A DNA stretch of 64,000 nucleotides, taken from Marinobacter sp. GTDB taxonomy: Bacteria; Pseudomonadota; Gammaproteobacteria; Pseudomonadales; Oleiphilaceae. The notes beneath the pieces were generated by a model. The model was not told where the DNA came from. It was given only the letters and a program-made list of their open reading frames with translations, and searched no databases. Position 1 is the first letter of the stretch. Each line of letters opens with the position of its first letter. Shown piece by piece: positions 1 to 64,000 of the stretch. The DNA lies in assembly GCA_014359475.1 (NCBI GenBank), contig JACIZI010000006.1, positions 1 to 64,000 of the forward strand, given 5' to 3'. The position numbers and the translations under genes were made by a program.

Positions 1-22
1 GCCTCAGCGCCGCGCCCTTCGG

Positions 23-119
23 GAGCCACTGAGAGCCTTGATAGCCGTGTTGCGCTGACTCGATTTGGAACCACCAAACCTTCACCATCGCGCCTTGCTC
101 TCAAGGCTCTCAGTGGCTC
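23..119. repeat. 19-bp perfect inverted repeat
   Basis: The arm at 23-41 is the exact reverse complement of 101-119, with 59 bases between them. The right arm is also the first part of repeat copy 1 (101-153). Transcribed DNA here could form a long stem-loop. The spacer ends a short remnant reading frame (about 60-122, plus strand, ending SRLSVAQ-stop). This may be the end of a lost gene or of a small mobile element. No transposase is visible. Confidence 0.8.
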
Positions 120-153
120 AGTAGGTCAGCGAATTAACCAGACGGGACACTAG
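101..153 (+). repeat. dispersed gene-end repeat, copy 1
   Basis: This 53-bp stretch matches 26812-26864 (the end of rutF) at 50 of 53 positions, in the same orientation. Its last 35 bases also match the complement of 508-543. In one frame it reads [17 protein letters not shown]-stop, nearly the same as the RutF C-terminus. In another frame it ends a remnant ORF with SVAQ-stop. It lies 38 bp beyond the 3' end of the small membrane-protein gene. Confidence 0.85.
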
Positions 154-191
154 GCGGCGTTGAGCGGGGGTTGGCAGGAAAATGGCTGAAG

Positions 192-506
192 TCAGAAGAT
201 CCAGGCGATCAACAGCCACAGCACGACAAAGAACGCGAAAAAGCCCAGCAGCATGAACTGCAACTCGCCCAGCAGCCCGTCCCCGGCCGCTATGGCAAAG
301 ATGACCAGCACCACCATGGTTGTGGCGAAGGCTATAATGGCCGCCTCCTTCAGGTCCACGCCGGACGCCAGGTAGGCCGCGTTGAAGTCGGCCAGCATGG
401 GCATGGCCAACAATGCGGCGCCCGCCAATGCCACCACCGCCACGAGCAGGACGATGGCCAGGGTTCTGGCTTCCTTCTTGTCTTTGGAGTCGTTTTCATC
501 CGCCAT
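192..506 (-). CDS. small hypothetical membrane protein
   Basis: This 104-residue protein belongs to no family I recognise. After a charged N-terminus (MADENDSKDKKEAR) it has about three hydrophobic segments: residues 15-37 (AIVLLVAVVALAGAALLAM), 55-73 and 80-103. The protein is therefore almost entirely embedded in the membrane. The gene sits between inverted copies of the dispersed repeat (101-153 and 508-543). The start codon is only a few bases from the repeat end, so the repeat supplies its leader. The next gene upstream encodes a PH-domain membrane protein on the same strand, 31 bp away, so the two may be cotranscribed. The function is unknown. Confidence 0.6.
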   Translation of the reverse strand: MADENDSKDKKEARTLAIVLLVAVVALAGAALLAMPMLADFNAAYLASGVDLKEAAIIAFATTMVVLVIFAIAAGDGLLGELQFMLLGFFAFFVVLWLLIAWIF

Positions 507-507
507 G

Positions 508-543
508 GTTAGTGTCCCGTCTGGTTAGTTCGTTGGCCTACTG
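508..543 (-). repeat. dispersed gene-end repeat, copy 3
   Basis: On the minus strand this reads CAGTAG, then a segment ending ACCAGACGGGACACTA. It matches the last 35 bases of copy 1 with about four differences. The TAG of CAGTAG is the stop codon of the upstream PH-domain gene. Here too the repeat lies at the 3' end of a gene, in the gene's orientation. It is inverted relative to copies 1 and 2. Confidence 0.75.
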
Positions 544-960
544 CGTGACACTCGACTCCTGTTGTGCCTTGATCAGCGTTCTCAGCTCATGGGGATCGGG
601 CAGGCCGGCCACTTCAATTTCCGGGTTGTCGCCGGCGGTATAGATGGAAATCTTGCCGACGCCGAAGATGCGGTTGAAAAACGACTGGTAGACGTTTACC
701 GAGCGAATGCGGCGAACATCCAGTTCCATCCGCGCCTTGCTGAGCAGCCCTTGCTCCAGGATAAGATCGTTGCCCGCGAACTCGAGCTTGGTGGACTTGC
801 ACTGCAGGTACCACCACAGCAGGATCAGAATCCCGACGGCCACCGGGATCAGCAGGATGGCCAGGATGAACCCCAGGGGATTGTTGCGGAACATGGACGG
901 GTGTTCTGAATATTTGATCTCCACGCGGGACTCCTCGATAGCGGCAAAATGCTCAGGCAT
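538..960 (-). CDS. PH-domain (bPH2/YdbT-like) membrane protein
   Basis: This is a 140-residue protein. Residues 1-27 are soluble, 28-52 form a hydrophobic hairpin or single pass (GFILAILLIPVAVGILILLW), and about 55-135 form a bacterial pleckstrin-homology-like domain of the YdbT/YdbS type. Supporting features are the pattern LEFAGNDLILEQGLLSK, the basic DVRRIRSVNVYQSFFNRIFGVG segment and the final GLPDPHEL. Such domains occur in membrane proteins of poorly defined role. The stop codon lies inside repeat copy 3, so the last four or five residues may come from the repeat. Family confidence is good; the cellular role is unknown. Confidence 0.75.
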   Translation of the reverse strand: MPEHFAAIEESRVEIKYSEHPSMFRNNPLGFILAILLIPVAVGILILLWWYLQCKSTKLEFAGNDLILEQGLLSKARMELDVRRIRSVNVYQSFFNRIFGVGKISIYTAGDNPEIEVAGLPDPHELRTLIKAQQESSVTQ

Positions 961-1033
961 TAGACCATCTACCGTAGAGAATTTCGACTGTGTTACGCCG
1001 AGTTATTCATAGAAGTGAGCCCGGATTCGAGAC

Positions 1034-1417
1034 TTATCGCATCACGCTGACGTGGGCCGCCACCACTTTCCAGCCATCGGCAAAGCGGACCCAGGTCTGC
1101 ATCTGACGGCCTTGGTCGTCTGTCTCGCCATCGTGGAATTGTGTACTGACAGTGGCGAACGAGTCACCGAAGGTCGTGACGATCGTGCCATGGAGAGTAC
1201 GGCCTGGACCTATGGGCTGGCAGTGACGGCGATAGGCTTTGATGGCTTCGGCACCGTAGAGATTTTCGGCCACACCAAAGCGCACGGTGAATTCTGAATT
1301 CCAGAAATAGCCGTCGAGTATGGCCAGGTTGTTGTCGATCAGCGCCTTTTCATAGGTCTCGAAGGTGTTTCTGACGCTGGCGACGCAGTCTGGGGAATTG
1401 ATGGCAAGGTCGCTCAT
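1034..1417 (-). CDS. AtzH-like (SnoaL-fold, DUF3225) protein
   Basis: This 127-residue protein has the compact alpha+beta SnoaL/NTF2-like pattern of AtzH. In the cyanuric acid pathway AtzH is reported to act on 1,3-dicarboxyurea to give allophanate. Matching signatures are VRNTFETYEKAL, a central YFWNSEFTVRFGVAENLYG and the end TWVRFADGWKVVAAHVS. I chose the ATG at 1417; an ATG at 1435 would add six residues and overlap the upstream gene. It lies directly downstream of an AtzD/barbiturase-family gene, as expected for a ring-cleavage operon. AtzG and AtzE are not in the window, so its exact substrate here is open. Confidence 0.7.
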   Translation of the reverse strand: MSDLAINSPDCVASVRNTFETYEKALIDNNLAILDGYFWNSEFTVRFGVAENLYGAEAIKAYRRHCQPIGPGRTLHGTIVTTFGDSFATVSTQFHDGETDDQGRQMQTWVRFADGWKVVAAHVSVMR

Positions 1418-1421
1418 ATCG

Positions 1422-2546
1422 TTATGCCCTGTCACGCTGGGGGTGCCTTACAATGACCGCTATGGGGCCGCCGCCTGGTGGTCCTTGATGTTCCGCGCCC
1501 CCGGAAACGTAAACTGCGCCAGTGCCTGCTACCGATGCAATCATCCCCCCGACTGCCGCGCGGGCATGACGCGTGGAGTTTATGTCGGAGTCGTCGAGCA
1601 TTACGTGACGTATTCCCCTGATAAGTCCGTCAGGTGACGATTCGGCTTTGGCGAATACATTCACTGAGTCGCAGTCAATGGGATCGGTAAGGCCTGACCG
1701 TGCATCGATGCCAACTTCGGAAAAGGCCCTGAGTACGCTGCGTAGATCAAGAGCGTCTTTCATGACTGCATGTCCTATGATGTAGTCACTTGCGACCTTG
1801 CTGGAGTTGCCAAGTACGACCACCGCGCTATGATCCAGCTCTATTCCGGCGGATGTAGACGCCACTCCTGAATACAGCGTCCAGTCCGACAGAAGCGCCC
1901 TGCATGCCGAGGTGATGTCGACTTCGCCAAGACCAACTGCAGCACCTAACGCAGAAGCACCACGAGAGTAACCCATGGAAGAATAGGTGGCGTCAGTGAC
2001 CGTGGTTTTACCTCTAGCCTGTGCCGCTGCAATACGTTCGCTGGTTAACAGTGGACACTTGATCTGCACGAAGTGAACGTCGTCATTGTTTTCGATTTGC
2101 GCCTCTTGCATCGCTCTTTTCACCGCGCGTGCGGTCTCGGTGATCTGCGCTTCACGCCCCAGTTCTTCCGGTAAAAATTTCCGGGTGTGCGCCACACCAA
2201 TTGCCAGATGCTTGTCCGCGCCCGGGGCTGCATCGACTGGTTCACGGGTAAAGATAGTTGCATGCGGGCTCAACACGCCTTCGGTGCCCCCTGACATGAC
2301 CAGCGCTACTTTGGCCTCGATATCAGTGCGACTGCACTCCAGGTGCTCTGCCAGAACCGAGGCAAACGCCAGGCTCGCATATTCCCTTGTGAAATCGTTA
2401 ACGCAACCATTGCCCTCGGTTTTTCCGAAGATGGCGACGATGTCCTCAGCGGCCAGTGAACCCTGTTCGATCAGCCTGCGCAGGCCACTTACGTCTCCGG
2501 GGCCGCTCATGGGAATACTAAAAACGCCTGTCTGGTAAGTGCTCAT
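1422..2546 (-). CDS. cyanuric acid amidohydrolase / barbiturase family ring-opening hydrolase
   Basis: This 374-residue protein has the length and internal threefold repeat of the AtzD/TrzD/barbiturase family. The three repeat units show Lys/Ser pairs: K42 and S85 (SGGTEGVLSPH), K163 with serines at 230-232 (STSAGIELDHS), and K300 (FAKAE) with S348 (SGGAEHQGPPGGG). Family members hydrolyse a ring amide of cyanuric acid to carboxybiuret, or of barbiturate to ureidomalonate. The AtzH-like neighbour and nearby biuret-hydrolase-like genes favour cyanurate. The surrounding pyrimidine genes keep barbiturate possible. It is the fourth gene of an ABC transporter operon and starts 4 bp after the permease. 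Confidence 0.87.
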   Translation of the reverse strand: MSTYQTGVFSIPMSGPGDVSGLRRLIEQGSLAAEDIVAIFGKTEGNGCVNDFTREYASLAFASVLAEHLECSRTDIEAKVALVMSGGTEGVLSPHATIFTREPVDAAPGADKHLAIGVAHTRKFLPEELGREAQITETARAVKRAMQEAQIENNDDVHFVQIKCPLLTSERIAAAQARGKTTVTDATYSSMGYSRGASALGAAVGLGEVDITSACRALLSDWTLYSGVASTSAGIELDHSAVVVLGNSSKVASDYIIGHAVMKDALDLRSVLRAFSEVGIDARSGLTDPIDCDSVNVFAKAESSPDGLIRGIRHVMLDDSDINSTRHARAAVGGMIASVAGTGAVYVSGGAEHQGPPGGGPIAVIVRHPQRDRA

Positions 2547-2550
2547 ATTG

Positions 2551-3297
2551 TCATTCCGTCTCTGCTGTTTGCCAGAAAATCACCCGTTGTTCGAGCCAGC
2601 CGATAAACTGAAAAAGCAAAATACCGAGCGCAGCTGCGGCAAAAATGGCTGAAAAAAGGATATCGGTATCCAGATGTGAAGAAGACACCATGATCACGTA
2701 ACCCAGGCCGTGGGTGGCACCAACGAACTCACCGACAATGGCGCCCACGATGGCAAGTGAGGAAGAGATTTTCAGGGCAGAAAAGAAATACGGCAGACAG
2801 AACGGAATTCGCAGCTTTCGAAATGCCTGTCTCTGGGAAGCGCCAAAAGAAGAAAATAGTTTGAAGTATTTGGAATCAGCTGCTTTAAGGCCTTTGATTG
2901 TATTCACCAATACCGGGAAGAAACAGATCAGGCCTGCGGCCGTTATTTTTGACCACCACCCGGTTCCCATCCACAGAACCAGCAGAGGCGCTATGGCAAC
3001 CAGAGGTGTGGTCTTGATCGCAATGGCGAGAGGGAATACTCCGCGTTCCAGCAAGGGTGAACGCACAAATGCCAAAGCCGCCAGAAAGGCACAGGCACTG
3101 GCAATAAAAAAGCCGGCCAATGCTTCTCCGGAGGTCACGGCAAGATGCAGGAACAGTTCGCTATCAACCGTCGCAATGATGGCCGTCGGGCTCGGCAACA
3201 AATAGGCCGGAACGTTCAGGAAGCGTACTGCCAGCTCCCACACCAGCAAAGTCACCGCAAGAAAAGACAGGGGAGTGAGCGAAGAGGGTACTTTCAT
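2551..3297 (-). CDS. ABC transporter permease (SsuC/ThiX type)
   Basis: This 248-residue inner-membrane permease has about six transmembrane segments and the BPD_transp_1 EAA-type loop (KLFSSFGASQRQAFRKLRIPFCLPYFFSALKIS). It belongs to the SsuC/TauC/ThiX group, which works with NMT1/THI5-like binding proteins. It overlaps the upstream ATPase gene by an ATGA junction. With the ATPase (3294-4127) and binding protein (4124-5083) it forms a complete importer. It is probably for the substrate of the ring-opening hydrolase encoded next. Confidence 0.88.
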   Translation of the reverse strand: MKVPSSLTPLSFLAVTLLVWELAVRFLNVPAYLLPSPTAIIATVDSELFLHLAVTSGEALAGFFIASACAFLAALAFVRSPLLERGVFPLAIAIKTTPLVAIAPLLVLWMGTGWWSKITAAGLICFFPVLVNTIKGLKAADSKYFKLFSSFGASQRQAFRKLRIPFCLPYFFSALKISSSLAIVGAIVGEFVGATHGLGYVIMVSSSHLDTDILFSAIFAAAALGILLFQFIGWLEQRVIFWQTAETE

Positions 3298-4127
3298 GAA
3301 AAACTCCTGATCAGCCGGCGCACATAGCTGACGGATTTGGCGAACGCCTGGCTTTCCAGATCGCGGGGGTGTTCCAGCTCAACCGGTACGACTTCAGCGA
3401 GCTTGGCCGGACGAGCGGCGAACACGAACACCCGGTCTGACAGGGCCACAGCTTCAGGGATGGAGTGAGTCACCATGACGATGGTTTTCAGGCGTGTATC
3501 GGCACTGCGCCAGATTTCCAGCAGCTCTTCATTGAGCATCTCGCGAGTGAGCTCGTCGAGCGCGCCGAAGGGTTCGTCGAGCAATAAAAGGTCGGGGTCT
3601 GACATCAACGCCCGTGCCAGGGCCACGCGCTGTTGCATGCCGCCCGATAGTTGCTTGGGGTAGGCGTCTTCAAAGCTGGAGAGTTGTACCAGCGAGAGCA
3701 CCTCACGCGCTCGCGCCTCATCAATTGAGCTCACCCGGTTGCCACCCAGCTCTATCTCTACTGGCAGCAATACGTTTTCCAGGGTTGTCCGCCAGGGCAG
3801 TAACAGGGGTTTCTGGAACATGAGGCCAACCCTGGGCTTGCTGTCTGTCACCTCGTTGGCACTGTTTTGCAACTGAAGACTGCCACTCGTCGGTGTCAGA
3901 AGCCCGGCAATCGCTCGCAGCAGGGTTGACTTCCCGCAACCGCTTGGTCCAAGTAATGAAACGAATTCCCGCTGGTCTATTCGGAAGCTGACGTTGTCGA
4001 TTACGGAGAGATCGCCGTAGCCAATACACAGGTCACTGGCGGTGATGGCAGCCTGCCTGGGTCCGGCAGACTGGGGCGAGGAAGCCTCGCACTCAGCCCC
4101 GGAGAGTGGTTTCGACATGGCACTCAT
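3294..4127 (-). CDS. ABC transporter ATP-binding protein (SsuB/TauB type)
   Basis: This 277-residue ATPase has Walker A (GPSGCGKST), the ABC signature (LSGGMQQR) and Walker B with the catalytic Glu (LLLLDEPFG), followed by the switch His (MVTHSIPEA). An N-terminal extension of about 30 residues precedes the nucleotide-binding domain. It overlaps both neighbours by 4 bp, so translation is probably coupled. It powers the permease at 2551-3297. Confidence 0.9.
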   Translation of the reverse strand: MSAMSKPLSGAECEASSPQSAGPRQAAITASDLCIGYGDLSVIDNVSFRIDQREFVSLLGPSGCGKSTLLRAIAGLLTPTSGSLQLQNSANEVTDSKPRVGLMFQKPLLLPWRTTLENVLLPVEIELGGNRVSSIDEARAREVLSLVQLSSFEDAYPKQLSGGMQQRVALARALMSDPDLLLLDEPFGALDELTREMLNEELLEIWRSADTRLKTIVMVTHSIPEAVALSDRVFVFAARPAKLAEVVPVELEHPRDLESQAFAKSVSYVRRLIRSFS

Positions 4128-5083
4128 TCTGGAAGAAACTCCGTGGTATAAGCGTCACTCAGGTCCATTTCCCTGTCGATAAAGCCGCCTTCTAGCAGAA
4201 AGTCGTGCAGCTCGCTCCACCGGTTCTGATCCATGCTGCCGATCGGCTGGTCATCAGGTTCAAGCAGGGGGATGCTGTCCTTCATCATCGCCAGTTCGTG
4301 ATCGTATTCGAGCCGTTTGGCCTGATTCACGGTAATCTCAGCGGCATCCTCCGGATTGGCCACGGCGTCATCCCACCCCTTCAAGGTGGCTGCTACAAAG
4401 CGCTTCACCTGGTCCGGGTTCTTCCTGATCATTTCTTCCGTGGTAAACAGAGTGTCGGCGTAAAGGACAATGCCATAATCGGAAGGCCAGATGATATTGA
4501 CCTCGAATCCTTTCTCCTTGGCGCTCAGGACTTCATTGATGACATACCCCGGCCAGACGTCGAGTTGGCCGGTAAGCAGCGGCGTCATGTCAAACTTGAC
4601 CGGCGTCTCTGATAGCTGATTGCTTGTGATGCCGGTTTTCTGAAGCACGGCACGATAAACCAGCTCCTCATTGCCGCCGATTTTCACGCCAATGTTTTTG
4701 CCTGCGAAGTCCTCCGGGGAATCAATACCACTGGACTCCAGAGCAAACAGAACAAACGGGCTTTTCCGATAGAGCACGGCTACAGCGACAATGGGAACGC
4801 CCTTGCTGCGCGCAGTCAGAATCTGGTCGGCGCTGGTCACACCAAACTGTTCATCGCCACCCGCCACCATCTGAATGGCTGGGAAGTCCGGCCCGCCCGG
4901 CTGAATCGAGACGTCAAGCCCGGCGTCTTCGTAAAACCCTTTCTCCTTGGCCACGTAAATGCCTGCGAATTGCGCCTGATTGAACCACTTCAGACGAACG
5001 GATACCTTCTCCGCTGCCTGAGCGGAAATGGATGCGCTAACGAGGATTGCGCCCAAAGCCAAGAGCCATCTGGAACTGGACAT
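4124..5083 (-). CDS. NMT1/THI5-like ABC substrate-binding protein
   Basis: This 319-residue periplasmic binding protein has a cleavable signal peptide (hydrophobic core LLALGAILVSASISAQA, cleavage near residue 24). Its mature start, VSVRLKWFNQAQFAGIYVAKEKGFY, is typical of the NMT1/THI5 family, which binds pyrimidine-like and other small ligands. I chose the ATG at 5083 because an AGGAAG lies a few bases upstream and the signal peptide then begins at residue 1. An ATG at 5149 would add 22 residues. It is the first gene of the operon leading to the AtzD-like hydrolase, so an N-heterocycle ligand is likely. Confidence 0.87.
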   Translation of the reverse strand: MSSSRWLLALGAILVSASISAQAAEKVSVRLKWFNQAQFAGIYVAKEKGFYEDAGLDVSIQPGGPDFPAIQMVAGGDEQFGVTSADQILTARSKGVPIVAVAVLYRKSPFVLFALESSGIDSPEDFAGKNIGVKIGGNEELVYRAVLQKTGITSNQLSETPVKFDMTPLLTGQLDVWPGYVINEVLSAKEKGFEVNIIWPSDYGIVLYADTLFTTEEMIRKNPDQVKRFVAATLKGWDDAVANPEDAAEITVNQAKRLEYDHELAMMKDSIPLLEPDDQPIGSMDQNRWSELHDFLLEGGFIDREMDLSDAYTTEFLPE

Positions 5084-5197
5084 ATCGATTCTTCCTTTCA
5101 AGTCTGGAAACGGTGAAGTCATACTATGAAGGCCCACTGATCGCGACAAGCGTCGAATTCCGCTCGTGGCGATGCCGAAAACAGCGCACTCAGGATG

Positions 5198-5213
5198 AGC
5201 CAGGGCGTGCCCG
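5198..5213 (-). promoter_or_regulatory. possible sigma-54 promoter for the AtzD-like operon
   Basis: On the minus strand GGGCACG, four bases, then TGGCT gives the GG-N10-GC spacing. The -24 element is good and the -12 element weak. It lies 115 bp upstream of the binding-protein ATG. It is the weakest of the sigma-54 candidates in this locus because the region is GC-rich. Confidence 0.35.
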
Positions 5214-5267
5214 GTGCCCGATGAAAGAGCCGGGGAATACGAGGAGAGTTGAGGTTACAGAAGGGCG

Positions 5268-6233
5268 TCAGATAGTCTGCAGAATGCCAGCCAGGTGCTC
5301 ATAGAAGGCCGCCGAGGCCACCGGCAGAACACGATCGCGGCGCATTGCCAGATGCAACTTGCCCTGAGTAAGGACCCGGTCATTAAGCGGAATGACGACC
5401 ATGTCAGAGTTGGCAGCCATGGTCCCTATTCTGAACTGAAAATAGATGCCTCCGCTGAGCCGTGCAAATTCATGCATGACCTTGATGGAGTTGGAAACCA
5501 GTACAGGTTCCAAAGTGAAAGAGGCCTTGTGCAATGCCCGGTCAATGAAGGTACGTCCGGCCATGGTCTCGTCACCCAGCGCCACTGGGTATGGCAAGCA
5601 GTCCCGCAGTCGCAGATTGTTCTTTTCCACAAGAGGATGGCTTTTTCTGACTACAGCACAAAAGGGTTGCGGCACACTGGCTAACACAATGAGATCGTCA
5701 CGATCGTAAAGCTCGTGAGTCAGAATCAGATCCACAGTATCGGAGGTGACCATGTCCACCAGCTTTTCTGCGGCCACGATGGTGATATTGAAATAGACCC
5801 CCGGATGATCAGCCTGAAACGTCGCAACAGCATCTGGCAGCAAATTTCCGGCCACCGATTCGGTAGCGGCAACTTTGACGTGCCCGCGCACCAGGCCCCG
5901 CAGGCGTTCGATCTGCGAGCCGACGAGCTCTGTGTCGGCGAGCACCCGACGCACATAACTGATATATATCTCGCCTGCTGCTGTGAGACGAACGCCTCGC
6001 GGTAGACGTTCAAACAATGACGTGCCGACCTCTTCTTCCAGGTCCAGTAGGCGTCGGTTAAGTGCCGAGGACGCCATGTGTAGTGAGTCGGCCGCCTTAC
6101 GAATGGAGCCGCAGCGTGCTACCGCGTTGACATAAACCAGTATGCGTTGCGACCGAAGCATAGGCCTGGATTTGGCCGGTACTGCTGTGCTGTATTTACC
6201 GATTTTGTCCGGATCTGATTTCGGTTTTGTCAT
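5268..6233 (-). CDS. LysR-family transcriptional regulator
   Basis: This 321-residue protein has an N-terminal winged helix-turn-helix at about residues 28-85 (AVARCGSIRKAADSLHMASS then LFERLPRGVRLTAAG). An effector-binding domain follows from about residue 115. It lies between the cupin gene upstream (6 bp) and the AtzD-like operon downstream (about 185 bp). This recalls AtzR, the LysR regulator of the cyanuric acid genes, which responds to nitrogen and cyanurate. Orthology to AtzR is an inference from position. The inducer is unknown. Confidence 0.85.
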   Translation of the reverse strand: MTKPKSDPDKIGKYSTAVPAKSRPMLRSQRILVYVNAVARCGSIRKAADSLHMASSALNRRLLDLEEEVGTSLFERLPRGVRLTAAGEIYISYVRRVLADTELVGSQIERLRGLVRGHVKVAATESVAGNLLPDAVATFQADHPGVYFNITIVAAEKLVDMVTSDTVDLILTHELYDRDDLIVLASVPQPFCAVVRKSHPLVEKNNLRLRDCLPYPVALGDETMAGRTFIDRALHKASFTLEPVLVSNSIKVMHEFARLSGGIYFQFRIGTMAANSDMVVIPLNDRVLTQGKLHLAMRRDRVLPVASAAFYEHLAGILQTI

Positions 6234-6239
6234 GATGAG

Positions 6240-6590
6240 TCAAATGACCTTGATTCCTTCACTCCAGACAGCCAGAACGACACAACCTTCTGCACTCGCT
6301 ACCGCGTGGCAAGATCCCTTCGGACTGACCAGGAGAGTTCCGGCAGGATAATGCCCGAACTCATCTTCCTGCCTGCCCTGAATAACCAGGATGTGCTCGA
6401 CGCCCAAGTGGGTGTGAGCCGGAACCCGGGCTCCGGGCTGGTAACGAAGCAATGCGGAGCTCTGCGGCCCTGGCGGTTCTCCGTGCAGCGGGTACAGGGA
6501 AACGCCGGGGCGAAAGTCCTTCCAGTCCTGCTCTGGAATTCGGCCGATGGCTTCCGGCGTCATCGGGTAATGGGCGCCCTGGTTGGTCAT
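6240..6590 (-). CDS. cupin-domain protein
   Basis: This 116-residue protein has a single cupin barrel. Motif 1 is seen as [21 protein letters not shown] and motif 2 as [17 protein letters not shown], giving His/Glu ligands for a metal (HTH and E at about residues 58-65, H at about 94). It resembles ChrR-type cupins. Its start overlaps the stop of the upstream biuret-hydrolase-like gene (ATGA). It could be a small enzyme or a metal-dependent accessory protein of the same catabolic operon. The substrate is unknown. Confidence 0.8.
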
Positions 6591-7276
6591 AGGGCCTCCA
6601 ACCGCTTGAGCAGACTGTCGGAGTCGCTGACCGCACCAAACACTCCACCCTGCATCTGGACCATCTTGATGGCGTGGTCATGGTTCGATTGGTCAGTGGC
6701 ACCGCAGCAATCCTCCACCAGCAGGCACTCGAAGCCCCGGTCATTGCCTTCCCGCATGGTGGTGTGGACACAGACATCGGTGGTGATGCCGGTGAGGATC
6801 AGGTTGCGGATGCCCCGGACGCACAGGATGAGCTCCAGATCGGTAGCGTAGAAGGCCCCCTTGCCCGGCTTGTCGATGATTGGCTCTCCATCCATGGGTG
6901 CCAGTTCCGGAATAATCTCCCAGCCCGGTTCGCCCCGCACCAGGATGCGGCCGCAGGGCCCGGGGTCGCCGATGCCGGCGCCGATCTCGCGGGAGCGCCA
7001 GCGCTTGTTGGCGGGCAGGTCGCTCAGGTCGGGGCGGTGGCCTTCCCGGGTGTGGATCACGGTCATGTCCAGGGCCCGGAAGCGGTCAATCAGTCTGCCA
7101 ATTGGTTCAACAGGGGCCCGGGTTAGTGACAGGTCATAGCCCATGCTGTCGACATAGCCGCCTTTGCCGCAGAAGTCGGTCTGCATGTCGATCACCACCA
7201 GGGCGGTGTTGGCCCGTGTGAGATTGTTGTCATAGGGCCAGGCGTAGGGCCGGGAGTCGAGGGTGTTGGTTGTCAT
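6587..7276 (-). CDS. biuret-hydrolase-like cysteine hydrolase, copy 1
   Basis: This 229-residue protein is an isochorismatase-fold cysteine hydrolase. The Asp-Lys-Cys triad appears as D30 (VVIDMQTDF), K136 ([10 protein letters not shown]) and C169 (TTDVCVHTT). The Asp-Lys and Lys-Cys spacings match what I recall for rhizobial biuret hydrolase BiuH, as does the motif [11 protein letters not shown]. BiuH converts biuret to allophanate plus ammonia, the step after cyanurate ring opening and decarboxylation. It follows a second paralogue by 12 bp and overlaps the cupin gene. Other ureido or carbamoyl amides are possible substrates. Confidence 0.78.
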
Positions 7277-7288
7277 GGTAGCTGCTCC

Positions 7289-8002
7289 TTATGAACGGGA
7301 CAGGGCCGCGAGGGCTGACGCCACCTGGTCCGAGGTGCCGGTGGCGCCGAACAGGCCGCCCTGCATTTCCGTCATGGTGAAGGTGGCATCGCGGTGTCGG
7401 GTTTCGGTGGCAGCGGTGCCATCCCTCAGCAGCAGGGTTTCCAGGCCCCTGTCGTTGGCCTCGCGAATGGTGGTGTGAACGCAGACGTCGGTGGTGAGAC
7501 CGGCGACGATGAGGTGGGTAATGCCGCACAGGCGCACGATATGGTCCAGGTCGGTGGCGTAGAAGGCCCCCTTGCCGGGCTTGTCGATCACAATCTCTCC
7601 CGGTGCTGGGGCCAGTTCCGGGATGATCTCCCAGCCCGGCTCGCCCCTTACCAGGATCTTGCCCAGGGGGCCGGCGTTGCCGATCCCCGGGCAGACCTGT
7701 TCACTGCGCCAGCGCTTGTTGAAGGGCAGGTCCACCAGTTCGGGCCGGTGCCCTTCGCGGGTATGGATAACCTGCATCGAAGGCACTGCCCTCACTGCGT
7801 CCAGTACCTTCCGGATGGGCGCAATGGTGGCCCGGGCCGCACTGAGGTCAACGCCCTGGGCATCGATGTAGCCGCCGGGAGCGCAGAAATCCTTCTGCAT
7901 GTCGATGATGATCAATGCGACACGCTCCGGTGGCACCGGGCCATCACACGGCCAGGTATAGGGCCGCGTGTGGGTGACCGAGAGACGACCGGCTTTGCTC
8001 AC
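7289..8002 (-). CDS. biuret-hydrolase-like cysteine hydrolase, copy 2
   Basis: This 237-residue paralogue of the downstream gene has the triad D34 (IIIDMQKDF), K141 ([10 protein letters not shown]) and C174 (TTDVCVHTT), with the same [11 protein letters not shown] segment. It starts at a GTG that overlaps the stop codon of the system A binding-protein gene (GTGA), so it is tied to that transporter. Two diverged tandem copies suggest two related amide substrates, for example biuret and another ureido compound. Assignment to biuret hydrolysis is by similarity and context only. Confidence 0.75.
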   Translation of the reverse strand: MSKAGRLSVTHTRPYTWPCDGPVPPERVALIIIDMQKDFCAPGGYIDAQGVDLSAARATIAPIRKVLDAVRAVPSMQVIHTREGHRPELVDLPFNKRWRSEQVCPGIGNAGPLGKILVRGEPGWEIIPELAPAPGEIVIDKPGKGAFYATDLDHIVRLCGITHLIVAGLTTDVCVHTTIREANDRGLETLLLRDGTAATETRHRDATFTMTEMQGGLFGATGTSDQVASALAALSRS

Positions 8003-9060
8003 GGCAGGCGGCCTTCAACGCCCTCGACCAGAAAGTCCATCTTCTCTGTTTCCTGGAGCGTCATGGTATCGCCCTCCGCAACGATCACCTTGCCATCCTG
8101 GCCGGTGATGGGGCCGGCCCATACCTGGTACTCCTCATCCATGATCATCTGCCGGCGTTCCTCGACTTCGGCGATGGTGTCATCACTGACGGCGCTGCCG
8201 AAATCACTGAGCTGGGCTGCACCGGTCAGCAGATCACCACGCAGGTGTTGCGACTCCCAGGTGCCGTCTTCGACGGATTCGACGATGTCCACCATCATCG
8301 GTCCCCAGTTCCAGACCGCGCCAACCAGCCAGCCCTCCGGGGCGAACTTGCTGGCATCGGCATGATAGCCCACAGAGTAAACACCACGCTCTTCCGCCAC
8401 CTGAACGTAGTTGATGGGCGAATCCACGTGACCAGTCAGCACATCGGCACCATTGTCGATCAGCGCTTCTGCCGCCTCGGATTCCTTACTGGGATCAGAC
8501 CAGCCGGAAGTCCAGATTACTGACGTGGTGACCTCAGGGTTCACGCTGCGAGCGCCCCGGGTAAAGGCGTTGATGTTGCGCAGAACCTGCGGAATCGGGT
8601 GGGCCGCGATAAAGCCCAGTTTATTGGTTTCAGTGGTCATCCCCGCTGCTATGCCGGCCAGGTACATGGCCTGGTCGATCTCGGCAAAGTAGGTCATGAG
8701 GTTGTCGGAGGTCTTGAGACCACCGGAGTGGGCGAAGTGCACATCCGGATACTTCTCCGCCACTTTCAGGGCGTGGTCGAGGTAGCCGTAGCTGGTGGGG
8801 AACACGATCTCCACACCGGAGCGGATCATGCGCTCCATGACCCGTTGCACATCGGCGTTTTCGGGGATGTTCTCGAAGTAAAGGGTTTCCACGTCCTCGA
8901 GATGTTCTTCGAGATAGAGTCGTCCCTGGTCCTGGGCGTAGTTATAGCCATAGTCGGATTTGGGGCCCACGTAGACGAAGCCGACCTTGGTCTCGGCCAT
9001 GGCGGAGATGCTGGTGGCCAGCAGCGTTGAGGCGAGCAGGATGCTGAGTGGTTTTTTCAT
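7999..9060 (-). CDS. BMP-family substrate-binding protein, system A
   Basis: This 353-residue periplasmic protein has a signal peptide (MKKPLSILLASTLLATSISAMA). Its BMP/PnrA-like fold is visible in TKVGFVYVGPKSDYGYNYA, PTSYGYLDHALKVAEKYPDVHFAHSGG and AGIAAGMTTETNKLGFIAAHP. This family binds nucleosides or purine-like ligands. AtzT of the cyanuric acid transporter also belongs to it. It is the last transporter gene of system A and is translationally joined to the cysteine hydrolase at 7289-8002. The ligand probably feeds that hydrolase or a ring-opening step. Confidence 0.87.
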   Translation of the reverse strand: MKKPLSILLASTLLATSISAMAETKVGFVYVGPKSDYGYNYAQDQGRLYLEEHLEDVETLYFENIPENADVQRVMERMIRSGVEIVFPTSYGYLDHALKVAEKYPDVHFAHSGGLKTSDNLMTYFAEIDQAMYLAGIAAGMTTETNKLGFIAAHPIPQVLRNINAFTRGARSVNPEVTTSVIWTSGWSDPSKESEAAEALIDNGADVLTGHVDSPINYVQVAEERGVYSVGYHADASKFAPEGWLVGAVWNWGPMMVDIVESVEDGTWESQHLRGDLLTGAAQLSDFGSAVSDDTIAEVEERRQMIMDEEYQVWAGPITGQDGKVIVAEGDTMTLQETEKMDFLVEGVEGRLP

Positions 9061-9120
9061 GAGTATTGCTCCGGTTTGTGTTGAGCGTTAGTGGTTAGAG
9101 TGTGCATTCAGAATCTACCG

Positions 9121-10050
9121 TCAGCTATTTGTGAACACGGCCTTCAGGCCCATGGGCATGCCGCCACCTCCGGCTTTGAGGCCCCGGAAGCTGAGCATCA
9201 GCACCACCAGGGGGATCAGATAGGGCAGGGTGGCCAGCAGGTACTGGGAGACATCGACGCCCCAGGATTGCAGGCGCAGGTTGAGGGCCTCGGAGACCCC
9301 GAACAGCAGGGCGGCCGGCAGGGCGTACCAGGGATTCCAGCGGGCGACGATCACCAGTCCGACCGCGACCAGGCCGCGCCCGGCGGTCATGTGTTCGACC
9401 CAGTTGGAGGTGTAGTCAACCGCGAGGGCGGCACCGGCGAAGCCGGACATGAGTCCGCCAAAGACAATGGCCGCAAACTGGTAAGGTACCGGGCTGTGTC
9501 CAAGGTTGCGGGTGATCTCGGACGATTCGCCGACGGAGCGCCAGTGCAGCCCGCTGCGGGTTCGATAAAGGAACAGGGAAATCACCGGAATACTGATCAG
9601 GGTAAGCAGAACAGTAGGTGTGGTGGCCCCGAGGAACCGTCCGATCAGCGGAATGCTGCCGATGCCTGAACCCCCGAAGCTGTCAAAGCTGTTGATCTTT
9701 TCGCCCACGAAGGGAATGCCATAGTAGGCGCTGAGGCCTCCCCCCAGGATCATGACGGCAATGCCGCTGGCTATCTGATTGGCACCACAGCCCAGTACCA
9801 GCACCACATGTACCAGTGACAGCAATATGCCAGCACCGCAGGCGGCCACCACACCCAGCCATGGGTCACCGGTGATGGCGGTGACCGCAAAGCCGGTCAT
9901 GGCACCCATCAGCATCTGGCCCTCGACGCCCAGGTTAATGACACCGCTGCGCTGGGTCATGATTTCCCCCAGCACCACAGCCAGTACAGGTGTGGCACTC
10001 CTGAGGGCGGCAAACAGCAGGGACAGGACTTCGATGATGATCATTTCCAT
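9121..10050 (-). CDS. BMP-type ABC permease (YufQ/RbsC superfamily), system A
   Basis: This 309-residue polytopic inner-membrane protein has the motif VLGEIMTQRSGVINLGVEGQMLMGA, typical of nucleoside-type permeases of the BPD_transp_2 family. It has about eight hydrophobic segments. It pairs with the permease at 10091-11158 to form the heterodimeric channel of system A, and lies 60 bp upstream of the binding-protein gene. Confidence 0.88.
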   Translation of the reverse strand: MEMIIIEVLSLLFAALRSATPVLAVVLGEIMTQRSGVINLGVEGQMLMGAMTGFAVTAITGDPWLGVVAACGAGILLSLVHVVLVLGCGANQIASGIAVMILGGGLSAYYGIPFVGEKINSFDSFGGSGIGSIPLIGRFLGATTPTVLLTLISIPVISLFLYRTRSGLHWRSVGESSEITRNLGHSPVPYQFAAIVFGGLMSGFAGAALAVDYTSNWVEHMTAGRGLVAVGLVIVARWNPWYALPAALLFGVSEALNLRLQSWGVDVSQYLLATLPYLIPLVVLMLSFRGLKAGGGGMPMGLKAVFTNS

Positions 10051-10090
10051 GTCGGAATCCTTTGCCAGTCAGCGAGGTAGTGAGGGTGGG

Positions 10091-11158
10091 TCATGCCATC
10101 GTCCTCCGGCGCCAGAGTCCGCCCACGGCGAGCACAATAATGAACAGCACGGCCTGGAGAATGTCGGCGCTGGCTTTCGGAAGCTGGGCGTAGAGCTGCA
10201 GTGAGTCTGCCGATGCCATCAGGCCACCCATCAGGATGGACAGCGGTATGATGCGCAGGAAATGCTGCCCCGACAGCCAAGCCACCAGGAATCCGGTCAG
10301 GCCGTAGCCGGTGGCAAGACCGTCCTGCAGCCGGTTCTGGATGACCGATGCTTCGGCGATGCCGGCCAGCCCCGCCAGCAGGCCGCCAATGGCCATCACG
10401 AGCAGAACGTTCTTCTCATAGGAGATGCCGGCGGTTGCGCCGACCCGCGGATTGCTGCGGCTGACCTGAAGGCCCAGCCCCCAGCGGCTTCGGGTTACCA
10501 GCACGTGCAGGATCATCGCCGCCACAATGCCGAACACCAGCCCCATATGGACCCGGGTATCGAAGAACGTGGGCAGGATGGCGCCCTCGGGGAATTCCAC
10601 GGTGGACGGCCAGCCCAGGGAATTCGGGTTCTTCCAGGGGCCGTGGACCACAAAGCTGACCATCAGAATGCCCACATAGTTGAGCAGCAGCGTGGAGATG
10701 GTTTCATTGACCCCCAGGCGGGTTTTCAGCAGTGCCGGCACAATCCCCCACACAGCGCCGCCGACCATGGCGCCGGCCAGCATCAGTGGCATCAGCAACC
10801 AGCCCGGCTGATCAAAGGCCAGCAGTACCGTGCCGGTGCCGAAAAGAGCGCCGAGATAGAGCTGTCCCTCGGCGCCCACACTGATCAGTCCCAGCCGGGC
10901 CGGCAATGCAATGGCAAGGGCGGTCAGCAGGATCGGGGAGGTTTTGACCAGGGTCTCGCTGAAGGAGTAGCCGTCGCCAAACCCGCCCCTGACCATTTCA
11001 AAAAACAGCCCTACAGGTTCCCGTCCGTTAATGGCGAAAAACGCCATTGATGCGGCCACAAAGGCCAGCACCATGATGGCCGCCGGCGTCCAGGGGCCGT
11101 TGAGAAGTCGTTTCAGTCCGGTGATGGGGCTGGTGGCAGCCGTTGTGGTCTGGTTCAT
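10091..11158 (-). CDS. BMP-type ABC permease (YufP superfamily), system A
   Basis: This 355-residue polytopic permease shows the matching motif ARLGLISVGAEGQLYLGALFG and the loop LKTRLGVNETISTLLLNYVGI seen in nucleoside/purine-type BMP transporters. It begins within the last codons of the ATPase gene (4-bp overlap) and is followed after 40 bp by the partner permease. It forms the inner-membrane pore of system A. Confidence 0.88.
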   Translation of the reverse strand: MNQTTTAATSPITGLKRLLNGPWTPAAIMVLAFVAASMAFFAINGREPVGLFFEMVRGGFGDGYSFSETLVKTSPILLTALAIALPARLGLISVGAEGQLYLGALFGTGTVLLAFDQPGWLLMPLMLAGAMVGGAVWGIVPALLKTRLGVNETISTLLLNYVGILMVSFVVHGPWKNPNSLGWPSTVEFPEGAILPTFFDTRVHMGLVFGIVAAMILHVLVTRSRWGLGLQVSRSNPRVGATAGISYEKNVLLVMAIGGLLAGLAGIAEASVIQNRLQDGLATGYGLTGFLVAWLSGQHFLRIIPLSILMGGLMASADSLQLYAQLPKASADILQAVLFIIVLAVGGLWRRRTMA

Positions 11159-12723
11159 CCTGACACTCCGGTCCGGGTCTCGACATTGGTATCCGGTGTG
11201 GGCGGTGTTTCATCGGACTGTTGCGAGGTCATGGCGCGGCCAATGTCGTAACGGTCGGCTTCCCGGGGATCAAAGATGCCCGCGATTTCGCCGCCCCGGA
11301 TCACCGCAATGCGATGGGCATACTCCATCAGGTCATCCAGGTCCTCGGAAATCCAGAGGATCGCGGCGCCTTCGGCTGCCTTGCGGAACAGCGCCTGATA
11401 AATATCGTGGGCAGCGCCTGCGTCCAGTCCCATGGTGGGGTAGGCGGCAACGATAAGATCTTTCTCATCCTTCAGTTCGCGACCCACCACCAGCTTCTGG
11501 AGGTTGCCGCCGGACAACTGGCCGGCCTTGAGATCCGGGTTGGGTGGGCGAACCTCGTAGTTTTCCAGGATGGATTCGGTGGTCGCTTTTTCCGGAGCCC
11601 AGTGGGGGAAGAACGACAGGTTTCGGAAATGGCTGAGTGCAACATTGACGGTGAGCGACAAGTCGGCGGCGACGGCGTTGACTGCCGGTTGCTCTGGTAT
11701 GTAGGACACCTGGCCGGAACTGGCGGGACTGCGGGAAGCGGATTGCAGGGTAACCCCGTCAATGATGACATCACCCGCGGACAGTCGGGCCAGCCCCACC
11801 AGCGCATCCGCCAGCAGGTGCTGGCCGTTGCCGGACACGCCGGCGATGCCGAGAATCTCCCCCGGTCTGAGTTCCAGATTAATGCCCCGGATCGACTGCA
11901 ATCCCTGGCTGGCGGCCAGGTCGCGAATCAGTACTTTTGCCGGTTGCCTGGTCACGGAGTCATGGGGCGGAGTGGTCACCGGCGCGCGGTCGACGCGCTC
12001 ACCCATCATCATCTGCACCAGGGAGACCTCGGTACAGTCATCCCGCTCAAGTGTGTTAATCAGCTTGCCGTTGCGCATCACCACCACCCGGTCGGCGCAG
12101 GCCATGACATCTTCCATCTTGTGGGTGATCAGGACCACGCTGCGGCCGCCTTCGGCCAGTTTGCGGATCATGCCCCACAGGCGTTCCGCTTCCTGGGGCG
12201 GCAGTACCGAGGTCGGCTCGTCGAGGATCAGCACCCGGGCGTTCAGGTTCAGTACCTTGATCAGTTCCAGCAGCTGGCGCTGGCCGACCGAAAGGTCGCG
12301 CACCAGTGTGTGCGGGGCGAGCCCCGGCGCCAGCTCATGCAGGTAATCCAGTATCTGGCCAGAGCGTGCGGCGGATGTCTCGAACAGGTGGCGGAAGGTC
12401 CAGAAGGGCGCCCGGGGATAGGCCAGCAGCAGGTTGTCTAGCACCGACAGGGCGGGAATCAGGCTAAACTGCTGGAACACCATGCCAATGCCCAGCGACA
12501 TGGCCTTCTGGGGTGAATGGATGCTGGTTTCCTTGCCGTCGACGAGTATGGCGCCATCATCCGGAGGGTAGAGGCCAAAGAGCATTTTCATGAGGGTGCT
12601 CTTGCCGGCCCCATTCTCACCAAGAAGGGCAACCACCTCGCCTTCACGGATATCCAGGGAAACGCCATCGTTCGCCGTGATGTCGCCGAACCGCTTGCTG
12701 ACATTGTAGAGCTCGATGTGCAT
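11155..12723 (-). CDS. two-domain ABC ATPase (YufO/RbsA type), system A
   Basis: This 522-residue protein has two fused nucleotide-binding domains. The first has Walker A (GENGAGKST), signature (LSVGQRQ) and Walker B (LILDEPTSVL). The second is degenerate, with GVSGNGQHLL at the Walker A position and LSGGNLQKLVVGREL as signature, as is usual in BMP-type importers. I chose the ATG at 12723. A sigma-54 promoter at 12770-12785 would start transcription near 12759, leaving no room for the upstream ATGs at 12774 and 12762. It is the first gene of the system A operon. Confidence 0.88.
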   Translation of the reverse strand: MHIELYNVSKRFGDITANDGVSLDIREGEVVALLGENGAGKSTLMKMLFGLYPPDDGAILVDGKETSIHSPQKAMSLGIGMVFQQFSLIPALSVLDNLLLAYPRAPFWTFRHLFETSAARSGQILDYLHELAPGLAPHTLVRDLSVGQRQLLELIKVLNLNARVLILDEPTSVLPPQEAERLWGMIRKLAEGGRSVVLITHKMEDVMACADRVVVMRNGKLINTLERDDCTEVSLVQMMMGERVDRAPVTTPPHDSVTRQPAKVLIRDLAASQGLQSIRGINLELRPGEILGIAGVSGNGQHLLADALVGLARLSAGDVIIDGVTLQSASRSPASSGQVSYIPEQPAVNAVAADLSLTVNVALSHFRNLSFFPHWAPEKATTESILENYEVRPPNPDLKAGQLSGGNLQKLVVGRELKDEKDLIVAAYPTMGLDAGAAHDIYQALFRKAAEGAAILWISEDLDDLMEYAHRIAVIRGGEIAGIFDPREADRYDIGRAMTSQQSDETPPTPDTNVETRTGVSG

Positions 12724-12769
12724 GGTCTCCGGACCTTTGGCTGGAGTGGGTTGCTGTTGCATGCAAGTT

Positions 12770-12785
12770 TGCATGGATCATGCCA
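12770..12785 (-). promoter_or_regulatory. sigma-54 promoter of the system A operon
   Basis: The minus strand reads TGGCATGATCCATGCA, with invariant GG and GC ten bases apart. The ATPase start at 12723 lies about 35 bp past the predicted transcription start. An NtrC-like half-palindrome lies upstream at 12904-12918. Confidence 0.6.
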
Positions 12786-12812
12786 GGCGGGGATGAGGCC
12801 TGAGGAGTCCCC

Positions 12813-12853
12813 CTTCTTTCAGGACATAAAAGCACCTGTTGTCCTGAAAGAAG
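12813..12853. promoter_or_regulatory. 13-bp perfect inverted repeat, possible operator or RNA hairpin
   Basis: CTTCTTTCAGGAC (12813-12825) and GTCCTGAAAGAAG (12841-12853) are exact complements around a 15-base loop. It lies between system A and the GntR gene, upstream of the predicted sigma-54 promoter. It is therefore more likely a regulator site than a leader hairpin. The adjacent GntR protein is the obvious candidate ligand, but this is unproven. Confidence 0.55.
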
Positions 12854-12903
12854 CATTTGGCGGGGAATTTGTGCGCACAGATATGGAGCGAAAAAACCCC
12901 TGG

Positions 12904-12918
12904 CGCACTATGATCGGG
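12904..12918. promoter_or_regulatory. NtrC-like enhancer site
   Basis: The sequence is GCAC, seven bases, then GGGC, seven of eight positions of the NtrC core GCAC-N7-GTGC. It lies about 120 bp upstream of the system A sigma-54 promoter, a usual enhancer distance. Confidence 0.35.
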
Positions 12919-13014
12919 CTGAATTTGCGGCGCATTGAGCATCTGAATTCGTTGAAATCATCGTCAATCCGAATATGATGTATGCAACAGGGAGAAAACT
13001 TCAGGAGGTTTGGA

Positions 13015-13701
13015 GTGGTTTCAGGAAACCGCCAGTGGGTCGCTGACCGCATCTATGAGAGCTTGCGTTGCAGCATCATGAACTTCGAGCTGTATCCGGG
13101 CTCCCGGGTAACGGAAACGGAGCTGGCACAGCGCTTCGACGTCAGTCGTACGCCAATCAGGGAGGCGCTCCAACGGCTTGCGGTAGAGGGTTACCTGACC
13201 ATTCGGCCGAAGCACGGGTGTTACATACGCAACCTGGACGTCTTCGAACTGGCGGAGTATTACGATGTCCGTGTCGGGCTGGAAGTGGAAGCCGTTGAGC
13301 TGATGGGGCGCCGTATCCCCTACCGGGACCTGGCAGCGCTGGCGGAGGACTGGAACCCTGAGCATCTGAAGTATGGGGATGAAGGGACCGAGGCGCTCAA
13401 GGATGCTGAAGAGGATTTCCACATCCGCCTTGCCGAGCTGAGTGGCAACCCGATCCTTGTCCAGTACCTGCGCGACGTCAACAACCACATCCGCATTCTC
13501 CGCCGGCTGGGTTTTCCGGACCAGGATGCCGTGATCAGCACCTATCAGGAGCATTACGAGATCTGCCAGAGCATCCTGACAAACGATATTCCCAAGGCCT
13601 GCCGACTGCTTCGTACGCATATTCATGCCAGCCAGGCCAAAGGTAGGGAAGTGACCCTCGCGCAGCTGGAAATCCACCGACGTCGCGCCACTGGCGGCTG
13701 A
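13015..13701 (+). CDS. GntR-family (FadR/FCD subgroup) regulator
   Basis: This 228-residue regulator has an N-terminal winged helix at about residues 8-72 (VTETELAQRFDVSRTPIREALQRL) and a C-terminal FCD ligand-binding domain with candidate metal-binding His residues (about H133, H179, H201). I chose the GTG at 13015 because a perfect AGGAGG lies six bases before it. An ATG at 12982 would add 11 residues. It is transcribed away from the system A operon and just before the formamidase gene, so it may control either or both. The effector is unknown. Confidence 0.87.
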   Translation: MVSGNRQWVADRIYESLRCSIMNFELYPGSRVTETELAQRFDVSRTPIREALQRLAVEGYLTIRPKHGCYIRNLDVFELAEYYDVRVGLEVEAVELMGRRIPYRDLAALAEDWNPEHLKYGDEGTEALKDAEEDFHIRLAELSGNPILVQYLRDVNNHIRILRRLGFPDQDAVISTYQEHYEICQSILTNDIPKACRLLRTHIHASQAKGREVTLAQLEIHRRRATGG

Positions 13702-13709
13702 TATCCCCC

Positions 13710-13725
13710 TGGCACGGAACCTGCT
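13710..13725 (+). promoter_or_regulatory. sigma-54 promoter of the formamidase gene
   Basis: TGGCACGGAACCTGCT matches the -24/-12 consensus almost perfectly (TGGCACG, N4, then CTGCT). It lies 37 bp upstream of the ATG at 13762. It implies nitrogen-dependent transcription separate from the GntR gene. Confidence 0.7.
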
Positions 13726-13761
13726 GAGGTAGCCGGTACACATTCGAACCGGAGAATTAGC

Positions 13762-14763
13762 ATGAGTGGTCTTGGTGGACTGAACAAATCACCGTCTGGC
13801 GTTGTCATCGGCCTGGTCCAGTTGCAGTTGCCGGATGTTTCAACCCCAGAACAGCTGGCGGACCAGACCCGCCGGGTTTGCGATCTGGTGGGCAAGGCCC
13901 GTCGTCAGTCACCGGTGATGGATCTCGTGGTCTTTCCCGAATATTGCCTGCATGGCCTTTCCATGAACATTGATCCGGCCATTATGTGCGAGCGGGATGG
14001 TCCCGAGATGGCGGCCTTCCGGGAAGCCTGTCGGGAGCACGATATCTGGGGCTGCTTCTCGATCATGGAAAACAACCCCGGCGGTAACCCCTATAACACC
14101 GGCGTGATCATCGACAATACCGGCGACGTGAAGCTCTTCTACAGGAAGCTGCATCCCTGGGTTCCGGTGGAACCCTGGGAGCCTGGCAATCTCGGTATTC
14201 CCGTTTGCGAAGGCCCGAATGGCAGTACCCTCGCCCTGGCAATATGCCACGACGGCATGTTCCCGGAAGTCGCCCGTGAGTGCGCCTACAAGGGCGCCAA
14301 CATCATGTTGCGGACGGCGGGTTACACCGCTCCTATCCGCCACTCCTGGAAGATCACCAACCAGGCAAACGCCTTCTGCAACCTGATGGTGACCGCCAAT
14401 GTCTGCCTGGCCGGTACGGACGGCACCTTTAATTCCATGGGTGAAGGCATGGTGGTGAATTTTGATGGTGTGCCGCTGGTGGAGGGCAACGGACTGGTGG
14501 ATGAGATTATCACCGCCGAAGTGCGACCGGATCTGGTGGACGAGGCCCGTATCCACTGGGGAGTCGAGAACAACATCTATCAGCTTGGTCACCGCGGGTA
14601 TGTGGCGGTGAAAGGCGGTGCCCGGGACTGCCCATACACCTTCATGCAGGATATGGTGCGCGGGGAATATCGGCTGCCCTGGGACGACGATGTGAAAGTG
14701 GTGGATGGTCGGGATTTCGGCTTTGAGCCGCCGGTACGTGAGTACACTCAGGATCAGCAATAG
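13762..14763 (+). CDS. amiF: formamidase (nitrilase superfamily)
   Basis: This 333-residue cytoplasmic amidase probably hydrolyses formamide to formate and ammonia. The Glu-Lys-Cys triad is E60 (VVFPEYCLHG), K129 (FYRKLHPW) and C162 (AICHDGMFPE). The length, the position of E60 and the Lys-Cys spacing agree with the AmiF formamidases. The protein starts at the ATG after GGAG. It has its own sigma-54 promoter, and a GC-rich hairpin follows the gene. In this locus it probably releases ammonia from formamide made by heterocycle breakdown. An aliphatic amidase (AmiE) is the alternative, but the length and motif order favour AmiF. Confidence 0.88.
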   Translation: MSGLGGLNKSPSGVVIGLVQLQLPDVSTPEQLADQTRRVCDLVGKARRQSPVMDLVVFPEYCLHGLSMNIDPAIMCERDGPEMAAFREACREHDIWGCFSIMENNPGGNPYNTGVIIDNTGDVKLFYRKLHPWVPVEPWEPGNLGIPVCEGPNGSTLALAICHDGMFPEVARECAYKGANIMLRTAGYTAPIRHSWKITNQANAFCNLMVTANVCLAGTDGTFNSMGEGMVVNFDGVPLVEGNGLVDEIITAEVRPDLVDEARIHWGVENNIYQLGHRGYVAVKGGARDCPYTFMQDMVRGEYRLPWDDDVKVVDGRDFGFEPPVREYTQDQQ

Positions 14764-14772
14764 CGTGTGGCC

Positions 14773-14800
14773 GGGCCGGGGCTGATCCCGGCCCTTTGCT
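14773..14800. terminator. GC-rich hairpin between convergent genes
   Basis: GGGCCGGG (14773-14780) and CCCGGCCC (14787-14794) form an 8-bp stem with a six-base loop, followed by TTTGCT. A second stem, CGGACCC/GGGTCCG (14805-14833), follows. They separate the formamidase gene (plus) from the system B operon end (minus). Confidence 0.55.
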
Positions 14801-14838
14801 GTCGCGGACCCGATAGTCGCTGAAGTGGGTCCGTCCTA

Positions 14839-15480
14839 TCAGCTCTGGTTCTGCAGTCTCTGCCGCATCTGCTCCATGGTCGCCACCTCGGCAAACTCGT
14901 AGGCAAAAGTCGTCAGGGCCACCTTCTGAACTTCCTCCGCCGAAACGGTGCCCCAGCCCAGATCCGGATAGGACATGGCGGCATTGGCATCGCTGATGGC
15001 GATAACCTTGTACTCCCGGTGCACGGCATCGCGAATGGTGGTATCACAGCAGACATTGGTCACGGTGCCGCAGACCATCAGTGTGTCCACATCCCGCGAC
15101 CGCAGCACGGTGTCCAGATCGGTGCCGTGGAAGCCACTGTAAAACAGCTTGTCCACCACAATATCCCCTGGCTTGGGCGCCAGTTCGTCAATGATTTCCA
15201 CGTACGGGTTGCTGCGGGCCAGTACCTTGTCCACGTCCGGATACAGATCGCGCATCCTGCCAGTATCACTGCCATCGCCACGGACAATGTGTCTCAGATA
15301 GACAACCGGCACACCCATGCCGCGACAGGTGGCTGCCAGTTCCCGAATGGCAGGCACGATGTCAGCCGTGGACGGCACATACAGGGTCCCGTCCGGGTCA
15401 CAGAACACTTTCTGCATATCCACGATGACCAGGGCGGTGCGATCCCTCGTTGTCGGCCAGGGCTGCTGGAGCTTGGGCAT
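14839..15480 (-). CDS. RutB-like isochorismatase-fold cysteine hydrolase
   Basis: This 213-residue amidohydrolase has triad candidates D21 (VIVDMQKVF), K111 (VVDKLFYSGF) and C144 (TNVCCDTT). It resembles ureidoacrylate and N-carbamoylsarcosine amidases more than the two BiuH-like proteins at 6587-8002. It is the last gene of the system B operon, 3 bp after the dehydrogenase. It probably cleaves a ureido or carbamoyl product of the imported nucleobase. The exact substrate is not readable from sequence. Confidence 0.8.
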   Translation of the reverse strand: MPKLQQPWPTTRDRTALVIVDMQKVFCDPDGTLYVPSTADIVPAIRELAATCRGMGVPVVYLRHIVRGDGSDTGRMRDLYPDVDKVLARSNPYVEIIDELAPKPGDIVVDKLFYSGFHGTDLDTVLRSRDVDTLMVCGTVTNVCCDTTIRDAVHREYKVIAISDANAAMSYPDLGWGTVSAEEVQKVALTTFAYEFAEVATMEQMRQRLQNQS

Positions 15481-15483
15481 CGT

Positions 15484-16272
<789 letters not shown>

Positions 16273-16306
16273 CTAACGGTGTGATGGAGCGGATAGGCGG
16301 TATCCG

Positions 16307-17233
16307 TCATGTGCGTTCCTCGCGGATGAACGGCGTACCCAGGTCGGCGGGCTGGCTGCTGGTGTCGCGTTTGCTGGCCGCTACCCAGATCATCACGCCC
16401 AGGGTGATGGCGTAGGGCGCCATGAACACGAAGTACTGGGACAGCTTGATGCCGGAAGCCGCCAGCTGTGGGATCAGTGCTTCAATGCAGCCGAACAGTA
16501 CGGCACCAGCCAGCGCCTTCCAGGGGGACCAGCGGGCGAATATCACCAGGGCGACCGCAATCCAGCCGCGACCGCCGGTCATATTGGCAATCCACAGTTT
16601 GGTGCTGAGTACTGAAATAAAGGCCCCGGCCAAGCCGATCAGGGCGGCGCCCACCACGATGGCAGCGAGCCGGTAGCCCAGCACCGGAATACCGGCCGCA
16701 TCGGAGGCCTGTGGGTTTTCACCTACTGCCCGCAACCGCAGGCCTGGCGTTGACCGGTACAGTGCCCAGACTGTGACCAGGAAAATGACCGGTGTGAGGT
16801 AGACCACGATGTTCTGCACGAAGAACCGACCCACATAGGGCAGTTCCGACAGCGGCCACAGGGCAATGGCATGGAGTCCCGGCACTGGCTGGTTGGTCCA
16901 ACCCATCAGGGTGCCCACCAGGGTGCTCAGCCCCTGGCAGAAAAACACCAGCACCAGTCCGGAGATGACCTGGTTGATGCGCATCACCAGCACCATCAGC
17001 GCAAACAGCAGTGACACCACGCTGGCGGCCATCATGGCCATGATCAGGGCAATCGCGTTCTGCTCGAACGTCAGGTAGGCTCCAATGCCGGCGACGGCAC
17101 CGACCAGCATCAGACCCTCGGCGCCGAGGGCAAGGACGCCGGATTTCTCGGTAATGATCAGCCCCAGGGCGGCAAGGGCGAAGGGCACGGCGAACTCGGG
17201 GATGTTGCCGATCCAGCTTGTAATCAGATCCAT
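16307..17233 (-). CDS. BMP-type ABC permease, system B (YufQ type)
   Basis: This 308-residue inner-membrane permease has LGLIITEKSGVLALGAEGLMLVGAVAG, the usual BMP-permease motif, and about eight hydrophobic stretches. It lies 2 bp after its partner permease gene and is homologous in position to the 9121-10050 gene of system A. Confidence 0.87.
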   Translation of the reverse strand: MDLITSWIGNIPEFAVPFALAALGLIITEKSGVLALGAEGLMLVGAVAGIGAYLTFEQNAIALIMAMMAASVVSLLFALMVLVMRINQVISGLVLVFFCQGLSTLVGTLMGWTNQPVPGLHAIALWPLSELPYVGRFFVQNIVVYLTPVIFLVTVWALYRSTPGLRLRAVGENPQASDAAGIPVLGYRLAAIVVGAALIGLAGAFISVLSTKLWIANMTGGRGWIAVALVIFARWSPWKALAGAVLFGCIEALIPQLAASGIKLSQYFVFMAPYAITLGVMIWVAASKRDTSSQPADLGTPFIREERT

Positions 17234-17235
17234 GG

Positions 17236-18327
17236 TCAGTCTCCCATCTGCACACGGCGAATGCGGTGACGGATAAAAAAGTCGGATGAGGCCACACAGA
17301 TCACCAGTACCGCCTGGATCAGCTGCACCATGGCGAAGGGAATCTGGTAGAACACCTGCAGGCTACGACCGGCCACGAACAGGGTGGCGATCAACAGCGC
17401 GGCACAGGTGGCGGCGATAGGGTTATTGCGGGCCAGGAAGGCGATCAGGATGCCGGAGAAGCCGTAACCCACATAGAAGGAGTGGGTCAGTCGACCTTCC
17501 TGTCCCGCCGCGATCATCAGCCCGGCCAGGCCCGCCAAGGCGCCGGAGAACAGCACCGCCAGCAGAATGGTGCGGGCCACCGGTACGCCTACCGAGCGCG
17601 CCACCTGGGGGCTCTTGTCCACAAAGCGCAGATACAGGCCGCCACGGGAAATGCTCACAAACCACAGCACCAGCAGGGCGGTACCGATGGCGATGGGAAA
17701 AGACAGGCTCAGACCATTGGCCAGGTCCGGCAGCAGCTCAAAGCTCTCGTACTTCGGGGAATAGGGGAAGGCATCCTTGGGATCCTTCCAGGCGCCGTAC
17801 ATCAGGTGCAGCAGGAAGTTGATGGCAATGTAGTTGAGCATCAGCGTCGAGACGATCTCATTCACCTGCAGTTTCAGTCGCAGCAGCACCGGAGCGACGG
17901 ACCACAGCAGGCCGCAGACCATGGCAGCGATGACCATCAGCGGCAGGCGCATGGCGGGGCTGCCGATTTCCCATAGGGTGATGGCGGTGGCACCAATGGC
18001 ACCGAAGATCATCTGGCCCTCCAGACCCAGGTTCCAGAACCTGGCCCGGAACGCCAGGCAGCCCGCCAGGCCCACCATGATCAGGGGTGACGCCTGAAAC
18101 AGGACCGCTCTCAGGCTCTGGGCATCAAACAGGGTCAGGAACACAAACTCGTTGAGTAGTTCGCCGGCAGGTACGCCGGCCCACACCAGGATGGCGCCGG
18201 AAATCAGCAGTCCCATGATCAGCGAGCCCGTCAGGATCAGCGCCTGCCAGGGCCAGGCCATCTGCTGGCGCACTTCAAGGGTGTACCGGCGGTTCATCAG
18301 GGGGCGTCGTAATGCAAGTTCAGACAT
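17236..18327 (-). CDS. BMP-type ABC permease, system B (YufP type)
   Basis: This 363-residue polytopic permease shows RARFWNLGLEGQMIFGAIGAT and LRLKLQVNEIVSTLMLNYIAI, the YufP-type signatures. It begins 8 bp inside the end of the ATPase gene. With the gene at 16307-17233 it forms the channel of system B. Confidence 0.87.
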   Translation of the reverse strand: MSELALRRPLMNRRYTLEVRQQMAWPWQALILTGSLIMGLLISGAILVWAGVPAGELLNEFVFLTLFDAQSLRAVLFQASPLIMVGLAGCLAFRARFWNLGLEGQMIFGAIGATAITLWEIGSPAMRLPLMVIAAMVCGLLWSVAPVLLRLKLQVNEIVSTLMLNYIAINFLLHLMYGAWKDPKDAFPYSPKYESFELLPDLANGLSLSFPIAIGTALLVLWFVSISRGGLYLRFVDKSPQVARSVGVPVARTILLAVLFSGALAGLAGLMIAAGQEGRLTHSFYVGYGFSGILIAFLARNNPIAATCAALLIATLFVAGRSLQVFYQIPFAMVQLIQAVLVICVASSDFFIRHRIRRVQMGD

Positions 18328-19840
18328 GATTCACCATGGCTTGTCCAATGGCCTGACGGTCGGCCGGCCGGGAGAATTCGGCCACGATGCGACCGGCGGA
18401 CATCACGCCGATCCGGTCCGCCATGGCCATGACTTCATCCAGGTCCTCGCTGATCAGCAGGACCGCGGCACCATCGTTGCGGGCGGCCCGCAGGCGTTCG
18501 CGGACGGCTTCGGTGGCTTTGACATCGAGGCCCCGGCTGGGGCTATGGGCGAACACCAACCGCGGCGGGCGGCTGAACTCCCGGGCAATCACCAACTTCT
18601 GGGCATTACCGCCGGACAGCAGGGCCGCTTTTTGTTTCAGGGAGCGGACACCCTGAACATCGAACTGATGGACCGCCTTGGTGGCATCCGCCTCAATGGC
18701 CCGGGTTTTCAGGTACCAGAAGGGACCATAGCGACCGGAGTGGATGTCGCCCAGGGCAAAGTTGTCGGCGATGGACAGCGGGCCGGCGAGGGCAGAGCCG
18801 TAACGGTCGGCCGGGATTGATGCGATACCCAGGGCTCGGCGTTGGGCGGCATCCAGCTCGGCAAGGTCGCCTCCGCCGATGATTTCCATGTCACCCTGAA
18901 CCGGTTCCGGTATGCCCATCAGGGCATTGGCCAGTTCGCTCTGGCCGTTGCCACCGACACCGGCGATGCCGTAGATCTCGCCCCGGTTCAGGGTCAGGTC
19001 CAGCCCATTGAGGGCCCGGCGACCAGCGGTGCTGGTCAGGTCGCTGACCCGAAGGTAGGGCTCGCCGGGTGTCCGTTCGGCACTGGGCTGGTCGGTGTGG
19101 GTGGTGGATTCGCCTACCGTCAGGCGGACCAGTTCGTCCACCGATACCGAGTCGGGTCTGAGGCTGGTGACGGTGCGCCCGCCGCGCATGATGGTGACCT
19201 GGTCGGCGTAACGCAGCACGTCGTTCATTTTGTGGGTGACCAGGATGACGGCGGCGCCCTCCCGGGCAAAGCCCTGCACGGTGGTCAGCAGGCTCTCGGC
19301 TTCCTCCTCGGTAAGCACGGCTGTCGGCTCGTCGAGAATCAGTACCTTGGCGCCTGCCAGCAACACCTTGAGGATCTCCACCCGCTGTTGTTCAGCTATG
19401 GAAAGCCGATGAATGGGGGTATCAGGGTCGATATTGAACCCGATACGATCGACCATGGTGCGGATGTCCTCAGACACCCGACGCAGGCGCTCCCGGTAAA
19501 GCCCGCTGGTCTGGATATGGCCCAGGTTGAGGAGGATATTCTCGGCAACGGTGAAGGGTGCCACCAGCTTGAAATGCTGATGCACCATACCAATACCCAG
19601 TTTTGCAGCCTCCTTGGGGCCACGGAGCTTGACCGGGTTGTCATCAATGAACAGCGATCCGCCTTCAGGGCCATAGAGGCCGGCCACGATGTTCATCAGG
19701 GACGACTTTCCGGCTCCGTTTTCTCCCAGAAGGGCGTGGACTTCGCCCCACTTGGCGGTAAAGTCAGCATCAGCAAGGGCCTTGAAACCATCGAAGGTCT
19801 TGCTGACACCAGTCAGCTGGATCGCGTTCGGTTTACTCAT
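18320..19840 (-). CDS. two-domain ABC ATPase, system B
   Basis: This 506-residue ATPase has two nucleotide-binding domains. The first has Walker A (GENGAGKSS), signature (LSIAEQQRVEIL) and Walker B (LILDEPTAVL). The second has GVGGNGQSEL and LLSGGNAQKLVIAREF, with HSPSRGLDVKAT at the Walker B position, where Asp-Glu is replaced. Only the first site is therefore likely to hydrolyse ATP, as is usual in this family. It overlaps the binding-protein gene by ATGA. Confidence 0.88.
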   Translation of the reverse strand: MSKPNAIQLTGVSKTFDGFKALADADFTAKWGEVHALLGENGAGKSSLMNIVAGLYGPEGGSLFIDDNPVKLRGPKEAAKLGIGMVHQHFKLVAPFTVAENILLNLGHIQTSGLYRERLRRVSEDIRTMVDRIGFNIDPDTPIHRLSIAEQQRVEILKVLLAGAKVLILDEPTAVLTEEEAESLLTTVQGFAREGAAVILVTHKMNDVLRYADQVTIMRGGRTVTSLRPDSVSVDELVRLTVGESTTHTDQPSAERTPGEPYLRVSDLTSTAGRRALNGLDLTLNRGEIYGIAGVGGNGQSELANALMGIPEPVQGDMEIIGGGDLAELDAAQRRALGIASIPADRYGSALAGPLSIADNFALGDIHSGRYGPFWYLKTRAIEADATKAVHQFDVQGVRSLKQKAALLSGGNAQKLVIAREFSRPPRLVFAHSPSRGLDVKATEAVRERLRAARNDGAAVLLISEDLDEVMAMADRIGVMSAGRIVAEFSRPADRQAIGQAMVNHV

Positions 19841-20925
19841 TGCTGCGTGATCACTCCGTCAACGAACCAGTCCATCTGCCAGAGTTCACCGTCGGGAATG
19901 GATTCACCCGCAGCGGCCCTGACATTGCCGTCCTGATCGCTCAGCGGGCCGGCGTAGACATCCAGCTCACCGTTCATCAGCTTTTCACGGGCGGCCATGA
20001 TCCTGGCTTCCTCATCTTCGGAGATGTTCGGGCCACAGCAGGCGATGTCGGTGCCGCCCTCTTCCATGGACAGCAGCGCGCCGTTTTCCCGGGGGACCCA
20101 GTTGCCGGCAATGATTTTCTCCAGCTCGGCTTTCAGGAAGCGGTCCCAGACCCAGACGGACGAGCAGACGGTGGCTTCAGGGGCGAATTCACGGAAATCC
20201 CGGTGGTGACCGGTGCCGTAAACACCGTTTTCCTGGGCGACCAGCTGCGGTGTGGGGGTATCCACGTGCTGGCCGATGACATCCGCACCCTGATCGATCA
20301 GAGCCTGGGTGGCGGAGCGTTCCTTGGTGGGATCGTTCCAGGCACCGGTGTAGACCACGGTCACGGTGGCATCCGGATTCATCTCGCGGGCGCCCATGGC
20401 GTAGGCATTGATGGTCCAGTTCACCTGGCCGAACGGGTTGGCGGCAACGAAACCGAGCTTGCCGGTCTCCGAAGCGGCTCCGGCGGCCATGCCGCAGAGA
20501 TACTGGCTTTCATAGGTACGACCGTAGAACGACAGCAGGTTGGGGCCATTGGTCGTGCCGGAACCGTTCAGGAAGGCTACGTCCGGGTATTCTTCGGACA
20601 GCGACTTGAAGGTATCGGAGTAACCAAAGGCGGTGCCGATGATGATATTGGCGCCGCGCTGGATGAAACGCTCAACGGCCGGCCGAATCGCAGAGGCGGA
20701 CTCTGGCACGCTCTCCACATACCGGATCCGGATGTCCAGCTCGTCCTCCAGGCGCTGGCGGGCTTCGTCGAACGCCTGGGTCCAGCCGCCATCGTTGGTG
20801 GGTGAGATGTACAGCATGGCCACTTTGGGTGGACCGTCGAGCGTAAGGCCCTCGGCGGCTGCGGTGTTTGCCAGGCCAAAGAAACTGGCCAGCGCGAGAC
20901 AGGCACTGAGTACGAGGTTTCTCAT
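19837..20925 (-). CDS. BMP-family substrate-binding protein, system B
   Basis: This 362-residue periplasmic protein has a signal peptide ending near ANTAAAEG. BMP motifs are KVAMLYISPTNDGGWTQAFDEAR, GTAFGYSDTFKSLSEEYPDVAF and CGMAAGAASETGKLGFVAANP. It is the first transporter gene of system B, ahead of its ATPase and two permeases. A short chimeric reading frame (20958-21323) precedes it. It probably binds a nucleobase or nucleoside, since the operon continues into a YdfG-like enzyme and a RutB-like hydrolase. A RutR-like site lies upstream of the operon. Confidence 0.87.
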   Translation of the reverse strand: MRNLVLSACLALASFFGLANTAAAEGLTLDGPPKVAMLYISPTNDGGWTQAFDEARQRLEDELDIRIRYVESVPESASAIRPAVERFIQRGANIIIGTAFGYSDTFKSLSEEYPDVAFLNGSGTTNGPNLLSFYGRTYESQYLCGMAAGAASETGKLGFVAANPFGQVNWTINAYAMGAREMNPDATVTVVYTGAWNDPTKERSATQALIDQGADVIGQHVDTPTPQLVAQENGVYGTGHHRDFREFAPEATVCSSVWVWDRFLKAELEKIIAGNWVPRENGALLSMEEGGTDIACCGPNISEDEEARIMAAREKLMNGELDVYAGPLSDQDGNVRAAAGESIPDGELWQMDWFVDGVITQQ

Positions 20926-20957
20926 TATGGATACTTCCTTTGGTTGGGTGGGACGAT

Positions 20958-21323
20958 TTACATCATATGGTTGATGCGGAATACATTGCCTTCCGGATCC
21001 AGGAGCACAGCCTGGTACCAGTTGTAATAGGTGGTGTAGGGCTCTTTCACGATCTGGTTGCGCACCTGCAACCCGCCGGGGGAGTTATCCGGCTTGACGA
21101 TGGTAAGGCTGCCATAGTCGCTGCGGGGACCGGCCCCCATCTGGTCCTCTTCGATATTGGTGCCTTCGGCAGCGGCACTGTAACCACGGACCATGTCTGG
21201 TCTCGGGCGGTCGGCCTTGTCCTGGCAGGCCCGGTCAACCGCTTCGGCCACCTGTTGTTTTCCGTCGGTAGAGCCCTCGAAATAGGGCCCGAGATCAATG
21301 GTTGGTACATGTTGCAGCTTCAT
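20958..21323 (-). pseudogene. chimeric remnant of a 2OG-Fe(II) oxygenase joined to a VOC-like tail
   Basis: This 121-residue open frame is built of pieces. Residues 1-34 match the N-terminal DIOXN start of isopenicillin-N-synthase-like oxygenases (VPTIDLGPYFEGS). Residues 43-50 match their VRGYSA segment. Residues about 62-87 match the catalytic SDYGSLTIVKPDNSPGGLQV segment, but the His of the HxD motif is Arg. The last 28 residues (YYNWYQAVLLDPEGNVFRIN) look like the end of a glyoxalase/VOC protein. About 190 residues of a normal oxygenase are missing. It is open and in the first position of the sigma-54-driven system B operon, so it could still be translated. Enzyme activity is unlikely. 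Confidence 0.65.
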
Positions 21324-21411
21324 GGGGCATGCCCTTGTCACAGGTTGGTCGTTGCGAGAGTCCGGTCAGGCAGTAGCCGAATAGGGACCTATCTCACTTG
21401 ACGGAGGGCGA

Positions 21412-21427
21412 AGCAGAAAACGTGCCA
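21412..21427 (-). promoter_or_regulatory. sigma-54 promoter of the system B operon
   Basis: The minus strand reads TGGCACGTTTTCTGCT, an exact -24 element with GG-N10-GC spacing. It lies 89 bp upstream of the first reading frame at 21323. Confidence 0.65.
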
Positions 21428-21479
21428 CTTAGTTCTGTTCTTATAAAACAATATGTTATGAACCCAAGGTTTTTTGATG

Positions 21480-21495
21480 TGGATCAAATGGTCCA
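21480..21495. promoter_or_regulatory. RutR-like operator upstream of system B
   Basis: TGGATCAAATGGTCCA matches 11 of 14 fixed positions of the E. coli RutR consensus TTGACCANNTGGTCAA and is itself nearly palindromic. Its centre is about 62 bp upstream of the -24 GG, a distance close to that at rutA. Confidence 0.45.
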
Positions 21496-21521
21496 ACTTA
21501 GAGCGTATGGTTTGAATATGG

Positions 21522-21536
21522 GCACAAATTGAGGGC
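21522..21536. promoter_or_regulatory. NtrC-like enhancer site upstream of system B
   Basis: The sequence is GCAC, seven bases, then GGGC, seven of eight NtrC core positions. It lies about 100 bp upstream of the sigma-54 promoter at 21412-21427. Confidence 0.35.
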
Positions 21537-21617
21537 GGGTTTCGGGCGGAGGGAGCGGAATAACGGAGATGACATGGCGGCCCGCCCGGGAGCGTGATGC
21601 TCCCGGAAGTGGTGGCT

Positions 21618-22313
21618 TCAGTTACGAGGCCTCACGCCATCAAGGACAAGTTTCTCCAGACTGGTCAGTGTTTCCTGGTAAAAATCGGGATCATCCAGTG
21701 TTTTGCCGGCCACGGCCTCAACCTGTACCCGAAAGTCAGCATAGTGCTGGGTGGTCGCCCAGAGGGAAAAGATCAGGTGGTAGGGCTCAATGGGGGCCAG
21801 TTTGCCCTGATCGATCCAGGCACGGATCACGGTAACCTTGTTTTCCACCAGGTCATGGAGAGGCTGCTTCAGTTGATTCAGCAGTAGTGGTGCCCCCTGC
21901 ATCACTTCCATGCAGAACAGCCGGGACTCGGCCGGATGATCCCGTGAGAACTCGAGCTTCACCCTTATATAGTCCCTGATCGCGTCGATAGGATCCTGAT
22001 CTTCGGTAAAGGCCATCAACGGCTGCAGCCAGAGATCCAGCAGGTAACTCAGCACACTGGTGTATAGCTCTTCCTTGTTGCTGAAGTAATAGAACAGGTT
22101 GGTCTTGGAAACATCGGCCCGGCTCGCGATCTGGTCGATGCTCGCGCCGTGCAGGCCGTACTGGGAGAAGGTGGCCAGGGCGGCCTCGAGTATCGCACTC
22201 CGCTTCCTTTCGGTGTGGCGCATCCGCCGGTTCAGCGCCGCCGCCGTGGGTACACGCTGGCGCTTTCGATTGCTGGCCTTTGCTGGTTCCTTGCTTCGTC
22301 TGATGGCACTCAC
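21618..22313 (-). CDS. rutR: TetR-family regulator RutR
   Basis: This 231-residue TetR regulator has a basic N-terminal tail (residues 1-35), a helix-turn-helix at about residues 40-85 (TFSQYGLHGASIDQIASRADVSKTNLFYYF), and the RutR C-terminal ligand domain (LPLMAFTEDQDPIDAIRDYIRVKLEFSRDHPAESRLF-like core). E. coli RutR is released from DNA by uracil or thymine. It is divergent from rutA, and a 20-bp palindrome lies between them. The tail is longer than in E. coli RutR. Similar sites upstream of several transport operons here suggest it controls much of the locus. Confidence 0.88.
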   Translation of the reverse strand: MSAIRRSKEPAKASNRKRQRVPTAAALNRRMRHTERKRSAILEAALATFSQYGLHGASIDQIASRADVSKTNLFYYFSNKEELYTSVLSYLLDLWLQPLMAFTEDQDPIDAIRDYIRVKLEFSRDHPAESRLFCMEVMQGAPLLLNQLKQPLHDLVENKVTVIRAWIDQGKLAPIEPYHLIFSLWATTQHYADFRVQVEAVAGKTLDDPDFYQETLTSLEKLVLDGVRPRN

Positions 22314-22417
22314 TGAATCCTCCGCTGGGTAAATGGCCGGCCCATTCTAGCACTGGAACGTCCACTGGAAAGATATCCTTGGTGATTGCCCTGACCTGCC
22401 CCAAAAACGCACGCGCT

Positions 22418-22432
22418 GCACAAACCAAGTGC
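22418..22432. promoter_or_regulatory. NtrC binding site upstream of rutA
   Basis: GCACAAACCAAGTGC carries both NtrC half-sites (GCAC-N7-GTGC) exactly. It lies about 78 bp upstream of the rutA sigma-54 promoter. The E. coli rut operon is also activated by NtrC. Confidence 0.6.
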
Positions 22433-22437
22433 TCTAA

Positions 22438-22457
22438 TTCAGACCAATTGGTCTGAA
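22438..22457. promoter_or_regulatory. RutR operator, 20-bp perfect palindrome
   Basis: TTCAGACCAATTGGTCTGAA is a perfect palindrome with the RutR core GACCA-N2-TGGTC. It lies between rutR and rutA, immediately next to the NtrC site, so RutR may block NtrC as well as rutR transcription. Confidence 0.75.
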
Positions 22458-22509
22458 TAAACCATAAAGAATTAGTCAAGGCTATGAAAATAAAGCTAAA
22501 AAATGATTC

Positions 22510-22525
22510 TGGTCAATATTATGCA
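22510..22525 (+). promoter_or_regulatory. sigma-54 promoter of rutABCDEF
   Basis: TGGTCAATATTATGCA has invariant GG and GC ten bases apart, and lies 70 bp upstream of the rutA ATG. The -24 element is less perfect than others in the locus, but the NtrC site upstream supports it. Confidence 0.6.
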
Positions 22526-22595
22526 GCCGACCCGTTGACATCGGTGGGCAGAATCTTCGAGTCCACCTTCCTATTGGCAACCTTAGGGGAAACAG

Positions 22596-23687
22596 ATGAA
22601 CGTCGGAATTTTTATACCCATTGGTAACAACGGCTGGCTGATCTCGCGCAATGCGCCCCAGTACATGCCCACCTTTGAACTGAACAAGGAAATCACCCAG
22701 AAAGCCGAGAGCTACGGATTTGATTTCGCCCTGTCGATGATCAAGTTGCGTGGCTTCGGCGGTGAGACCGAATTCTGGGAACACAACCTGGAGTCATTCA
22801 CACTGATGGCTGGCCTGGCGGCGGTGACCAGCAAGATCCAGCTGTTTGCGACGGCCGCCACCCTGACGATGCCACCGGCAATCGTTGCGCGGATGGCCTC
22901 CACCATCGATTCCATCTCCGATGGCCGCTTCGGTATTAATCTGGTGACCGGCTGGCAGAAGCCTGAGTACTCCCAGATGGGGCTCTGGCCGGGGGATGAA
23001 TTCTTCGGAACCCGTTACGAATATCTGGGGGAATATGCGCAGGTGCTGCGTGACCTTTGGGCCACCGGTCGCAGTGACTTCAAGGGTGAACACTTCCAGA
23101 TGGATGACTGTCGCGTCAGCCCCATCCCCAAGGCGGACATGAAGGTGATCTGTGCTGGTCAGAGTGAGGCGGGCATGGCCTTTACCGCCAGGTACGCCGA
23201 CTACAACTTCTGCTTCGGCAAGGGCGTGAATACACCCACCGCCTTTGCGCCGACGGTGGAGCGGCTGGTCAAGGCCACTGCGAACAGCGGCCGAGAGGTC
23301 AGTTCCGTGGCGCTGTTCATGATCATTGCGGCGGAAACCGATGAAGAGGCCCGCGAACGCTGGGAGTGGTACAAGGAAGGCGTTGATGAGGAAGCCATCG
23401 CCTGGCTGGGGGAGCAGGGCGCCGCGGACAAGACCTCAAAATCCGATACCAACGTTCGCCAGATGGCGGATCCCACCTCGGCGGTGAACATCAATATGGG
23501 CACCCTGGTGGGTTCCTATGAAACCGTTGCCCGCATGCTGGATGAAGTGGCTACGGTGGAAGGCACCAGTGGTGTCATGCTGACCTTCGATGACTTCGTA
23601 AAGGGCGTGGAAGACTTCGGCAAGCATATCCAGCCGCTGATGAAGAGCCGTGCCCATGTGAATGAGCAGTTGGAGCCGGCGGTATGA
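22596..23687 (+). CDS. rutA: pyrimidine monooxygenase RutA
   Basis: This 363-residue flavin-dependent oxygenase of the bacterial-luciferase superfamily opens the uracil ring between N3 and C4, giving ureidoacrylate (peracid form) with reduced FMN from RutF. Recognisable RutA segments include [20 protein letters not shown] at the N-terminus, [31 protein letters not shown] and [21 protein letters not shown]. Length agrees with E. coli RutA. It is first in a tightly packed operon, overlapping rutB by ATGA. Confidence 0.95.
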
Positions 23688-24454
23688 GTATCGCGACGGA
23701 ACAGTCCGGCTATGCCCTGAATACCGGTTCTGAACCTGCACTGGAGCTGCCCGGAAAACCGGAGCCGTTGCATATGCGGGCCAGTGAGACTGCACTGGTG
23801 GTAGTGGACATGCAGAACGCCTATTCCACCATCGGCGGTTACCTGGACCGGGCCGGTTTTGATGTGTCAGCCACCGGGCCAGTGATCCGGCAGATCCAGA
23901 AGGCCATTGGCGCTGCCCGTGCCGCGGGTATGCCGGTGATCTTTTTCCAGAACGGCTGGGATTCGGAGTATGTGGAAGCCGGCGGGCCGGGATCGCCCAA
24001 CTGGTATAAGTCCAATGCGCTGAAAACCATGCGGCGGGAGCCCGAGTTGAACGGCAGTCTGCTGGCCAAGGGTACCTGGGACTATGAGCTGGTTGACGAC
24101 CTGCAGCCCATGGACGGCGATATTGTTATTCCCAAGCCTCGTTACAGCGGGTTCTTCAACACGCCATTCGACAGCATCCTGCGTAGCCGTGGTATTCGTA
24201 ACCTGGTGTTTACCGGCATCGCCACCAATGTCTGCGTGGAATCCACCCTGCGGGATGGCTTCTTCCTGGAATATTTTGGTGTCGTGCTGGCGGATGCCAC
24301 CCACCAGGCGGGACCGGACTACATCCAGCAGGCGTCGCTCTACAACATCGAGACTTTCTTTGGCTGGGTGTCCTCTACCGAGGACTTCTGCCACACCTTC
24401 TCACCGCCGGCCAACGCTGCTGACAGCCAACCATCCCAAACGACCACTGCATAA
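23684..24454 (+). CDS. rutB: ureidoacrylate amidohydrolase RutB
   Basis: This 256-residue isochorismatase-fold cysteine hydrolase splits ureidoacrylate into carbamate and aminoacrylate. The triad is D42 (VVVDMQNAY), K151 ([10 protein letters not shown]) and C184 (ATNVCVEST). It is about 25 residues longer than E. coli RutB, mainly from an N-terminal extension and a Ser/Gln/Thr-rich tail (residues 243-256). It starts inside the rutA stop codon. Confidence 0.94.
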
Positions 24455-24477
24455 CTTACTGACTCGAGGAACTGATC

Positions 24478-24867
24478 ATGCCCAAGACTTCCGTTATTCC
24501 AGAAGGCAGCGGCAAGCCGCTGGCCCCCTACGTACCTGGTTCCATGGCTGATGGCATCGTCTACGTTGCCGGCACCCTGCCGTTCGACAAGGACAACAAT
24601 GTGGTCCACGTGGGCGACCCCGAGGCCCAGACCCGCCATGTGCTGGAGACCATCAAAGGCGTTGTCGAAACCGCCGGTGGCACCATGGACGATGTCACCT
24701 TCAACATGATCATGGTCACCGACTGGGCCCACTATGGGGCGGTCAACAAGGTCTACGCCGAGTACTTCCCCGGCGAAAAGCCGGCCCGCTACTGCATCCA
24801 GTGTGGTCTGGTGAAGCCGGACGCGCTGGTGGAAATCGCCAGTATTGCGCATGTGGGGAAAGGATGA
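24478..24867 (+). CDS. rutC: Rid-family protein RutC
   Basis: This 129-residue YjgF/YER057c/UK114 (Rid) protein hydrolyses or deaminates 3-aminoacrylate toward malonic semialdehyde. The signature [19 protein letters not shown] holds the substrate-binding Arg, and [21 protein letters not shown] is the typical early strand. It is 23 bp after rutB and overlaps rutD by ATGA. Confidence 0.94.
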
Positions 24868-25697
24868 GCGATAGCGCACTGGACCTTTACTGGGAAAGCC
24901 AGGGTCCCGCCGATGGCGAGACCGTAGTGCTCAGTGCCGGCCTGGGTGGGTCCGGCCAGTACTGGGCGCCTCAGTTGCCGGCATTGAGGGAACGCTATCG
25001 GGTTCTGGTGTACGACCATTTCGGCACCGGCCGCAGCGGTGGTGAGATACCCGAGCACTACACCGTGGCCGATATGGCCGATGAGCTGGAAGTGATGCTG
25101 ACCACGGCAGGCGCCGAGCGAGTACATCTGGTGGGCCATGCCCTCGGTGGCCTGATCGGTATCGAGCTGGCGCGACGGGTGCCGGAACGGGTTGGCAGCC
25201 TGTTCCTGATCAATGCCTGGGCGTCACCCAATGCCCACACCCGCCGGTGTTTCTCGGTGAGGCGGACCCTGCTTGACGAGGCGGGGCCTGCGGCCTACCT
25301 GGAAGCCCAGCCCCTGTTCCTTTACCCGCCGGTGTGGATCGCAGAGAACAGTGAGTGGCTGGAACAGGAGTCCGCCCGCGCCCTGGCCAGTTTCCCGTCG
25401 CGGAACAACCTGTTGCGTCGGATGACCGCCCTTCAGGCCTGGCAGCCCTCGGCGGTTGATCTGGCAAAGGTCCGCACCGGCGCCATGGTACTGGGCAGTC
25501 GCGACGATGCCCTGGTGCCCTGGAGCTGTTCCCAGGAGCTGGCGCTGCGCCTGCCCAATGCCAGCGTGAGGCTGCTGCCAGTTGGTGGGCACGCCGTCAA
25601 TGTAACCGAACCGGAGCGGGTGAACGCCCTGTTACTGGCCCATCTTCAACGGCACAGGCTGCCCACGCATTCGCTCAAGACACAGGAGGCTCCATGA
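24864..25697 (+). CDS. rutD: alpha/beta hydrolase RutD
   Basis: This 277-residue alpha/beta-hydrolase-fold protein is proposed to speed aminoacrylate or carbamate breakdown. It shows [13 protein letters not shown] (oxyanion region), [11 protein letters not shown], the nucleophile-elbow segment [13 protein letters not shown], with Ala in place of the usual Ser as in RutD, and a C-terminal His ([11 protein letters not shown]). I chose the ATG at 24864, overlapping the rutC stop, rather than the ATG at 24801 inside rutC. E. coli RutD has 266 residues. Confidence 0.92.
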
Positions 25698-26284
25698 GCC
25701 AGACACTGGATAACCATGCTCTCGGTCAGCTGTTCACCGAGGCTCGCACCCACAACAGCTGGCAGGACCGGCCAATTAACGATGACGACCTTCGCCAGCT
25801 CTACGATCTGGTGAAGATGGGGCCCACCTCCGCCAACTGTGGCCCGGCCCGCTTTGTCTTCGTCCGCACCTCCGAGGGCAAGGCGGCTCTGGAGCCGTGC
25901 CTGTCCAGCGGTAACCGGGACAAAACCATGGGCGCGCCGGTGACGGTGATTGTCGCCTACGACGAGCAGTTCTACGAAAAATTACCGGACCTGTTTCCCC
26001 ACGGTGATGCCCGTAGCTGGTTCACCAGCAGTCCGGAAATGGCTTATGAAACGGCCTTTCGCAACAGTTCCATGCAGGCGGCTTACCTGATCCTGGCGGC
26101 CCGTTCAATGGGGCTGGACACCGGACCCATGTCCGGGTTCGATGCGGGCAAAGTCAATGAAGCCTTTTTTGCGGGTACGACCTGGAAGGTCAACCTGTTG
26201 ATCAACCTCGGTTACGGGGACACTGACAAACTCTATGGCCGGCTGCCGCGTCTGGAATTCGACGACGCCTGTCGCCTGGTCTGA
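25694..26284 (+). CDS. rutE: malonic semialdehyde reductase RutE (nitroreductase family)
   Basis: This 196-residue FMN-binding nitroreductase-fold enzyme reduces malonic semialdehyde to 3-hydroxypropionate. It shows [40 protein letters not shown] at the N-terminus and [15 protein letters not shown], both typical of RutE/HadB proteins. It overlaps rutD by ATGA. A YdfG-like enzyme in the system B operon may do the same reaction. Confidence 0.94.
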
Positions 26285-26297
26285 GAAGGAGCGCATC

Positions 26298-26864
26298 ATG
26301 AAAGCACAGCACTCAATAAGTGAGGCACTGACCATGCCACCGCGGGTGGACAAGCAGAGTTTCCGGGATGCCATGTCGACCTTGGCGGCTGCGGTCAACG
26401 TGGTGACGACGGATGGCCCCGGTGGCCGAGCCGGTTTTACTGCCACCGCTGTCTGCAGTGTCTGCGACGAGCCACCTACTCTGCTGGTGTGCCTGAATCG
26501 TGGTACGTCGGTTTACGATGTCTTCAGTCGCAACGATGCTCTATGCGTGAACACGCTGACGGATGCCCAATCTGATCTCTCAAACCTGTTTGGCGGCAAG
26601 AGTTCAATGGACGAACGCTTTGCGGCTGCCACCTGGGAGCAGTCGGTGACCGGGGCGCCAGTGCTTGAAGGCGCTCTGGTCAGTTTTGATTGCACCATCA
26701 GCAAGCGGGTCAACGTCGGTACCCATGACATCCTGTTCTGTGAAGTGGCGGGCGTCTGTCAGCGGCAGGACTCGGGCAGCCTCGTCTACTTTGATCGAGG
26801 CTACCATCATCTCAAGGCTCTGAGTGACTCAGTAGGTCAGCGAATTAACCAGGCGGGACACTAG
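26298..26864 (+). CDS. rutF: flavin reductase RutF with repeat-derived C-terminus
   Basis: This 188-residue NADH:FMN reductase supplies reduced flavin to RutA. The flavin reductase domain is clear ([77 protein letters not shown]). I chose the ATG at 26298 because AAGGAG lies a few bases before it. Homology to E. coli RutF (164 residues) stops at about YFDRGYHHL. The last 17 residues ([17 protein letters not shown]) are encoded by dispersed repeat copy 2. The stop codon shares CTAG with the stop of the convergent amidohydrolase gene. Confidence 0.93.
26812..26864 (+). repeat. dispersed gene-end repeat, copy 2
   Basis: This matches 101-153 at 50 of 53 positions. It forms the last codons and stop of rutF. 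Its terminal CTAG also gives the stop codon of the minus-strand amidohydrolase gene. Together with copy 1 it brackets about 26.7 kb in direct orientation. Confidence 0.85.
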
Positions 26865-28222
26865 TCTGCCAGACTTGCAGCTATCCGGTTCTGCTCCTCA
26901 ATAATATGGGGCAGTGACCGGGTCAGCAGTTCGCCGTCCTCGATAACCACGCGACCGTTGATGATGCTCCAGTCCACCCGGGGTGGCGTACAGAACACCA
27001 GCGATGCGATCGGGTCACTCTGGCCACCGGCCATGGCGATGTCATCGGTGCGGAAGGCGACGATATCGGCGCAATAGCCGGGCTGGATGCGCCCCAGGGC
27101 ATCGCCCCGGCCCAGCACTTCCGCGCCGCCACGGGTAGCCATGCGCAAGGCCTCGCGGGCTGTCATGTCGCCGGGATTCTGTTCGCGTACCCGGGCCGAC
27201 AGCATGGCCAGCCTGGCTTCATCCAGCAGGTTGCCAGTGTCGTTGGAGGCGCTTCCGTCCACGCCCAGGCCGACCTTGACCCCGGCATCCAGCATTTTCC
27301 TCACCGGCGCGATGCCGGAGGCCAGGCGCATGTTAGAGCAGGGGCAGTGGGCGACGCCGGTACCGGTGTGGGCAAACAAGGCAATGCCCGGGTCGTCCAG
27401 GTGGACGCAGTGGGCGTGCCAGACATCGTTGCCCACCCAGCCCACGTCCTCGGTGAACTCCGTGGGTGTCATGCCATAGCGTTCCTTGCTGAATGCTACA
27501 TCCTTCCAGTTTTCCGCGGTGTGGGTGTGCAGGCCCACGTTCAGTGACCGGGCCATGGTGGCCGCCTCCCGCATCAGTTCGGTGGTCACGGTAAATGGCG
27601 AGCAGGGTGCCAGGGCGATACGCACCATGGCATCCGGACTGTGATCGTGATGAGCCTCCACCACCCGCTGCATGTCCCTGAGGATAGCGCTTTCGTCCGC
27701 CTCCACCAGCTCATCCGGCGGCAGCCCGCCCTGGCTCTGGCCCAGGCTCATGGCACCCCGGGCCCCATGGAAGCGGATGCCCATCTCGGTGGCGGCCTGC
27801 ACGCTGTCATCCAGGGTAATGCCATTGACGTGCAAGTAAGCATGGTCGGCTGCCGTGGTACAGCCGGACAGCATCAGCTCCGCCATGGCGGTCCGGCTGG
27901 CGGCCCGCTGCATGGCCGGGGTGATATTGCGCCACACCGGGAACAAGGCGCTGAGCCAGTCGAATAGCTCACCATTCTGGGCGGCGGGCAACGCCCGGGT
28001 CAGGGACTGGAACATATGGTGGTGGGTGTTGATCAGACCGGGAACCACCACGTGGCCTTCCAGGTTGATGGTGCGGTCGGCTTCGTTCGGGCACTCGGCC
28101 ATGGGGCCGACCGCCTCAATGCGGTTGCCGCGGATCAGGATATAGCCGTTGCCGATTTCGCGCTGGTCGTCGTCCATGGTGGCGATAACCCGGGCGTTCT
28201 TCAGTAGCAGCGTTTGCGTCAT
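26861..28222 (-). CDS. 8-oxoguanine-deaminase-like amidohydrolase
   Basis: This 453-residue amidohydrolase-superfamily deaminase (TrzN/AtzB/SsnA group) has metal ligands visible as HxH at H67/H69 (INTHHHM), a third His in LHTHTAENW, and Asp in [11 protein letters not shown]. Overall it resembles Pseudomonas 8-oxoguanine/isocytosine deaminase, which converts 8-oxoguanine to urate or isocytosine to uracil. Isocytosine deamination would feed the Rut pathway. I chose the ATG at 28222; an ATG at 28285 would add 21 residues and would lie upstream of the predicted transcription start. It is convergent with rutF, sharing CTAG at the stops. Confidence 0.82.
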
Positions 28223-28265
28223 GGCTGTCGTTTTCTCACTGCAGGACATTGGAGCCTTTACCACA

Positions 28266-28281
28266 TGCAAGAGTAGTGCCT
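28266..28281 (-). promoter_or_regulatory. sigma-54 promoter of the amidohydrolase gene
   Basis: The minus strand reads AGGCACTACTCTTGCA. GGCAC and TTGCA match the consensus, with GG-N10-GC spacing. Transcription would start near 28255, about 33 bp before the ATG at 28222. Confidence 0.65.
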
Positions 28282-28300
28282 TCACTAACCTGTAGAAAGG

Positions 28301-28316
28301 CTGACTTTGTGGTCAT
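28301..28316. promoter_or_regulatory. RutR-like operator between amidohydrolase and oxygenase genes
   Basis: CTGACTTTGTGGTCAT matches 10 of 14 fixed RutR consensus positions (TGAC and TGGTCA kept). It is weaker than the site at 28421-28436. It lies upstream of the amidohydrolase promoter. Confidence 0.35.
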
Positions 28317-28398
28317 AAAAGTGGCGTCGTGCACCTGGATGAAGCAATGGTTCCGCTTCAATGGGCTATGTGCAGGCATGTTTAGGTGGTGTAGGGAG

Positions 28399-28414
28399 TG
28401 GCACATCCGTTGCA
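28399..28414 (+). promoter_or_regulatory. consensus sigma-54 promoter of the oxygenase operon
   Basis: TGGCACATCCGTTGCA is TGGCAC-N5-TTGCA, a full match to the -24/-12 consensus. Transcription would start near 28425, inside the RutR-like site that follows. Confidence 0.75.
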
Positions 28415-28420
28415 AATAAC

Positions 28421-28436
28421 CTGACCAATTGGCTAA
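28421..28436. promoter_or_regulatory. RutR-like operator over the oxygenase transcription start
   Basis: CTGACCAATTGGCTAA matches 11 of 14 fixed RutR consensus positions and shares ACCAATTGG with the rutR-rutA palindrome. It covers the predicted start of the sigma-54 promoter at 28399-28414, a position suited to repression. Confidence 0.55.
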
Positions 28437-28465
28437 CAAATTCTGGAAAAGCAACGGGGGAGAAC

Positions 28466-29416
28466 ATGGCAGATCAAGCAAAGGAGGGGATACCCGTGAT
28501 TGATTTCGGGCCTTTTCTTGACGGCTCACAGGTGGACCAGCAGGCGGTCGCTGAGCAGATGCGTCAGGCCAGCCGTGACTGGGGGTTCTTCTACCTGGCG
28601 AATTGCGGAATGCCGGCGGAGTGGCTGGCCGAAGCCTTTGCCGCGTCGAAGGCATTCTTCGCGCTGCCAACGGACGAGAAAAACCGGGTCGCCTGGCAGA
28701 GCGCGGAAAGTAACCGTGGTTATGTGGGCATCAAGCGGGAACGACTCGATCCGTCACGACCGGGGGACCTCAAGGAAGCCTATAACCTGGCGCCGGAACA
28801 ACCGGAGCCGGATGCCCACAAGAACCTCTGGCCAGAGGGGCATCCGCAGTTCGAGAAGACCATGACCCGATTCCTGGACGAGTGCATCCATACGGCGGAC
28901 CGCGTGTTGCAGGCATTCGCCCTGGCCCTGGGGCAGCCTGCGGACTTCTTTGTGGACGCCCATAATCTGCATCATCACACCCTGCGGTTGCTCCATTACC
29001 CGCCACTGCCGGAAGGCTTCGAACCCCACGACGGCGAAAGCCGTGCCGGCGCCCATACCGATTACGGCAGCATCACCCTGCTGTTCCAGGACGATGTGGG
29101 TGGTCTTGAAGTACAAACCCGCGCCGGCGAGTGGATCCGCGCCACGCCGATTCCCGGCACGGTGGTGGTCAATACCGGTGACCTGATGCACCGCTGGACC
29201 AACCATGTGTTCTGCTCCACGCCCCACCGGGTGAACGTGGCGCCGGAGCATCGCCATCGTGATCGCTACTCCATCGCCTTCTTCTGTCATCCCAACAAGG
29301 ATGCGGAAATCGCCTGTATCGATTCCTGTGCGACGGCGGATAATCCACCCCTCTATGGCCCGATTACCGCGGGCCAGCATCTCCACGAAGAGCTCACCAA
29401 TACCTACGGAACCTGA
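28466..29416 (+). CDS. 2OG-Fe(II) oxygenase, isopenicillin-N-synthase-like
   Basis: This 316-residue cytoplasmic oxygenase has the DIOXN domain at residues 8-110 (IPVIDFGPFLDG, ASRDWGFFYLANCGMP) and the catalytic jelly roll from about 175. Iron ligands are H197, D199 (AHTDYGS) and H254 (STPHRV), and the 2-oxoglutarate motif is R267/S269 (RYSIAFF). I chose the ATG at 28466 because it lies downstream of the predicted promoter. It is cotranscribed with an NMT1/THI5-type binding protein in a nucleobase locus. Fungal thymine 7-hydroxylase belongs to the same superfamily, so oxidation of a methylated or substituted base is a fair hypothesis. The substrate cannot be read from sequence. Confidence 0.85.
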   Translation: MADQAKEGIPVIDFGPFLDGSQVDQQAVAEQMRQASRDWGFFYLANCGMPAEWLAEAFAASKAFFALPTDEKNRVAWQSAESNRGYVGIKRERLDPSRPGDLKEAYNLAPEQPEPDAHKNLWPEGHPQFEKTMTRFLDECIHTADRVLQAFALALGQPADFFVDAHNLHHHTLRLLHYPPLPEGFEPHDGESRAGAHTDYGSITLLFQDDVGGLEVQTRAGEWIRATPIPGTVVVNTGDLMHRWTNHVFCSTPHRVNVAPEHRHRDRYSIAFFCHPNKDAEIACIDSCATADNPPLYGPITAGQHLHEELTNTYGT

Positions 29417-29439
29417 ACTCCCTGAACGAGGACGTAACC

Positions 29440-30447
29440 ATGACAACACTGAAAACACTGGCTGCCGGGATTACCCTGTCCCTGTGTGCGCTCTCCGGGT
29501 TCGCCCGGGCGGAAGAGCTGACCCCGGTCACCGTGGCCACCACCTGGTACGCCCAGGCTGAACACGGTGGTTTTTACGCCGCCAAGGCCATGGGGATCTA
29601 CGAGGACTACGGTCTGGATGTCACCATCAAGATGGGCGGCCCCCAGGTGAACAACGTCCAGCTGCTGATGGGCGGCTCGGTGGATTTCATCATGGGTTAC
29701 GCCCTGCAATCGCTCAATGCCGTGCGCCAGGATATCCCGCTGGTCACCGTGGCGGCGTTTTTCCAGAAGGACCCCCAGTCACTGGTGGTGCATACCGGCG
29801 TTGGTCACGACACCCTGGAGGACCTCAAGGGCAAGCCGATGCGGGTGCCTACCGCCGGTCGGGTCGCCTATTGGCCCTGGCTCAAGACCGAATACGGCTA
29901 CACCGACGACCAGCTGCAGGCCTACGACTACAGCTTTGCTCCGTTTATCCGGGATGAGCAGACTATTCAGCAGGGCTACGTCACCAATGACGGTTTCTTT
30001 CTGGAGCAGGCCGGGGTCGAGGGCAAGAGCCTGCTGCTGGCTGACTATGGCTGGGAAGCCTATTCCGCGACCCTGGATACCACTGCCGAGATGATTGAGG
30101 AGAATCCTGAAATCGTGCAGAAGATGGTAGAGGCCACCGCCAAGGGCTGGGAAGCCTACTTCGAGAATCCGGCCCCGGCCAACGCCCTGATCAAGAAGGA
30201 CAACCCGGAAATGCAGGACGAACTGCTGGCTTACAGCCACGCGAAAATGCAGGAGGAAAGCATCCTGCTGTCCGGCGCGGCCGAAGGCGGTCAGTACGGC
30301 ATGATGACCCGTGAACGCTGGCAGGCCTTCTTCCAGGATATGGTTGCGGCGGGCACCCTGCCGGAAAACCTTGATTGGGAAAAAGCTTTTGACCTGCGCT
30401 TCGTGGAAGCGGTTTACGAGGCGGGGCGGGCTGAACCCCAGGGCTAA
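29440..30447 (+). CDS. NMT1/THI5-like binding protein, orphan receptor
   Basis: This 335-residue periplasmic binding protein has a signal peptide (residues 1-24, cleavage near FARAEE). It has the family start VTVATTWYAQAEHGGFYAAKAMGIYEDYGLDV and KMGGPQVNNVQLLMGGSVDF. It is a close paralogue of the binding protein at 33908-34903, sharing WYAQAEHGGFY, MGGPQVN and WPWLK.EYG. No ATPase or permease gene follows directly, so it probably docks on one of the channels encoded downstream. It is 23 bp after the oxygenase gene. Confidence 0.87.
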   Translation: MTTLKTLAAGITLSLCALSGFARAEELTPVTVATTWYAQAEHGGFYAAKAMGIYEDYGLDVTIKMGGPQVNNVQLLMGGSVDFIMGYALQSLNAVRQDIPLVTVAAFFQKDPQSLVVHTGVGHDTLEDLKGKPMRVPTAGRVAYWPWLKTEYGYTDDQLQAYDYSFAPFIRDEQTIQQGYVTNDGFFLEQAGVEGKSLLLADYGWEAYSATLDTTAEMIEENPEIVQKMVEATAKGWEAYFENPAPANALIKKDNPEMQDELLAYSHAKMQEESILLSGAAEGGQYGMMTRERWQAFFQDMVAAGTLPENLDWEKAFDLRFVEAVYEAGRAEPQG

Positions 30448-30452
30448 CCCAA

Positions 30453-30483
30453 CGGGCCACTGCCAACATGGTGAGCCCGGTTT
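30453..30483 (+). terminator. terminator-like hairpin after the orphan binding protein
   Basis: CGGGCCAC and GTGAGCCCG pair as an eight-base-pair stem with one bulged A, followed by GTTTCTTCC. It is a modest intrinsic terminator just after the stop codon at 30447. Confidence 0.4.
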
Positions 30484-30695
30484 CTTCCTGTGAGGGTCTC
30501 ATAGGAGGGCGTGTCGTGTTTTCATGCACTGGTTTTGAGCGTCTGGTCCGGACGAGGGGTGGTCCCTGATCCGTGTTTTATCCTCAATGCCCGGATGTGG
30601 TCCGGGGGTCGAAGGCGGCCAAAAAGGCGAAATGCGTCGTTTTGCCGATGCATCCAGGGATGCTGTCGGTAAATATACAACAGGCAATTTGAAGC

Positions 30696-30711
30696 TGGCC
30701 TGCGATTTGCT
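30696..30711 (+). promoter_or_regulatory. sigma-54 promoter of the second NMT1-type transporter operon
   Basis: TGGCCTGCGATTTGCT has TGGC and TTGCT with GG-N10-GC spacing. Transcription would start near 30722, about 60 bp before the ATG. Confidence 0.65.
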
Positions 30712-30726
30712 TTCTTCTGATAAAAC

Positions 30727-30742
30727 CTGACCGACTGTTCAA
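30727..30742. promoter_or_regulatory. RutR-like operator downstream of the promoter
   Basis: CTGACCGACTGTTCAA matches 11 of 14 fixed RutR consensus positions. It lies just past the predicted start of the promoter at 30696-30711, much like the arrangement at the oxygenase operon. Confidence 0.5.
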
Positions 30743-30781
30743 TAAAATAGACGGGCGATAAACCATGAAAGGGGAAAACAT

Positions 30782-31786
30782 ATGTACAAGGGTCTCGCAC
30801 ATTCATTCCTGCTCGCGGTGACACTGGCCGGCGGGCTGATCAGCCAGTCGGTGCTCGCCGCGGATCAGGTGACCTATCAACTGGACTGGCTGCCGGGCGG
30901 GGATAAGTCCCCGGTCTATGTGGGTGTCCAGGAGGGTTTCTTTGCAGACGAGGGGCTGGAAGTGAGCATCGCCAGCGGTCGTGGATCCACCGATGCCATC
31001 ACCAAGATTGCCACTGGCCAGGCGGATATCGGCAGCGCCGATATCGGTGCCCTGATGGCTGCCAAGGCCCAGGATGGCAGCTTGCCGGTAAAGGCCGTCT
31101 ACAGCATTTTTAACCAGGCGCCCCACGCCTTCTTCACATTGGCGAAGAACGACATCAGCGAGATGACGGATATGGAGGGCAAGAAAGTCGCCACCTCGCC
31201 GTTTACGTCCTCCAACGCTTTTCTGCCGCTGGTGCTGAAGGAGAACGGCATGGCGGAAGACGCAGTCCAATTGACCAAGGCGGACCCGGGTGCCCTGGGG
31301 CCGATGCTGATGAATGGCAGCACGGATGCCATCATCGCCTGGGTGACCAATATTGCCCTGTTCGCCGATCAGGCTAAAGCCACCGGCAATGAGCTGGTGG
31401 TGCTGCCCTGGTCGGATGCCGGCCTTGAGCTGTATTCCTCCTCCCTGGTGGCCAGCGAGAGATTCCTGAATGAGCGTCCTGACGTTGCCAGGCGCTTTAT
31501 CCGGGCCTTCGACAAGTCCCTGAAGTTTACCAGCGAGAACCCCCGCAAGGCTGCCGAGGCCCTTCACAGTATGGTACCGGAAGTGGATGTGGACGTGGCG
31601 ACCGCCCAGATTGGCGACACCATGGAGCTGGTCATGAATGACGTCAGTCAGCGGGATGGTGTGGGCGCGCTTACCAAAGAGCGTGTGGCACTGACCTGGG
31701 ACTGGGTATCACAGGCGGAAAAACTCAGTGACGACGCCCTGGACCCGGAAACCGTTATCGACCGTACCCTGCTCAAAGCGTTGTAA
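30782..31786 (+). CDS. NMT1/THI5-like ABC substrate-binding protein
   Basis: This 334-residue periplasmic protein has a signal peptide (MYKGLAHSFLLAVTLAGG, cleavage near VLAAD) and the family start VTYQLDWLPGGDKSPVYVGVQEGFFADEGLEVSIASGRGS. It is more distant from the other two plus-strand binding proteins than they are from each other. It is first in the operon with an ATPase, a permease and a deaminase. The ligand is probably a pyrimidine- or purine-like base that the deaminase can process. Confidence 0.87.
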   Translation: MYKGLAHSFLLAVTLAGGLISQSVLAADQVTYQLDWLPGGDKSPVYVGVQEGFFADEGLEVSIASGRGSTDAITKIATGQADIGSADIGALMAAKAQDGSLPVKAVYSIFNQAPHAFFTLAKNDISEMTDMEGKKVATSPFTSSNAFLPLVLKENGMAEDAVQLTKADPGALGPMLMNGSTDAIIAWVTNIALFADQAKATGNELVVLPWSDAGLELYSSSLVASERFLNERPDVARRFIRAFDKSLKFTSENPRKAAEALHSMVPEVDVDVATAQIGDTMELVMNDVSQRDGVGALTKERVALTWDWVSQAEKLSDDALDPETVIDRTLLKAL

Positions 31787-31788
31787 GT

Positions 31789-32583
31789 ATGACCGAGCCC
31801 GCCCCCGCCACCAACCGTTCGTTTGTCCGGCTCTCCGGGGTCGGGCACCGGTACGATCCGGACCCGGCGGTTCCGCCCGCTGTGACCGGTATCAACCTGG
31901 ATATCCGCCGTCATGAATTCGTGGCGGTGGTGGGCCCATCCGGCTGCGGCAAGTCGACGCTGCTGAGGATGGTTTCCGGTCTGCTGATGCCGACCGAAGG
32001 CGAAGTCTCCGTGTTCGGAAAGCAGGTTTCCGGTCCCCGGGACGACGTCGGTATCGTGTTCCAGAAACCGACCCTGCTGCCATGGCTGACAGTGCGCAAG
32101 AATGTTCTGTTTCCGCTCAGGCACAAATATGGTCGCTACAGTCGTGCGGATGAGAAGCGGGCTGACGAACTGCTGGCCATGGCCGGTCTGGAAGGCTTTG
32201 CCGGCAAGCGGCCGGATGAGCTGTCCGGCGGTATGCAGCAGCGGGTCGGCATTGTCAGGGCGCTGTTGCTGAATCCGGACATTCTGTTGATGGACGAACC
32301 CTTCTCGGCGCTGGATGCCATGACCCGGGAGCAGATCGGATTCGACCTGCTGAAGATCTGGGAGGAAAACCCCAAGACCGTTCTGTTTATCACCCACTCC
32401 ATCGCCGAGGCCGTGTTGCTGGCCGACCGGGTGTTGGTGATGAGCAAGCGCCCGGGTACTGTGCTGGAGGTGCTGGATGTGGATATCCCCCGACCGCGGA
32501 CGGCCCATACCATCTCCGAACCACGGTTCGGGCAACTCACCGAACGCCTGAGGAAGCATATCTATGCGCCTGACGCTGCCTGA
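31789..32583 (+). CDS. ABC transporter ATP-binding protein
   Basis: This 264-residue ATPase of the SsuB/TauB type has Walker A (GPSGCGKST), a Q-loop (VFQKPTLLPWL), signature (LSGGMQQR), Walker B (ILLMDEPFSALD) and switch His (ITHSIAEA). It starts 2 bp after the binding-protein stop and overlaps the permease gene by 20 bp. Confidence 0.9.
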   Translation: MTEPAPATNRSFVRLSGVGHRYDPDPAVPPAVTGINLDIRRHEFVAVVGPSGCGKSTLLRMVSGLLMPTEGEVSVFGKQVSGPRDDVGIVFQKPTLLPWLTVRKNVLFPLRHKYGRYSRADEKRADELLAMAGLEGFAGKRPDELSGGMQQRVGIVRALLLNPDILLMDEPFSALDAMTREQIGFDLLKIWEENPKTVLFITHSIAEAVLLADRVLVMSKRPGTVLEVLDVDIPRPRTAHTISEPRFGQLTERLRKHIYAPDAA

Positions 32584-33358
32584 AGGCAGGGCGCGCGCCT
32601 CGCTTCTGATGGCCGCGCCCTGGCTGTTTTTCCTGGCACTGATCCTGTTGTGGGAGCTGGTGTGCCGGGCGTTTGCGTTACCGGAATACGTGCTGCCAGC
32701 ACCGTCTGCCATTGTGGAGGCTTTTTTCAAGGTGGAAATGAGCCGCTGGTTCACCCATTTGTGGGCGACTCTGAAGGTGGCGTTGATGGGGTTTGCGGCA
32801 TCCATACTGGTGGCTATCCCCGTTGCTATCGCCATGATGCGCTCGGAGCTGCTGAGCCGCACCCTCTACCCCTTGCTGGTCGTGATCCAGTCCACGCCGG
32901 TGGTGGCGGTGGCACCGCTGATTATCGTACTGATGGGCTCGGACGACCCGTCGCGGGTGCTGATCACCTGCCTGCTCACCTTCTTCCCGCTGGTGGTATC
33001 CACCGCCACGGGCATCAATGAAACGCCGGAGGAACTGGTCGAGCTGAGCCGCTCCCTGGATGCGCCGCTACGCCGGGAAACCTGGCAGATCCGCATCCCC
33101 TATGCCATCCCCCACATCTTCAGTGGCCTGCGGGTGGCCATCACCCTGGCCATTATCGGGGCCGTGGTGGCGGAGTTCGTGGCCGCCGAGGAAGGGCTGG
33201 GCTACTTCATCCAGTTTTCCACCTCCTTCTTCCGCATTCCCCAGGCCTTTGCGGGCCTGTTCTTCCTGGCGGTGGTAAGCCTGCTACTGTTCAAATCCGT
33301 GCAGTGGTCCCAGCAATTGTTCTTCCCCTGGAGCCTGCCCCGCAAAGGGAGCCATTGA
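32564..33358 (+). CDS. ABC transporter permease
   Basis: This 264-residue inner-membrane permease has the SsuC/ThiX-type EAA loop (VELSRSLDAPLRRETWQIRIPYAIPHIFSGLRVA) and about six transmembrane segments. The ATG at 32564 overlaps the ATPase gene by 20 bp; an in-frame ATG at 32609 is an alternative. It is followed after 2 bp by the deaminase gene. Confidence 0.88.
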   Translation: MRLTLPEGRARASLLMAAPWLFFLALILLWELVCRAFALPEYVLPAPSAIVEAFFKVEMSRWFTHLWATLKVALMGFAASILVAIPVAIAMMRSELLSRTLYPLLVVIQSTPVVAVAPLIIVLMGSDDPSRVLITCLLTFFPLVVSTATGINETPEELVELSRSLDAPLRRETWQIRIPYAIPHIFSGLRVAITLAIIGAVVAEFVAAEEGLGYFIQFSTSFFRIPQAFAGLFFLAVVSLLLFKSVQWSQQLFFPWSLPRKGSH

Positions 33359-33360
33359 CC

Positions 33361-33876
33361 ATGAGGCGTTTCCCTTTGGAGCTGACAGAGCAACCGACTG
33401 AGGATGATCTCAGGTTTATCCGCAAGTCCCTCGACCTGGCCAATAGCGCGGCGGCCCGGGGCATCCACCCGTTCGCCGCCATCCTGGTAAATGAGCAGGG
33501 CGAAGAGCTGATGTCCCAGGTTAATGCCTACCTGCCGCACCAGGACATGACCGGCCATGCCGAGCGGGTGCTGATGACCCGCGCCAGTCAGACCTGGCGC
33601 CCCCATGAGATGGCGAAGTTCACTATGTATGTGTCGGCAGAGCCCTGCTGCATGTGTGCCGGAGCCGCCTACTGGGCGGGCCTGGGGCGGCTGGTATACG
33701 GGGTCAGTGAACGCCGCCTGAAACAGATGACCGGCAACCACCCCGAGAACCCCACGCTGGACCTGCCCTGTCGCCAGGTATTTGCTTCCGGTCTGCGGGA
33801 AGTGGAGGTCATTGGCCCGGTACTGGAGGATGAAGCGGCGGAAATCCATGAAGTCTTCTGGCGCAACCAGGGATAG
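33361..33876 (+). CDS. nucleobase deaminase of the cytidine-deaminase superfamily (GuaD-like)
   Basis: This 171-residue zinc-dependent deaminase has H66 and catalytic E68 in TGHAERV and zinc ligands C96 and C99 in SAEPCCMCAGA. The length and layout fit guanine deaminase or related base deaminases. It is too short and too far from TadA context to be the tRNA enzyme. It is encoded 2 bp after a transporter permease, so it probably deaminates the imported base in the cytoplasm. I chose the ATG at 33361, not one inside the permease gene. The substrate (guanine, cytosine, aminopyrimidine) is uncertain. Confidence 0.82.
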   Translation: MRRFPLELTEQPTEDDLRFIRKSLDLANSAAARGIHPFAAILVNEQGEELMSQVNAYLPHQDMTGHAERVLMTRASQTWRPHEMAKFTMYVSAEPCCMCAGAAYWAGLGRLVYGVSERRLKQMTGNHPENPTLDLPCRQVFASGLREVEVIGPVLEDEAAEIHEVFWRNQG

Positions 33877-33907
33877 TGACGACATAGCCATTAACAGGAG
33901 AGATGAC

Positions 33908-34903
33908 ATGACCGTGAAAATACGCGCAGCCGTGGGTTGCTCGATCATGATGGCCAGCTTGCTGGCGTTGTCCCAGGCTTCTGCGAAAGAACTGGATAAG
34001 CTGGTCTTCGGCACCAACTGGTACGCCCAGGCCGAGCACGGCGGTTTCTACCAGGCCCTGGCGACCGGACTGTATGAGGAATACGGGCTGGATGTGGAAA
34101 TCAGGATGGGTGGCCCTCAGGTCAATGGCACCCAGTTGCTGGTGACCGGGCGCTATGACCTGTTGATGGGCTACCCCATCGGCAATATCAACGCCGTGGA
34201 GAAAGGGCTGCCGGTTATGACCGTGGCGGCCTCCATGCAGGGTGATCCCCAGGCGCTGATTGCGCATCCCCATGTGAAGTCCATTGAACAGATCAGGGAT
34301 GAAGGCCTGCCGGTCTATATCGCCACCTTCGCCCATTCAACATTCTGGCCGTGGCTGAAGGCGGAATATGGTTTCAAGGATGACGTGGTGCGCCCCTACA
34401 CCTTCAGCGTGGCACCGTTCCTCAGTAATAAGGACACTGTCCAGCAGGGTTACCTGTCATCCGAGCCTTTTGCTATTCGCAAGGGCGGTATAGAACCCAA
34501 TGTCTTCCTGTTGTCTGATTATGGCTATCCGCCTTACGCCACCACCATCGAAACCACCACCGACATGATTGAGGAACGGCCCGGAGTGGTAAAACGGTTT
34601 GTGCAGGCCAGCATGGAAGGCTGGAAGAGCTATCTGGAAAATCCCGCCCCGGGCAACGAGCTGATCATGCAGGAGAACCCGGAAATGACGCCGGAGCAGA
34701 TCGCCTACGGCATCGAGAAGATGAAGGAGTACGAGCTGGTCACCGGTGGCGATGCCCAAACCATGGGCATCGGTGTCATGACGGAAGAGCGCTGGCAGAA
34801 GATCAAGGACTTTATGGTGGAAGCGGATCTGGCATCAGAAGATCTTGACCTTGGCAAGGTCTACACCCTGGACTTCCTGCCCGAAGAGCCGGTGTTGCCG
34901 TAA
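33908..34903 (+). CDS. NMT1/THI5-like ABC substrate-binding protein
   Basis: This 331-residue periplasmic protein has a signal peptide (residues 1-26, cleavage near SQASAKE) and family start LVFGTNWYAQAEHGGFYQALATGLYEEYGLDVEI. It is a paralogue of the orphan receptor at 29440-30447. I chose the ATG at 33908, which follows AGGAGA. It precedes an ATPase and permease, from which it is separated by a strong hairpin (34932-34956). Confidence 0.87.
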   Translation: MTVKIRAAVGCSIMMASLLALSQASAKELDKLVFGTNWYAQAEHGGFYQALATGLYEEYGLDVEIRMGGPQVNGTQLLVTGRYDLLMGYPIGNINAVEKGLPVMTVAASMQGDPQALIAHPHVKSIEQIRDEGLPVYIATFAHSTFWPWLKAEYGFKDDVVRPYTFSVAPFLSNKDTVQQGYLSSEPFAIRKGGIEPNVFLLSDYGYPPYATTIETTTDMIEERPGVVKRFVQASMEGWKSYLENPAPGNELIMQENPEMTPEQIAYGIEKMKEYELVTGGDAQTMGIGVMTEERWQKIKDFMVEADLASEDLDLGKVYTLDFLPEEPVLP

Positions 34904-34931
34904 GCAGCGAGGCGACTCATATCCTGATGCC

Positions 34932-34956
34932 GGCCGGCCAGAGAGTGCGGCCGGCC
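34932..34956 (+). promoter_or_regulatory. intercistronic hairpin between binding-protein and ATPase genes
   Basis: GGCCGGCC occurs at 34932-34939 and 34949-34956 around a nine-base loop, giving an 8-bp all-GC stem. No T-run follows. It could stabilise the upstream mRNA or reduce read-through, so that more binding protein than ATPase is made. Confidence 0.55.
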
Positions 34957-34970
34957 CTGGAGAAAGCACT

Positions 34971-35849
34971 ATGACAGCTAATAAGGTTACGCCCCTGAAT
35001 CCGGAACCGGATCAGGAAATCATGGCCGGAAAAGCCGGTGCCATGACATCACGCCCGGTACTGCAGGTGGATGGCGTCAACAAGATCTATGGCAATGGTA
35101 CCGTGGCCCTGAAAGGTGCGGATCTCACCGTCAAGCAGGGCGAGTTTGTCAGCCTGCTGGGGCCATCCGGCTGCGGCAAGAGCACTCTGCTGCGCATTAT
35201 GGCGGGGCTGGGTGAGGTGACCACCGGCACCGTGAAATGGTGGGAGCAGGATTATGGCGTGGTGGGCAGCAAGGGCCGCAAGCTGGCCTTTGTGTTCCAG
35301 AACGCCACCCTGATGCCCTGGGCCCGGGTGCGCAAGAACGTGCGCCTGCCCCTGGACCTGGAGCACGCCGGAAAATCGCCGGAGGCGGAGCGGAAGATCG
35401 ACGATGCCCTGGGCATGGTGGGCCTGCAGGGATTCGATAACAGCTTTCCCCGGGAACTGTCCGGCGGCATGCAGATGCGTGCGTCCATTGCCCGGGCCAT
35501 GGTGACCGAGCCCAACCTGTTGTTGATGGATGAGCCTTTCGGCGCCCTGGATGAGATGACTCGCAACCGGCTCAACGACGATGTGCTCAGGCTGTGGAAG
35601 GATAAGGGCTGGACCATCGTGTTCGTCACCCACAGCGTCTATGAAGCCGTGTACCTGTCCGGCCGCGTGGTGGTGATGGCGGCCCGCCCTGGTCGCATCG
35701 TGGACGATATCAGCATCGAAGAACCCTATCCGCGATCACCGGATTTTCGGGTATCCACCGAATTCGCCGGTTACTGCCGACAGGTCTCCCGGGCCCTGGA
35801 ACGTGCCAGCGCCATGGGTGAGGACCGTGATGAGGAGAGCCAGTCATGA
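34971..35849 (+). CDS. ABC transporter ATP-binding protein
   Basis: This 292-residue ATPase has Walker A (GPSGCGKST), signature (LSGGMQMR), Walker B (LLLMDEPFGALDEM) and switch His (FVTHSVYEA). A non-conserved N-terminus of about 25 residues precedes the domain. I chose the ATG at 34971 after GGAGAAAG; an ATG at 34845 lies inside the previous gene. It overlaps the permease gene by ATGA. Confidence 0.9.
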   Translation: MTANKVTPLNPEPDQEIMAGKAGAMTSRPVLQVDGVNKIYGNGTVALKGADLTVKQGEFVSLLGPSGCGKSTLLRIMAGLGEVTTGTVKWWEQDYGVVGSKGRKLAFVFQNATLMPWARVRKNVRLPLDLEHAGKSPEAERKIDDALGMVGLQGFDNSFPRELSGGMQMRASIARAMVTEPNLLLMDEPFGALDEMTRNRLNDDVLRLWKDKGWTIVFVTHSVYEAVYLSGRVVVMAARPGRIVDDISIEEPYPRSPDFRVSTEFAGYCRQVSRALERASAMGEDRDEESQS

Positions 35850-36649
35850 ACGCCCCGCTGATCCGTAATGAGCGCTTCGTGCAGATTGCCGCCCCCCTGC
35901 TGGTGGGCGTGTTGGTGCTGCTGATGTGGCAGTTCACCGTAATGGCGTTCGAGGTGCCCAAGTACCTGGTGCCCAGCCCCGTGGACATTGGCCAGTCGCT
36001 GGTGTCTGACTTCCCATCGCTGTTCAACGCCTTGCTGATGACCCTGAAGGTGACCTTCCTGGCCTTCGCCATTGCAGTGATTCTTGGTGTTGCTGCATCG
36101 CTGCTGTTCGTGCAGAGCAAGTGGATCGAGATCAGCCTGTTCCCCTACGCGGTGCTGATGCAGGTAACACCGGTGGTGGCCATTGCGCCGCTGATTATCA
36201 TCTGGGTCAACGACACCACCTGGGCGCTGACCATCTGCGCGGTGATTGTGGCCATCTTTCCGATTATTTCCAACACCACACTGGGCCTTCGCAGTGTCGA
36301 CCCGAACCTGCTGAGCATGTTCCGCATGTACCGGGCCAGCCGCTGGCAGGAGCTGATTCGCCTGCGGATACCGGGTGCGCTGCCTTATTTCTTCGGTGGT
36401 CTGCGTATCAGCTCCGGGCTGGCGCTGATCGGGGCCGTGGTGGCGGAATTCGTAGCGGGTACGGGTGGTGCCAGGGCGGGCCTGGCCTACATGATTCTGC
36501 AGTCCGGATATAACCTGCAGATTCCCAGGATGTTTGCCGCCCTGCTCCTGATTACTGTTACCGGTATCCTGTTGTTTGCGCTAATGGTCTGGATGTCTGA
36601 CAGGGCACTTCGTAACTGGCATGAGAGCGCCCTTAAGGTTGAGCACTGA
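35846..36649 (+). CDS. ABC transporter permease
   Basis: This 267-residue inner-membrane permease has the family loop (MFRMYRASRWQELIRLRIPGALPYFFGGLRIS) and about six transmembrane segments. With the ATPase upstream it probably serves the binding protein at 33908-34903, and perhaps also the paralogous orphan at 29440-30447. It is the last gene of the nitrogen locus. Confidence 0.88.
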   Translation: MNAPLIRNERFVQIAAPLLVGVLVLLMWQFTVMAFEVPKYLVPSPVDIGQSLVSDFPSLFNALLMTLKVTFLAFAIAVILGVAASLLFVQSKWIEISLFPYAVLMQVTPVVAIAPLIIIWVNDTTWALTICAVIVAIFPIISNTTLGLRSVDPNLLSMFRMYRASRWQELIRLRIPGALPYFFGGLRISSGLALIGAVVAEFVAGTGGARAGLAYMILQSGYNLQIPRMFAALLLITVTGILLFALMVWMSDRALRNWHESALKVEH

Positions 36650-36738
36650 TTCGACTGGCACGTCGAGGGTATGCTGACTGGCGGTCGGGCTGTTAGTGCA
36701 AAGCCGTCATGCAAGCCTCCTGTCCGGATCTGCCGGTT

Positions 36739-37743
36739 TCAGGGCAGATTTTCCCGCCAGTGTTTGACGTTGACCTGGGTTTTTATGGCATCGATTATTT
36801 CGATAATCAGCTGGATCAGTGCCTCATTCTCCGCTTCTTCACCCCGGTCTTCCGGGGAGGGCAGCAGCACGTTCACGATGTCTTCGATAAACGCATGGTT
36901 GGTGGCTGAGGCCAGGTCGTCGAGGATCTGGTGAATGACGTTGGCCACGATATCGCCTACTGCATCCTCCAGAGTCTCCTGGATAGTGGAACCGACCACC
37001 GGGAGATACTTCAGGCGGGATAGTTCGGGATTCTGCTTCAGGGCATTGTCCACCCGGTGTTCCAGGTAGTGCCGAAGGGCTCCACGGTTGGGAATGTAGC
37101 CTTCTCTGGCCGCACTGGCCACCCGGCCGGAAACCCAGTCGGTGAGCATGCCGCGGCGCGGGTAGATAATGTCTCTCTGGATTTGCTCAAAAAGGGGCGA
37201 GCCCCGTCGAACTTCATCCTGAGCGCCATTAAGCACTTTGATAACGATGCGGTCGGACAGTTCTTCCATGAATGCATCGTAGTAAAAGGCGACAAACTGG
37301 TAGATCCGCCATTGGGTTACATCAATAATCCGGTACTGGTGCAGTCGGTATATGATGGAGATGATCCGCAGTACCCGCAGAAAACGCAGGCTCCCGACCG
37401 GGATGCATCCCACCAGATCGTACCAGTGTAGAAACGGGTAGAAGTACCAGCGATCATAGATATTGGCCTTGATGGCGTAGCCCCAGCGCAGGAAAAATTC
37501 CCCCAGGAAGATGGCCACGAAGATCAGGTCGTAGAAGATGAAACGTTCGTGGATGGGATGGTAGAGGTTCTTCAGGGCCGGGGTGTGTTGGGCCATCAGT
37601 GTCTGGATGGCGGGGAATTTGTAGATGGAGTCGAAGATGATGAAGGTCAGGTTGATGATCAGCAGGGCCAGCATCGCGAAGTCTATGATGAACCAGATGA
37701 GCTGGTGGCTGTTCTTCAGGTTTTCTCGGTTTACCTTCAGCAT
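36739..37743 (-). CDS. voltage-sensor-like membrane protein without a pore
   Basis: This 334-residue protein has four predicted transmembrane helices in the first 140 residues: S1 (LIWFIIDFAMLALLIINLTF), S2 (FIFYDLIFVAIFLGEFFLRW), S3 (FLHWYDLVGCIPVGS) and an S4-like helix with regularly spaced Arg (RFLRVLRIISIIYRL). No selectivity filter or S5-S6 pore follows. Instead about 190 soluble residues, acidic near the end, complete the protein. It is often annotated as an ion transporter. I chose the ATG at 37743 after GGAAAAGAG. It is isolated from neighbours on both sides, and its function is unknown. Confidence 0.7.
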   Translation of the reverse strand: MLKVNRENLKNSHQLIWFIIDFAMLALLIINLTFIIFDSIYKFPAIQTLMAQHTPALKNLYHPIHERFIFYDLIFVAIFLGEFFLRWGYAIKANIYDRWYFYPFLHWYDLVGCIPVGSLRFLRVLRIISIIYRLHQYRIIDVTQWRIYQFVAFYYDAFMEELSDRIVIKVLNGAQDEVRRGSPLFEQIQRDIIYPRRGMLTDWVSGRVASAAREGYIPNRGALRHYLEHRVDNALKQNPELSRLKYLPVVGSTIQETLEDAVGDIVANVIHQILDDLASATNHAFIEDIVNVLLPSPEDRGEEAENEALIQLIIEIIDAIKTQVNVKHWRENLP

Positions 37744-37791
37744 TAACTCTTTTCCGGGTACAGGACTGATGGTTTCGGGGCAGGCCGGCCA

Positions 37792-37889
37792 CGGGGGCAC
37801 GCTTTCCCGGACACGCCCGTAAACCCTTCCCTGGGGGGCTCGGGTCGCGCCATCCCTGGCGCTCCACGGTCCGGGAAAGCGTGCCCCCG
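37792..37889. repeat. 21-bp perfect inverted repeat element
   Basis: The arm at 37792-37812 (CGGGGGCACGCTTTCCCGGA plus one base) is exactly complementary to 37869-37889, with a GC-rich 56-base spacer. It lies between the voltage-sensor-like gene and the acyl-CoA dehydrogenase genes. It resembles a REP/BIME- or MITE-like element more than a terminator, since no T-run follows either arm. Confidence 0.7.
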
Positions 37890-37988
37890 CACCCGGCTGG
37901 CTACCCGGTGCTATTCGCCGGCGGTTTCCAGGTAGCTCTCACTGGCAAATAACGTCACGCGTAACTCCCGATTTCCCAACAGGTTAGC

Positions 37989-39200
37989 TTATTTCAGCTC
38001 CGCAGACGACTTGCCGAGTAAGCGGCGGGCGATGATGAGGAGCTGAATTTGTTGGGTGCCTTCGAAGATGTCGAGGATTTTGGAGTCCCGTGCCCATTTT
38101 TCCAGCAGTTCGGTTTCGCTGTAGCCCAGGCTGCTGCAAAGTTCGACGCAGCGCAGGGTGATGGCGTTGCCGACGCGGCCGGCTTTGGCTTTTGCCATGG
38201 AGGCTTCTTTGGAGTTGGGGTGGCCGTTGTCGGCCATCCAGGCGGCTCTCATGGTGAGCAGGCGGGCCGCTTCGAGTTCCGCTTCCAGGAACTGGAGTTC
38301 CCGGGTCACGGCGGGCTGGGTCCATGCCTGGGTCTGGTAGCTGAGGTCCAGGCCGTTTTTGCCAAGGATTTCCCGGGTTTTTTCCAGGGCCGCCAGGGCA
38401 ACGCCGAGGGACATGGCGGCAACCACGGGGCGGGTGTTGTCGAAAGTCTGCATGGCTCCCGCGAAGCCTTTGCCGGCACTGATTTCTGGCGAGCCGAGCA
38501 GGTTTTCCTTCGGCACCCGGCAGTTTTCGAAGCGTACGGCGGCGGTGTCGGAGGCGCGAATGCCGAGTTTTTTCTCGAGGCGCTCCACGGTCATGCCGGG
38601 GGTGCCTTTCTCCACCACAAAGGACTTGATGGCGGCTTTGCCTTTGCTGCGGTCGAGGGTGGCCCAGACGACGATGGCATCGGCCCGTTCGCCCGCGGTG
38701 ATGTAGATTTTTTCGCCGTTAATGAGGTAATCGTCACCGTCCTTGGTGGCGGTGGTGCGGATGGCACCGGAGTCGGAGCCGGCTCCGGGCTCGGTGATGG
38801 CCATGGCGGCCCAGGTATTGCCCAGGCGTTCCAGTTGCTCTTCGTTGGCAACGGCGGCGATGGCGGCGTTACCCAGCCCCTGTCTGGGAATGGACAGGGC
38901 CAGGCCCACGTCGCCCCGGCAGATTTCGATCATGCCGAGGACTGTTTTTATGTTGATGCCGTTGGTGTTTGCGTTGCCGTTGCCGGCACTGCCGGAGCGG
39001 GAAATCTTGCCGGCACCGGCACCGCCGTCCGCCGCGCCATCGTTCATGCCGTCCATGATGGAGGCAAACAGATCCAGTTCTTTCGGATAGGCATGCTCAG
39101 CCCGGTCGTATTTACGGGAGATCGGGCGGAAAACTTCCTGGGCCACCTGTCGCGCCTGGTGGACGATCGGGTTGAATTTTTTCGGGATTTCCAGATACAT
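37989..39200 (-). CDS. acyl-CoA dehydrogenase
   Basis: This 403-residue flavoenzyme carries out the alpha,beta-dehydrogenation of acyl-CoA. It has the FAD/substrate motif MAITEPGAGSDSGAI, a WATL segment after the NGEK loop, and the C-terminal catalytic Glu in ILDIFEGTQQIQ. A Gly/Ser/Asn-rich insert of about 27 residues (near 54-80) interrupts the N-terminal helical domain. It is downstream of a second acyl-CoA dehydrogenase (24 bp), probably in one operon. The chain-length preference cannot be read. Confidence 0.9.
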   Translation of the reverse strand: MYLEIPKKFNPIVHQARQVAQEVFRPISRKYDRAEHAYPKELDLFASIMDGMNDGAADGGAGAGKISRSGSAGNGNANTNGINIKTVLGMIEICRGDVGLALSIPRQGLGNAAIAAVANEEQLERLGNTWAAMAITEPGAGSDSGAIRTTATKDGDDYLINGEKIYITAGERADAIVVWATLDRSKGKAAIKSFVVEKGTPGMTVERLEKKLGIRASDTAAVRFENCRVPKENLLGSPEISAGKGFAGAMQTFDNTRPVVAAMSLGVALAALEKTREILGKNGLDLSYQTQAWTQPAVTRELQFLEAELEAARLLTMRAAWMADNGHPNSKEASMAKAKAGRVGNAITLRCVELCSSLGYSETELLEKWARDSKILDIFEGTQQIQLLIIARRLLGKSSAELK

Positions 39201-39224
39201 GGTGTTTTCTCCAGAGCCTGTCCG

Positions 39225-40526
39225 TTATGCGTGGGCGCCGCCGAAATGGGTGGCGATGGAGCGCAGGTCGCGGTACCAGCGCTCGACCGGATGTTCCTTC
39301 ACGAAACCGTGGCCGCCAAGCAGTTGTACGCCATTGGTGCCGACTTCCATGGCTTTTTCGTTGCAAAGGATACGCGCCAGGGAGGCTTCCCGGTGCCACT
39401 CCTGCCCGGTCTCGGCCCGGCTGGCGGCGCGCCAGGTGAGCAGACGCATGCTGTCGATTTCAATGGCGAGGTTGCTGATCATGAACGCGACCGCCTGGCG
39501 GTGGCTGATAGGCTCACCGAAGGCTTCCCGCTCGTTGCAGTAGGGAATCACGTAGTCCAGCACCGCCCGGGCAGTGCCGACGGCCAGTCCGCATTTGAGC
39601 AGACACCCGTGATCAAGAAAGATCTGATAGTCGAAGTCGTCATCCCCCAGCAGGGCATCGTCGGGCAGTTGCAGGTTTTTGAAGGTGAGGCTGACGGTTT
39701 GCGCAGCCCGCAGCCCCATCGCGGGATCTTCCCGGATACCAATGGCATCGGAATGTTCCACAATAAATACTCTGGGCCGGCCATTCAGTTCTGCGGCCAC
39801 CAGAATCAGGTCGCTCTGTGCCCCGAGCACCACGCCGTTCTTGGTGCCGTTGAGGGTGTAGCCGGTGCCGGTTTGTGTGGCACGGGTCTGCAACACCCGT
39901 GGGTCGAACAGAGGGGTGGGCTCATCGATGGCAATGGTGGCGACCGGTGGTTTTTCTTCGCAGAAGGCGGGCAGGTAGCGGGATTGTTGTTCCCCGGTGC
40001 CCCACCGGGTGATGGCTTGCGCCACACTGAACGGAGCCAGCAGAGCTGCTGCCATGGCCATGTCGCCCCAGGCCAGTTCTTCGGCAATCAGCACGCTGGT
40101 GACCGGTGACAGGGTCTCCGCGACGCCGCCGAAGGCTTCCGGCGTGGCATAGAGCGGCAGCCCCAGTTCAGCGGCCGCTTCGTAAATGTCCGCTGGCATG
40201 GCGCTGGCCTCATCTGCTTCTGCAGCCGCCGGCCTCAGCCTGTCCCGGGCCAGCCGGCTGAGGCTGTCCACGATCATCTGCTGGTCAGCGTCCAGATTCA
40301 GGTCGAACAGCTGGGGGGCTTTTTTCTCCGGCAACCGCTGACGGGGCAGCCAATCGGAAATTCGTTTGAATTCCTTGCCGGCCATCGCCAGGGTTCGGAA
40401 GCCGGCACGGGTGCCGTGGTAGGCTGTGCGCTCGACGGTGTTGCGTAACCCGAACCGGTCCAGCAGAGGGTTGCCGGCGATGCGGTTGATGACGGATAGT
40501 GCCAGTCCGATAGGGGCCCGTGCCAT
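39225..40526 (-). CDS. acyl-CoA dehydrogenase-like protein lacking the catalytic Glu motif
   Basis: This 433-residue protein has the acyl-CoA dehydrogenase fold, with family segments LNGTKNGVVLGAQSD, FKNLQLPDDALLG and GVQLLGGHGFVKEHPVERWYRD. The usual EGT.QI motif with the catalytic base is absent; the protein ends SIATHFGGAHA. The ITEP.AGSD motif is also degenerate (AIDEPTPLFDP). An N-terminal extension of about 70 residues precedes the domain. Such partners form mixed complexes with active subunits in some bacteria. Here the partner would be the gene at 37989-39200. Confidence 0.82.
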   Translation of the reverse strand: MARAPIGLALSVINRIAGNPLLDRFGLRNTVERTAYHGTRAGFRTLAMAGKEFKRISDWLPRQRLPEKKAPQLFDLNLDADQQMIVDSLSRLARDRLRPAAAEADEASAMPADIYEAAAELGLPLYATPEAFGGVAETLSPVTSVLIAEELAWGDMAMAAALLAPFSVAQAITRWGTGEQQSRYLPAFCEEKPPVATIAIDEPTPLFDPRVLQTRATQTGTGYTLNGTKNGVVLGAQSDLILVAAELNGRPRVFIVEHSDAIGIREDPAMGLRAAQTVSLTFKNLQLPDDALLGDDDFDYQIFLDHGCLLKCGLAVGTARAVLDYVIPYCNEREAFGEPISHRQAVAFMISNLAIEIDSMRLLTWRAASRAETGQEWHREASLARILCNEKAMEVGTNGVQLLGGHGFVKEHPVERWYRDLRSIATHFGGAHA

Positions 40527-40722
40527 GGAGTTGCTCCTTGTATTGTCCGGCGGTTGGTCAACTGATGCTCCGGATCATGGTCCGCAAAGCGGCGGGAGCC
40601 ATTGGCAAGAGCCGCGGTTGGCCGGGGCTGTCCGGTCAACCGCTGTAGCCGCCACCTGTTCTTAACTTGACTGGGAACAGGTAAACTCCCAGTCTTTGCC
40701 GCCTGACGATAACTTGTAGCTA

Positions 40723-42468
40723 ATGTTGAAACGGATGCTGTTGCCTGCCCGAACATTCCGCCTGCCCGTTGCTCTATTGCTGTCACTGCTGGCGTGCTTT
40801 GTCCGTGGCAACCAGGTGGAGGTGCGGGTCGAAGGGGGTTATCCCGCGCTGCAGGACAATGCCGAGGCTTTTCTGGGCGAGGTAGAAGGGCGTAGCGCTG
40901 ACAGCCTGCGCCGTTACGCGCCCAGAGCCGTTGATCAGATAAAAACAGCCCTGCGGGCTCTGGGTTACTACCGGCCTGAGATTACATGGGAGATCGTGGG
41001 GGAGGGGCTGGCGACTTTGCGGCTGACGGTGGAGCCCGGCGAGCCGGTGCGGGTGGTCAGCCGGGAGGTAGCAATAAACGGTCCTGCCTCGTCAGACCCG
41101 GCCTTCTCCGGTGACCTGCCGCAACATCCCGCGGAGGGGGACGTGCTTGATCACGGGGCCTATACCCGTTTGCGAGACACCATAACCAACCGCGCCCGGC
41201 GGCTTGGTTATTTCGATGGGCGTTTTGAGGAACGCAGTCTTCAGGTGAACCCGGAAGAGGGTACCGCAAGGATTCGTCTGGTGTACGCCAGCGGTGAACG
41301 CTATCGGCTCGGTGCGGTTACTTTTGCGCCGGGCCACGGGTTTTCCGAGGATTTGCTGGAAGATTTTGTCACCTTTGAGCCGGGCACCCTCTATCACTCA
41401 GACAAGGTGGCTACCCTCAGCAGGGATCTTTCCAACAGCGGTTATTTTGCCGGTGTGGATGTGAATGCGGATGCTGCGTCGGCCCGCAATCTGGAAATTC
41501 CGGTTGAAGTGCAGCTGACACCCAGGGAGCGTCGTTCGGTTGCAGCCGGTGTCGGTTTTTCTACGGACGTGGGGCCTCGTTTACGGGGCAACTGGCGGGA
41601 ACACTGGATCAACGAATACGGGTTTCGCCGTGGCCTGGAAGCCGAGTTGTCAGAGCCCCGTCAGAATCTCAGCGGCTGGTATGAATTGCCGCTGGATCCG
41701 CCGATGACCGACTCCATCCGGTTCTCCGCCGGCTATCAGCATGAGAAGATCGAGGATGTCGAATCGGATATCCTTACTTTGGGGCAGCAGTGGAAACACC
41801 AGCTCGAATCAGACTGGACCCAGGTGTTGTCGTTGCGCTGGGAAGGAGAGCGTTTCCGCATCGGTGATGATCCTGCTGAAACCTCCAGTTTGCTGCTGCC
41901 GGGGGTAAGTTATTCCAAGCTACACTCGGATTCACCGCTGGATCCATCCCGGGGCTACCGCCTGCAGTTAGAGGTATCTGGTGCGCACCAGGCTGTCCTG
42001 TCGGATGTGGACATCCTCCATGTGATGTTTCTGGCTCGAAGTGTTTACACGGTGGCTGACCGACACCGTTTCCTGACGCGGGCCCGTTTTGGTGGTGTGG
42101 CCACCAATCGCTTCAGGGATGTGCCACCGTCGTTGCGTTTTTTTGCCGGGGGCGACCAGAGTGTGCGTGGCTATGGTTACGAAACCCTGTCTCCGGAAGA
42201 TGAAGGTGGCACAGCCGTGGGCGGGCGCTATCTCATGGTGGGTGGTTTCGAGTACCAGTATGAGTTCCGCAACAACTGGCGGGCGGCAATGTTTTTTGAC
42301 CATGGCAACGCCGTTGATGATTTGTTGGACCCGCTGGCCAGTGGCGCTGGCATCGGTATTCGCTGGGTCAGTCCGGTGGGGCCCCTGAGGCTGGATGTTG
42401 CCAAGGGCCTGGACCCGCAGTTTGGTGGTGGTTGGCGCGTACACTTTTCAATGGGGCCGGAGTTGTGA
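40723..42468 (+). CDS. tamA: translocation and assembly module protein TamA
   Basis: This 581-residue outer-membrane protein of the Omp85/BamA family has an N-terminal signal peptide (FRLPVALLLSLLACFVRG), three POTRA-like repeats (about residues 35-265) and a C-terminal beta-barrel. The barrel contains the RGYGYETLSP motif and ends ...HFSMGPEL. With TamB it helps assemble or lipid-supply the outer membrane. Length is close to E. coli TamA. It overlaps tamB by GTGA. An ATG at 40735 is an alternative start. Confidence 0.9.
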   Translation: MLKRMLLPARTFRLPVALLLSLLACFVRGNQVEVRVEGGYPALQDNAEAFLGEVEGRSADSLRRYAPRAVDQIKTALRALGYYRPEITWEIVGEGLATLRLTVEPGEPVRVVSREVAINGPASSDPAFSGDLPQHPAEGDVLDHGAYTRLRDTITNRARRLGYFDGRFEERSLQVNPEEGTARIRLVYASGERYRLGAVTFAPGHGFSEDLLEDFVTFEPGTLYHSDKVATLSRDLSNSGYFAGVDVNADAASARNLEIPVEVQLTPRERRSVAAGVGFSTDVGPRLRGNWREHWINEYGFRRGLEAELSEPRQNLSGWYELPLDPPMTDSIRFSAGYQHEKIEDVESDILTLGQQWKHQLESDWTQVLSLRWEGERFRIGDDPAETSSLLLPGVSYSKLHSDSPLDPSRGYRLQLEVSGAHQAVLSDVDILHVMFLARSVYTVADRHRFLTRARFGGVATNRFRDVPPSLRFFAGGDQSVRGYGYETLSPEDEGGTAVGGRYLMVGGFEYQYEFRNNWRAAMFFDHGNAVDDLLDPLASGAGIGIRWVSPVGPLRLDVAKGLDPQFGGGWRVHFSMGPEL

Positions 42469-45400
42469 GCGAGCAGGAGCAAAACCCATCCCAGGTTCGC
42501 CGCCGGCGCCACTGGCTCCGCTGGGCGTTACTGGGCATCGCTTTGGTGCTCGGGCTGCTGCTGGTGTTGCTAGTGGCACTTTTCCTGGCACTGCGCTCGG
42601 AAACCGGGACAGAGTGGGTCGTCGATCAGATTCCCGGGCTGACGGTAGAGGCGGGTAGAGGATCCCTGTTCGGGCAGTGGCAGGCGGAGGCCGTGCATTG
42701 GCGCGGCTATGGAGTGGATTTGCGGATACGGGAGCCGGACATTGACTGGTCCCCCTCGTGCCTGTTTGAGAAAATGCTTTGCCTGGACAGGCTGCACGCT
42801 GCATCCATCAATCTTTCCATCCAGCCTGGCGAGGAGGAGTCCACTGATCCGCTGATCGACTTGCCATCGTTCGCCCTGCCGGTTGGCGTGCAGATCCGGG
42901 ATGTCCGGCTTGGGAGCTTTTCGTTCAACGGCACGCCCGTGTGGGATCAACTGACCCTGAGAGCTGTCGGCTCCGGTGCGGACTGGCGGATAGAAAGCCT
43001 GCAATACCGGCGGGATGATATCGATCTGGCCCTGACGGGAAGGGTTGAGACGCGGGGCGACTGGCCGGTGGACCTCACGCTGGCCGGCAAGCTTCCGCCG
43101 CCCCATGGCGACAGTTGGTCAGTGAACATTGCCCTGTCCGGCAGTGTGCGCGACCTGCGCGTTGATGGTACCAGCGAGGGTTATTTGCCGGCACAGTTGC
43201 AAGGTAAGGTCAAGCCCCTTGATCCCGCGCTGCCGGCGTCGGTCAAAGTAACCTCGCCGCAATTTCTGGCGCTTGACGGGCTACCGGCAACTCTGGTGCT
43301 GAACGATCTTGTCCTGTCACTGGAGGGTAGCCTGAAAAATGGTTTCACAACCCGCGGTAACGCTTCCTTGCCCGGTACGGAAGGGCCGGTCGCCCTGAAA
43401 CTGAAGGGCCTGCTGACCCAGACTGGTCTGACCGGGCTGATCCTGTCACTCGAAGAAAAGCAACCGGAATCTGCGCCGGCAGGGGCTGTTTCCCTGGAAG
43501 GACAGTTGACCTGGCAGACGGCGCTGCAGGCTGAGGGTGACCTGAGCCTGCGTTCCTTTCCATGGTACAGCCTGATACCGGATCTGGATAAACCGCCGGT
43601 TACCCTGAACACACTGGACGGCAAACTGGCGTGGCGCTCCGGCAGCTATAACGCCGACATTGAAGCCACAGTGGACGGGCCTTCCGGCCCGGCGCAGTTG
43701 CAGACGCGAATCGAAGGCGATCTGCGCCGCATGCTTCTTTCCGGTCTGTCGGTTTCCAGCGGTGCCGGTGCGCTCACCGGGAAGGCTGAACTCGGGCTGC
43801 AGCCCTCCCTGAGCTGGGATGCGCAACTGCAGCTGAACGAGTTTGATCCCGGCTACTGGGTACCCGCCCTGAAGGCGAGCCTTAACGGGTCACTGGAAAG
43901 CCAGGGGCAAATGGCAGACGAGGGCATGCCCGAGATGCAACTGCGTACAGATCTGCAGGGTAGTTGGCGGGAACGGCCCGCAGCGTTGACGGTTGCAGCG
44001 GCGGGAGGCCAGGAAGGCTGGACCTTGTCCGAACTGGGACTGAGGATCGGTGAAAACCGGCTCGACGGCAAGGGAAGCTGGCAGACAACCCTCAAAGGGG
44101 AATTCCACCTTGCGTTACCGCAGCCCCAGGCGATCCATCCGGAACTGGAGGGCAGTCTGGAGGGAGACCTTTCGGTCGCGGGCACACCGGAAGATCCTCG
44201 CGGGCAGTTACAGATAAGTGCGCAGGACATTGGCTGGACAGGCAAGGCGGAAGCTGGCCGTGTCCGTTTGCAGGCTGAACTGGAGCAGGGGTTAACCCTG
44301 GCGGTCGAGCTGGTTGCAGAGCAGCTGTCCGCAGGAGGGCAGTTGCTCGAGCAGGTCCGTTTACATCTCGATGGTACCCGTGAGGCTCACACCCTGTCCC
44401 TCGATGTCCGCCATAAAAAGGCCAGACTGGATATGCTGGTTTCAGGCGGGTTTGAAGACAACTGGTCGCAATGGCTGGGACAGCTTGAGCAGGGCATTAT
44501 TGAAGTGCCTGAAGAACAGATGGTGTGGTCTCTCGATCAGGCCGCATCCCTGGCCTGGCAGCAGAACGGCCCGGTGACGGTGGGGGCCCATTGCTGGCGC
44601 ATGGAAGATGCCTCGGTGTGTGCCGGCGATCAGCAATTACTGCCGGAAACGCGGGTTTCCTATGTGATCCGTCATTTCCCGACCCGGGCGCTGACACCCC
44701 TGCTGCCGGCGGACCTTCGCTGGGACACGCTTCTGGACGCGGAGCTGGATCTTGTCATGACAGAGCGGGGTCCGGATGGCCACCTGACAGTGGATGCCGG
44801 CGCTGGCGCTGTGGAGGTACTGGCCCTGGATGGCTGGAAGACTCTGGAGTACCAGACTTTCAGGGTTTCTGCCCGGCTGCGGCCGGAGCAGGCGGACCTG
44901 GCGCTTGACCTGGAAGGGCCGGAGATTGGTCGCCTGCATGGGAACCTGCAGATTGACCCAATGGCGGAACACAAGGACATGGAAGGTAGCTTTCGCCTGG
45001 AGGGGCTGGATCTGGCTCTGGTTACTGCCTTTGCTGATCTGAATCGGGTGGAAGGTACCCTGGCCGGCCAGGGTAGCCTTTCCGGACCTTTGATGAAGCC
45101 GGCGGTCAACGGTGAGCTGGTGCTTACTGGTGGTAAGCTGCAGGATGACCGCATCCCAATTCCCCTTGAGGAGGTGGTTGCAACACTGGCGTTGCAGGGT
45201 TATAGCGCCCGGCTGGACGGCCGCTGGCAAAGCGGGGATCGCAGCAGTGGTACTCTGGAAGGCACACTTGACTGGGAAGGGAGTCCCGCTGGCACGCTGA
45301 CCCTGAAGGCGGAGCGTTTGCCGTTCCGTTATGAACCCTACGCGCGCCTGGAGCTGGAGCCGGACCTGACCGTCCGCTTCCGGGACGGTAATCTGGCGGT

Positions 45401-46208
45401 TGAAGGGCACCTTGGTGTGCCCAGGGGACAGATCGAAATCAAGGAGCTGCCCGCCCAGGCGGTATCGGTCTCCGAAGATCAAGTGATTGTGGGCGAGGAA
45501 AGTAATCAACCCGTTTTCCGTAACCTGAACCTGAACATCCAGGTGCGGGTTGGTGAGGATCGCGTGAGTTTTGCCGCTTTCGGTGTGACCGGAAACCTGC
45601 AAGGAGTGCTGCGTATCGGCAACAATCTGGATACCCGGGGTTCCCTGCAATTGGTGGACGGTCAGTATGAAGCCTATGGCCAGGAGCTGGAGTTACGTCG
45701 CGCAAGGCTGGTGTTCGACGGGCCGGTGAGCGAGCCTTACCTGGATATCGAGGCGGTAAGGCAAGTGGGTACAGTAGTGGCCGGCATCCGCCTGAGCGGT
45801 CCCGTCTCATCGCCACGCACGGAGGTGTTTTCGGAGCCGGAGATGCCTCAGAGCCAGGCGCTGTCCTACGTGATTCTGGGGCGGCCATTAGAGGGCCAGG
45901 GTGAGCAAGGGCAGATGGGCCGGGCAGCAATTTCCCTGGGCCTGACCCAGACCGCCGGGGTCACCCGTGGTATAGGGGAAGGGCTGGGCATCCGGGATCT
46001 GACCCTGGAAGCGGAGGGCAGCGGGGAAGAGTCATCCGTGGTCGCCAGCGGTTATATTACCGATGAGCTGAGCCTGCGCTACGGGGTAGGGATTTTCGAG
46101 CCGATCACCACTGTGGCTCTGCGTTACGATCTGGGCAAATATTTCTACCTCGAAGCCGCCAGTGGGCTGGCAGCATCCCTGGATATCTTCTACACCCGGG
46201 ATTTCTGA
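42465..46208 (+). CDS. tamB: translocation and assembly module protein TamB (AsmA-like, DUF490)
   Basis: This 1247-residue protein has a single N-terminal transmembrane helix (ALLGIALVLGLLLVLLVALFLAL), a very long periplasmic beta-rich groove, and the C-terminal DUF490 domain (LSYVILGRPLEGQG, ...SLRYGVGIFEPITTVALRYDLGKYFYLEA). TamB-family proteins bridge the periplasm and are linked to phospholipid transport. I chose the GTG at 42465, which overlaps the tamA stop, instead of an ATG at 42432 inside tamA. The length is almost that of E. coli TamB. Confidence 0.92.
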   Translation: MSEQEQNPSQVRRRRHWLRWALLGIALVLGLLLVLLVALFLALRSETGTEWVVDQIPGLTVEAGRGSLFGQWQAEAVHWRGYGVDLRIREPDIDWSPSCLFEKMLCLDRLHAASINLSIQPGEEESTDPLIDLPSFALPVGVQIRDVRLGSFSFNGTPVWDQLTLRAVGSGADWRIESLQYRRDDIDLALTGRVETRGDWPVDLTLAGKLPPPHGDSWSVNIALSGSVRDLRVDGTSEGYLPAQLQGKVKPLDPALPASVKVTSPQFLALDGLPATLVLNDLVLSLEGSLKNGFTTRGNASLPGTEGPVALKLKGLLTQTGLTGLILSLEEKQPESAPAGAVSLEGQLTWQTALQAEGDLSLRSFPWYSLIPDLDKPPVTLNTLDGKLAWRSGSYNADIEATVDGPSGPAQLQTRIEGDLRRMLLSGLSVSSGAGALTGKAELGLQPSLSWDAQLQLNEFDPGYWVPALKASLNGSLESQGQMADEGMPEMQLRTDLQGSWRERPAALTVAAAGGQEGWTLSELGLRIGENRLDGKGSWQTTLKGEFHLALPQPQAIHPELEGSLEGDLSVAGTPEDPRGQLQISAQDIGWTGKAEAGRVRLQAELEQGLTLAVELVAEQLSAGGQLLEQVRLHLDGTREAHTLSLDVRHKKARLDMLVSGGFEDNWSQWLGQLEQGIIEVPEEQMVWSLDQAASLAWQQNGPVTVGAHCWRMEDASVCAGDQQLLPETRVSYVIRHFPTRALTPLLPADLRWDTLLDAELDLVMTERGPDGHLTVDAGAGAVEVLALDGWKTLEYQTFRVSARLRPEQADLALDLEGPEIGRLHGNLQIDPMAEHKDMEGSFRLEGLDLALVTAFADLNRVEGTLAGQGSLSGPLMKPAVNGELVLTGGKLQDDRIPIPLEEVVATLALQGYSARLDGRWQSGDRSSGTLEGTLDWEGSPAGTLTLKAERLPFRYEPYARLELEPDLTVRFRDGNLAVEGHLGVPRGQIEIKELPAQAVSVSEDQVIVGEESNQPVFRNLNLNIQVRVGEDRVSFAAFGVTGNLQGVLRIGNNLDTRGSLQLVDGQYEAYGQELELRRARLVFDGPVSEPYLDIEAVRQVGTVVAGIRLSGPVSSPRTEVFSEPEMPQSQALSYVILGRPLEGQGEQGQMGRAAISLGLTQTAGVTRGIGEGLGIRDLTLEAEGSGEESSVVASGYITDELSLRYGVGIFEPITTVALRYDLGKYFYLEAASGLAASLDIFYTRDF

Positions 46209-46262
46209 GTCGGCCCGGCTCGGAACTGGCGCTGCCAGGCATTATCTGTCACCTGACCCCTT

Positions 46263-47270
46263 TCAGACATAGCCTTTTTCCCGTAGCCATTCTTCACAGG
46301 TGGTGGGCCAGCTGTGGGTCAGGTTATGGAAGCTGATGCGCCGGCTGGCTCTGAACTGGTCGCGAAGTTCCTTCAGATCGTCCGCATGGTTGGCCAACTG
46401 CTCCAGTACCACCCAGTCGTTCCAGACGGTGGAAAAGTGCCACTGCCGGTTATCGATGTCGCAGTCCGGCAACCGGTAGTGCAGGGTGGGCCGGGATTTT
46501 ATGCGTGGGTCGTCCACATACTCCGCCAGCAATTGCGGATTGAGGTGGGCAAACAGCGGCAGCAGATCCAGTGCGCGGTTGCGGGTGGGGTTGAACAGCA
46601 GATAGTCCCGCATCAGCCCGTCCATGTCCGGGGCATAGTCCGGCTCGATCAGCCGATCGGTGTAACGGCCGTTCCAGGGCTCGATGTAGGTGGTGAACTT
46701 ACGGCTGATGTCGAGCTGGTGACGGCGTTTGAGCCACTCGTAGAGCACTGCGAACGCCTGCAGGTAACGCACCAGGGTAGCGGGCTCCAGGTCCGGCAGC
46801 TCCGGGTTGAGTTGCAGGCCGAAAGCATAATAGATTGCCTCACGACTGCCGAGAGCCCCTGCTTTGGCCAGCTCGTTGCAAAGGTGTTCGACTGTCCCGA
46901 GCTTGCTGAGCGCAAGAGGCGGACAGACAATCTCCATGGGCACAATCTTTTCTGCTGCGGCGTCGATGACATCCATGGCGTGACCACCGAGTTCCCGGAG
47001 GGATTCCGGAAGCCGTTCGTCCTGCAGATCCAGATCTTTGATGGGGTCTGAGTCCAGCTCTACCAGATAGCTGCCGTCTTGCGTCTCGATTTCGTCAACA
47101 TACCGGCTCTTCCGGTGATGGCGCCCGCCCAGGAGCGAGGCAACCAGCTCCACCAGCGGCTCATAGCCGATTCCTGAAAACTCGATTTCCACTCCGACCC
47201 GGCGTTCCTCGCCGTCACTCTTCATCATGATGTCCGGCATCCGGCAGTTGGCTGCTGAACCGCTGTCCAT
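46263..47270 (-). CDS. putative amidoligase
   Basis: This 335-residue protein resembles the COOH-NH2 ligase (amidoligase) family related to glutamine synthetase. It opens with RRVGVEIEFSG and has VELDSDPIKDL, IVPMEIVCPPLALS and HISFHNLTHSW-like segments at the expected order for that fold. Such enzymes usually lie next to a class-I glutamine amidotransferase gene and modify peptides or cell-wall compounds. None is seen here, where the neighbours are tamB and lexA. I chose the ATG at 47270 after AAGGAG. The substrate is unknown. Confidence 0.72.
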   Translation of the reverse strand: MDSGSAANCRMPDIMMKSDGEERRVGVEIEFSGIGYEPLVELVASLLGGRHHRKSRYVDEIETQDGSYLVELDSDPIKDLDLQDERLPESLRELGGHAMDVIDAAAEKIVPMEIVCPPLALSKLGTVEHLCNELAKAGALGSREAIYYAFGLQLNPELPDLEPATLVRYLQAFAVLYEWLKRRHQLDISRKFTTYIEPWNGRYTDRLIEPDYAPDMDGLMRDYLLFNPTRNRALDLLPLFAHLNPQLLAEYVDDPRIKSRPTLHYRLPDCDIDNRQWHFSTVWNDWVVLEQLANHADDLKELRDQFRASRRISFHNLTHSWPTTCEEWLREKGYV

Positions 47271-47343
47271 AGAAATGCTCCTTAACGTTTGATCCGCAAG
47301 CCTATCATACCCGGAAAAATTCGCTGCACATTCCGATAAAGGG

Positions 47344-47395
47344 TTTACACTGGATAAAACACTGTATATAGTTAAAACACTGTATAAAAAGACAG
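47344..47395 (+). promoter_or_regulatory. lexA promoter with SOS box
   Basis: TTTACA (47344-47349), 17 bases, then TATAGT (47367-47372) fit a sigma-70 promoter. CTGTATAAAAAGACAG (47380-47395) is an exact CTGT-N8-ACAG LexA box over the likely start. The 11-mer AACACTGTATA occurs twice (47359 and 47377), so a second half-site may exist. Confidence 0.8.
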
Positions 47396-47404
47396 GGATA
47401 GAAA

Positions 47405-48001
47405 ATGAAACTTACCGCACGACAGACAGAGGTTCTCGAGCTTATCCGCACCTACATCGCGGACACCGGCTATCCGCCGACCCGTGCGGAAATTGCCGCA
47501 GAGTTGGGGTTCCGGTCCGCCAACGCCGCCGAGGAGCATCTCCGGGCACTGGCACGAAAGGGAGCCATCGAAATGGTGCCCGGGGCCAGTCGGGGTATCC
47601 GCCTGCCGGAAGCTGAGCCGGACCTGGGTCTGCCGGTCATCGGCCAGGTGGCTGCCGGTAGTCCGATTCTTGCACAGGAGCATATCGAGGATCACTGCAC
47701 CTTGCAGCCTGACTTCTTTAGCCCTGCCGCGGATTACCTGCTCAGGGTTCGCGGTATGAGTATGAAGGACATCGGTATTCTGGACGGCGACCTGCTGGCG
47801 GTACATCGCACCCAGGACGTGCAGAACGGACAGGTGGTGGTCGCCCGGGTGGGTGAGGAAGTAACCGTCAAGCGCTTCCGCAAGGAGGGGCACAAAGTGT
47901 TACTGATTGCCGAGAACGAAGAGTTTGCGCCCATTGAAGTGGATCTTCGGGAGCAGGAGCTGTTCATCGAAGGCCTGGGTGTGGGCGTAATCCGCCACTA
48001 A
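47405..48001 (+). CDS. lexA: SOS repressor LexA
   Basis: This 198-residue repressor has an N-terminal winged helix (residues 1-65, [33 protein letters not shown]) and a C-terminal self-cleaving S24 domain. The cleavage site is A84-G85 (QVAAGSPI), the nucleophile S119 (RGMSMKD) and the Lys K156 (VTVKRF), at the same positions as in E. coli LexA. It represses SOS genes, including itself through the box just upstream. It is cotranscribed with sulA, 38 bp downstream. Confidence 0.96.
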
Positions 48002-48039
48002 CCGCCGTGTAAAACGGTGCAGAAATCGGGGGTGTAGAT

Positions 48040-48525
48040 ATGGAACAGCTCAGCTTTGGTCAGAATATGGCGGCGGTATCCGCCGGTAGAGGTATTTTCG
48101 CTACCGGCCCGCTCAGAAGCCTGCCGAACGACTCTCTGGCAGAGCGTAAACGAAGGAATGAGCCGGAACCCGAGGGCAACGTGACGGAGATTATTCTGCC
48201 GCAGGGTCAGGTGGAAAACTTCCAGCTGCTGTTACCGATGCTGACCCAGCTCAATCGCGAGAAACGCTGGCTGGCCTGGATCGATCCGCCCCAGGCGCTG
48301 GTGGCCAAGTGGCAGAAACAGAACGGTATTGTGGCCGGGGAAATTCTGGTGCTGCGCTCATCCGCTGAGCATCCGGCGACAGAACTGGCCGAGAAGGCCC
48401 TGGGGGCCGGCACATGCCATGCGGTAGTTATGTGGACATCCCGGCTGCCAAAAGCCGTATTCCGCAAACTTCAGGTGGCCTCGGCTCATGGCAACAGTCA
48501 CGGAGTGGTACTGCGTCAGCGTTAA
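48040..48525 (+). CDS. sulA: SOS cell-division inhibitor SulA
   Basis: This 161-residue protein of the SulA/RecA-like family blocks FtsZ assembly after DNA damage. Family features are VTEIILPQGQVENFQLLLPMLTQL, KRWLAWIDPP and the C-terminal VMWTSRLPKAVFRKLQVA. The lexA-sulA order is that of Pseudomonas. It has no LexA box of its own, so it depends on the lexA promoter. Confidence 0.92.
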   Translation: MEQLSFGQNMAAVSAGRGIFATGPLRSLPNDSLAERKRRNEPEPEGNVTEIILPQGQVENFQLLLPMLTQLNREKRWLAWIDPPQALVAKWQKQNGIVAGEILVLRSSAEHPATELAEKALGAGTCHAVVMWTSRLPKAVFRKLQVASAHGNSHGVVLRQR

Positions 48526-48528
48526 GCG

Positions 48529-48792
48529 TTAATGAAGAGTGTAGGAGGAGTGCGCGGAACCTGATTCCTGATCGTCCTCTTCCCAGTCGATGTCGTGCCC
48601 GACGGAGCCGACTGCTTCGATGCCCGCGGCAATCATGGCCTTGGCCACACTCATGTCGCGGTCTTCCAGCATTTCCCGGGCTTCGGATGAGAATGAAATT
48701 CTGACCAGCGGCGTGCTGTCATCGTCAATGCGCCGCAGCGCATAGTCGCCGTCGGAAAGTTGTACAATTTCGTAGAAAGACGGTGTCATCAT
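48529..48792 (-). CDS. small conserved hypothetical protein
   Basis: This 87-residue soluble acidic protein begins MMTPSFYEIVQLSDGDYALRR and ends in an acidic stretch with SAHSSYTLH. A similar small gene lies after sulA in Pseudomonas. I chose the ATG at 48792; the longer frame from 48870 overlaps the next gene. It is convergent with sulA (3 bp apart). The function is unknown. Confidence 0.75.
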   Translation of the reverse strand: MMTPSFYEIVQLSDGDYALRRIDDDSTPLVRISFSSEAREMLEDRDMSVAKAMIAAGIEAVGSVGHDIDWEEDDQESGSAHSSYTLH

Positions 48793-48832
48793 TTGGCCTT
48801 CAGTTGGGTGCGTGTCCTGGTACTTGTTCCGG

Positions 48833-49309
48833 CTACCATTCGCGGTGCCGTTCTTCCAGGGATTGTGCAAATTGTCTGGCGGCTTCCAGTGTTCGGCTCA
48901 GAGCTTCCGCTGAACGATCCGGGCCCTGGGCAGCGGCGACCGCGATAACGTTTTCATCGGTGGCCGGCTTTTTGGGGTTCGGTGGCTGGCTCTGGAAGCG
49001 CTCCAGTTGGTCCAAATGTTGCCACCAGCTGCCAGGCTGTCGGGCCAGGGATTCCAGCTCCGCCGGCTCTGGAGCTGTCCTGTCCAGCAAGGCGGTCAGT
49101 TCTTCGATAGAATCGGGTTCAGCTTGTTTCAGCTGGTAAAACCGGGCAATCATGGTCAGCATCAGTTGGCGGGCCCTGAGTGCCAGTTCGGTGGCGCCCT
49201 GAAGTCCTGCTTCACTGGCAGTGGTCGAGTCCGCCATTGAGGTCTGGCGCACCAGATGTTTTGCCAGAAACAACTTCTGCGCTACCAGTGTGTGCCATTG
49301 TGATGCCAT
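48833..49309 (-). CDS. conserved hypothetical protein (DUF6586-like)
   Basis: This 158-residue, mostly helical, soluble protein begins MASQWHTLVAQKLFLAKHLV and ends ARQFAQSLEERHREW. Its place between the small gene above and the flagellar cluster resembles the PA3010-type gene next to sulA in Pseudomonas. I chose the ATG at 49309; an ATG at 49321 adds four residues. It is probably cotranscribed with the gene at 48529-48792. The function is unknown. Confidence 0.72.
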   Translation of the reverse strand: MASQWHTLVAQKLFLAKHLVRQTSMADSTTASEAGLQGATELALRARQLMLTMIARFYQLKQAEPDSIEELTALLDRTAPEPAELESLARQPGSWWQHLDQLERFQSQPPNPKKPATDENVIAVAAAQGPDRSAEALSRTLEAARQFAQSLEERHREW

Positions 49310-49520
49310 CGCCGGAAACATCCTTCAGTTGTGCAAGCCGGTCGCGTGTCACCGCCTGCCTCTTGATCAAGCCCCGCACTATAGCATTTTCCGCGAGAAA
49401 TTTCTTCCTGCGGGTTCTGGCAGTCTCTGTTTGGCGCCTGGTGTTTGCACTGAGGGCTTGAGCAGGGCATCATTTTCGTCGACTATGGGGGACATTCTGC
49501 AGGCCTTTGGGAGATTTGGT

Positions 49521-49841
49521 ATGTCAGAAGCTCTGGATGCCCTGGACCGACTGATGGTGCGACTTGAAGAGGCCCTGGCCAGAGAAGACTGGGAACAGCT
49601 GGGAGAGCTGAACAACCGTGTAGGCGAAACGGTGGAGCCGGTCATGCAGGCGCTTGAGCAGCGCCAGTTGGCGGCCGCGGATGTGCAACGCCGGCTACAA
49701 CAGCTCCAGCGATTCTGCACTGAAGCGGACGCCAGGGCCCGGGAAGTCCGGGAGGAGGCCAGCAGGGCGCTGAAATCCGTCAATCAGAACAACAGTGCGG
49801 CGCGCGCATACCGGAATGTATCGTCCGGTGACGCTGAATAG
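49521..49841 (+). CDS. FliT-like flagellar protein
   Basis: This 106-residue helical protein (MSEALDALDRLMVRLEEALAREDWEQLGELNNRV) resembles FliT-type export chaperones or the FliT-like gene before fleQ in Pseudomonas. I chose the ATG at 49521 because GGGAGA lies just before it. The position upstream of fleQ supports a flagellar role; sequence alone is weak evidence. Confidence 0.65.
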   Translation: MSEALDALDRLMVRLEEALAREDWEQLGELNNRVGETVEPVMQALEQRQLAAADVQRRLQQLQRFCTEADARAREVREEASRALKSVNQNNSAARAYRNVSSGDAE

Positions 49842-49851
49842 CGTCATAAAA

Positions 49852-49880
49852 TTGACTCCAGAGCGGTTAGCGTCTTAAAT
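49852..49880 (+). promoter_or_regulatory. sigma-70 promoter of fleQ
   Basis: TTGACT and TTAAAT are spaced by 17 bases, 34 bp before the fleQ ATG. FleQ is a top-level flagellar regulator usually made from a sigma-70 promoter. Confidence 0.6.
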
Positions 49881-49913
49881 AGCACTGAAATATCCGTTTA
49901 GAGATGCAGTTGA

Positions 49914-51359
49914 ATGTCCAAAAATAACAAGGTGCTGGTGCTGAGCGCGGACGATCGCCGTCGTCAGGATATAGTCACGATTCTTGAGTTTGTCGGTGAG
50001 GAGCAGGTAGAGGCTGCCGCTGATCCGGGCACCCTGTTGTCTGGCCTGGAAGACCCTTCGGAGGTTCAGGCGGTGATCATCAATGGTGAAGAAGAGGCCG
50101 CGGAAGGCCACATTGCCGAGATCTGCTCTGTAGACAAGGGGCTGCCGGTGCTGGTGGTGGGAGATCCGGAGCTCTCCGGTCTTGCCGGTGAAAGTGCGGC
50201 ACGGATTATTGCGCGTATGGAATGGCCTCTCAATTACACCAAATTCGTTGACTCCCTGTATCGGGCCCAGGTGTACCGGGACCAGTACACGCGCAGTCAG
50301 GTGCGTGGTTCCCGGCGGGGGGTGCAGCTGTTTCGCAGCCTGGTAGGCACCAGCCGTAAGGTTCAGCAGGTGCGCCAGCTCATGGAGCAGGTGGCGGACA
50401 AGGACGTAAGCGTGCTGATTACCGGTGAGTCAGGTACCGGCAAGGAAGTGGTGGCCCGCAACCTGCATTACCATTCATCCCGCCGGGACAAGCCATTTGT
50501 GCCGGTCAATTGCGGTGCCATTCCTGCCGAGTTGCTGGAGAGTGAGCTGTTCGGTCACGAGAAAGGTGCCTTCACCGGTGCCATTACCTCCCGGGTGGGG
50601 CGTTTCGAGATGGCGGAAGGGGGCACTCTGTTTCTTGATGAAATCGGAGATATGCCGCTGAACATGCAGGTGAAGATTCTCAGGGTACTGCAGGAGAAAA
50701 CCTACGAGAAAGTTGGCAGTAACCGCACCCAGACGGCAGATGTGAGAATCATCGCCGCCACCCACAAGAATCTTGAGGATATGATCGGGTCCGGCGACTT
50801 TCGGGAAGATCTTTACTACCGCCTGAATGTGTTTCCCATTGAGATGCCCGCGCTTCGGGAACGGGTCGAAGACATTCCGCTGCTGATCAATGAGCTGATC
50901 TCCCGGATGGAGAAGGAAAAGCGCGGTTCTTTGCGCATGAATTCCGCCGTTATCATGAGTCTGTGCCGGCACGACTGGCCTGGGAATGTGCGTGAACTGG
51001 CAAATCTGGTCGAACGACTGGCGATCATGCATCCCTATGGGGTGATCGGGGTGCAGGAGTTGCCCAAGAAGTTCCGCTATGTAGACGACATCGACGAGAA
51101 CCGACCAGTGGAGGACACCGGTATGCCTTCCGGTATACCCGGACTGGTGGGGCTTGATGCACCGGCGTTGCTGCCGGTGAATGGCATCGATCTCAAGGAT
51201 TACCTCTCCAATCTCGAAAAACAGCTGATCCAGCAGGCGCTGGACGAGGCTGGTGGTGTGGTGGCGCGGGCGGCTGAAAAGCTCCGTATCCGCCGTACCA
51301 CCCTGGTGGAGAAAGTGCGCAAGTACGGCCTGCGTGAAGATGAATCGGAAGGTGTCTGA
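49914..51359 (+). CDS. fleQ: flagellar master regulator FleQ
   Basis: This 481-residue sigma-54-dependent activator drives the early flagellar genes. It has an N-terminal FleQ-type receiver-like domain (residues 1-120) and an AAA+ domain (Walker [20 protein letters not shown] loop in EKGAFTGAI, Walker [12 protein letters not shown]). The C-terminal Fis-type helix-turn-helix is [22 protein letters not shown]. Length agrees with Pseudomonas FleQ (about 490), which also binds cyclic-di-GMP. Confidence 0.94.
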
Positions 51360-51508
51360 CCGGCATCTTCCGACACGCTTCTCCCCGACAACTCCCCGTC
51401 ATTTATTGATCACCTCCCCGTAACTGAACCCACCAGAATAGCCAGAAAATTGTCACTTCGCTTTTCTGTGTATTAATAAGACACTGAAATAAAATAATAA
51501 AATGAAAC

Positions 51509-51524
51509 TGGCATGATGCTGGCT
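51509..51524 (+). promoter_or_regulatory. sigma-54 promoter of fleSR
   Basis: TGGCATGATGCTGGCT has GG-N10-GC spacing, with an A/T-rich stretch upstream. It lies about 68 bp before the fleS ATG. In Pseudomonas fleSR is activated by FleQ and sigma-54. Confidence 0.65.
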
Positions 51525-51591
51525 TAATGGCTCCCAACGATTCCTACAAGTGACGGCTCCGTAACCCGGAAGCCTGTTCAGGGGGCACAAC

Positions 51592-52863
51592 ATGAATCAG
51601 CCACAATTTGTTCCGGATTCAGTCACGGCCAGCCGGGCGGATAACGCCGCGGCGGATGTCAATGACAAGGTAACGGCGCTGTTTCCGGACCACCAGGATG
51701 ACCCGGAGGTGGACTCCGCGCTGGACCTGTTCAACCAGATGTCCCGGCAGATCACTGATTCGTACCGCACACTGGAATCCCGCGTTAATCAGCTGTCCGG
51801 TGAGCTGACGGCCGAATCCCTGCAGCGTCAGCGGGAGCTGGAGCAAAAGGAACAGTTGGCGGACCGTCTGCAGACATTGCTATCGGCCCTGCCGGCTGGT
51901 GTGGTGGTGCTGGACAGCCAGGGAACGATCAGCCAGACCAATCCTGCGGCGGTTACTCTGCTGGGAGAGCCACTGGAAGGCGAGCGTTGGGTGGACATCA
52001 TCCAGCGTTGCTTCGCGCCACGCCGGGATGATGGTCATGAAGTGTCACTCAAGGATGGCCGGCGAGTCAGCATCGAAATCCGCACCATGGAGAACCAGCC
52101 GGGCCAGCTGATTCTGCTCACGGATCTGACCGAAACCCGGCAATTGCAAGGCCAGCTTGCCCATGCCCAGCGCCTGTCTGCCATGGGGCGCATGGTCGCT
52201 TCTTTGGCGCATCAGATTCGCACGCCGCTTTCTGCTGCCATTCTCTACGGTGGCCACCTGGGTCAGGAAGATCTGGACGACGAATTACGCCAGCGTTGTG
52301 CCTCCAGGTTGATGTCCCGTCTGACCCACCTGGAGCAGCAGGTACGTGACATGCTTATATTTGCCCGGGGCGAGACTCGCCTGGCCGAAGAGCTGTCTGT
52401 GGGAGCACTCGAGGATTCGTTGCGCTCTGCAAGCGAGAGCATCGCCATCGCATCCGGCCAGCAGATTCATGTTTGCAATGCGAGCGGTGACGAACGGCTG
52501 ATGTGTAACCGCGATGCCCTGATTGGTGCCTGCAGTAATCTGATCAATAACAGTATTGAAGCCGGTGCCGGTCGGGTAGACGTAACGCTCAGCAGCCATG
52601 ACAGCGAGTTGCGGATCGAGGTGGTCGATGATGGCCCCGGTTTTGATGCGGACGAAGCCGGACGATTGATGGAAGCCTTCTATACCACCAAGTCCCACGG
52701 TACCGGCCTGGGACTGGCGGTTGTCCAGGCGGTGGTGAAGGCTCACCAGGGCCGTTTTGAGATTCAGCCGGGGGCCGATGGCGGTGCCCGGGCAACCCTT
52801 TCGATTCCGCTGTTGCGGCATCGCGGAGCCGGTGGCCCGGCTCAACAGAAGAATAATGCTTGA
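51592..52863 (+). CDS. fleS: flagellar sensor histidine kinase FleS
   Basis: This 423-residue soluble kinase has a coiled-coil (about 50-95), a PAS domain (about 95-185), the HisKA dimerisation helix with the phosphorylated H207 (ASLAHQIRTPLSAA), and an HATPase domain with N box (SNLINNSIEAG) and G boxes (VVDDGPGFD, GTGLGLAVV). It phosphorylates FleR for mid-stage flagellar genes. It lacks clear transmembrane segments, as is usual for FleS. It is 12 bp upstream of fleR. Confidence 0.92.
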   Translation: MNQPQFVPDSVTASRADNAAADVNDKVTALFPDHQDDPEVDSALDLFNQMSRQITDSYRTLESRVNQLSGELTAESLQRQRELEQKEQLADRLQTLLSALPAGVVVLDSQGTISQTNPAAVTLLGEPLEGERWVDIIQRCFAPRRDDGHEVSLKDGRRVSIEIRTMENQPGQLILLTDLTETRQLQGQLAHAQRLSAMGRMVASLAHQIRTPLSAAILYGGHLGQEDLDDELRQRCASRLMSRLTHLEQQVRDMLIFARGETRLAEELSVGALEDSLRSASESIAIASGQQIHVCNASGDERLMCNRDALIGACSNLINNSIEAGAGRVDVTLSSHDSELRIEVVDDGPGFDADEAGRLMEAFYTTKSHGTGLGLAVVQAVVKAHQGRFEIQPGADGGARATLSIPLLRHRGAGGPAQQKNNA

Positions 52864-52875
52864 TCGGAGGCAACC

Positions 52876-54330
52876 ATGACTAAGCCACAGATTCTGATTG
52901 TTGAGGATGACAGGGACCTGCGTGAGGCGCTGGTAACTACCCTGGAGCTGGCAAAGTTCCGGGTCAGGGAAGCAGGCTCCGGCGAGCAGGCGCTGCAACG
53001 CCTGGCGGAAACACCGGTAGATATGGTGATCAGCGACGTGAACATGCCGGGTATTTCGGGTCATCAATTGCTTGAGGAGGTTCAGCGCCTGTACCCGGGC
53101 CTTCCCACCATGCTGATTACCGCCTATGGTCAGATCAGCGACGCGGTCTCTGCCATGCAGTGCGGTGCCACCGACTATATGGTGAAGCCTTTCGAACCAC
53201 AGGTGCTGGTGGAAGCTGTAAACCGTATCGTGGGCGGGGTTCGCAGCCGGAGTGGCGCTCAACCGGTCGCCGAGGATCCGGTCAGCAAGCGGATGTTCCA
53301 GCTGGCCACCAAGGTGGCGGGCAGCGATTCCACGGTGATGATTTCCGGGGAAAGCGGTACCGGTAAGGAAGTGCTGGCCCGTTACATCCATGACCAGTCC
53401 CCCCGCGCCGATCAGCCGTTTGTGGCAATCAATTGCGCGGCCATTCCGGAGAATATGCTGGAAGCCATTCTGTTTGGTCATGAAAAGGGCGCCTTCACGG
53501 GCGCGGTTGCCTCGGCACCGGGCAAGTTCGAGCAGGCCAACGGCGGTACCCTTCTTCTGGACGAGATTTCCGAAATGGATCCCGGACTGCAGTCCAAGCT
53601 GCTGCGGGTTCTGCAGGAGCGGGAAGTGGAGCGCGTTGGCGGTCGCAAGACGATTGCACTGGATGTTCGGGTGCTGGCAACCACCAACCGGGACCTGGCC
53701 GACTATGTGCGGGAGGGCAAGTTTCGCGAGGATCTGTACTACCGCCTCACCGTCTTTCCGATGCACTGGCAACCTCTGCGGGAACGGCCGCTGGATATCA
53801 TGCCCCTGGCCAATGCCCTGTTGAAAAAGCACTGCCGAAAGATGAAGCTGACCGGCATCACCTTTGCGCCCGATGCCCGTGCCGCCCTGCAGAATCACCC
53901 CTGGCCGGGTAATGTGCGGGAGCTGGACAATGCGGTTCAGCGAGCTCTGGTGTTGCATCAGGGCAATGTGATCCACGAGGGGGATCTTTGCCTGGAGCTG
54001 GGCATTACTGGCCGGGTGGATGGACGCCCTGGTATGGCGATGGGGCAGGCGCTGTCTGCCCCGGTATCAGTATCGACGCCTGTTGAGCATGACATTCAGG
54101 CTGGCGGGCAGAATGAAGTTGTGGCCCCGCGGGCAGAAGAATCCGCCTCGCTTGGCGATGATCTGCGGCAGCGGGAGTTCCGTATTATCATTGACACGCT
54201 GCGAAACGCCCGCGGTCGTCGCAACAAGGCGGCGGAGCAGCTTGGTATCAGCCCTCGCACCTTGCGCTACAAGCTGGCGCAGATGCGTGATGCCGGTATC
54301 GATCTGGATGCGGAGCTGGCGGCGGCCTGA
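52876..54330 (+). CDS. fleR: flagellar response regulator FleR
   Basis: This 484-residue sigma-54 activator has a receiver domain with phosphorylated D54 (VISDVNMPG), an AAA+ domain ([33 protein letters not shown]) and a C-terminal Fis-type helix-turn-helix (NKAAEQLGISPRTLRYKLAQMRDAG). It is the partner of FleS for class III flagellar genes. An intrinsic terminator follows 40 bp downstream. Confidence 0.93.
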   Translation: MTKPQILIVEDDRDLREALVTTLELAKFRVREAGSGEQALQRLAETPVDMVISDVNMPGISGHQLLEEVQRLYPGLPTMLITAYGQISDAVSAMQCGATDYMVKPFEPQVLVEAVNRIVGGVRSRSGAQPVAEDPVSKRMFQLATKVAGSDSTVMISGESGTGKEVLARYIHDQSPRADQPFVAINCAAIPENMLEAILFGHEKGAFTGAVASAPGKFEQANGGTLLLDEISEMDPGLQSKLLRVLQEREVERVGGRKTIALDVRVLATTNRDLADYVREGKFREDLYYRLTVFPMHWQPLRERPLDIMPLANALLKKHCRKMKLTGITFAPDARAALQNHPWPGNVRELDNAVQRALVLHQGNVIHEGDLCLELGITGRVDGRPGMAMGQALSAPVSVSTPVEHDIQAGGQNEVVAPRAEESASLGDDLRQREFRIIIDTLRNARGRRNKAAEQLGISPRTLRYKLAQMRDAGIDLDAELAAA

Positions 54331-54369
54331 TCCAATCCCTGTTGTACGCATGATGCGTCTCCTTCGTTC

Positions 54370-54392
54370 GGCACCTTCGGGTGCCTTTTTTT
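54370..54392 (+). terminator. intrinsic terminator after fleR
   Basis: GGCACC, a TTCG tetraloop and GGTGCC are followed by seven T residues. This is a strong rho-independent terminator that ends the fleSR transcript. Confidence 0.9.
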
Positions 54393-54516
54393 ATGATCCG
54401 CCTCGCATCCGGCTGCTCCCTGCCTGGCACCCGTATACGTCAAAACTCCGTCGCGTGTTGCAGGTGACGGCCCCTTTAATTGTTTAATAGTATGAAAATA
54501 AAGCGTTATTTCATCA

Positions 54517-54532
54517 TGGCCCGGTCATTGCT
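54517..54532 (+). promoter_or_regulatory. sigma-54 promoter of the fliE operon
   Basis: TGGCCCGGTCATTGCT has TGGC and TTGCT with GG-N10-GC spacing, 67 bp before the fliE ATG. It is probably activated by FleR or FleQ. Confidence 0.7.
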
Positions 54533-54599
54533 TGTCATGACTTAACTTTATGAACAACAGGCAAGATTGTCGTCACTATCGGCGATCCGGAGGCAAACC

Positions 54600-54968
54600 A
54601 TGGTTCAGCGTGCCGACATCAACAGTGTACTCTCGGACATTCGCTCTCTGCGCTCGCAAATGCTGCAGAACCAGCGCATCGAGCAGGACCAGAATGTACG
54701 GGGCAAGGTGGATGCACCCCGTTCCGTGGACCAGGTGCAGGAGACGCCTTCCTTTGGCGATATGCTCAGTCGTGCGGTGGATTCGGTGAATGATCTGCAG
54801 CAGACTTCCGGCAACATGAAGACCGCCTACGAGATGGGGGATCCAAATGTGGATATTACCCGCGTAATGATCGCCTCCGAAAAAGCCTCTGTGTCCTTCG
54901 AAGCTCTCAGCCAGGTACGTAACCGGGTGGTCAAAGCCTACGAAGACATCATGAATATGCCGATCTGA
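54600..54968 (+). CDS. fliE: flagellar hook-basal body protein FliE
   Basis: This 122-residue export-apparatus-proximal rod protein has the FliE segment [21 protein letters not shown] and the conserved end [28 protein letters not shown], with the [12 protein letters not shown] terminus. I chose the ATG at 54600; an ATG at 54567 adds 11 residues. It is first of the fliEFGHIJ operon. Confidence 0.94.
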
Positions 54969-54983
54969 TAGCGGAGCTGAACA

Positions 54984-56696
54984 ATGGCAAGCGTACCTGC
55001 AGAAGCAACCAGCGATAATATGCCGGCCGCGCCTGATAGCGGCTCCGAAACCGGTACTCAGGAAAGCCGCAGCGACCTGCTGTTCGGCTTTAACCGCCTC
55101 AACATTCTGCGTCAGATGGGCCTGATGGTGGGGCTGGCTGCCAGTGTGGCTCTCGGCGTGGCGGTGGTGCTGTGGGCCCAGGAGCCGAATTACCAGCCGG
55201 TGGTCGGGGATTTGTCCTCCTACAACCCTGCAGATGTTACAACCATCCTGGAGCGCAATGGTATTCCGTACCGGATGGAGCCGCGTACCGGGGCGCTGCT
55301 GGTGCCTTCCGGGCAGGTCTATGATGCACGCCTGAAGCTTGCTGCCGAAGGCGTGACTGACCAGAAGACCATGGGCTATGAGATTCTGGACCAGGAGCAG
55401 GGGCTGGGCACCTCCCAGTTCATGGAGACCATTTCCTACCGGCGCGGCCTGGAAGGTGAGCTGGCCAGAACCATCAGCAGCCTCCGGTCTGTCAGAGGTG
55501 CCCGTGTGCACCTGGCGATTCCGCAGCGTTCCGTGTTTATCCGCGATTCAAGAACTCCCACCGCCTCTGTCTTTCTTGAGGTGCTGGCCGGGCGCCGGCT
55601 GGAACAGGAGCAGATTGCTTCCATCATCAACCTGGTGGCAGGCAGTATTCCGGAGCTTACCAAGGACAACGTGACTGTGGTCGATCAGAGCGGCAACCTG
55701 CTGACCGGTCAGGAAGAGGACTCCAATGCCCAAAAAATCGAGGACCAGTACCAGTATACCGGCAAGATGGAAGAGCGGCTGACCCGCCGGGTGGCCTCTA
55801 TGATCGATCCGATTATCGGTGATGGCCGCTTCCGCGCTGAAGTGACCGCAGATCTGGACTTTTCTGCGGTCGAGCGGGCTGAAGAACTGTTTAATCCGGA
55901 ACAAAGGGCGGTACGCAGCGAGCGGAAACTCAGTGAACGTCGTGCCGCAAGTTCTGCCGGCGGGGTGCCCGGCGCACTGTCAAACCAGCCTCCGGGACAA
56001 ACCGGGGTTCCGGAGCAGGTGCAACAGGGCGCTGACGGTGCTCCGGCGGCACCGCCGGTCAATGTGCGGGAAGAAGCGACCCGCAATTATGAAATGGACC
56101 GCACGGTCAGTTACACCCGCCAGGAACAGGGCGCCATCAAACGCCTGACCGTTGCGGTTGCAGTGGATGATCGCAAGGTGGTTGATCCCCAGTCCGGGGC
56201 AGTCAGCTACGAGCCCTGGAGCGAGGAGGAGCTCCGCCGGCTCGCCATGCTGGTTCGTGATGCTGTGGGATACTCTGCTGCCCGGGGTGATAGTGTGACG
56301 GTCATGAATACCGCCTTCGCCCAGGAGCAACCGGTGGAGTTTGAGCCGCCGGCATTCTGGGAGCAGCCCTGGTTCTGGGATCTGATGAAGCAGGTACTGG
56401 CCGGGCTGGTGATTCTGGTGCTGGTGCTGGGCCTGTTGCGTCCCACTTTGAAGTCCCTGTCCGGCGGCGGTCGTAACGGCCGGGAGGGTGCAGGTGGGGA
56501 GGGTGATTCTGAAGGTCTCGCCGGTCTCGAAGGTGGCGATGCCCTGAGGAATGCCGTGGCCGGTCAGGATGACCTGCTTTTGCCGGGGGCCACAGACAGC
56601 TATGATAGGGAACTGAATGCACTGAAAGGCCTGATAGCTGAAGACCCGGCCAGGGTTGCACAGGTCATGCGGCAGTGGGTGAACGTCGATGAGTGA
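54984..56696 (+). CDS. fliF: flagellar MS-ring protein FliF
   Basis: This 570-residue inner-membrane ring protein has two transmembrane helices, about residues 48-68 (QMGLMVGLAASVALGVAVVL) and 470-490 (QVLAGLVILVLVLGLLRPT). Between them lie the YscJ/FliF ring-building domains (LDQEQGLGTSQFMETISYRRGLEGELARTI). The C-terminal tail that binds FliG ends ARVAQVMRQWVNVDE. It overlaps fliG by 8 bp. Confidence 0.95.
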   Translation: MASVPAEATSDNMPAAPDSGSETGTQESRSDLLFGFNRLNILRQMGLMVGLAASVALGVAVVLWAQEPNYQPVVGDLSSYNPADVTTILERNGIPYRMEPRTGALLVPSGQVYDARLKLAAEGVTDQKTMGYEILDQEQGLGTSQFMETISYRRGLEGELARTISSLRSVRGARVHLAIPQRSVFIRDSRTPTASVFLEVLAGRRLEQEQIASIINLVAGSIPELTKDNVTVVDQSGNLLTGQEEDSNAQKIEDQYQYTGKMEERLTRRVASMIDPIIGDGRFRAEVTADLDFSAVERAEELFNPEQRAVRSERKLSERRAASSAGGVPGALSNQPPGQTGVPEQVQQGADGAPAAPPVNVREEATRNYEMDRTVSYTRQEQGAIKRLTVAVAVDDRKVVDPQSGAVSYEPWSEEELRRLAMLVRDAVGYSAARGDSVTVMNTAFAQEQPVEFEPPAFWEQPWFWDLMKQVLAGLVILVLVLGLLRPTLKSLSGGGRNGREGAGGEGDSEGLAGLEGGDALRNAVAGQDDLLLPGATDSYDRELNALKGLIAEDPARVAQVMRQWVNVDE

Positions 56697-57723
56697 GAAC
56701 GGTCAGCAGGCTGAGGCCCGCAAACTGCAGCGCAAGATTCCCCGGGTGGAGCAGGCGGCGATTCTGCTGATGTCCCTGGGCGAGGCCGATGCCGCGGAAG
56801 TCCTGAAACACATGGGCCCAAAGGAGGTTCAGCGTGTCGGCGTGGCCATGGCCCAGATGAAGGATGTCAGCAAGGAAGATGTGACCTATGTGCTGAACGA
56901 ATTTGTCGAGGCCGTTGGCGGCCAGACCGGTCTGGGCGTAGGTAATGACGAATATATCCGCGCCATGCTCACCCAGGCACTCGGAGATGACAAGGCCAAC
57001 AGCCTGATTGACCGGATCCTGATCGGCGGCAACACCACCGGTCTGGATACCCTGAAATGGATGGAGCCCAGAGCGGTGGGCGACATCATCCGCTATGAGC
57101 ACCCGCAGATTCAGGCCATCGTTATTTCCTATCTGGACCCGGACCAGGCATCGGAAATCCTGGCAACCCTGGATGAAAAGGTGCGTCTGGATGTGATGAT
57201 GCGGGTGGCTTCCCTCGAAAGTATCCAGCCTCAGGCACTGCAGGAACTTAACGACATTCTTGAGAAACAGTTCTCCGGCGGTTCCGCGGCTCAGACCAGT
57301 CGCATCGGCGGCGTCAAGCGGGCGGCGGATATCATGAATTTCATGGACCGCAGCATTGAGGGTTCTCTGATGGATTCCATCAAGGACATGGACCCGGATC
57401 TTGCGTCTACCATCGAAGACCTGATGTTCGTCTTCGACAATCTCAAGGATATTGACGACAGGGGCATCCAGGCGCTGCTGAGGGAGGTATCTTCCGAGGT
57501 ACTGGTGGTTGCCCTCAAAGGCGCAGACGACGCGGTTCAGGAGAAGATTTTCAAGAACATGTCCAAGCGTGCCGCCGAATTGCTGCAGGATGACCTGGAA
57601 GCCAAGGGGCCCGTGCGGGTCAGCGAAGTGGAAGCGGCCCAGAAAGATATCATCACCATTGCCCGGCGCATGGCCGAAGCTGGTGAGATTGCCCTCGGCG
57701 GCTCCGGCGAAGAAATGGTGTGA
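56689..57723 (+). CDS. fliG: flagellar motor switch protein FliG
   Basis: This 344-residue C-ring protein binds FliF by its N-terminal domain and generates torque with MotA by its C-terminal domain. Family motifs include QAAILLMSLGEADAAEVLKHMGP, the middle-domain EHPQ segment (IRYEHPQIQAIV) and charged torque residues (FDNLKDIDDRGIQALLREV). It starts inside the end of fliF and runs directly into fliH. Confidence 0.95.
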   Translation: MSENGQQAEARKLQRKIPRVEQAAILLMSLGEADAAEVLKHMGPKEVQRVGVAMAQMKDVSKEDVTYVLNEFVEAVGGQTGLGVGNDEYIRAMLTQALGDDKANSLIDRILIGGNTTGLDTLKWMEPRAVGDIIRYEHPQIQAIVISYLDPDQASEILATLDEKVRLDVMMRVASLESIQPQALQELNDILEKQFSGGSAAQTSRIGGVKRAADIMNFMDRSIEGSLMDSIKDMDPDLASTIEDLMFVFDNLKDIDDRGIQALLREVSSEVLVVALKGADDAVQEKIFKNMSKRAAELLQDDLEAKGPVRVSEVEAAQKDIITIARRMAEAGEIALGGSGEEMV

Positions 57724-58649
57724 TGAAAGGTCCTGGCAAGCAACGCAACTATATCCCCCGCGAAGAGCTCACCGCCTACGAGCGCTGGGAGTTGCCGCTG
57801 CTTGACGAGCAGGGTAACGAAGTGGCCGTGGAAGAGGAAGTCCGGCCACTGACGGCGGCAGATATCGAGGCGATCCGGGAATCCGCGAAGCAGGACGGTT
57901 TCAGCGAAGGCCGGGAGGCCGGCTATCGCGAGGGCCACCAGGAAGGCCAGAAGCAGGGCCATAACGAGGCTTACCAGGCGGGGCTGAAGGAAGGTCGGGA
58001 GGCAGGCCGGCAACAGGGTCTGGATGAAACCCGCAGCGAAGTAAACAGCAAGCTGGACCGGCTGGAGCATCTGCTGGGCGAATTATTGCTGCCGGTACAG
58101 CGCCATCAGGACGAACTGGAAACTGCGTTGGTCAATCTCACCACCGTGCTGTCCCGGGCAGTGATCTTCCGAGAGCTGAGCCTGGATTCCTCCCACATTG
58201 GCCAACTGGTCAGCCGTGCCATGAGCAGCCTGCCATCCACCGCCGACAACGTCCGCATTCGCATTAACCCGGCGGATGCCGAGTGGGTGCGGGAAGTGGC
58301 CGGCCGGTTCGAGGCGGAGGCCTCGGTATTGGAAGACGATTCTGTACTGAAGGGCGGCTGCCGGCTGGAAACCCGCCATAGCCTGGTGGATTACACCGTT
58401 GAGAAACGCTTCCAGAAGGCGGTGCAGAGTATGCTGGATCAGCCCCTGGGCAATGAACAGCAGGGTGAAAGCGCCGAACTGGATGCCATGATGGAAGATC
58501 TGACGGATTTCCACGCCGATGTCCTGAAAGAAGATCCGGCATCGGCAGAAACCGACCAGCCCGCTCGTTCGGACCCGTCCCGTGAGGACCCGCGCCCCAC
58601 GGACCAGCAGCAGAGCCGGAGTGATGACGATGACAGCGTCGCTGGCTGA
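57723..58649 (+). CDS. fliH: flagellar assembly protein FliH
   Basis: This 308-residue regulator of the export ATPase FliI has an acidic N-terminus, the glycine-repeat helix typical of FliH ([31 protein letters not shown], about 60-95) and the C-terminal V1/A-ATPase-E-like domain. An unusually long acidic tail (residues about 258-308) follows. I chose the ATG at 57723, which overlaps the fliG stop; a GTG lies one codon before it. It overlaps fliI by about 20 bp. Confidence 0.92.
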
Positions 58650-60015
58650 GCGCCTGACCGCCTTGGGCAAATCCCTGGATAAAGAGCCGGAGCCGGAACT
58701 CTCCGGCCGACTCACTCGTATGGTCGGTCTTACCCTGGAATGTGTTGGTTGTCCCATGGTGGTGGGGGATCGCTGCGTGATTCAAGGTCTGCATGGTGGC
58801 ACCGTGGAGGCGGAAGTGGTCGGCTTCGAGGATGACCGCGTTTACCTGATGCCACTGACCGCCATTGAAGGGCTGCGGCCGGGTGCACGTGTGGTGCCCC
58901 TGTCCGCTACCAGCCGGGTACCGGTGGGTCCGCAATTGCTGGGCCGGGTGGTGGATGGCAGTGGCGAGCCTCTGGATGGCAAGGGGCCGTTGCAGGCGGA
59001 AAGCCGGGTTTCCCTCAGCGGTGAAATCATCAACCCCCTCAATCGCGCCCCCGTCCGGCAGTCAATGGATGTGGGGATTCGCGCTATCAATGCCCTGCTG
59101 ACGGTAGGCCAGGGGCAGCGCCTGGGCCTGTTTGCCGGCAGTGGTGTGGGCAAGAGTATGCTGCTGGGCATGATGACCCGTTTTACCGATGCGGATATCA
59201 CCGTTGTAGGCCTGATTGGTGAACGGGGCCGGGAGGTGAAGGAATTTATCGACGATATCCTGGGCGAGGAAGGGCTCACCCGGTCTGTCGTGGTAGCATC
59301 CCCGGCGGACGATTCTCCCCTGATGCGCCTGCGGGCTGCCATGCTGACCACACGTATTGCCGAGTATTACCGGGACCAGGGCAAGCGGGTGTTACTGCTG
59401 ATGGATTCCCTGACCCGCTACGCCCAGGCACAGCGGGAAATCGCTCTGGCTGTGGGTGAGCCGCCAGCGACCAAAGGTTACCCCCCGTCCGTCTTCGCCA
59501 AACTTCCCCAACTGGTTGAGCGTACCGGCAATGGCCGTCCCGGGGGCGGTTCCATTACTGCATTTTACACGGTGTTGACGGAGGGCGATGACCAGCAGGA
59601 CCCCATTGCCGATGCGGCGAGGGCGATTCTGGATGGCCACATTGTGTTGTCCCGCTCTCTGGCGGAAGAGGGCCACTACCCGGCCATTGATGTGGAAGCC
59701 TCCATTAGCCGGGTCATGCCCCAGGTCACCGGTCGCGACCATCTGGCCCGCGCCCAGCGCTTCAAACAGGTTTACTCCCGCTACCAGCAGGCCCGGGATC
59801 TGATCAGTGTTGGTGCCTATGTGAAAGGCTCTGATCCGGAAACCGATTTTGCCATTGCCCATATCGGGCCGATGCGCCAGTTTCTGCGCCAGGGGCTGGA
59901 TGAGAGTGCGCCACTGGCTGACAGTATCGAGCAGTTAATGTCATTACTCCCGGGTGCTGCGGATAACCAGAAAAGCGATGATGCCGGCCAGAGTGCCGCG
60001 AGGGGTAACCGTTGA
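58630..60015 (+). CDS. fliI: flagellum-specific export ATPase FliI
   Basis: This 461-residue F1-beta-like ATPase of the flagellar type III export apparatus has the P-loop [15 protein letters not shown], Walker B ([26 protein letters not shown]) and the FliI/YscN hallmark [14 protein letters not shown] chose the ATG at 58630 because GGAG lies eight bases before it; the ATG at 58624 is too close. It overlaps fliH and fliJ. Confidence 0.95.
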
Positions 60016-60461
60016 TGTTGCGTTCGGAACGCCTTTCGGTGGTTCTCACCCTGGAGCAGCGCAAGGAAAAGGAAGCTCTGGAGCGGATGGCAGAGGCACA
60101 GCGCTCGGTGGAGGAGCAACAGGCGCAGATCCGGCAGCTGCAGCAATACCAGCAGGAATATAACCAGCAGATCCGCAGCAGTCAGCAGGGGGTGGTGCCG
60201 GTGGCCCGTCTGCAGGGCTGGCAGGCATTCATCGCCCAGCTGGATCAGTTGATCCGGCAGCAGGAACACCAGCTTACCATTGTCGGGCAGCAACTCGCCG
60301 AGCGTCGCCGGATCTGGCAACAGGCGTGGGAGCGTCGCCGGGGTATGGAGAAGTACATTGAAACCTGCCGTCGGCAGGAGCAGCGGGAACAGGATCTGCG
60401 GGAACAGAAAGCGGCAGATGAGGCGGCTGGCCGCGCCTTTTCCCGCCGGCAGCGCCAGTAA
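60015..60461 (+). CDS. fliJ: flagellar export protein FliJ
   Basis: This 148-residue protein is almost wholly a coiled coil (QRKEKEALERMAEAQRSVEEQQAQIRQLQQY through the basic end). It works as the gamma-like stalk of the FliI ring in export. Gln, Arg and Glu make up a large share. The ATG at 60015 shares bases with the fliI stop codon. Confidence 0.9.
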   Translation: MLRSERLSVVLTLEQRKEKEALERMAEAQRSVEEQQAQIRQLQQYQQEYNQQIRSSQQGVVPVARLQGWQAFIAQLDQLIRQQEHQLTIVGQQLAERRRIWQQAWERRRGMEKYIETCRRQEQREQDLREQKAADEAAGRAFSRRQRQ

Positions 60462-60472
60462 GTTTCGCCGCG

Positions 60473-60501
60473 CCAAGTGGCTTCCGGTGCATTGCCGATA
60501 A
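60473..60501 (+). promoter_or_regulatory. possible sigma-28 (FliA) promoter
   Basis: GCCGATAA (60494-60501) is an exact FliA -10 element. CCAAG (60473-60477) is a plausible -35, but with a spacer of about 16, slightly long. It would transcribe the STAS gene at 60612 and the two regulator genes after it. Confidence 0.45.
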
Positions 60502-60611
60502 CCTCCGCTGACAGTGTAGACAACAACGGCAGGTGCAAAAGTCCTCGTCTGAACTATGCTTAGGGTCTGGACAGACTGACAGGCAACAGGCGTATCTGCG
60601 GAGGATTCCCA

Positions 60612-60917
60612 ATGCCGATAGAGACCCATCGTAGCGAGGATGGCCGGGTGCTGACCATCCGGATAGAAGGGCGTTTTGATTTCAGTTCCCACCAGGCATT
60701 CCGGGATGCCTATGAGCACGCCGAGCCGGGTGTGGCGCAATACATAGTGGACCTGTCTGACACCACCTATCTGGACAGTTCCGCCCTGGGTATGTTGTTG
60801 TTGCTCAGGGATTATGCGGGAGGCGACGGCTCGTCCATCCGTATCTGTAACTGCAGCGGGGATGTGCGACGTATCCTCAGCATTTCCAACTTTGAACAGC
60901 TCTTTGATATTGATTGA
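60612..60917 (+). CDS. hsbA: STAS-domain anti-anti-sigma factor (HsbA-like)
   Basis: This 101-residue STAS protein is the size of SpoIIAA/RsbV proteins. The phosphorylation site is in TTYLDSSALGMLLL (S56/S57). In Pseudomonas HsbA binds FlgM when unphosphorylated and is controlled by the adjacent HsbR. The gene order here (STAS, SpoIIE-type regulator, Hpt) is the same set, placed between fliJ and fliK. Confidence 0.85.
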   Translation: MPIETHRSEDGRVLTIRIEGRFDFSSHQAFRDAYEHAEPGVAQYIVDLSDTTYLDSSALGMLLLLRDYAGGDGSSIRICNCSGDVRRILSISNFEQLFDID

Positions 60918-60944
60918 CATCCGTTGAACAGGGAGGGTCCGGCC

Positions 60945-62660
60945 TTGCAAACATCCCTTCCGCAAACCGCCTCGCTGAGAATACTCATCGCCGAGGACAG
61001 CGACAGTGACCGGCTGATACTGACCCGACTGGTCAGTCGGCTGGGGCATCAGGTGATCGAGGCCACTGACGGTGCCGAAGCGGTGCGGCGGTTCCGGGAA
61101 GCTAAGCCCGACCTGGTTCTGCTGGACGCCCTGATGCCCCGTATGGATGGCATGGAGTGTGCCCGGCAGATCAAGGCGCTGGCGGGTGACGAGTTGGTGC
61201 CTGTGATATTTCTCACGTCCCTGACCGATGCCGGATCACTGGCGGACTGCCTGGATGCAGGCGGCGACGATTTTATTGCCAAGCCCTACAACCGGGTAAT
61301 ACTGGCGGCCAAGATCCAGGCATTCAATCGCATGCGGGTCATGCATCGGACCCTGACCCAGCAGCGTGACAACATTCGGGCCCGTAACGAACAATTGCTG
61401 GATGAGCAGTCCATTGCCAAGCGGGTATTCGACAACGTGGCCCATACCGGCTGTCTGGATGCTCCCCATATCCGCTATTACGCATCCCCCATGTCCATTT
61501 TTAATGGCGACATCCTGTTTGCGTGCCCGCGGCCGGCCGGTGGCATGCATATTCTGATCGGCGATTTTACTGGTCACGGCCTGCCGGCGGCGATCGGGGC
61601 CATGCCGGTGGCGGAAATTTTCTACGGAATGACCACCAAGGGGTTTGCCGCCAGTGAGGTGCTGCAGGAAATCAACCAGAAACTGCGCCGGATCCTGCCC
61701 ACCGGCATGTTCTGCTGTGCTGCCATGGTGGAGGCGGACTTCCACCTCGGGCAGGTGGGTATCTGGAACGGTGGCCTGCCGGACGGCTTTTTGCTCCGGC
61801 GCGCCGGCGGCAAGACGGTGGTGCATTCCACCCACCTGCCGCTGGGGGTGCTGGACCCGGATCACTTCGATGCCACCCTGGTGTATCACATGGCAGAACC
61901 CGGGGATTCACTGCTGTTGATGACAGATGGTGTGCTTGAGGCTTCGGGTGCAGACGATATCATGCTGGGTGAAGAGGGGGTGCGCAGTGCCGTGAGCGCC
62001 TGGGGTTCTGGTGCCGGGGTGGTGGAGCATCTGGTCGATCGGGTAAGGGAGCATACGAATCGACAGCCGGACAAAGATGACATGACACTTATTGCCCTGG
62101 AGATTGTGGAAGAGCAGGAGGACACTGGTTTCGCTGCTACACTTGGGCAGTCTGCACTGCAGGGACCGGTGCAGTGGGCCTGCAGCTACGAAATCTCCGG
62201 CCCCACCCTGGGACGTTTCAGCCCTTTGCCACTGTTACTCCATGTCTGTACTCAGGTATCAGGGTTGCGAAGGTGCAGCGGAGCAATCTACACCATGCTG
62301 GCGGAGCTCTATAACAACGCGCTGGAACACGGTGTGCTCCGGCTGCCGTCAGAATGGAAGGCGTCTGCGGGGGGATTCGCCCGTTACTATCTGGAGCGGC
62401 AGAGGCGGCTCTGCAGTGTGGAGGACCACTTTATCCGTTTCGAGCTGCGGCACAGACAGACGGATAGCGGGGGTGAACTGACCATTACTTGCGAGGATAG
62501 CGGAGAGGGGTTTGATCCTGCTCAGACCGGCCCCCACAAAGAAGATGGAGCTTGTTATGCCGGTCGGGGCCTGATGTTGCTGCAGGAGCTGGCCGACGAA
62601 ATGACCATAAACATGCCCGGCAACCGGGTAGAAGTTGTTTATCACTGGCAGGCCACCTGA
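60945..62660 (+). CDS. hsbR: response regulator with SpoIIE phosphatase and HATPase domains (HsbR-like)
   Basis: This 571-residue regulator has a receiver domain with D61 (PDLVLLDALMPRMDG), a PP2C/SpoIIE phosphatase domain (about 175-385; GDFTGHGLPAAIGAMP, LLLMTDGVLE, DDMTLIALEI) and a C-terminal HATPase domain (YNNALEHGVL, ITCEDSGEGFD, GRGLMLLQELADE). It should dephosphorylate or phosphorylate the STAS protein depending on receiver phosphorylation. I chose the TTG at 60945 because GGGAGGG lies just before it; a TTG at 60924 adds seven residues. Confidence 0.87.
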   Translation: MQTSLPQTASLRILIAEDSDSDRLILTRLVSRLGHQVIEATDGAEAVRRFREAKPDLVLLDALMPRMDGMECARQIKALAGDELVPVIFLTSLTDAGSLADCLDAGGDDFIAKPYNRVILAAKIQAFNRMRVMHRTLTQQRDNIRARNEQLLDEQSIAKRVFDNVAHTGCLDAPHIRYYASPMSIFNGDILFACPRPAGGMHILIGDFTGHGLPAAIGAMPVAEIFYGMTTKGFAASEVLQEINQKLRRILPTGMFCCAAMVEADFHLGQVGIWNGGLPDGFLLRRAGGKTVVHSTHLPLGVLDPDHFDATLVYHMAEPGDSLLLMTDGVLEASGADDIMLGEEGVRSAVSAWGSGAGVVEHLVDRVREHTNRQPDKDDMTLIALEIVEEQEDTGFAATLGQSALQGPVQWACSYEISGPTLGRFSPLPLLLHVCTQVSGLRRCSGAIYTMLAELYNNALEHGVLRLPSEWKASAGGFARYYLERQRRLCSVEDHFIRFELRHRQTDSGGELTITCEDSGEGFDPAQTGPHKEDGACYAGRGLMLLQELADEMTINMPGNRVEVVYHWQAT

Positions 62661-62697
62661 TTGGCAGAGGCTGGCCCGGATTATTCAGGGGGAAGTC

Positions 62698-63054
62698 ATG
62701 AGCGAGAAGAAGCCGCACCTTGATGAAGAAGCACTGGCGGAGCTCAGGGATGTGATGGAAGACGAGTTTCCTGTGCTGATTGAAACCTACATCAACGACT
62801 CCCGGGAGCGCATCAGCGCCTTGCAGGAAGCCATCGGGTCCGGCGATGCGGAAGAGTGCTGCAAGACCGCCCACAGTTTCAAGGGTAGCTCTATCAATAT
62901 CGGAGCCCCCCGGCTGGGGGACATCTGTTTCAGCACGGAACAGGCCGCCCGCGCGTCCCGGATGTCAGATTGCGCGAACTACCTGTCTGAAATTGAAGAA
63001 GAATTCCGGACAGTCCGGGAGTTGTTCCGTGACCGTTTCGGTGCCGGGGACTAG
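62698..63054 (+). CDS. hptB: Hpt-domain phosphotransfer protein (HptB-like)
   Basis: This 118-residue single-domain histidine phosphotransfer protein has the phosphorylated H59 in CCKTAHSFKGSSINIGAPRLG. In Pseudomonas HptB takes phosphate from hybrid kinases and passes it to HsbR, linking swarming, biofilm and FlgM control. I chose the ATG at 62698 after GGGGGAAG; an ATG at 62635 lies inside the upstream gene. Confidence 0.9.
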   Translation: MSEKKPHLDEEALAELRDVMEDEFPVLIETYINDSRERISALQEAIGSGDAEECCKTAHSFKGSSINIGAPRLGDICFSTEQAARASRMSDCANYLSEIEEEFRTVRELFRDRFGAGD

Positions 63055-63069
63055 GCCCTTCAGCTATTC

Positions 63070-63085
63070 TGGCATTGCTTTTGCT
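63070..63085 (+). promoter_or_regulatory. sigma-54 promoter upstream of fliK
   Basis: TGGCATTGCTTTTGCT has GG-N10-GC spacing and a TTGCT -12 element. It lies 50 bp before the fliK ATG, in the short gap after the hptB-like gene. Confidence 0.6.
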
Positions 63086-63134
63086 GAGTACTCAGGAAAC
63101 CAGAACTCATCCCGAAAAGCGGCAAGAGGTTGCC

Positions 63135-64000
63135 ATGAACCAGATGCTGTTACCCCAGACTTCTCCTTCCAGCGAGCCCGGCCACCTGTCGAAGCAACCG
63201 GACAGGGCCAAATCCGGCAACAGCCAGTTTGATGAAGTGTCCCGGGCGGAGGAGAAGCGCCTGGCCCGCAAACAGGCAGACCGCCAGCAAGGCCAGAAAG
63301 GCCAGAAAGAAAGTGCCCGGCCGGCAGAACAGGGCAGCGCGCAGAAAACCGAAAACGCATCTGGACGGCCTGCCGGGAATGATCGTTCAGAAGCGACCGA
63401 TGCAGTATCCCGCAAGGACACAGACGACACCGATGCGCCCGAACAGCAACCAACGGCTCAGGTCACTGAACTGCAAACGACTGAACTGGCAGAACAGCCC
63501 TTGTTGTTCTCCTTCGGCTTGCCCCAGCCGCTTTCCGGCAAGGGCCCGACAGATGCGCCTTCCGGAGAAGGAATTCCCGCCACCGGGAACCTGTTGCCCG
63601 GTGCCCGGTTGGGGAGCATGGGCGAGGGGGACAATGGCATGGTCAAGAGCATGTTAATGACGGCCCTGGGCAAAACCGACGAAGCGCCCGGCAAGACCGC
63701 CTCCCTCCAGTTTGCAGACCTGATGCCGGCCCAGGGTGAGCAGGCACTTTCGCGTATTCCTGACCCTTCCGCCCTGGTCAGCGGCCAGCGACTGAATGCT
63801 GCACCGGATTTGTCGCCGCAGCAACAAACGGCCCTGAACGGCCGTATGCCTGGTGAACCCGTCCCTCTGAAGGGGTATGCCACGTCGGTGGAGGTTCCGG
63901 TGGGGCAGGCGGAATGGGGCGACAAGGTGATGGGCAAGCTCACCTGGCTGACCGCCAATAAAATGTCTGTCGCAGAAATACACCTGACACCGCCGGATAT
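63135..64000 (+). CDS. fliK: flagellar hook-length control protein FliK, 5' part
   Basis: This is an open frame of at least 288 codons that leaves the window. The N-terminal part is Gln-, Pro- and Glu-rich and low in complexity, as in FliK rulers. The last visible residues (QAEWGDKVMGKLTWLTANKM then AEIHLTPPD) begin the conserved FliK C-terminal domain that switches export specificity. I chose the ATG at 63135. The missing 3' end is due to the window edge, not to a mutation. Confidence 0.85.
   Translation, partial: MNQMLLPQTSPSSEPGHLSKQPDRAKSGNSQFDEVSRAEEKRLARKQADRQQGQKGQKESARPAEQGSAQKTENASGRPAGNDRSEATDAVSRKDTDDTDAPEQQPTAQVTELQTTELAEQPLLFSFGLPQPLSGKGPTDAPSGEGIPATGNLLPGARLGSMGEGDNGMVKSMLMTALGKTDEAPGKTASLQFADLMPAQGEQALSRIPDPSALVSGQRLNAAPDLSPQQQTALNGRMPGEPVPLKGYATSVEVPVGQAEWGDKVMGKLTWLTANKMSVAEIHLTPPD

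Follow-up and report, generated by a model that had tools for sequence, protein, structure and literature searches.

The stretch of DNA analysed here, referred to as the window, comprises 64,000 nt of Marinobacter sp. contig JACIZI010000006.1, and orthologous loci were compared across up to 124 genomes. Where no strand is given below (palindromes, operators, the RutR block), none is assigned. The system A operon (7289..12723, minus strand; start assumed, with the mechanical ORF starting at 12774) encodes an ATPase, two permeases, a BMP protein, and an isochorismatase-fold hydrolase. Beyond it lie a gene for a GntR-family regulator (12982..13701, plus strand; true start probably further in), which has NCBIfam matches to GntR regulators, none above cut-off, and a formamidase. 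The RutR block (14764..26860) consists of system B, an oxygenase-2 remnant, rutR, and rutABCDEF. System B (14839..20925, minus strand) encodes an isochorismatase-fold hydrolase, an SDR, two permeases, an ATPase, and a BMP binding protein. The TetR-family regulator RutR (21618..22313, minus strand) has E. coli RutR as its best PDB match (1.1e-73), and scores 279 bits against NF011584, above the 230 cut-off, and 325 bits against TIGR03613, below the 368 cut-off. For rutABCDEF (22596..26864, plus strand), RutA scores 703.6 bits against TIGR03612 and the Pfam domains are in order. To the right are an 8-oxoguanine deaminase-type amidohydrolase (26861..28222, minus strand, start codon assumed; NF006055 659.7 bits, cut-off 532; PDB 7ww2, 1.8e-180), a 2-oxoglutarate/Fe(II) oxygenase (28466..29416, plus strand, start codon assumed; Pfam DIOX_N and 2OG-FeII_Oxy) whose best match among solved structures is thymine dioxygenase (PDB 5c3p, 2.1e-62), and an NMT1-type ABC operon (30782..33358, plus strand; binding protein, ATPase, permease).

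Some relatives lack part of this arrangement. G033 and G026 lack the RutR block, and in both of them 73 bp separate the matched ends of the formamidase and the amidohydrolase; the RutR part of the locus is best read as a removable block of ~12 kb. In the stretches retrieved from the five rutR-less genomes (26–34 kb each), the rut genes and system B are absent. A genome counts as rutR-less here when no match reached E 1e-80, and one of the five, the draft G026, is 87% complete.

What do the seven operons have in common? The original prediction placed a GG-N10-GC promoter before each of them, and all seven sites are present and are kept in most orthologous loci. They precede system A (12771..12785, minus strand) and the formamidase (13710..13724, plus strand), each kept in 6/6 loci; system B (21413..21427, minus strand, upstream of the oxygenase-2 remnant) and rutA (22510..22524, plus strand), each kept in 7/7 aligned loci; the amidohydrolase (28267..28281, minus strand) and the oxygenase (28399..28413, plus strand, no mismatches), both kept in 13/13 aligned loci, with 9/9 key columns invariant among 10 distinct rows; and the NMT1 operon (30696..30710, plus strand), kept in 16/16 loci, with 7/8 key columns invariant among 13 distinct rows. 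Neither promoter nor operator was seen before the deaminase in two further loci (G082 and G089). Scored singly, using sigma-54 weights whose consensus is given in PMC8743547, five of the seven sites are equalled by fewer than 1% of 150-bp windows drawn at random from the same DNA. The NMT1-operon (nmt2) site is not unusual alone (8% of random windows are as good), and neither is the rutA site, which has a weak −24 element in this genome and is at chance level (42%). In 200,000 random draws of seven windows, none reached the mean of the seven scores; but since such sites were the reason for choosing these operons, conservation tests the prediction better. A common sigma-54 layer across all seven operons, as proposed originally, is thus well supported as a prediction by its conservation in orthologous loci.

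Both rpoN and ntrC are present in the genome, and NtrC is probably the activator of the putative sigma-54 promoters, a view for which NtrC-like boxes in the window give moderate support. The consensus of the core used for scoring is likewise given in PMC8743547. The best box, TGCACAAACCAAGTGCT (22417..22433, plus strand), is centred at −111 from the predicted rutA start, has 9/10 of the core (p 0.006), and is found in 7/7 aligned loci. Boxes with 8/10 (p 0.05) occur before the formamidase, before the NMT1 operon (TGCACTGGTTTTGAGCG, 30525..30541, plus strand, centre −189), and between the amidohydrolase and the oxygenase (28330..28346, plus strand), where one box is common to both genes and the aligned loci hold related sequence, as judged by eye. 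The boxes at systems A and B have 7/10, which is chance level in the window.

The original prediction further placed the whole locus under RutR. Neither a RutR nor an R2 operator (see below) was seen at system A or the formamidase, and the palindromes listed in that prediction likewise include none there. System A is probably covered by the neighboring GntR protein: a palindrome at its predicted start, TTGCATGCAA (TTGYATRCAA; 12757..12766), is a likely GntR operator, and a near copy with one mismatch, TTGCATACAT, lies before gntR at 12978–12987, both in 6/6 loci.

All five RutR-like palindromes that had been proposed for the remaining operons do exist, and two of them, forming class I, fit an independent RutR matrix. 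This matrix was seeded with the E. coli consensus and trained on non-Marinobacter rutA upstream regions, of which 61 of 70 remained after near-copies were taken out. Sites in 61 of 61 regions follow by construction, because one best site was taken per sequence; the training sites score 13.8 to 31.8. The top site in the window is the rutA operator TTCAGACCAATTGGTCTGAA (22438..22457, centre −88.5; score 32.0), kept in 7/7 aligned loci, and the second is that of system B (21478..21497, centre −86.5; 17.7). A RutR site occurs in all 48 system-B promoters of named loci (7 Marinobacter, 41 other), as against 0/24 upstream stretches inside the same operon and 146/4000 random stretches, and is centred at −86 to −88 in 42 of the 48. 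The sigma-54 score is at least 18.5 of 21.5 in all 48, the scan having picked the wrong sigma-54 site for L056 and L057. Similarly, 63 of 77 rutA promoters have a GG-N10-GC-like site that places the RutR centre at −85 to −91; 12 other ranges, one overlapping this one, give 0 to 10 of 77. That RutR controls rutA and system B, as originally proposed, is therefore a strongly supported prediction (independent matrix ranks 1 and 2; 48/48 promoters).

The other three palindromes are conserved elements but poor RutR sites, going by the same matrix: the NMT1-operon operator (30725..30744, centre +12.5) ranks 9 in the window (3.2), the oxygenase operator (28419..28438, centre +3.5) ranks 13 (2.3), and the operator-like TGAC-N6-GTCA before the amidohydrolase (28299..28318, centre −53.5) ranks 23 (−1.5), although relatives' deaminase sites score somewhat better (4.7 to 12.3 in 5/6 named loci). 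None of the three tracks rutR; all persist in rutR-less genomes. The oxygenase operator, with 11/11 key columns invariant, is kept in 13/13 aligned loci (one of 14, the second copy in L211 at 68%, was omitted from the alignment), including the rutR-less G067, G094, G033, and G026. The deaminase site is kept in 13/13 aligned loci, 4 of them rutR-less, and the NMT1 operator in 16/16 loci from 15 genomes, 5 of which are rutR-less. On the weakly resolved NMT1 tree, rutR presence changes at least twice, and four times by parsimony.

The oxygenase and NMT1 sites point to R2, a RutR paralogue about 40% identical to it that shares its TetR_C_3 domain and falls below the curated RutR cut-offs (192.9 bits versus 368; 166.9 versus 230). 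Its gene lies on a different contig, alongside those for xanthine dehydrogenase, the allantoin pathway, and a further ABC transporter. R2 and xdhA are found in the same 25 of 124 genomes (20 have R2 itself and 5 only a 72% copy), and R2 is present in 15/15 genomes with the NMT1 operon, versus 10/15 for rutR. An R2-type operator lies in all eight gaps between the 72% copy and divergent xdhA, including five from rutR-less genomes. Of 30 xdhA loci, 21 were aligned and 20 counted (G118_x2, beside an R2 copy, was set aside); the two operators there follow the exact pattern in 19/20 and 18/20, the remainder being judged by eye. The pattern also finds five guaD2-type sites; five of nine aligned rows (am2 and guaD2) show a site, G094 having a degenerate form and G028, G035b, and G000 no visible site. 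The oxy3 and oxy4 alignments yielded one and two rows, too few for use. Three distant R2 homologues differ: a clear class II (R2-type) palindrome lies upstream of L243, a weak one upstream of L241, and none upstream of L242.

Matrices for the two classes separate their sites well. R2-linked matrices favor R2 over RutR for the NMT1 operon (16/16), oxygenase (13/13), and guaD2-type (5/5) sites, and RutR is favored for rutA (7/7) and system B (44/48); the AUC is 0.96 (38 and 28 distinct sites). In the window, R2 and RutR scores are 18.0 versus 7.6 for the oxygenase operator and 15.6 versus 6.6 for the NMT1 operator. The base preceding the GACC-like core is mostly A/G in RutR sites and T in R2 sites, where the T|T count is partly built in by collection patterns that fixed TGAC in one half. 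The oxygenase and NMT1 operators thus match R2-linked operators and track R2, and R2 is probably the regulator of both operons; RutR control of them, which the original prediction held, is contradicted by the R2-type scores and by the sites in rutR-less genomes. For the deaminase, the RutR matrix is favored in 6 of 13 loci and the R2 matrix in 7. RutR control is probably contradicted here too, as the site is kept in rutR-less loci, and perhaps R2 acts at this predicted site.

Could both repressors share the class II sites? Cross-binding is possible given how similar the two motifs are: the R2-linked operator before xdhA reaches 15.2 with the RutR matrix, the rutA site reaches 17.7 with the R2 matrix, and one half of enteric RutR sites is itself TGACC. 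The two proteins have related recognition helices (DVSKTNLFYYF and GLPKSNVLYYF), and 4/5 uracil-contact residues are kept in the five R2-type proteins aligned (the G033 protein was not among them). R2 might thus be the main owner of class II, with RutR binding too where both exist, giving joint pyrimidine–purine control. The good separation of the classes and their different distances from the promoter speak against this, and we consider it unlikely. That RutR jointly represses rutA, system B, the oxygenase, the deaminase, and the NMT1 operon is far less credible. A GACC/GGTC-like core is common to all five operators, and the window has 10 consensus matches with up to three mismatches, three of the five palindromes among them, versus 2.6 expected, a number reached in 0/100 shuffles. 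Genome-wide, however, TGACCANNTGGTCA is hardly enriched (336 matches with up to two mismatches versus 301 in the reversed control). Consensus counting was rejected as a way to find RutR sites; it also cannot separate the two site classes. The single regulon is contradicted by the sites in rutR-less genomes, and three of the sites rank low on the RutR matrix. The five palindromes thus fall into two classes, and one RutR unit over transporters, oxygenase, and deaminase is not supported, because class II sites persist without rutR and system A and the formamidase have no RutR-like site. A third regulator common to these genomes is a very improbable owner of class II: co-occurrence alone cannot name the protein, but the same motif lies between the R2 copy and its divergent neighbor in 8/8 loci. 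The gap between a TetR-family gene and its divergent neighbor is a usual place for an operator. Chance matches, suggested by the near-equal genome-wide counts, are practically ruled out, since within the same upstream regions conservation is higher in the motif columns than elsewhere (random placement gave a value as high in 0/20,000 cases for oxygenase/deaminase and 53/20,000 for NMT1, sigma-54 and operator columns taken jointly).

We favor a reading with two related local repressors, one over the uracil genes and the other over genes on the purine side. The locus is probably a nitrogen-scavenging island for DNA/RNA bases with shared activation and separate local repressors. Each operon would carry its own sigma-54 promoter, with NtrC as the most likely activator when nitrogen is limiting, and different repressors would add the substrate signal to individual operons. 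On rutA and system B, the pyrimidine-sensing RutR would act at about −87, with an NtrC-like box roughly 22 bp away at about −110; at this distance, interference with the enhancer or with its looping is probable. R2 would act at about +4 on the oxygenase and +13 on the NMT1 operon, and perhaps at −54 on the deaminase; near the predicted start it probably blocks RNA polymerase. What the sequences show is the sites, their conservation and co-occurrence, and the survival of class II sites in the absence of rutR; the binding proteins, their ligands, and the direction and mode of regulation are inferred. More tentatively, with chances somewhat short of even, a duplication of RutR may have given rise to one pyrimidine and one purine repressor whose operators are near-identical and are distinguished chiefly by position and by the base that precedes the GACC-like core. 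RutR at −87 would then be an anti-activator of the enhancer about two turns from the NtrC box, R2 a polymerase block at the transcription start, and the RutR block a removable unit within an R2-governed purine island, placing two substrate signals side by side on one NtrC/sigma-54 platform.

What are the implications? First, this reading replaces an interpretation of look-alike operators that is natural but mistaken. Second, it proposes targets for a little-studied RutR-type regulator that occurs with purine genes. Third, the same promoters with and without rutR are a natural experiment on promoter sharing between paralogous repressors. Fourth, the near-constant RutR–NtrC spacing makes anti-enhancer repression open to direct test.

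How does this compare with known systems? In the open-access literature, we found no paper joining thymine dioxygenase with RutR, and among the open-access matches listed, the RutR/R2 split was not found in print and PMC12694930 alone looked relevant to a purine-side TetR of the RutR type. A published purine-neighborhood regulator resembles R2 in domain make-up and gene neighborhood, and its authors leave its role open. According to PMC8443478, a Pseudomonas stutzeri A1501 ntrC mutant is impaired on a set of substrates that includes uracil, thymine, cytosine, and uric acid; this NtrC evidence is phenotypic only, and formamide falls in the contrasting group. Multi-operon RutR regulons, as here, have been predicted already: the RegPrecise RutR regulogs comprise 68 regulons and 743 genes, or 10.9 per genome, and the available text does not name Marinobacter targets (PMC5343134). 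The E. coli rutA promoter, as described in the accessible text of PMC8743547 and PMC10891134, has sigma-54, NtrC, and RutR sites like the one here. The residues at the E. coli RutR uracil contacts (W77, Y97, W167, Q171, and Q179) are kept in Marinobacter RutR, in 7/7 orthologues. In contrast to the E. coli rut system, a scan of ORFs between 22.6 and 36.6 kb found no rutG-like permease, and predicted Marinobacter RutR sites also occur at a BMP-type ABC transporter.

The window corresponds to contig C56, from a genome of 3.69 Mb, and the named relatives with the same locus are Marinobacter, e.g., M. salarius R9SW1. Based on Pfam and NCBIfam assignments, the locus comprises system A (a BMP-type ABC transporter operon, minus strand), genes for a GntR regulator and a formamidase, system B (a second BMP-type ABC operon, 14839–20925, minus strand), rutR (minus strand), rutABCDEF (plus strand), an amidohydrolase gene of the 8-oxoguanine deaminase type (minus strand), a 2OG/Fe(II) oxygenase gene whose top solved-structure match is thymine dioxygenase, and NMT1-type transport genes. 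A 127-aa ORF at 20958–21341 (minus strand) is apparently a remnant of oxygenase 2, fused by internal deletions to the C-terminal end of the adjoining VOC-type gene; relatives have longer, seemingly whole copies of both. A third oxygenase gene, on the minus strand in relatives, is missing from this genome at 30448–30781, and has its own RutR/R2-like upstream site in 3/3 aligned loci.

All seven GG-N10-GC (sigma-54) sites of the original prediction are present, and they are kept in orthologous loci: those of system A and formamidase in 6/6, system B and rutA in 7/7, the amidohydrolase and oxygenase in 13/13 aligned loci, and the NMT1 operon in 16/16. The exception is the amidohydrolase promoter, absent from G082 and G089, two loci beyond the 13 aligned. 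Taken singly, five of the seven sites are unusual; those of rutA and the NMT1 operon are not. Genome-wide, TGGCACNNNNNTTGC occurs 20 times, versus 3 times for the reversed control. The genome encodes rpoN and has two genes above the ntrC family cut-off, G000:C38:116-1492 and G000:C25:5791-7167 (763 and 761 bits); this pair may reflect either genuine duplication or the assembly. Two more NtrC family matches, at 50328–51323 and 52891–54279 of the window, fall under the cut-off. In the window, rutA has a good NtrC-like box; the boxes at formamidase, the NMT1 operon and the amidohydrolase/oxygenase pair (a single shared box) are marginal, and those at systems A and B are at chance level. Allowing no more than two mismatches, a box is found upstream of system B in 38/41 loci outside Marinobacter and in 0/7 Marinobacter loci.

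Of five proposed RutR palindromes, two are well supported as RutR sites: those at 22438 (rutA) and 21478 (system B), which rank first and second in the window with a palindromic RutR matrix (consensus TTCAGACCAnnTGGTCTGAA) trained on rutA upstream regions from 61 non-Marinobacter loci (training-site scores 13.8 to 31.8). The system-B sites are independent of training, and a site of at least 8 bits is found in 48/48 system-B promoters, 27 before oxygenase 2 (7 from Marinobacter) and 21 directly before the binding-protein gene. By comparison, such sites occur in 0/24 stretches upstream of binding-protein genes that follow oxygenase 2, and in 146/4000 random stretches from the same loci. The system-B site is centered at −86 to −88 in 42/48 promoters, at −76 in one and at −38 in five. 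In 63/77 rutA promoters, the distance between a GG-N10-GC-like site and the RutR center falls within −85 to −91, versus 0 to 10/77 for 12 other ranges; the enteric rutA site is near −108. The uracil-contacting residues reported for E. coli RutR are kept in RutR of this locus. Across the rutA promoters of loci L038–L117, RutR boxes (−76, −87, −108) move between genera by approximately whole helical turns, as do NtrC-like boxes (−99, −110, −130, −152), a hint that the side of the helix they occupy is important.

RutR control of the oxygenase, NMT1 operon and amidohydrolase is not borne out: their sites (28419, 30725 and 28299) score poorly with the RutR matrix and are intact in genomes without rutR. 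In a set of 124 Marinobacter genomes, the NMT1 operon is present in 15 and rutR (called at E 1e-80) in 11; five of the 15 lack rutR (G067, G094, G082, G026 and G033). The NMT1 site is intact in 16/16 loci, and the oxygenase and amidohydrolase sites in 13/13 aligned loci, four of them rutR-less. On the NMT1 tree, rutR presence changes at least twice, and four times by parsimony (5/10 inner branches are unsupported), so the sites seem to have outlasted several changes. Regions 26 to 34 kb long from the five rutR-less genomes keep the amidohydrolase and NMT1 genes adjoining xdh/R2 genes but contain neither rut genes nor system B. In G033 and G026, formamidase and amidohydrolase are separated, at their matched ends, by 73 bp; the rut/system-B block (14764–26860) acts as a removable unit between them. 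A further palindrome resembling the second class lies at 56093–56112 (14.6 bits).

What might bind this second class of operators? R2 (G000:C31:3937-4626), a paralogue with 40–42% identity to RutR, falls under both RutR family cut-offs and has a different recognition helix. Its neighbors encode xanthine dehydrogenase, allantoinase PuuE, ureidoglycolate lyase, urate oxidase, guanine deaminase and an ABC transporter whose permease family is also that of systems A and B. Genomes with R2-type genes (called at E 1e-70) are exactly those with xdhA (called at E 1e-100), 25/124 in all; five of these have only a 72% copy of R2, and R2 is present in 15/15 NMT1-operon genomes. Second-class operators occur twice in the xdhA-transporter gap (20/20 aligned loci) and once between the R2 copy and xdhA (8/8). 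R2 matrices built from these gap sites only are preferred over the RutR matrix at the sites of NMT1 (16/16), oxygenase (13/13) and guaD2-type genes (5/5 found); the RutR matrix is preferred at rutA (7/7) and system B (44/48). The two classes also differ in position, with second-class centers at +3.5 (oxygenase), +12.5 (NMT1), +10.5 (C31 transporter) and −27.5 (xdhA). By matrix preference, the oxygenase and NMT1 operators are probably R2-type, with R2 their candidate binder.

Several observations count against this assignment or a clean split. The amidohydrolase site, at −53.5, is divided between matrices (6/13 favor RutR) and missing in two loci. Three distant R2 homologues differ from one another: a clear site lies upstream of the first, a weak one upstream of the second and none upstream of the third. 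The R2-linked xdhA operator scores 15.2 on the RutR matrix. Cross-binding, in which R2 is the main owner of second-class sites and RutR also binds them where both exist, is given a slightly raised but still low probability.

System A and formamidase have no RutR or R2 site in their aligned upstream regions. A TTGYATRCAA palindrome lies at the predicted start of system A, and a near copy, TTGCATACAT, precedes gntR, each in 6/6 loci; this arrangement makes the neighboring GntR protein the likely repressor of system A.

Judging from promoter anatomy, nitrogen limitation would most likely switch the island on through NtrC and sigma-54, while RutR, R2 and GntR would each repress a separate set of operons as long as the matching ligand is absent. 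We consider this combination of shared activation and operon-by-operon repression reasonably probable. More tentatively, and with somewhat less than even confidence, RutR may have been duplicated and split into pyrimidine and purine repressors with look-alike operators, RutR acting near −87 and R2 at the start, with the RutR block removable. Both readings are slightly less probable given the high RutR-matrix score of the R2-linked operator. The purine side is chemically sensible, since 8-oxoguanine deaminase yields urate, which R2-linked genes would degrade.

How does this compare with known systems? Neither a split of two paralogues with look-alike operators nor a removable RutR block was found among the matches listed from the open-access literature. 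Sigma-54, NtrC and RutR are already known at E. coli rutA, according to PMC8743547 and PMC10891134; broad RutR regulons have been predicted (PMC5343134), and PA1504, a RutR-type TetR protein near purine genes, is noted as open in PMC12694930. Finally, the proposed NtrC-driven activation of the island agrees with the phenotype of a Pseudomonas stutzeri ntrC mutant, which PMC8443478 describes as using uracil, thymine, cytosine and uric acid poorly.
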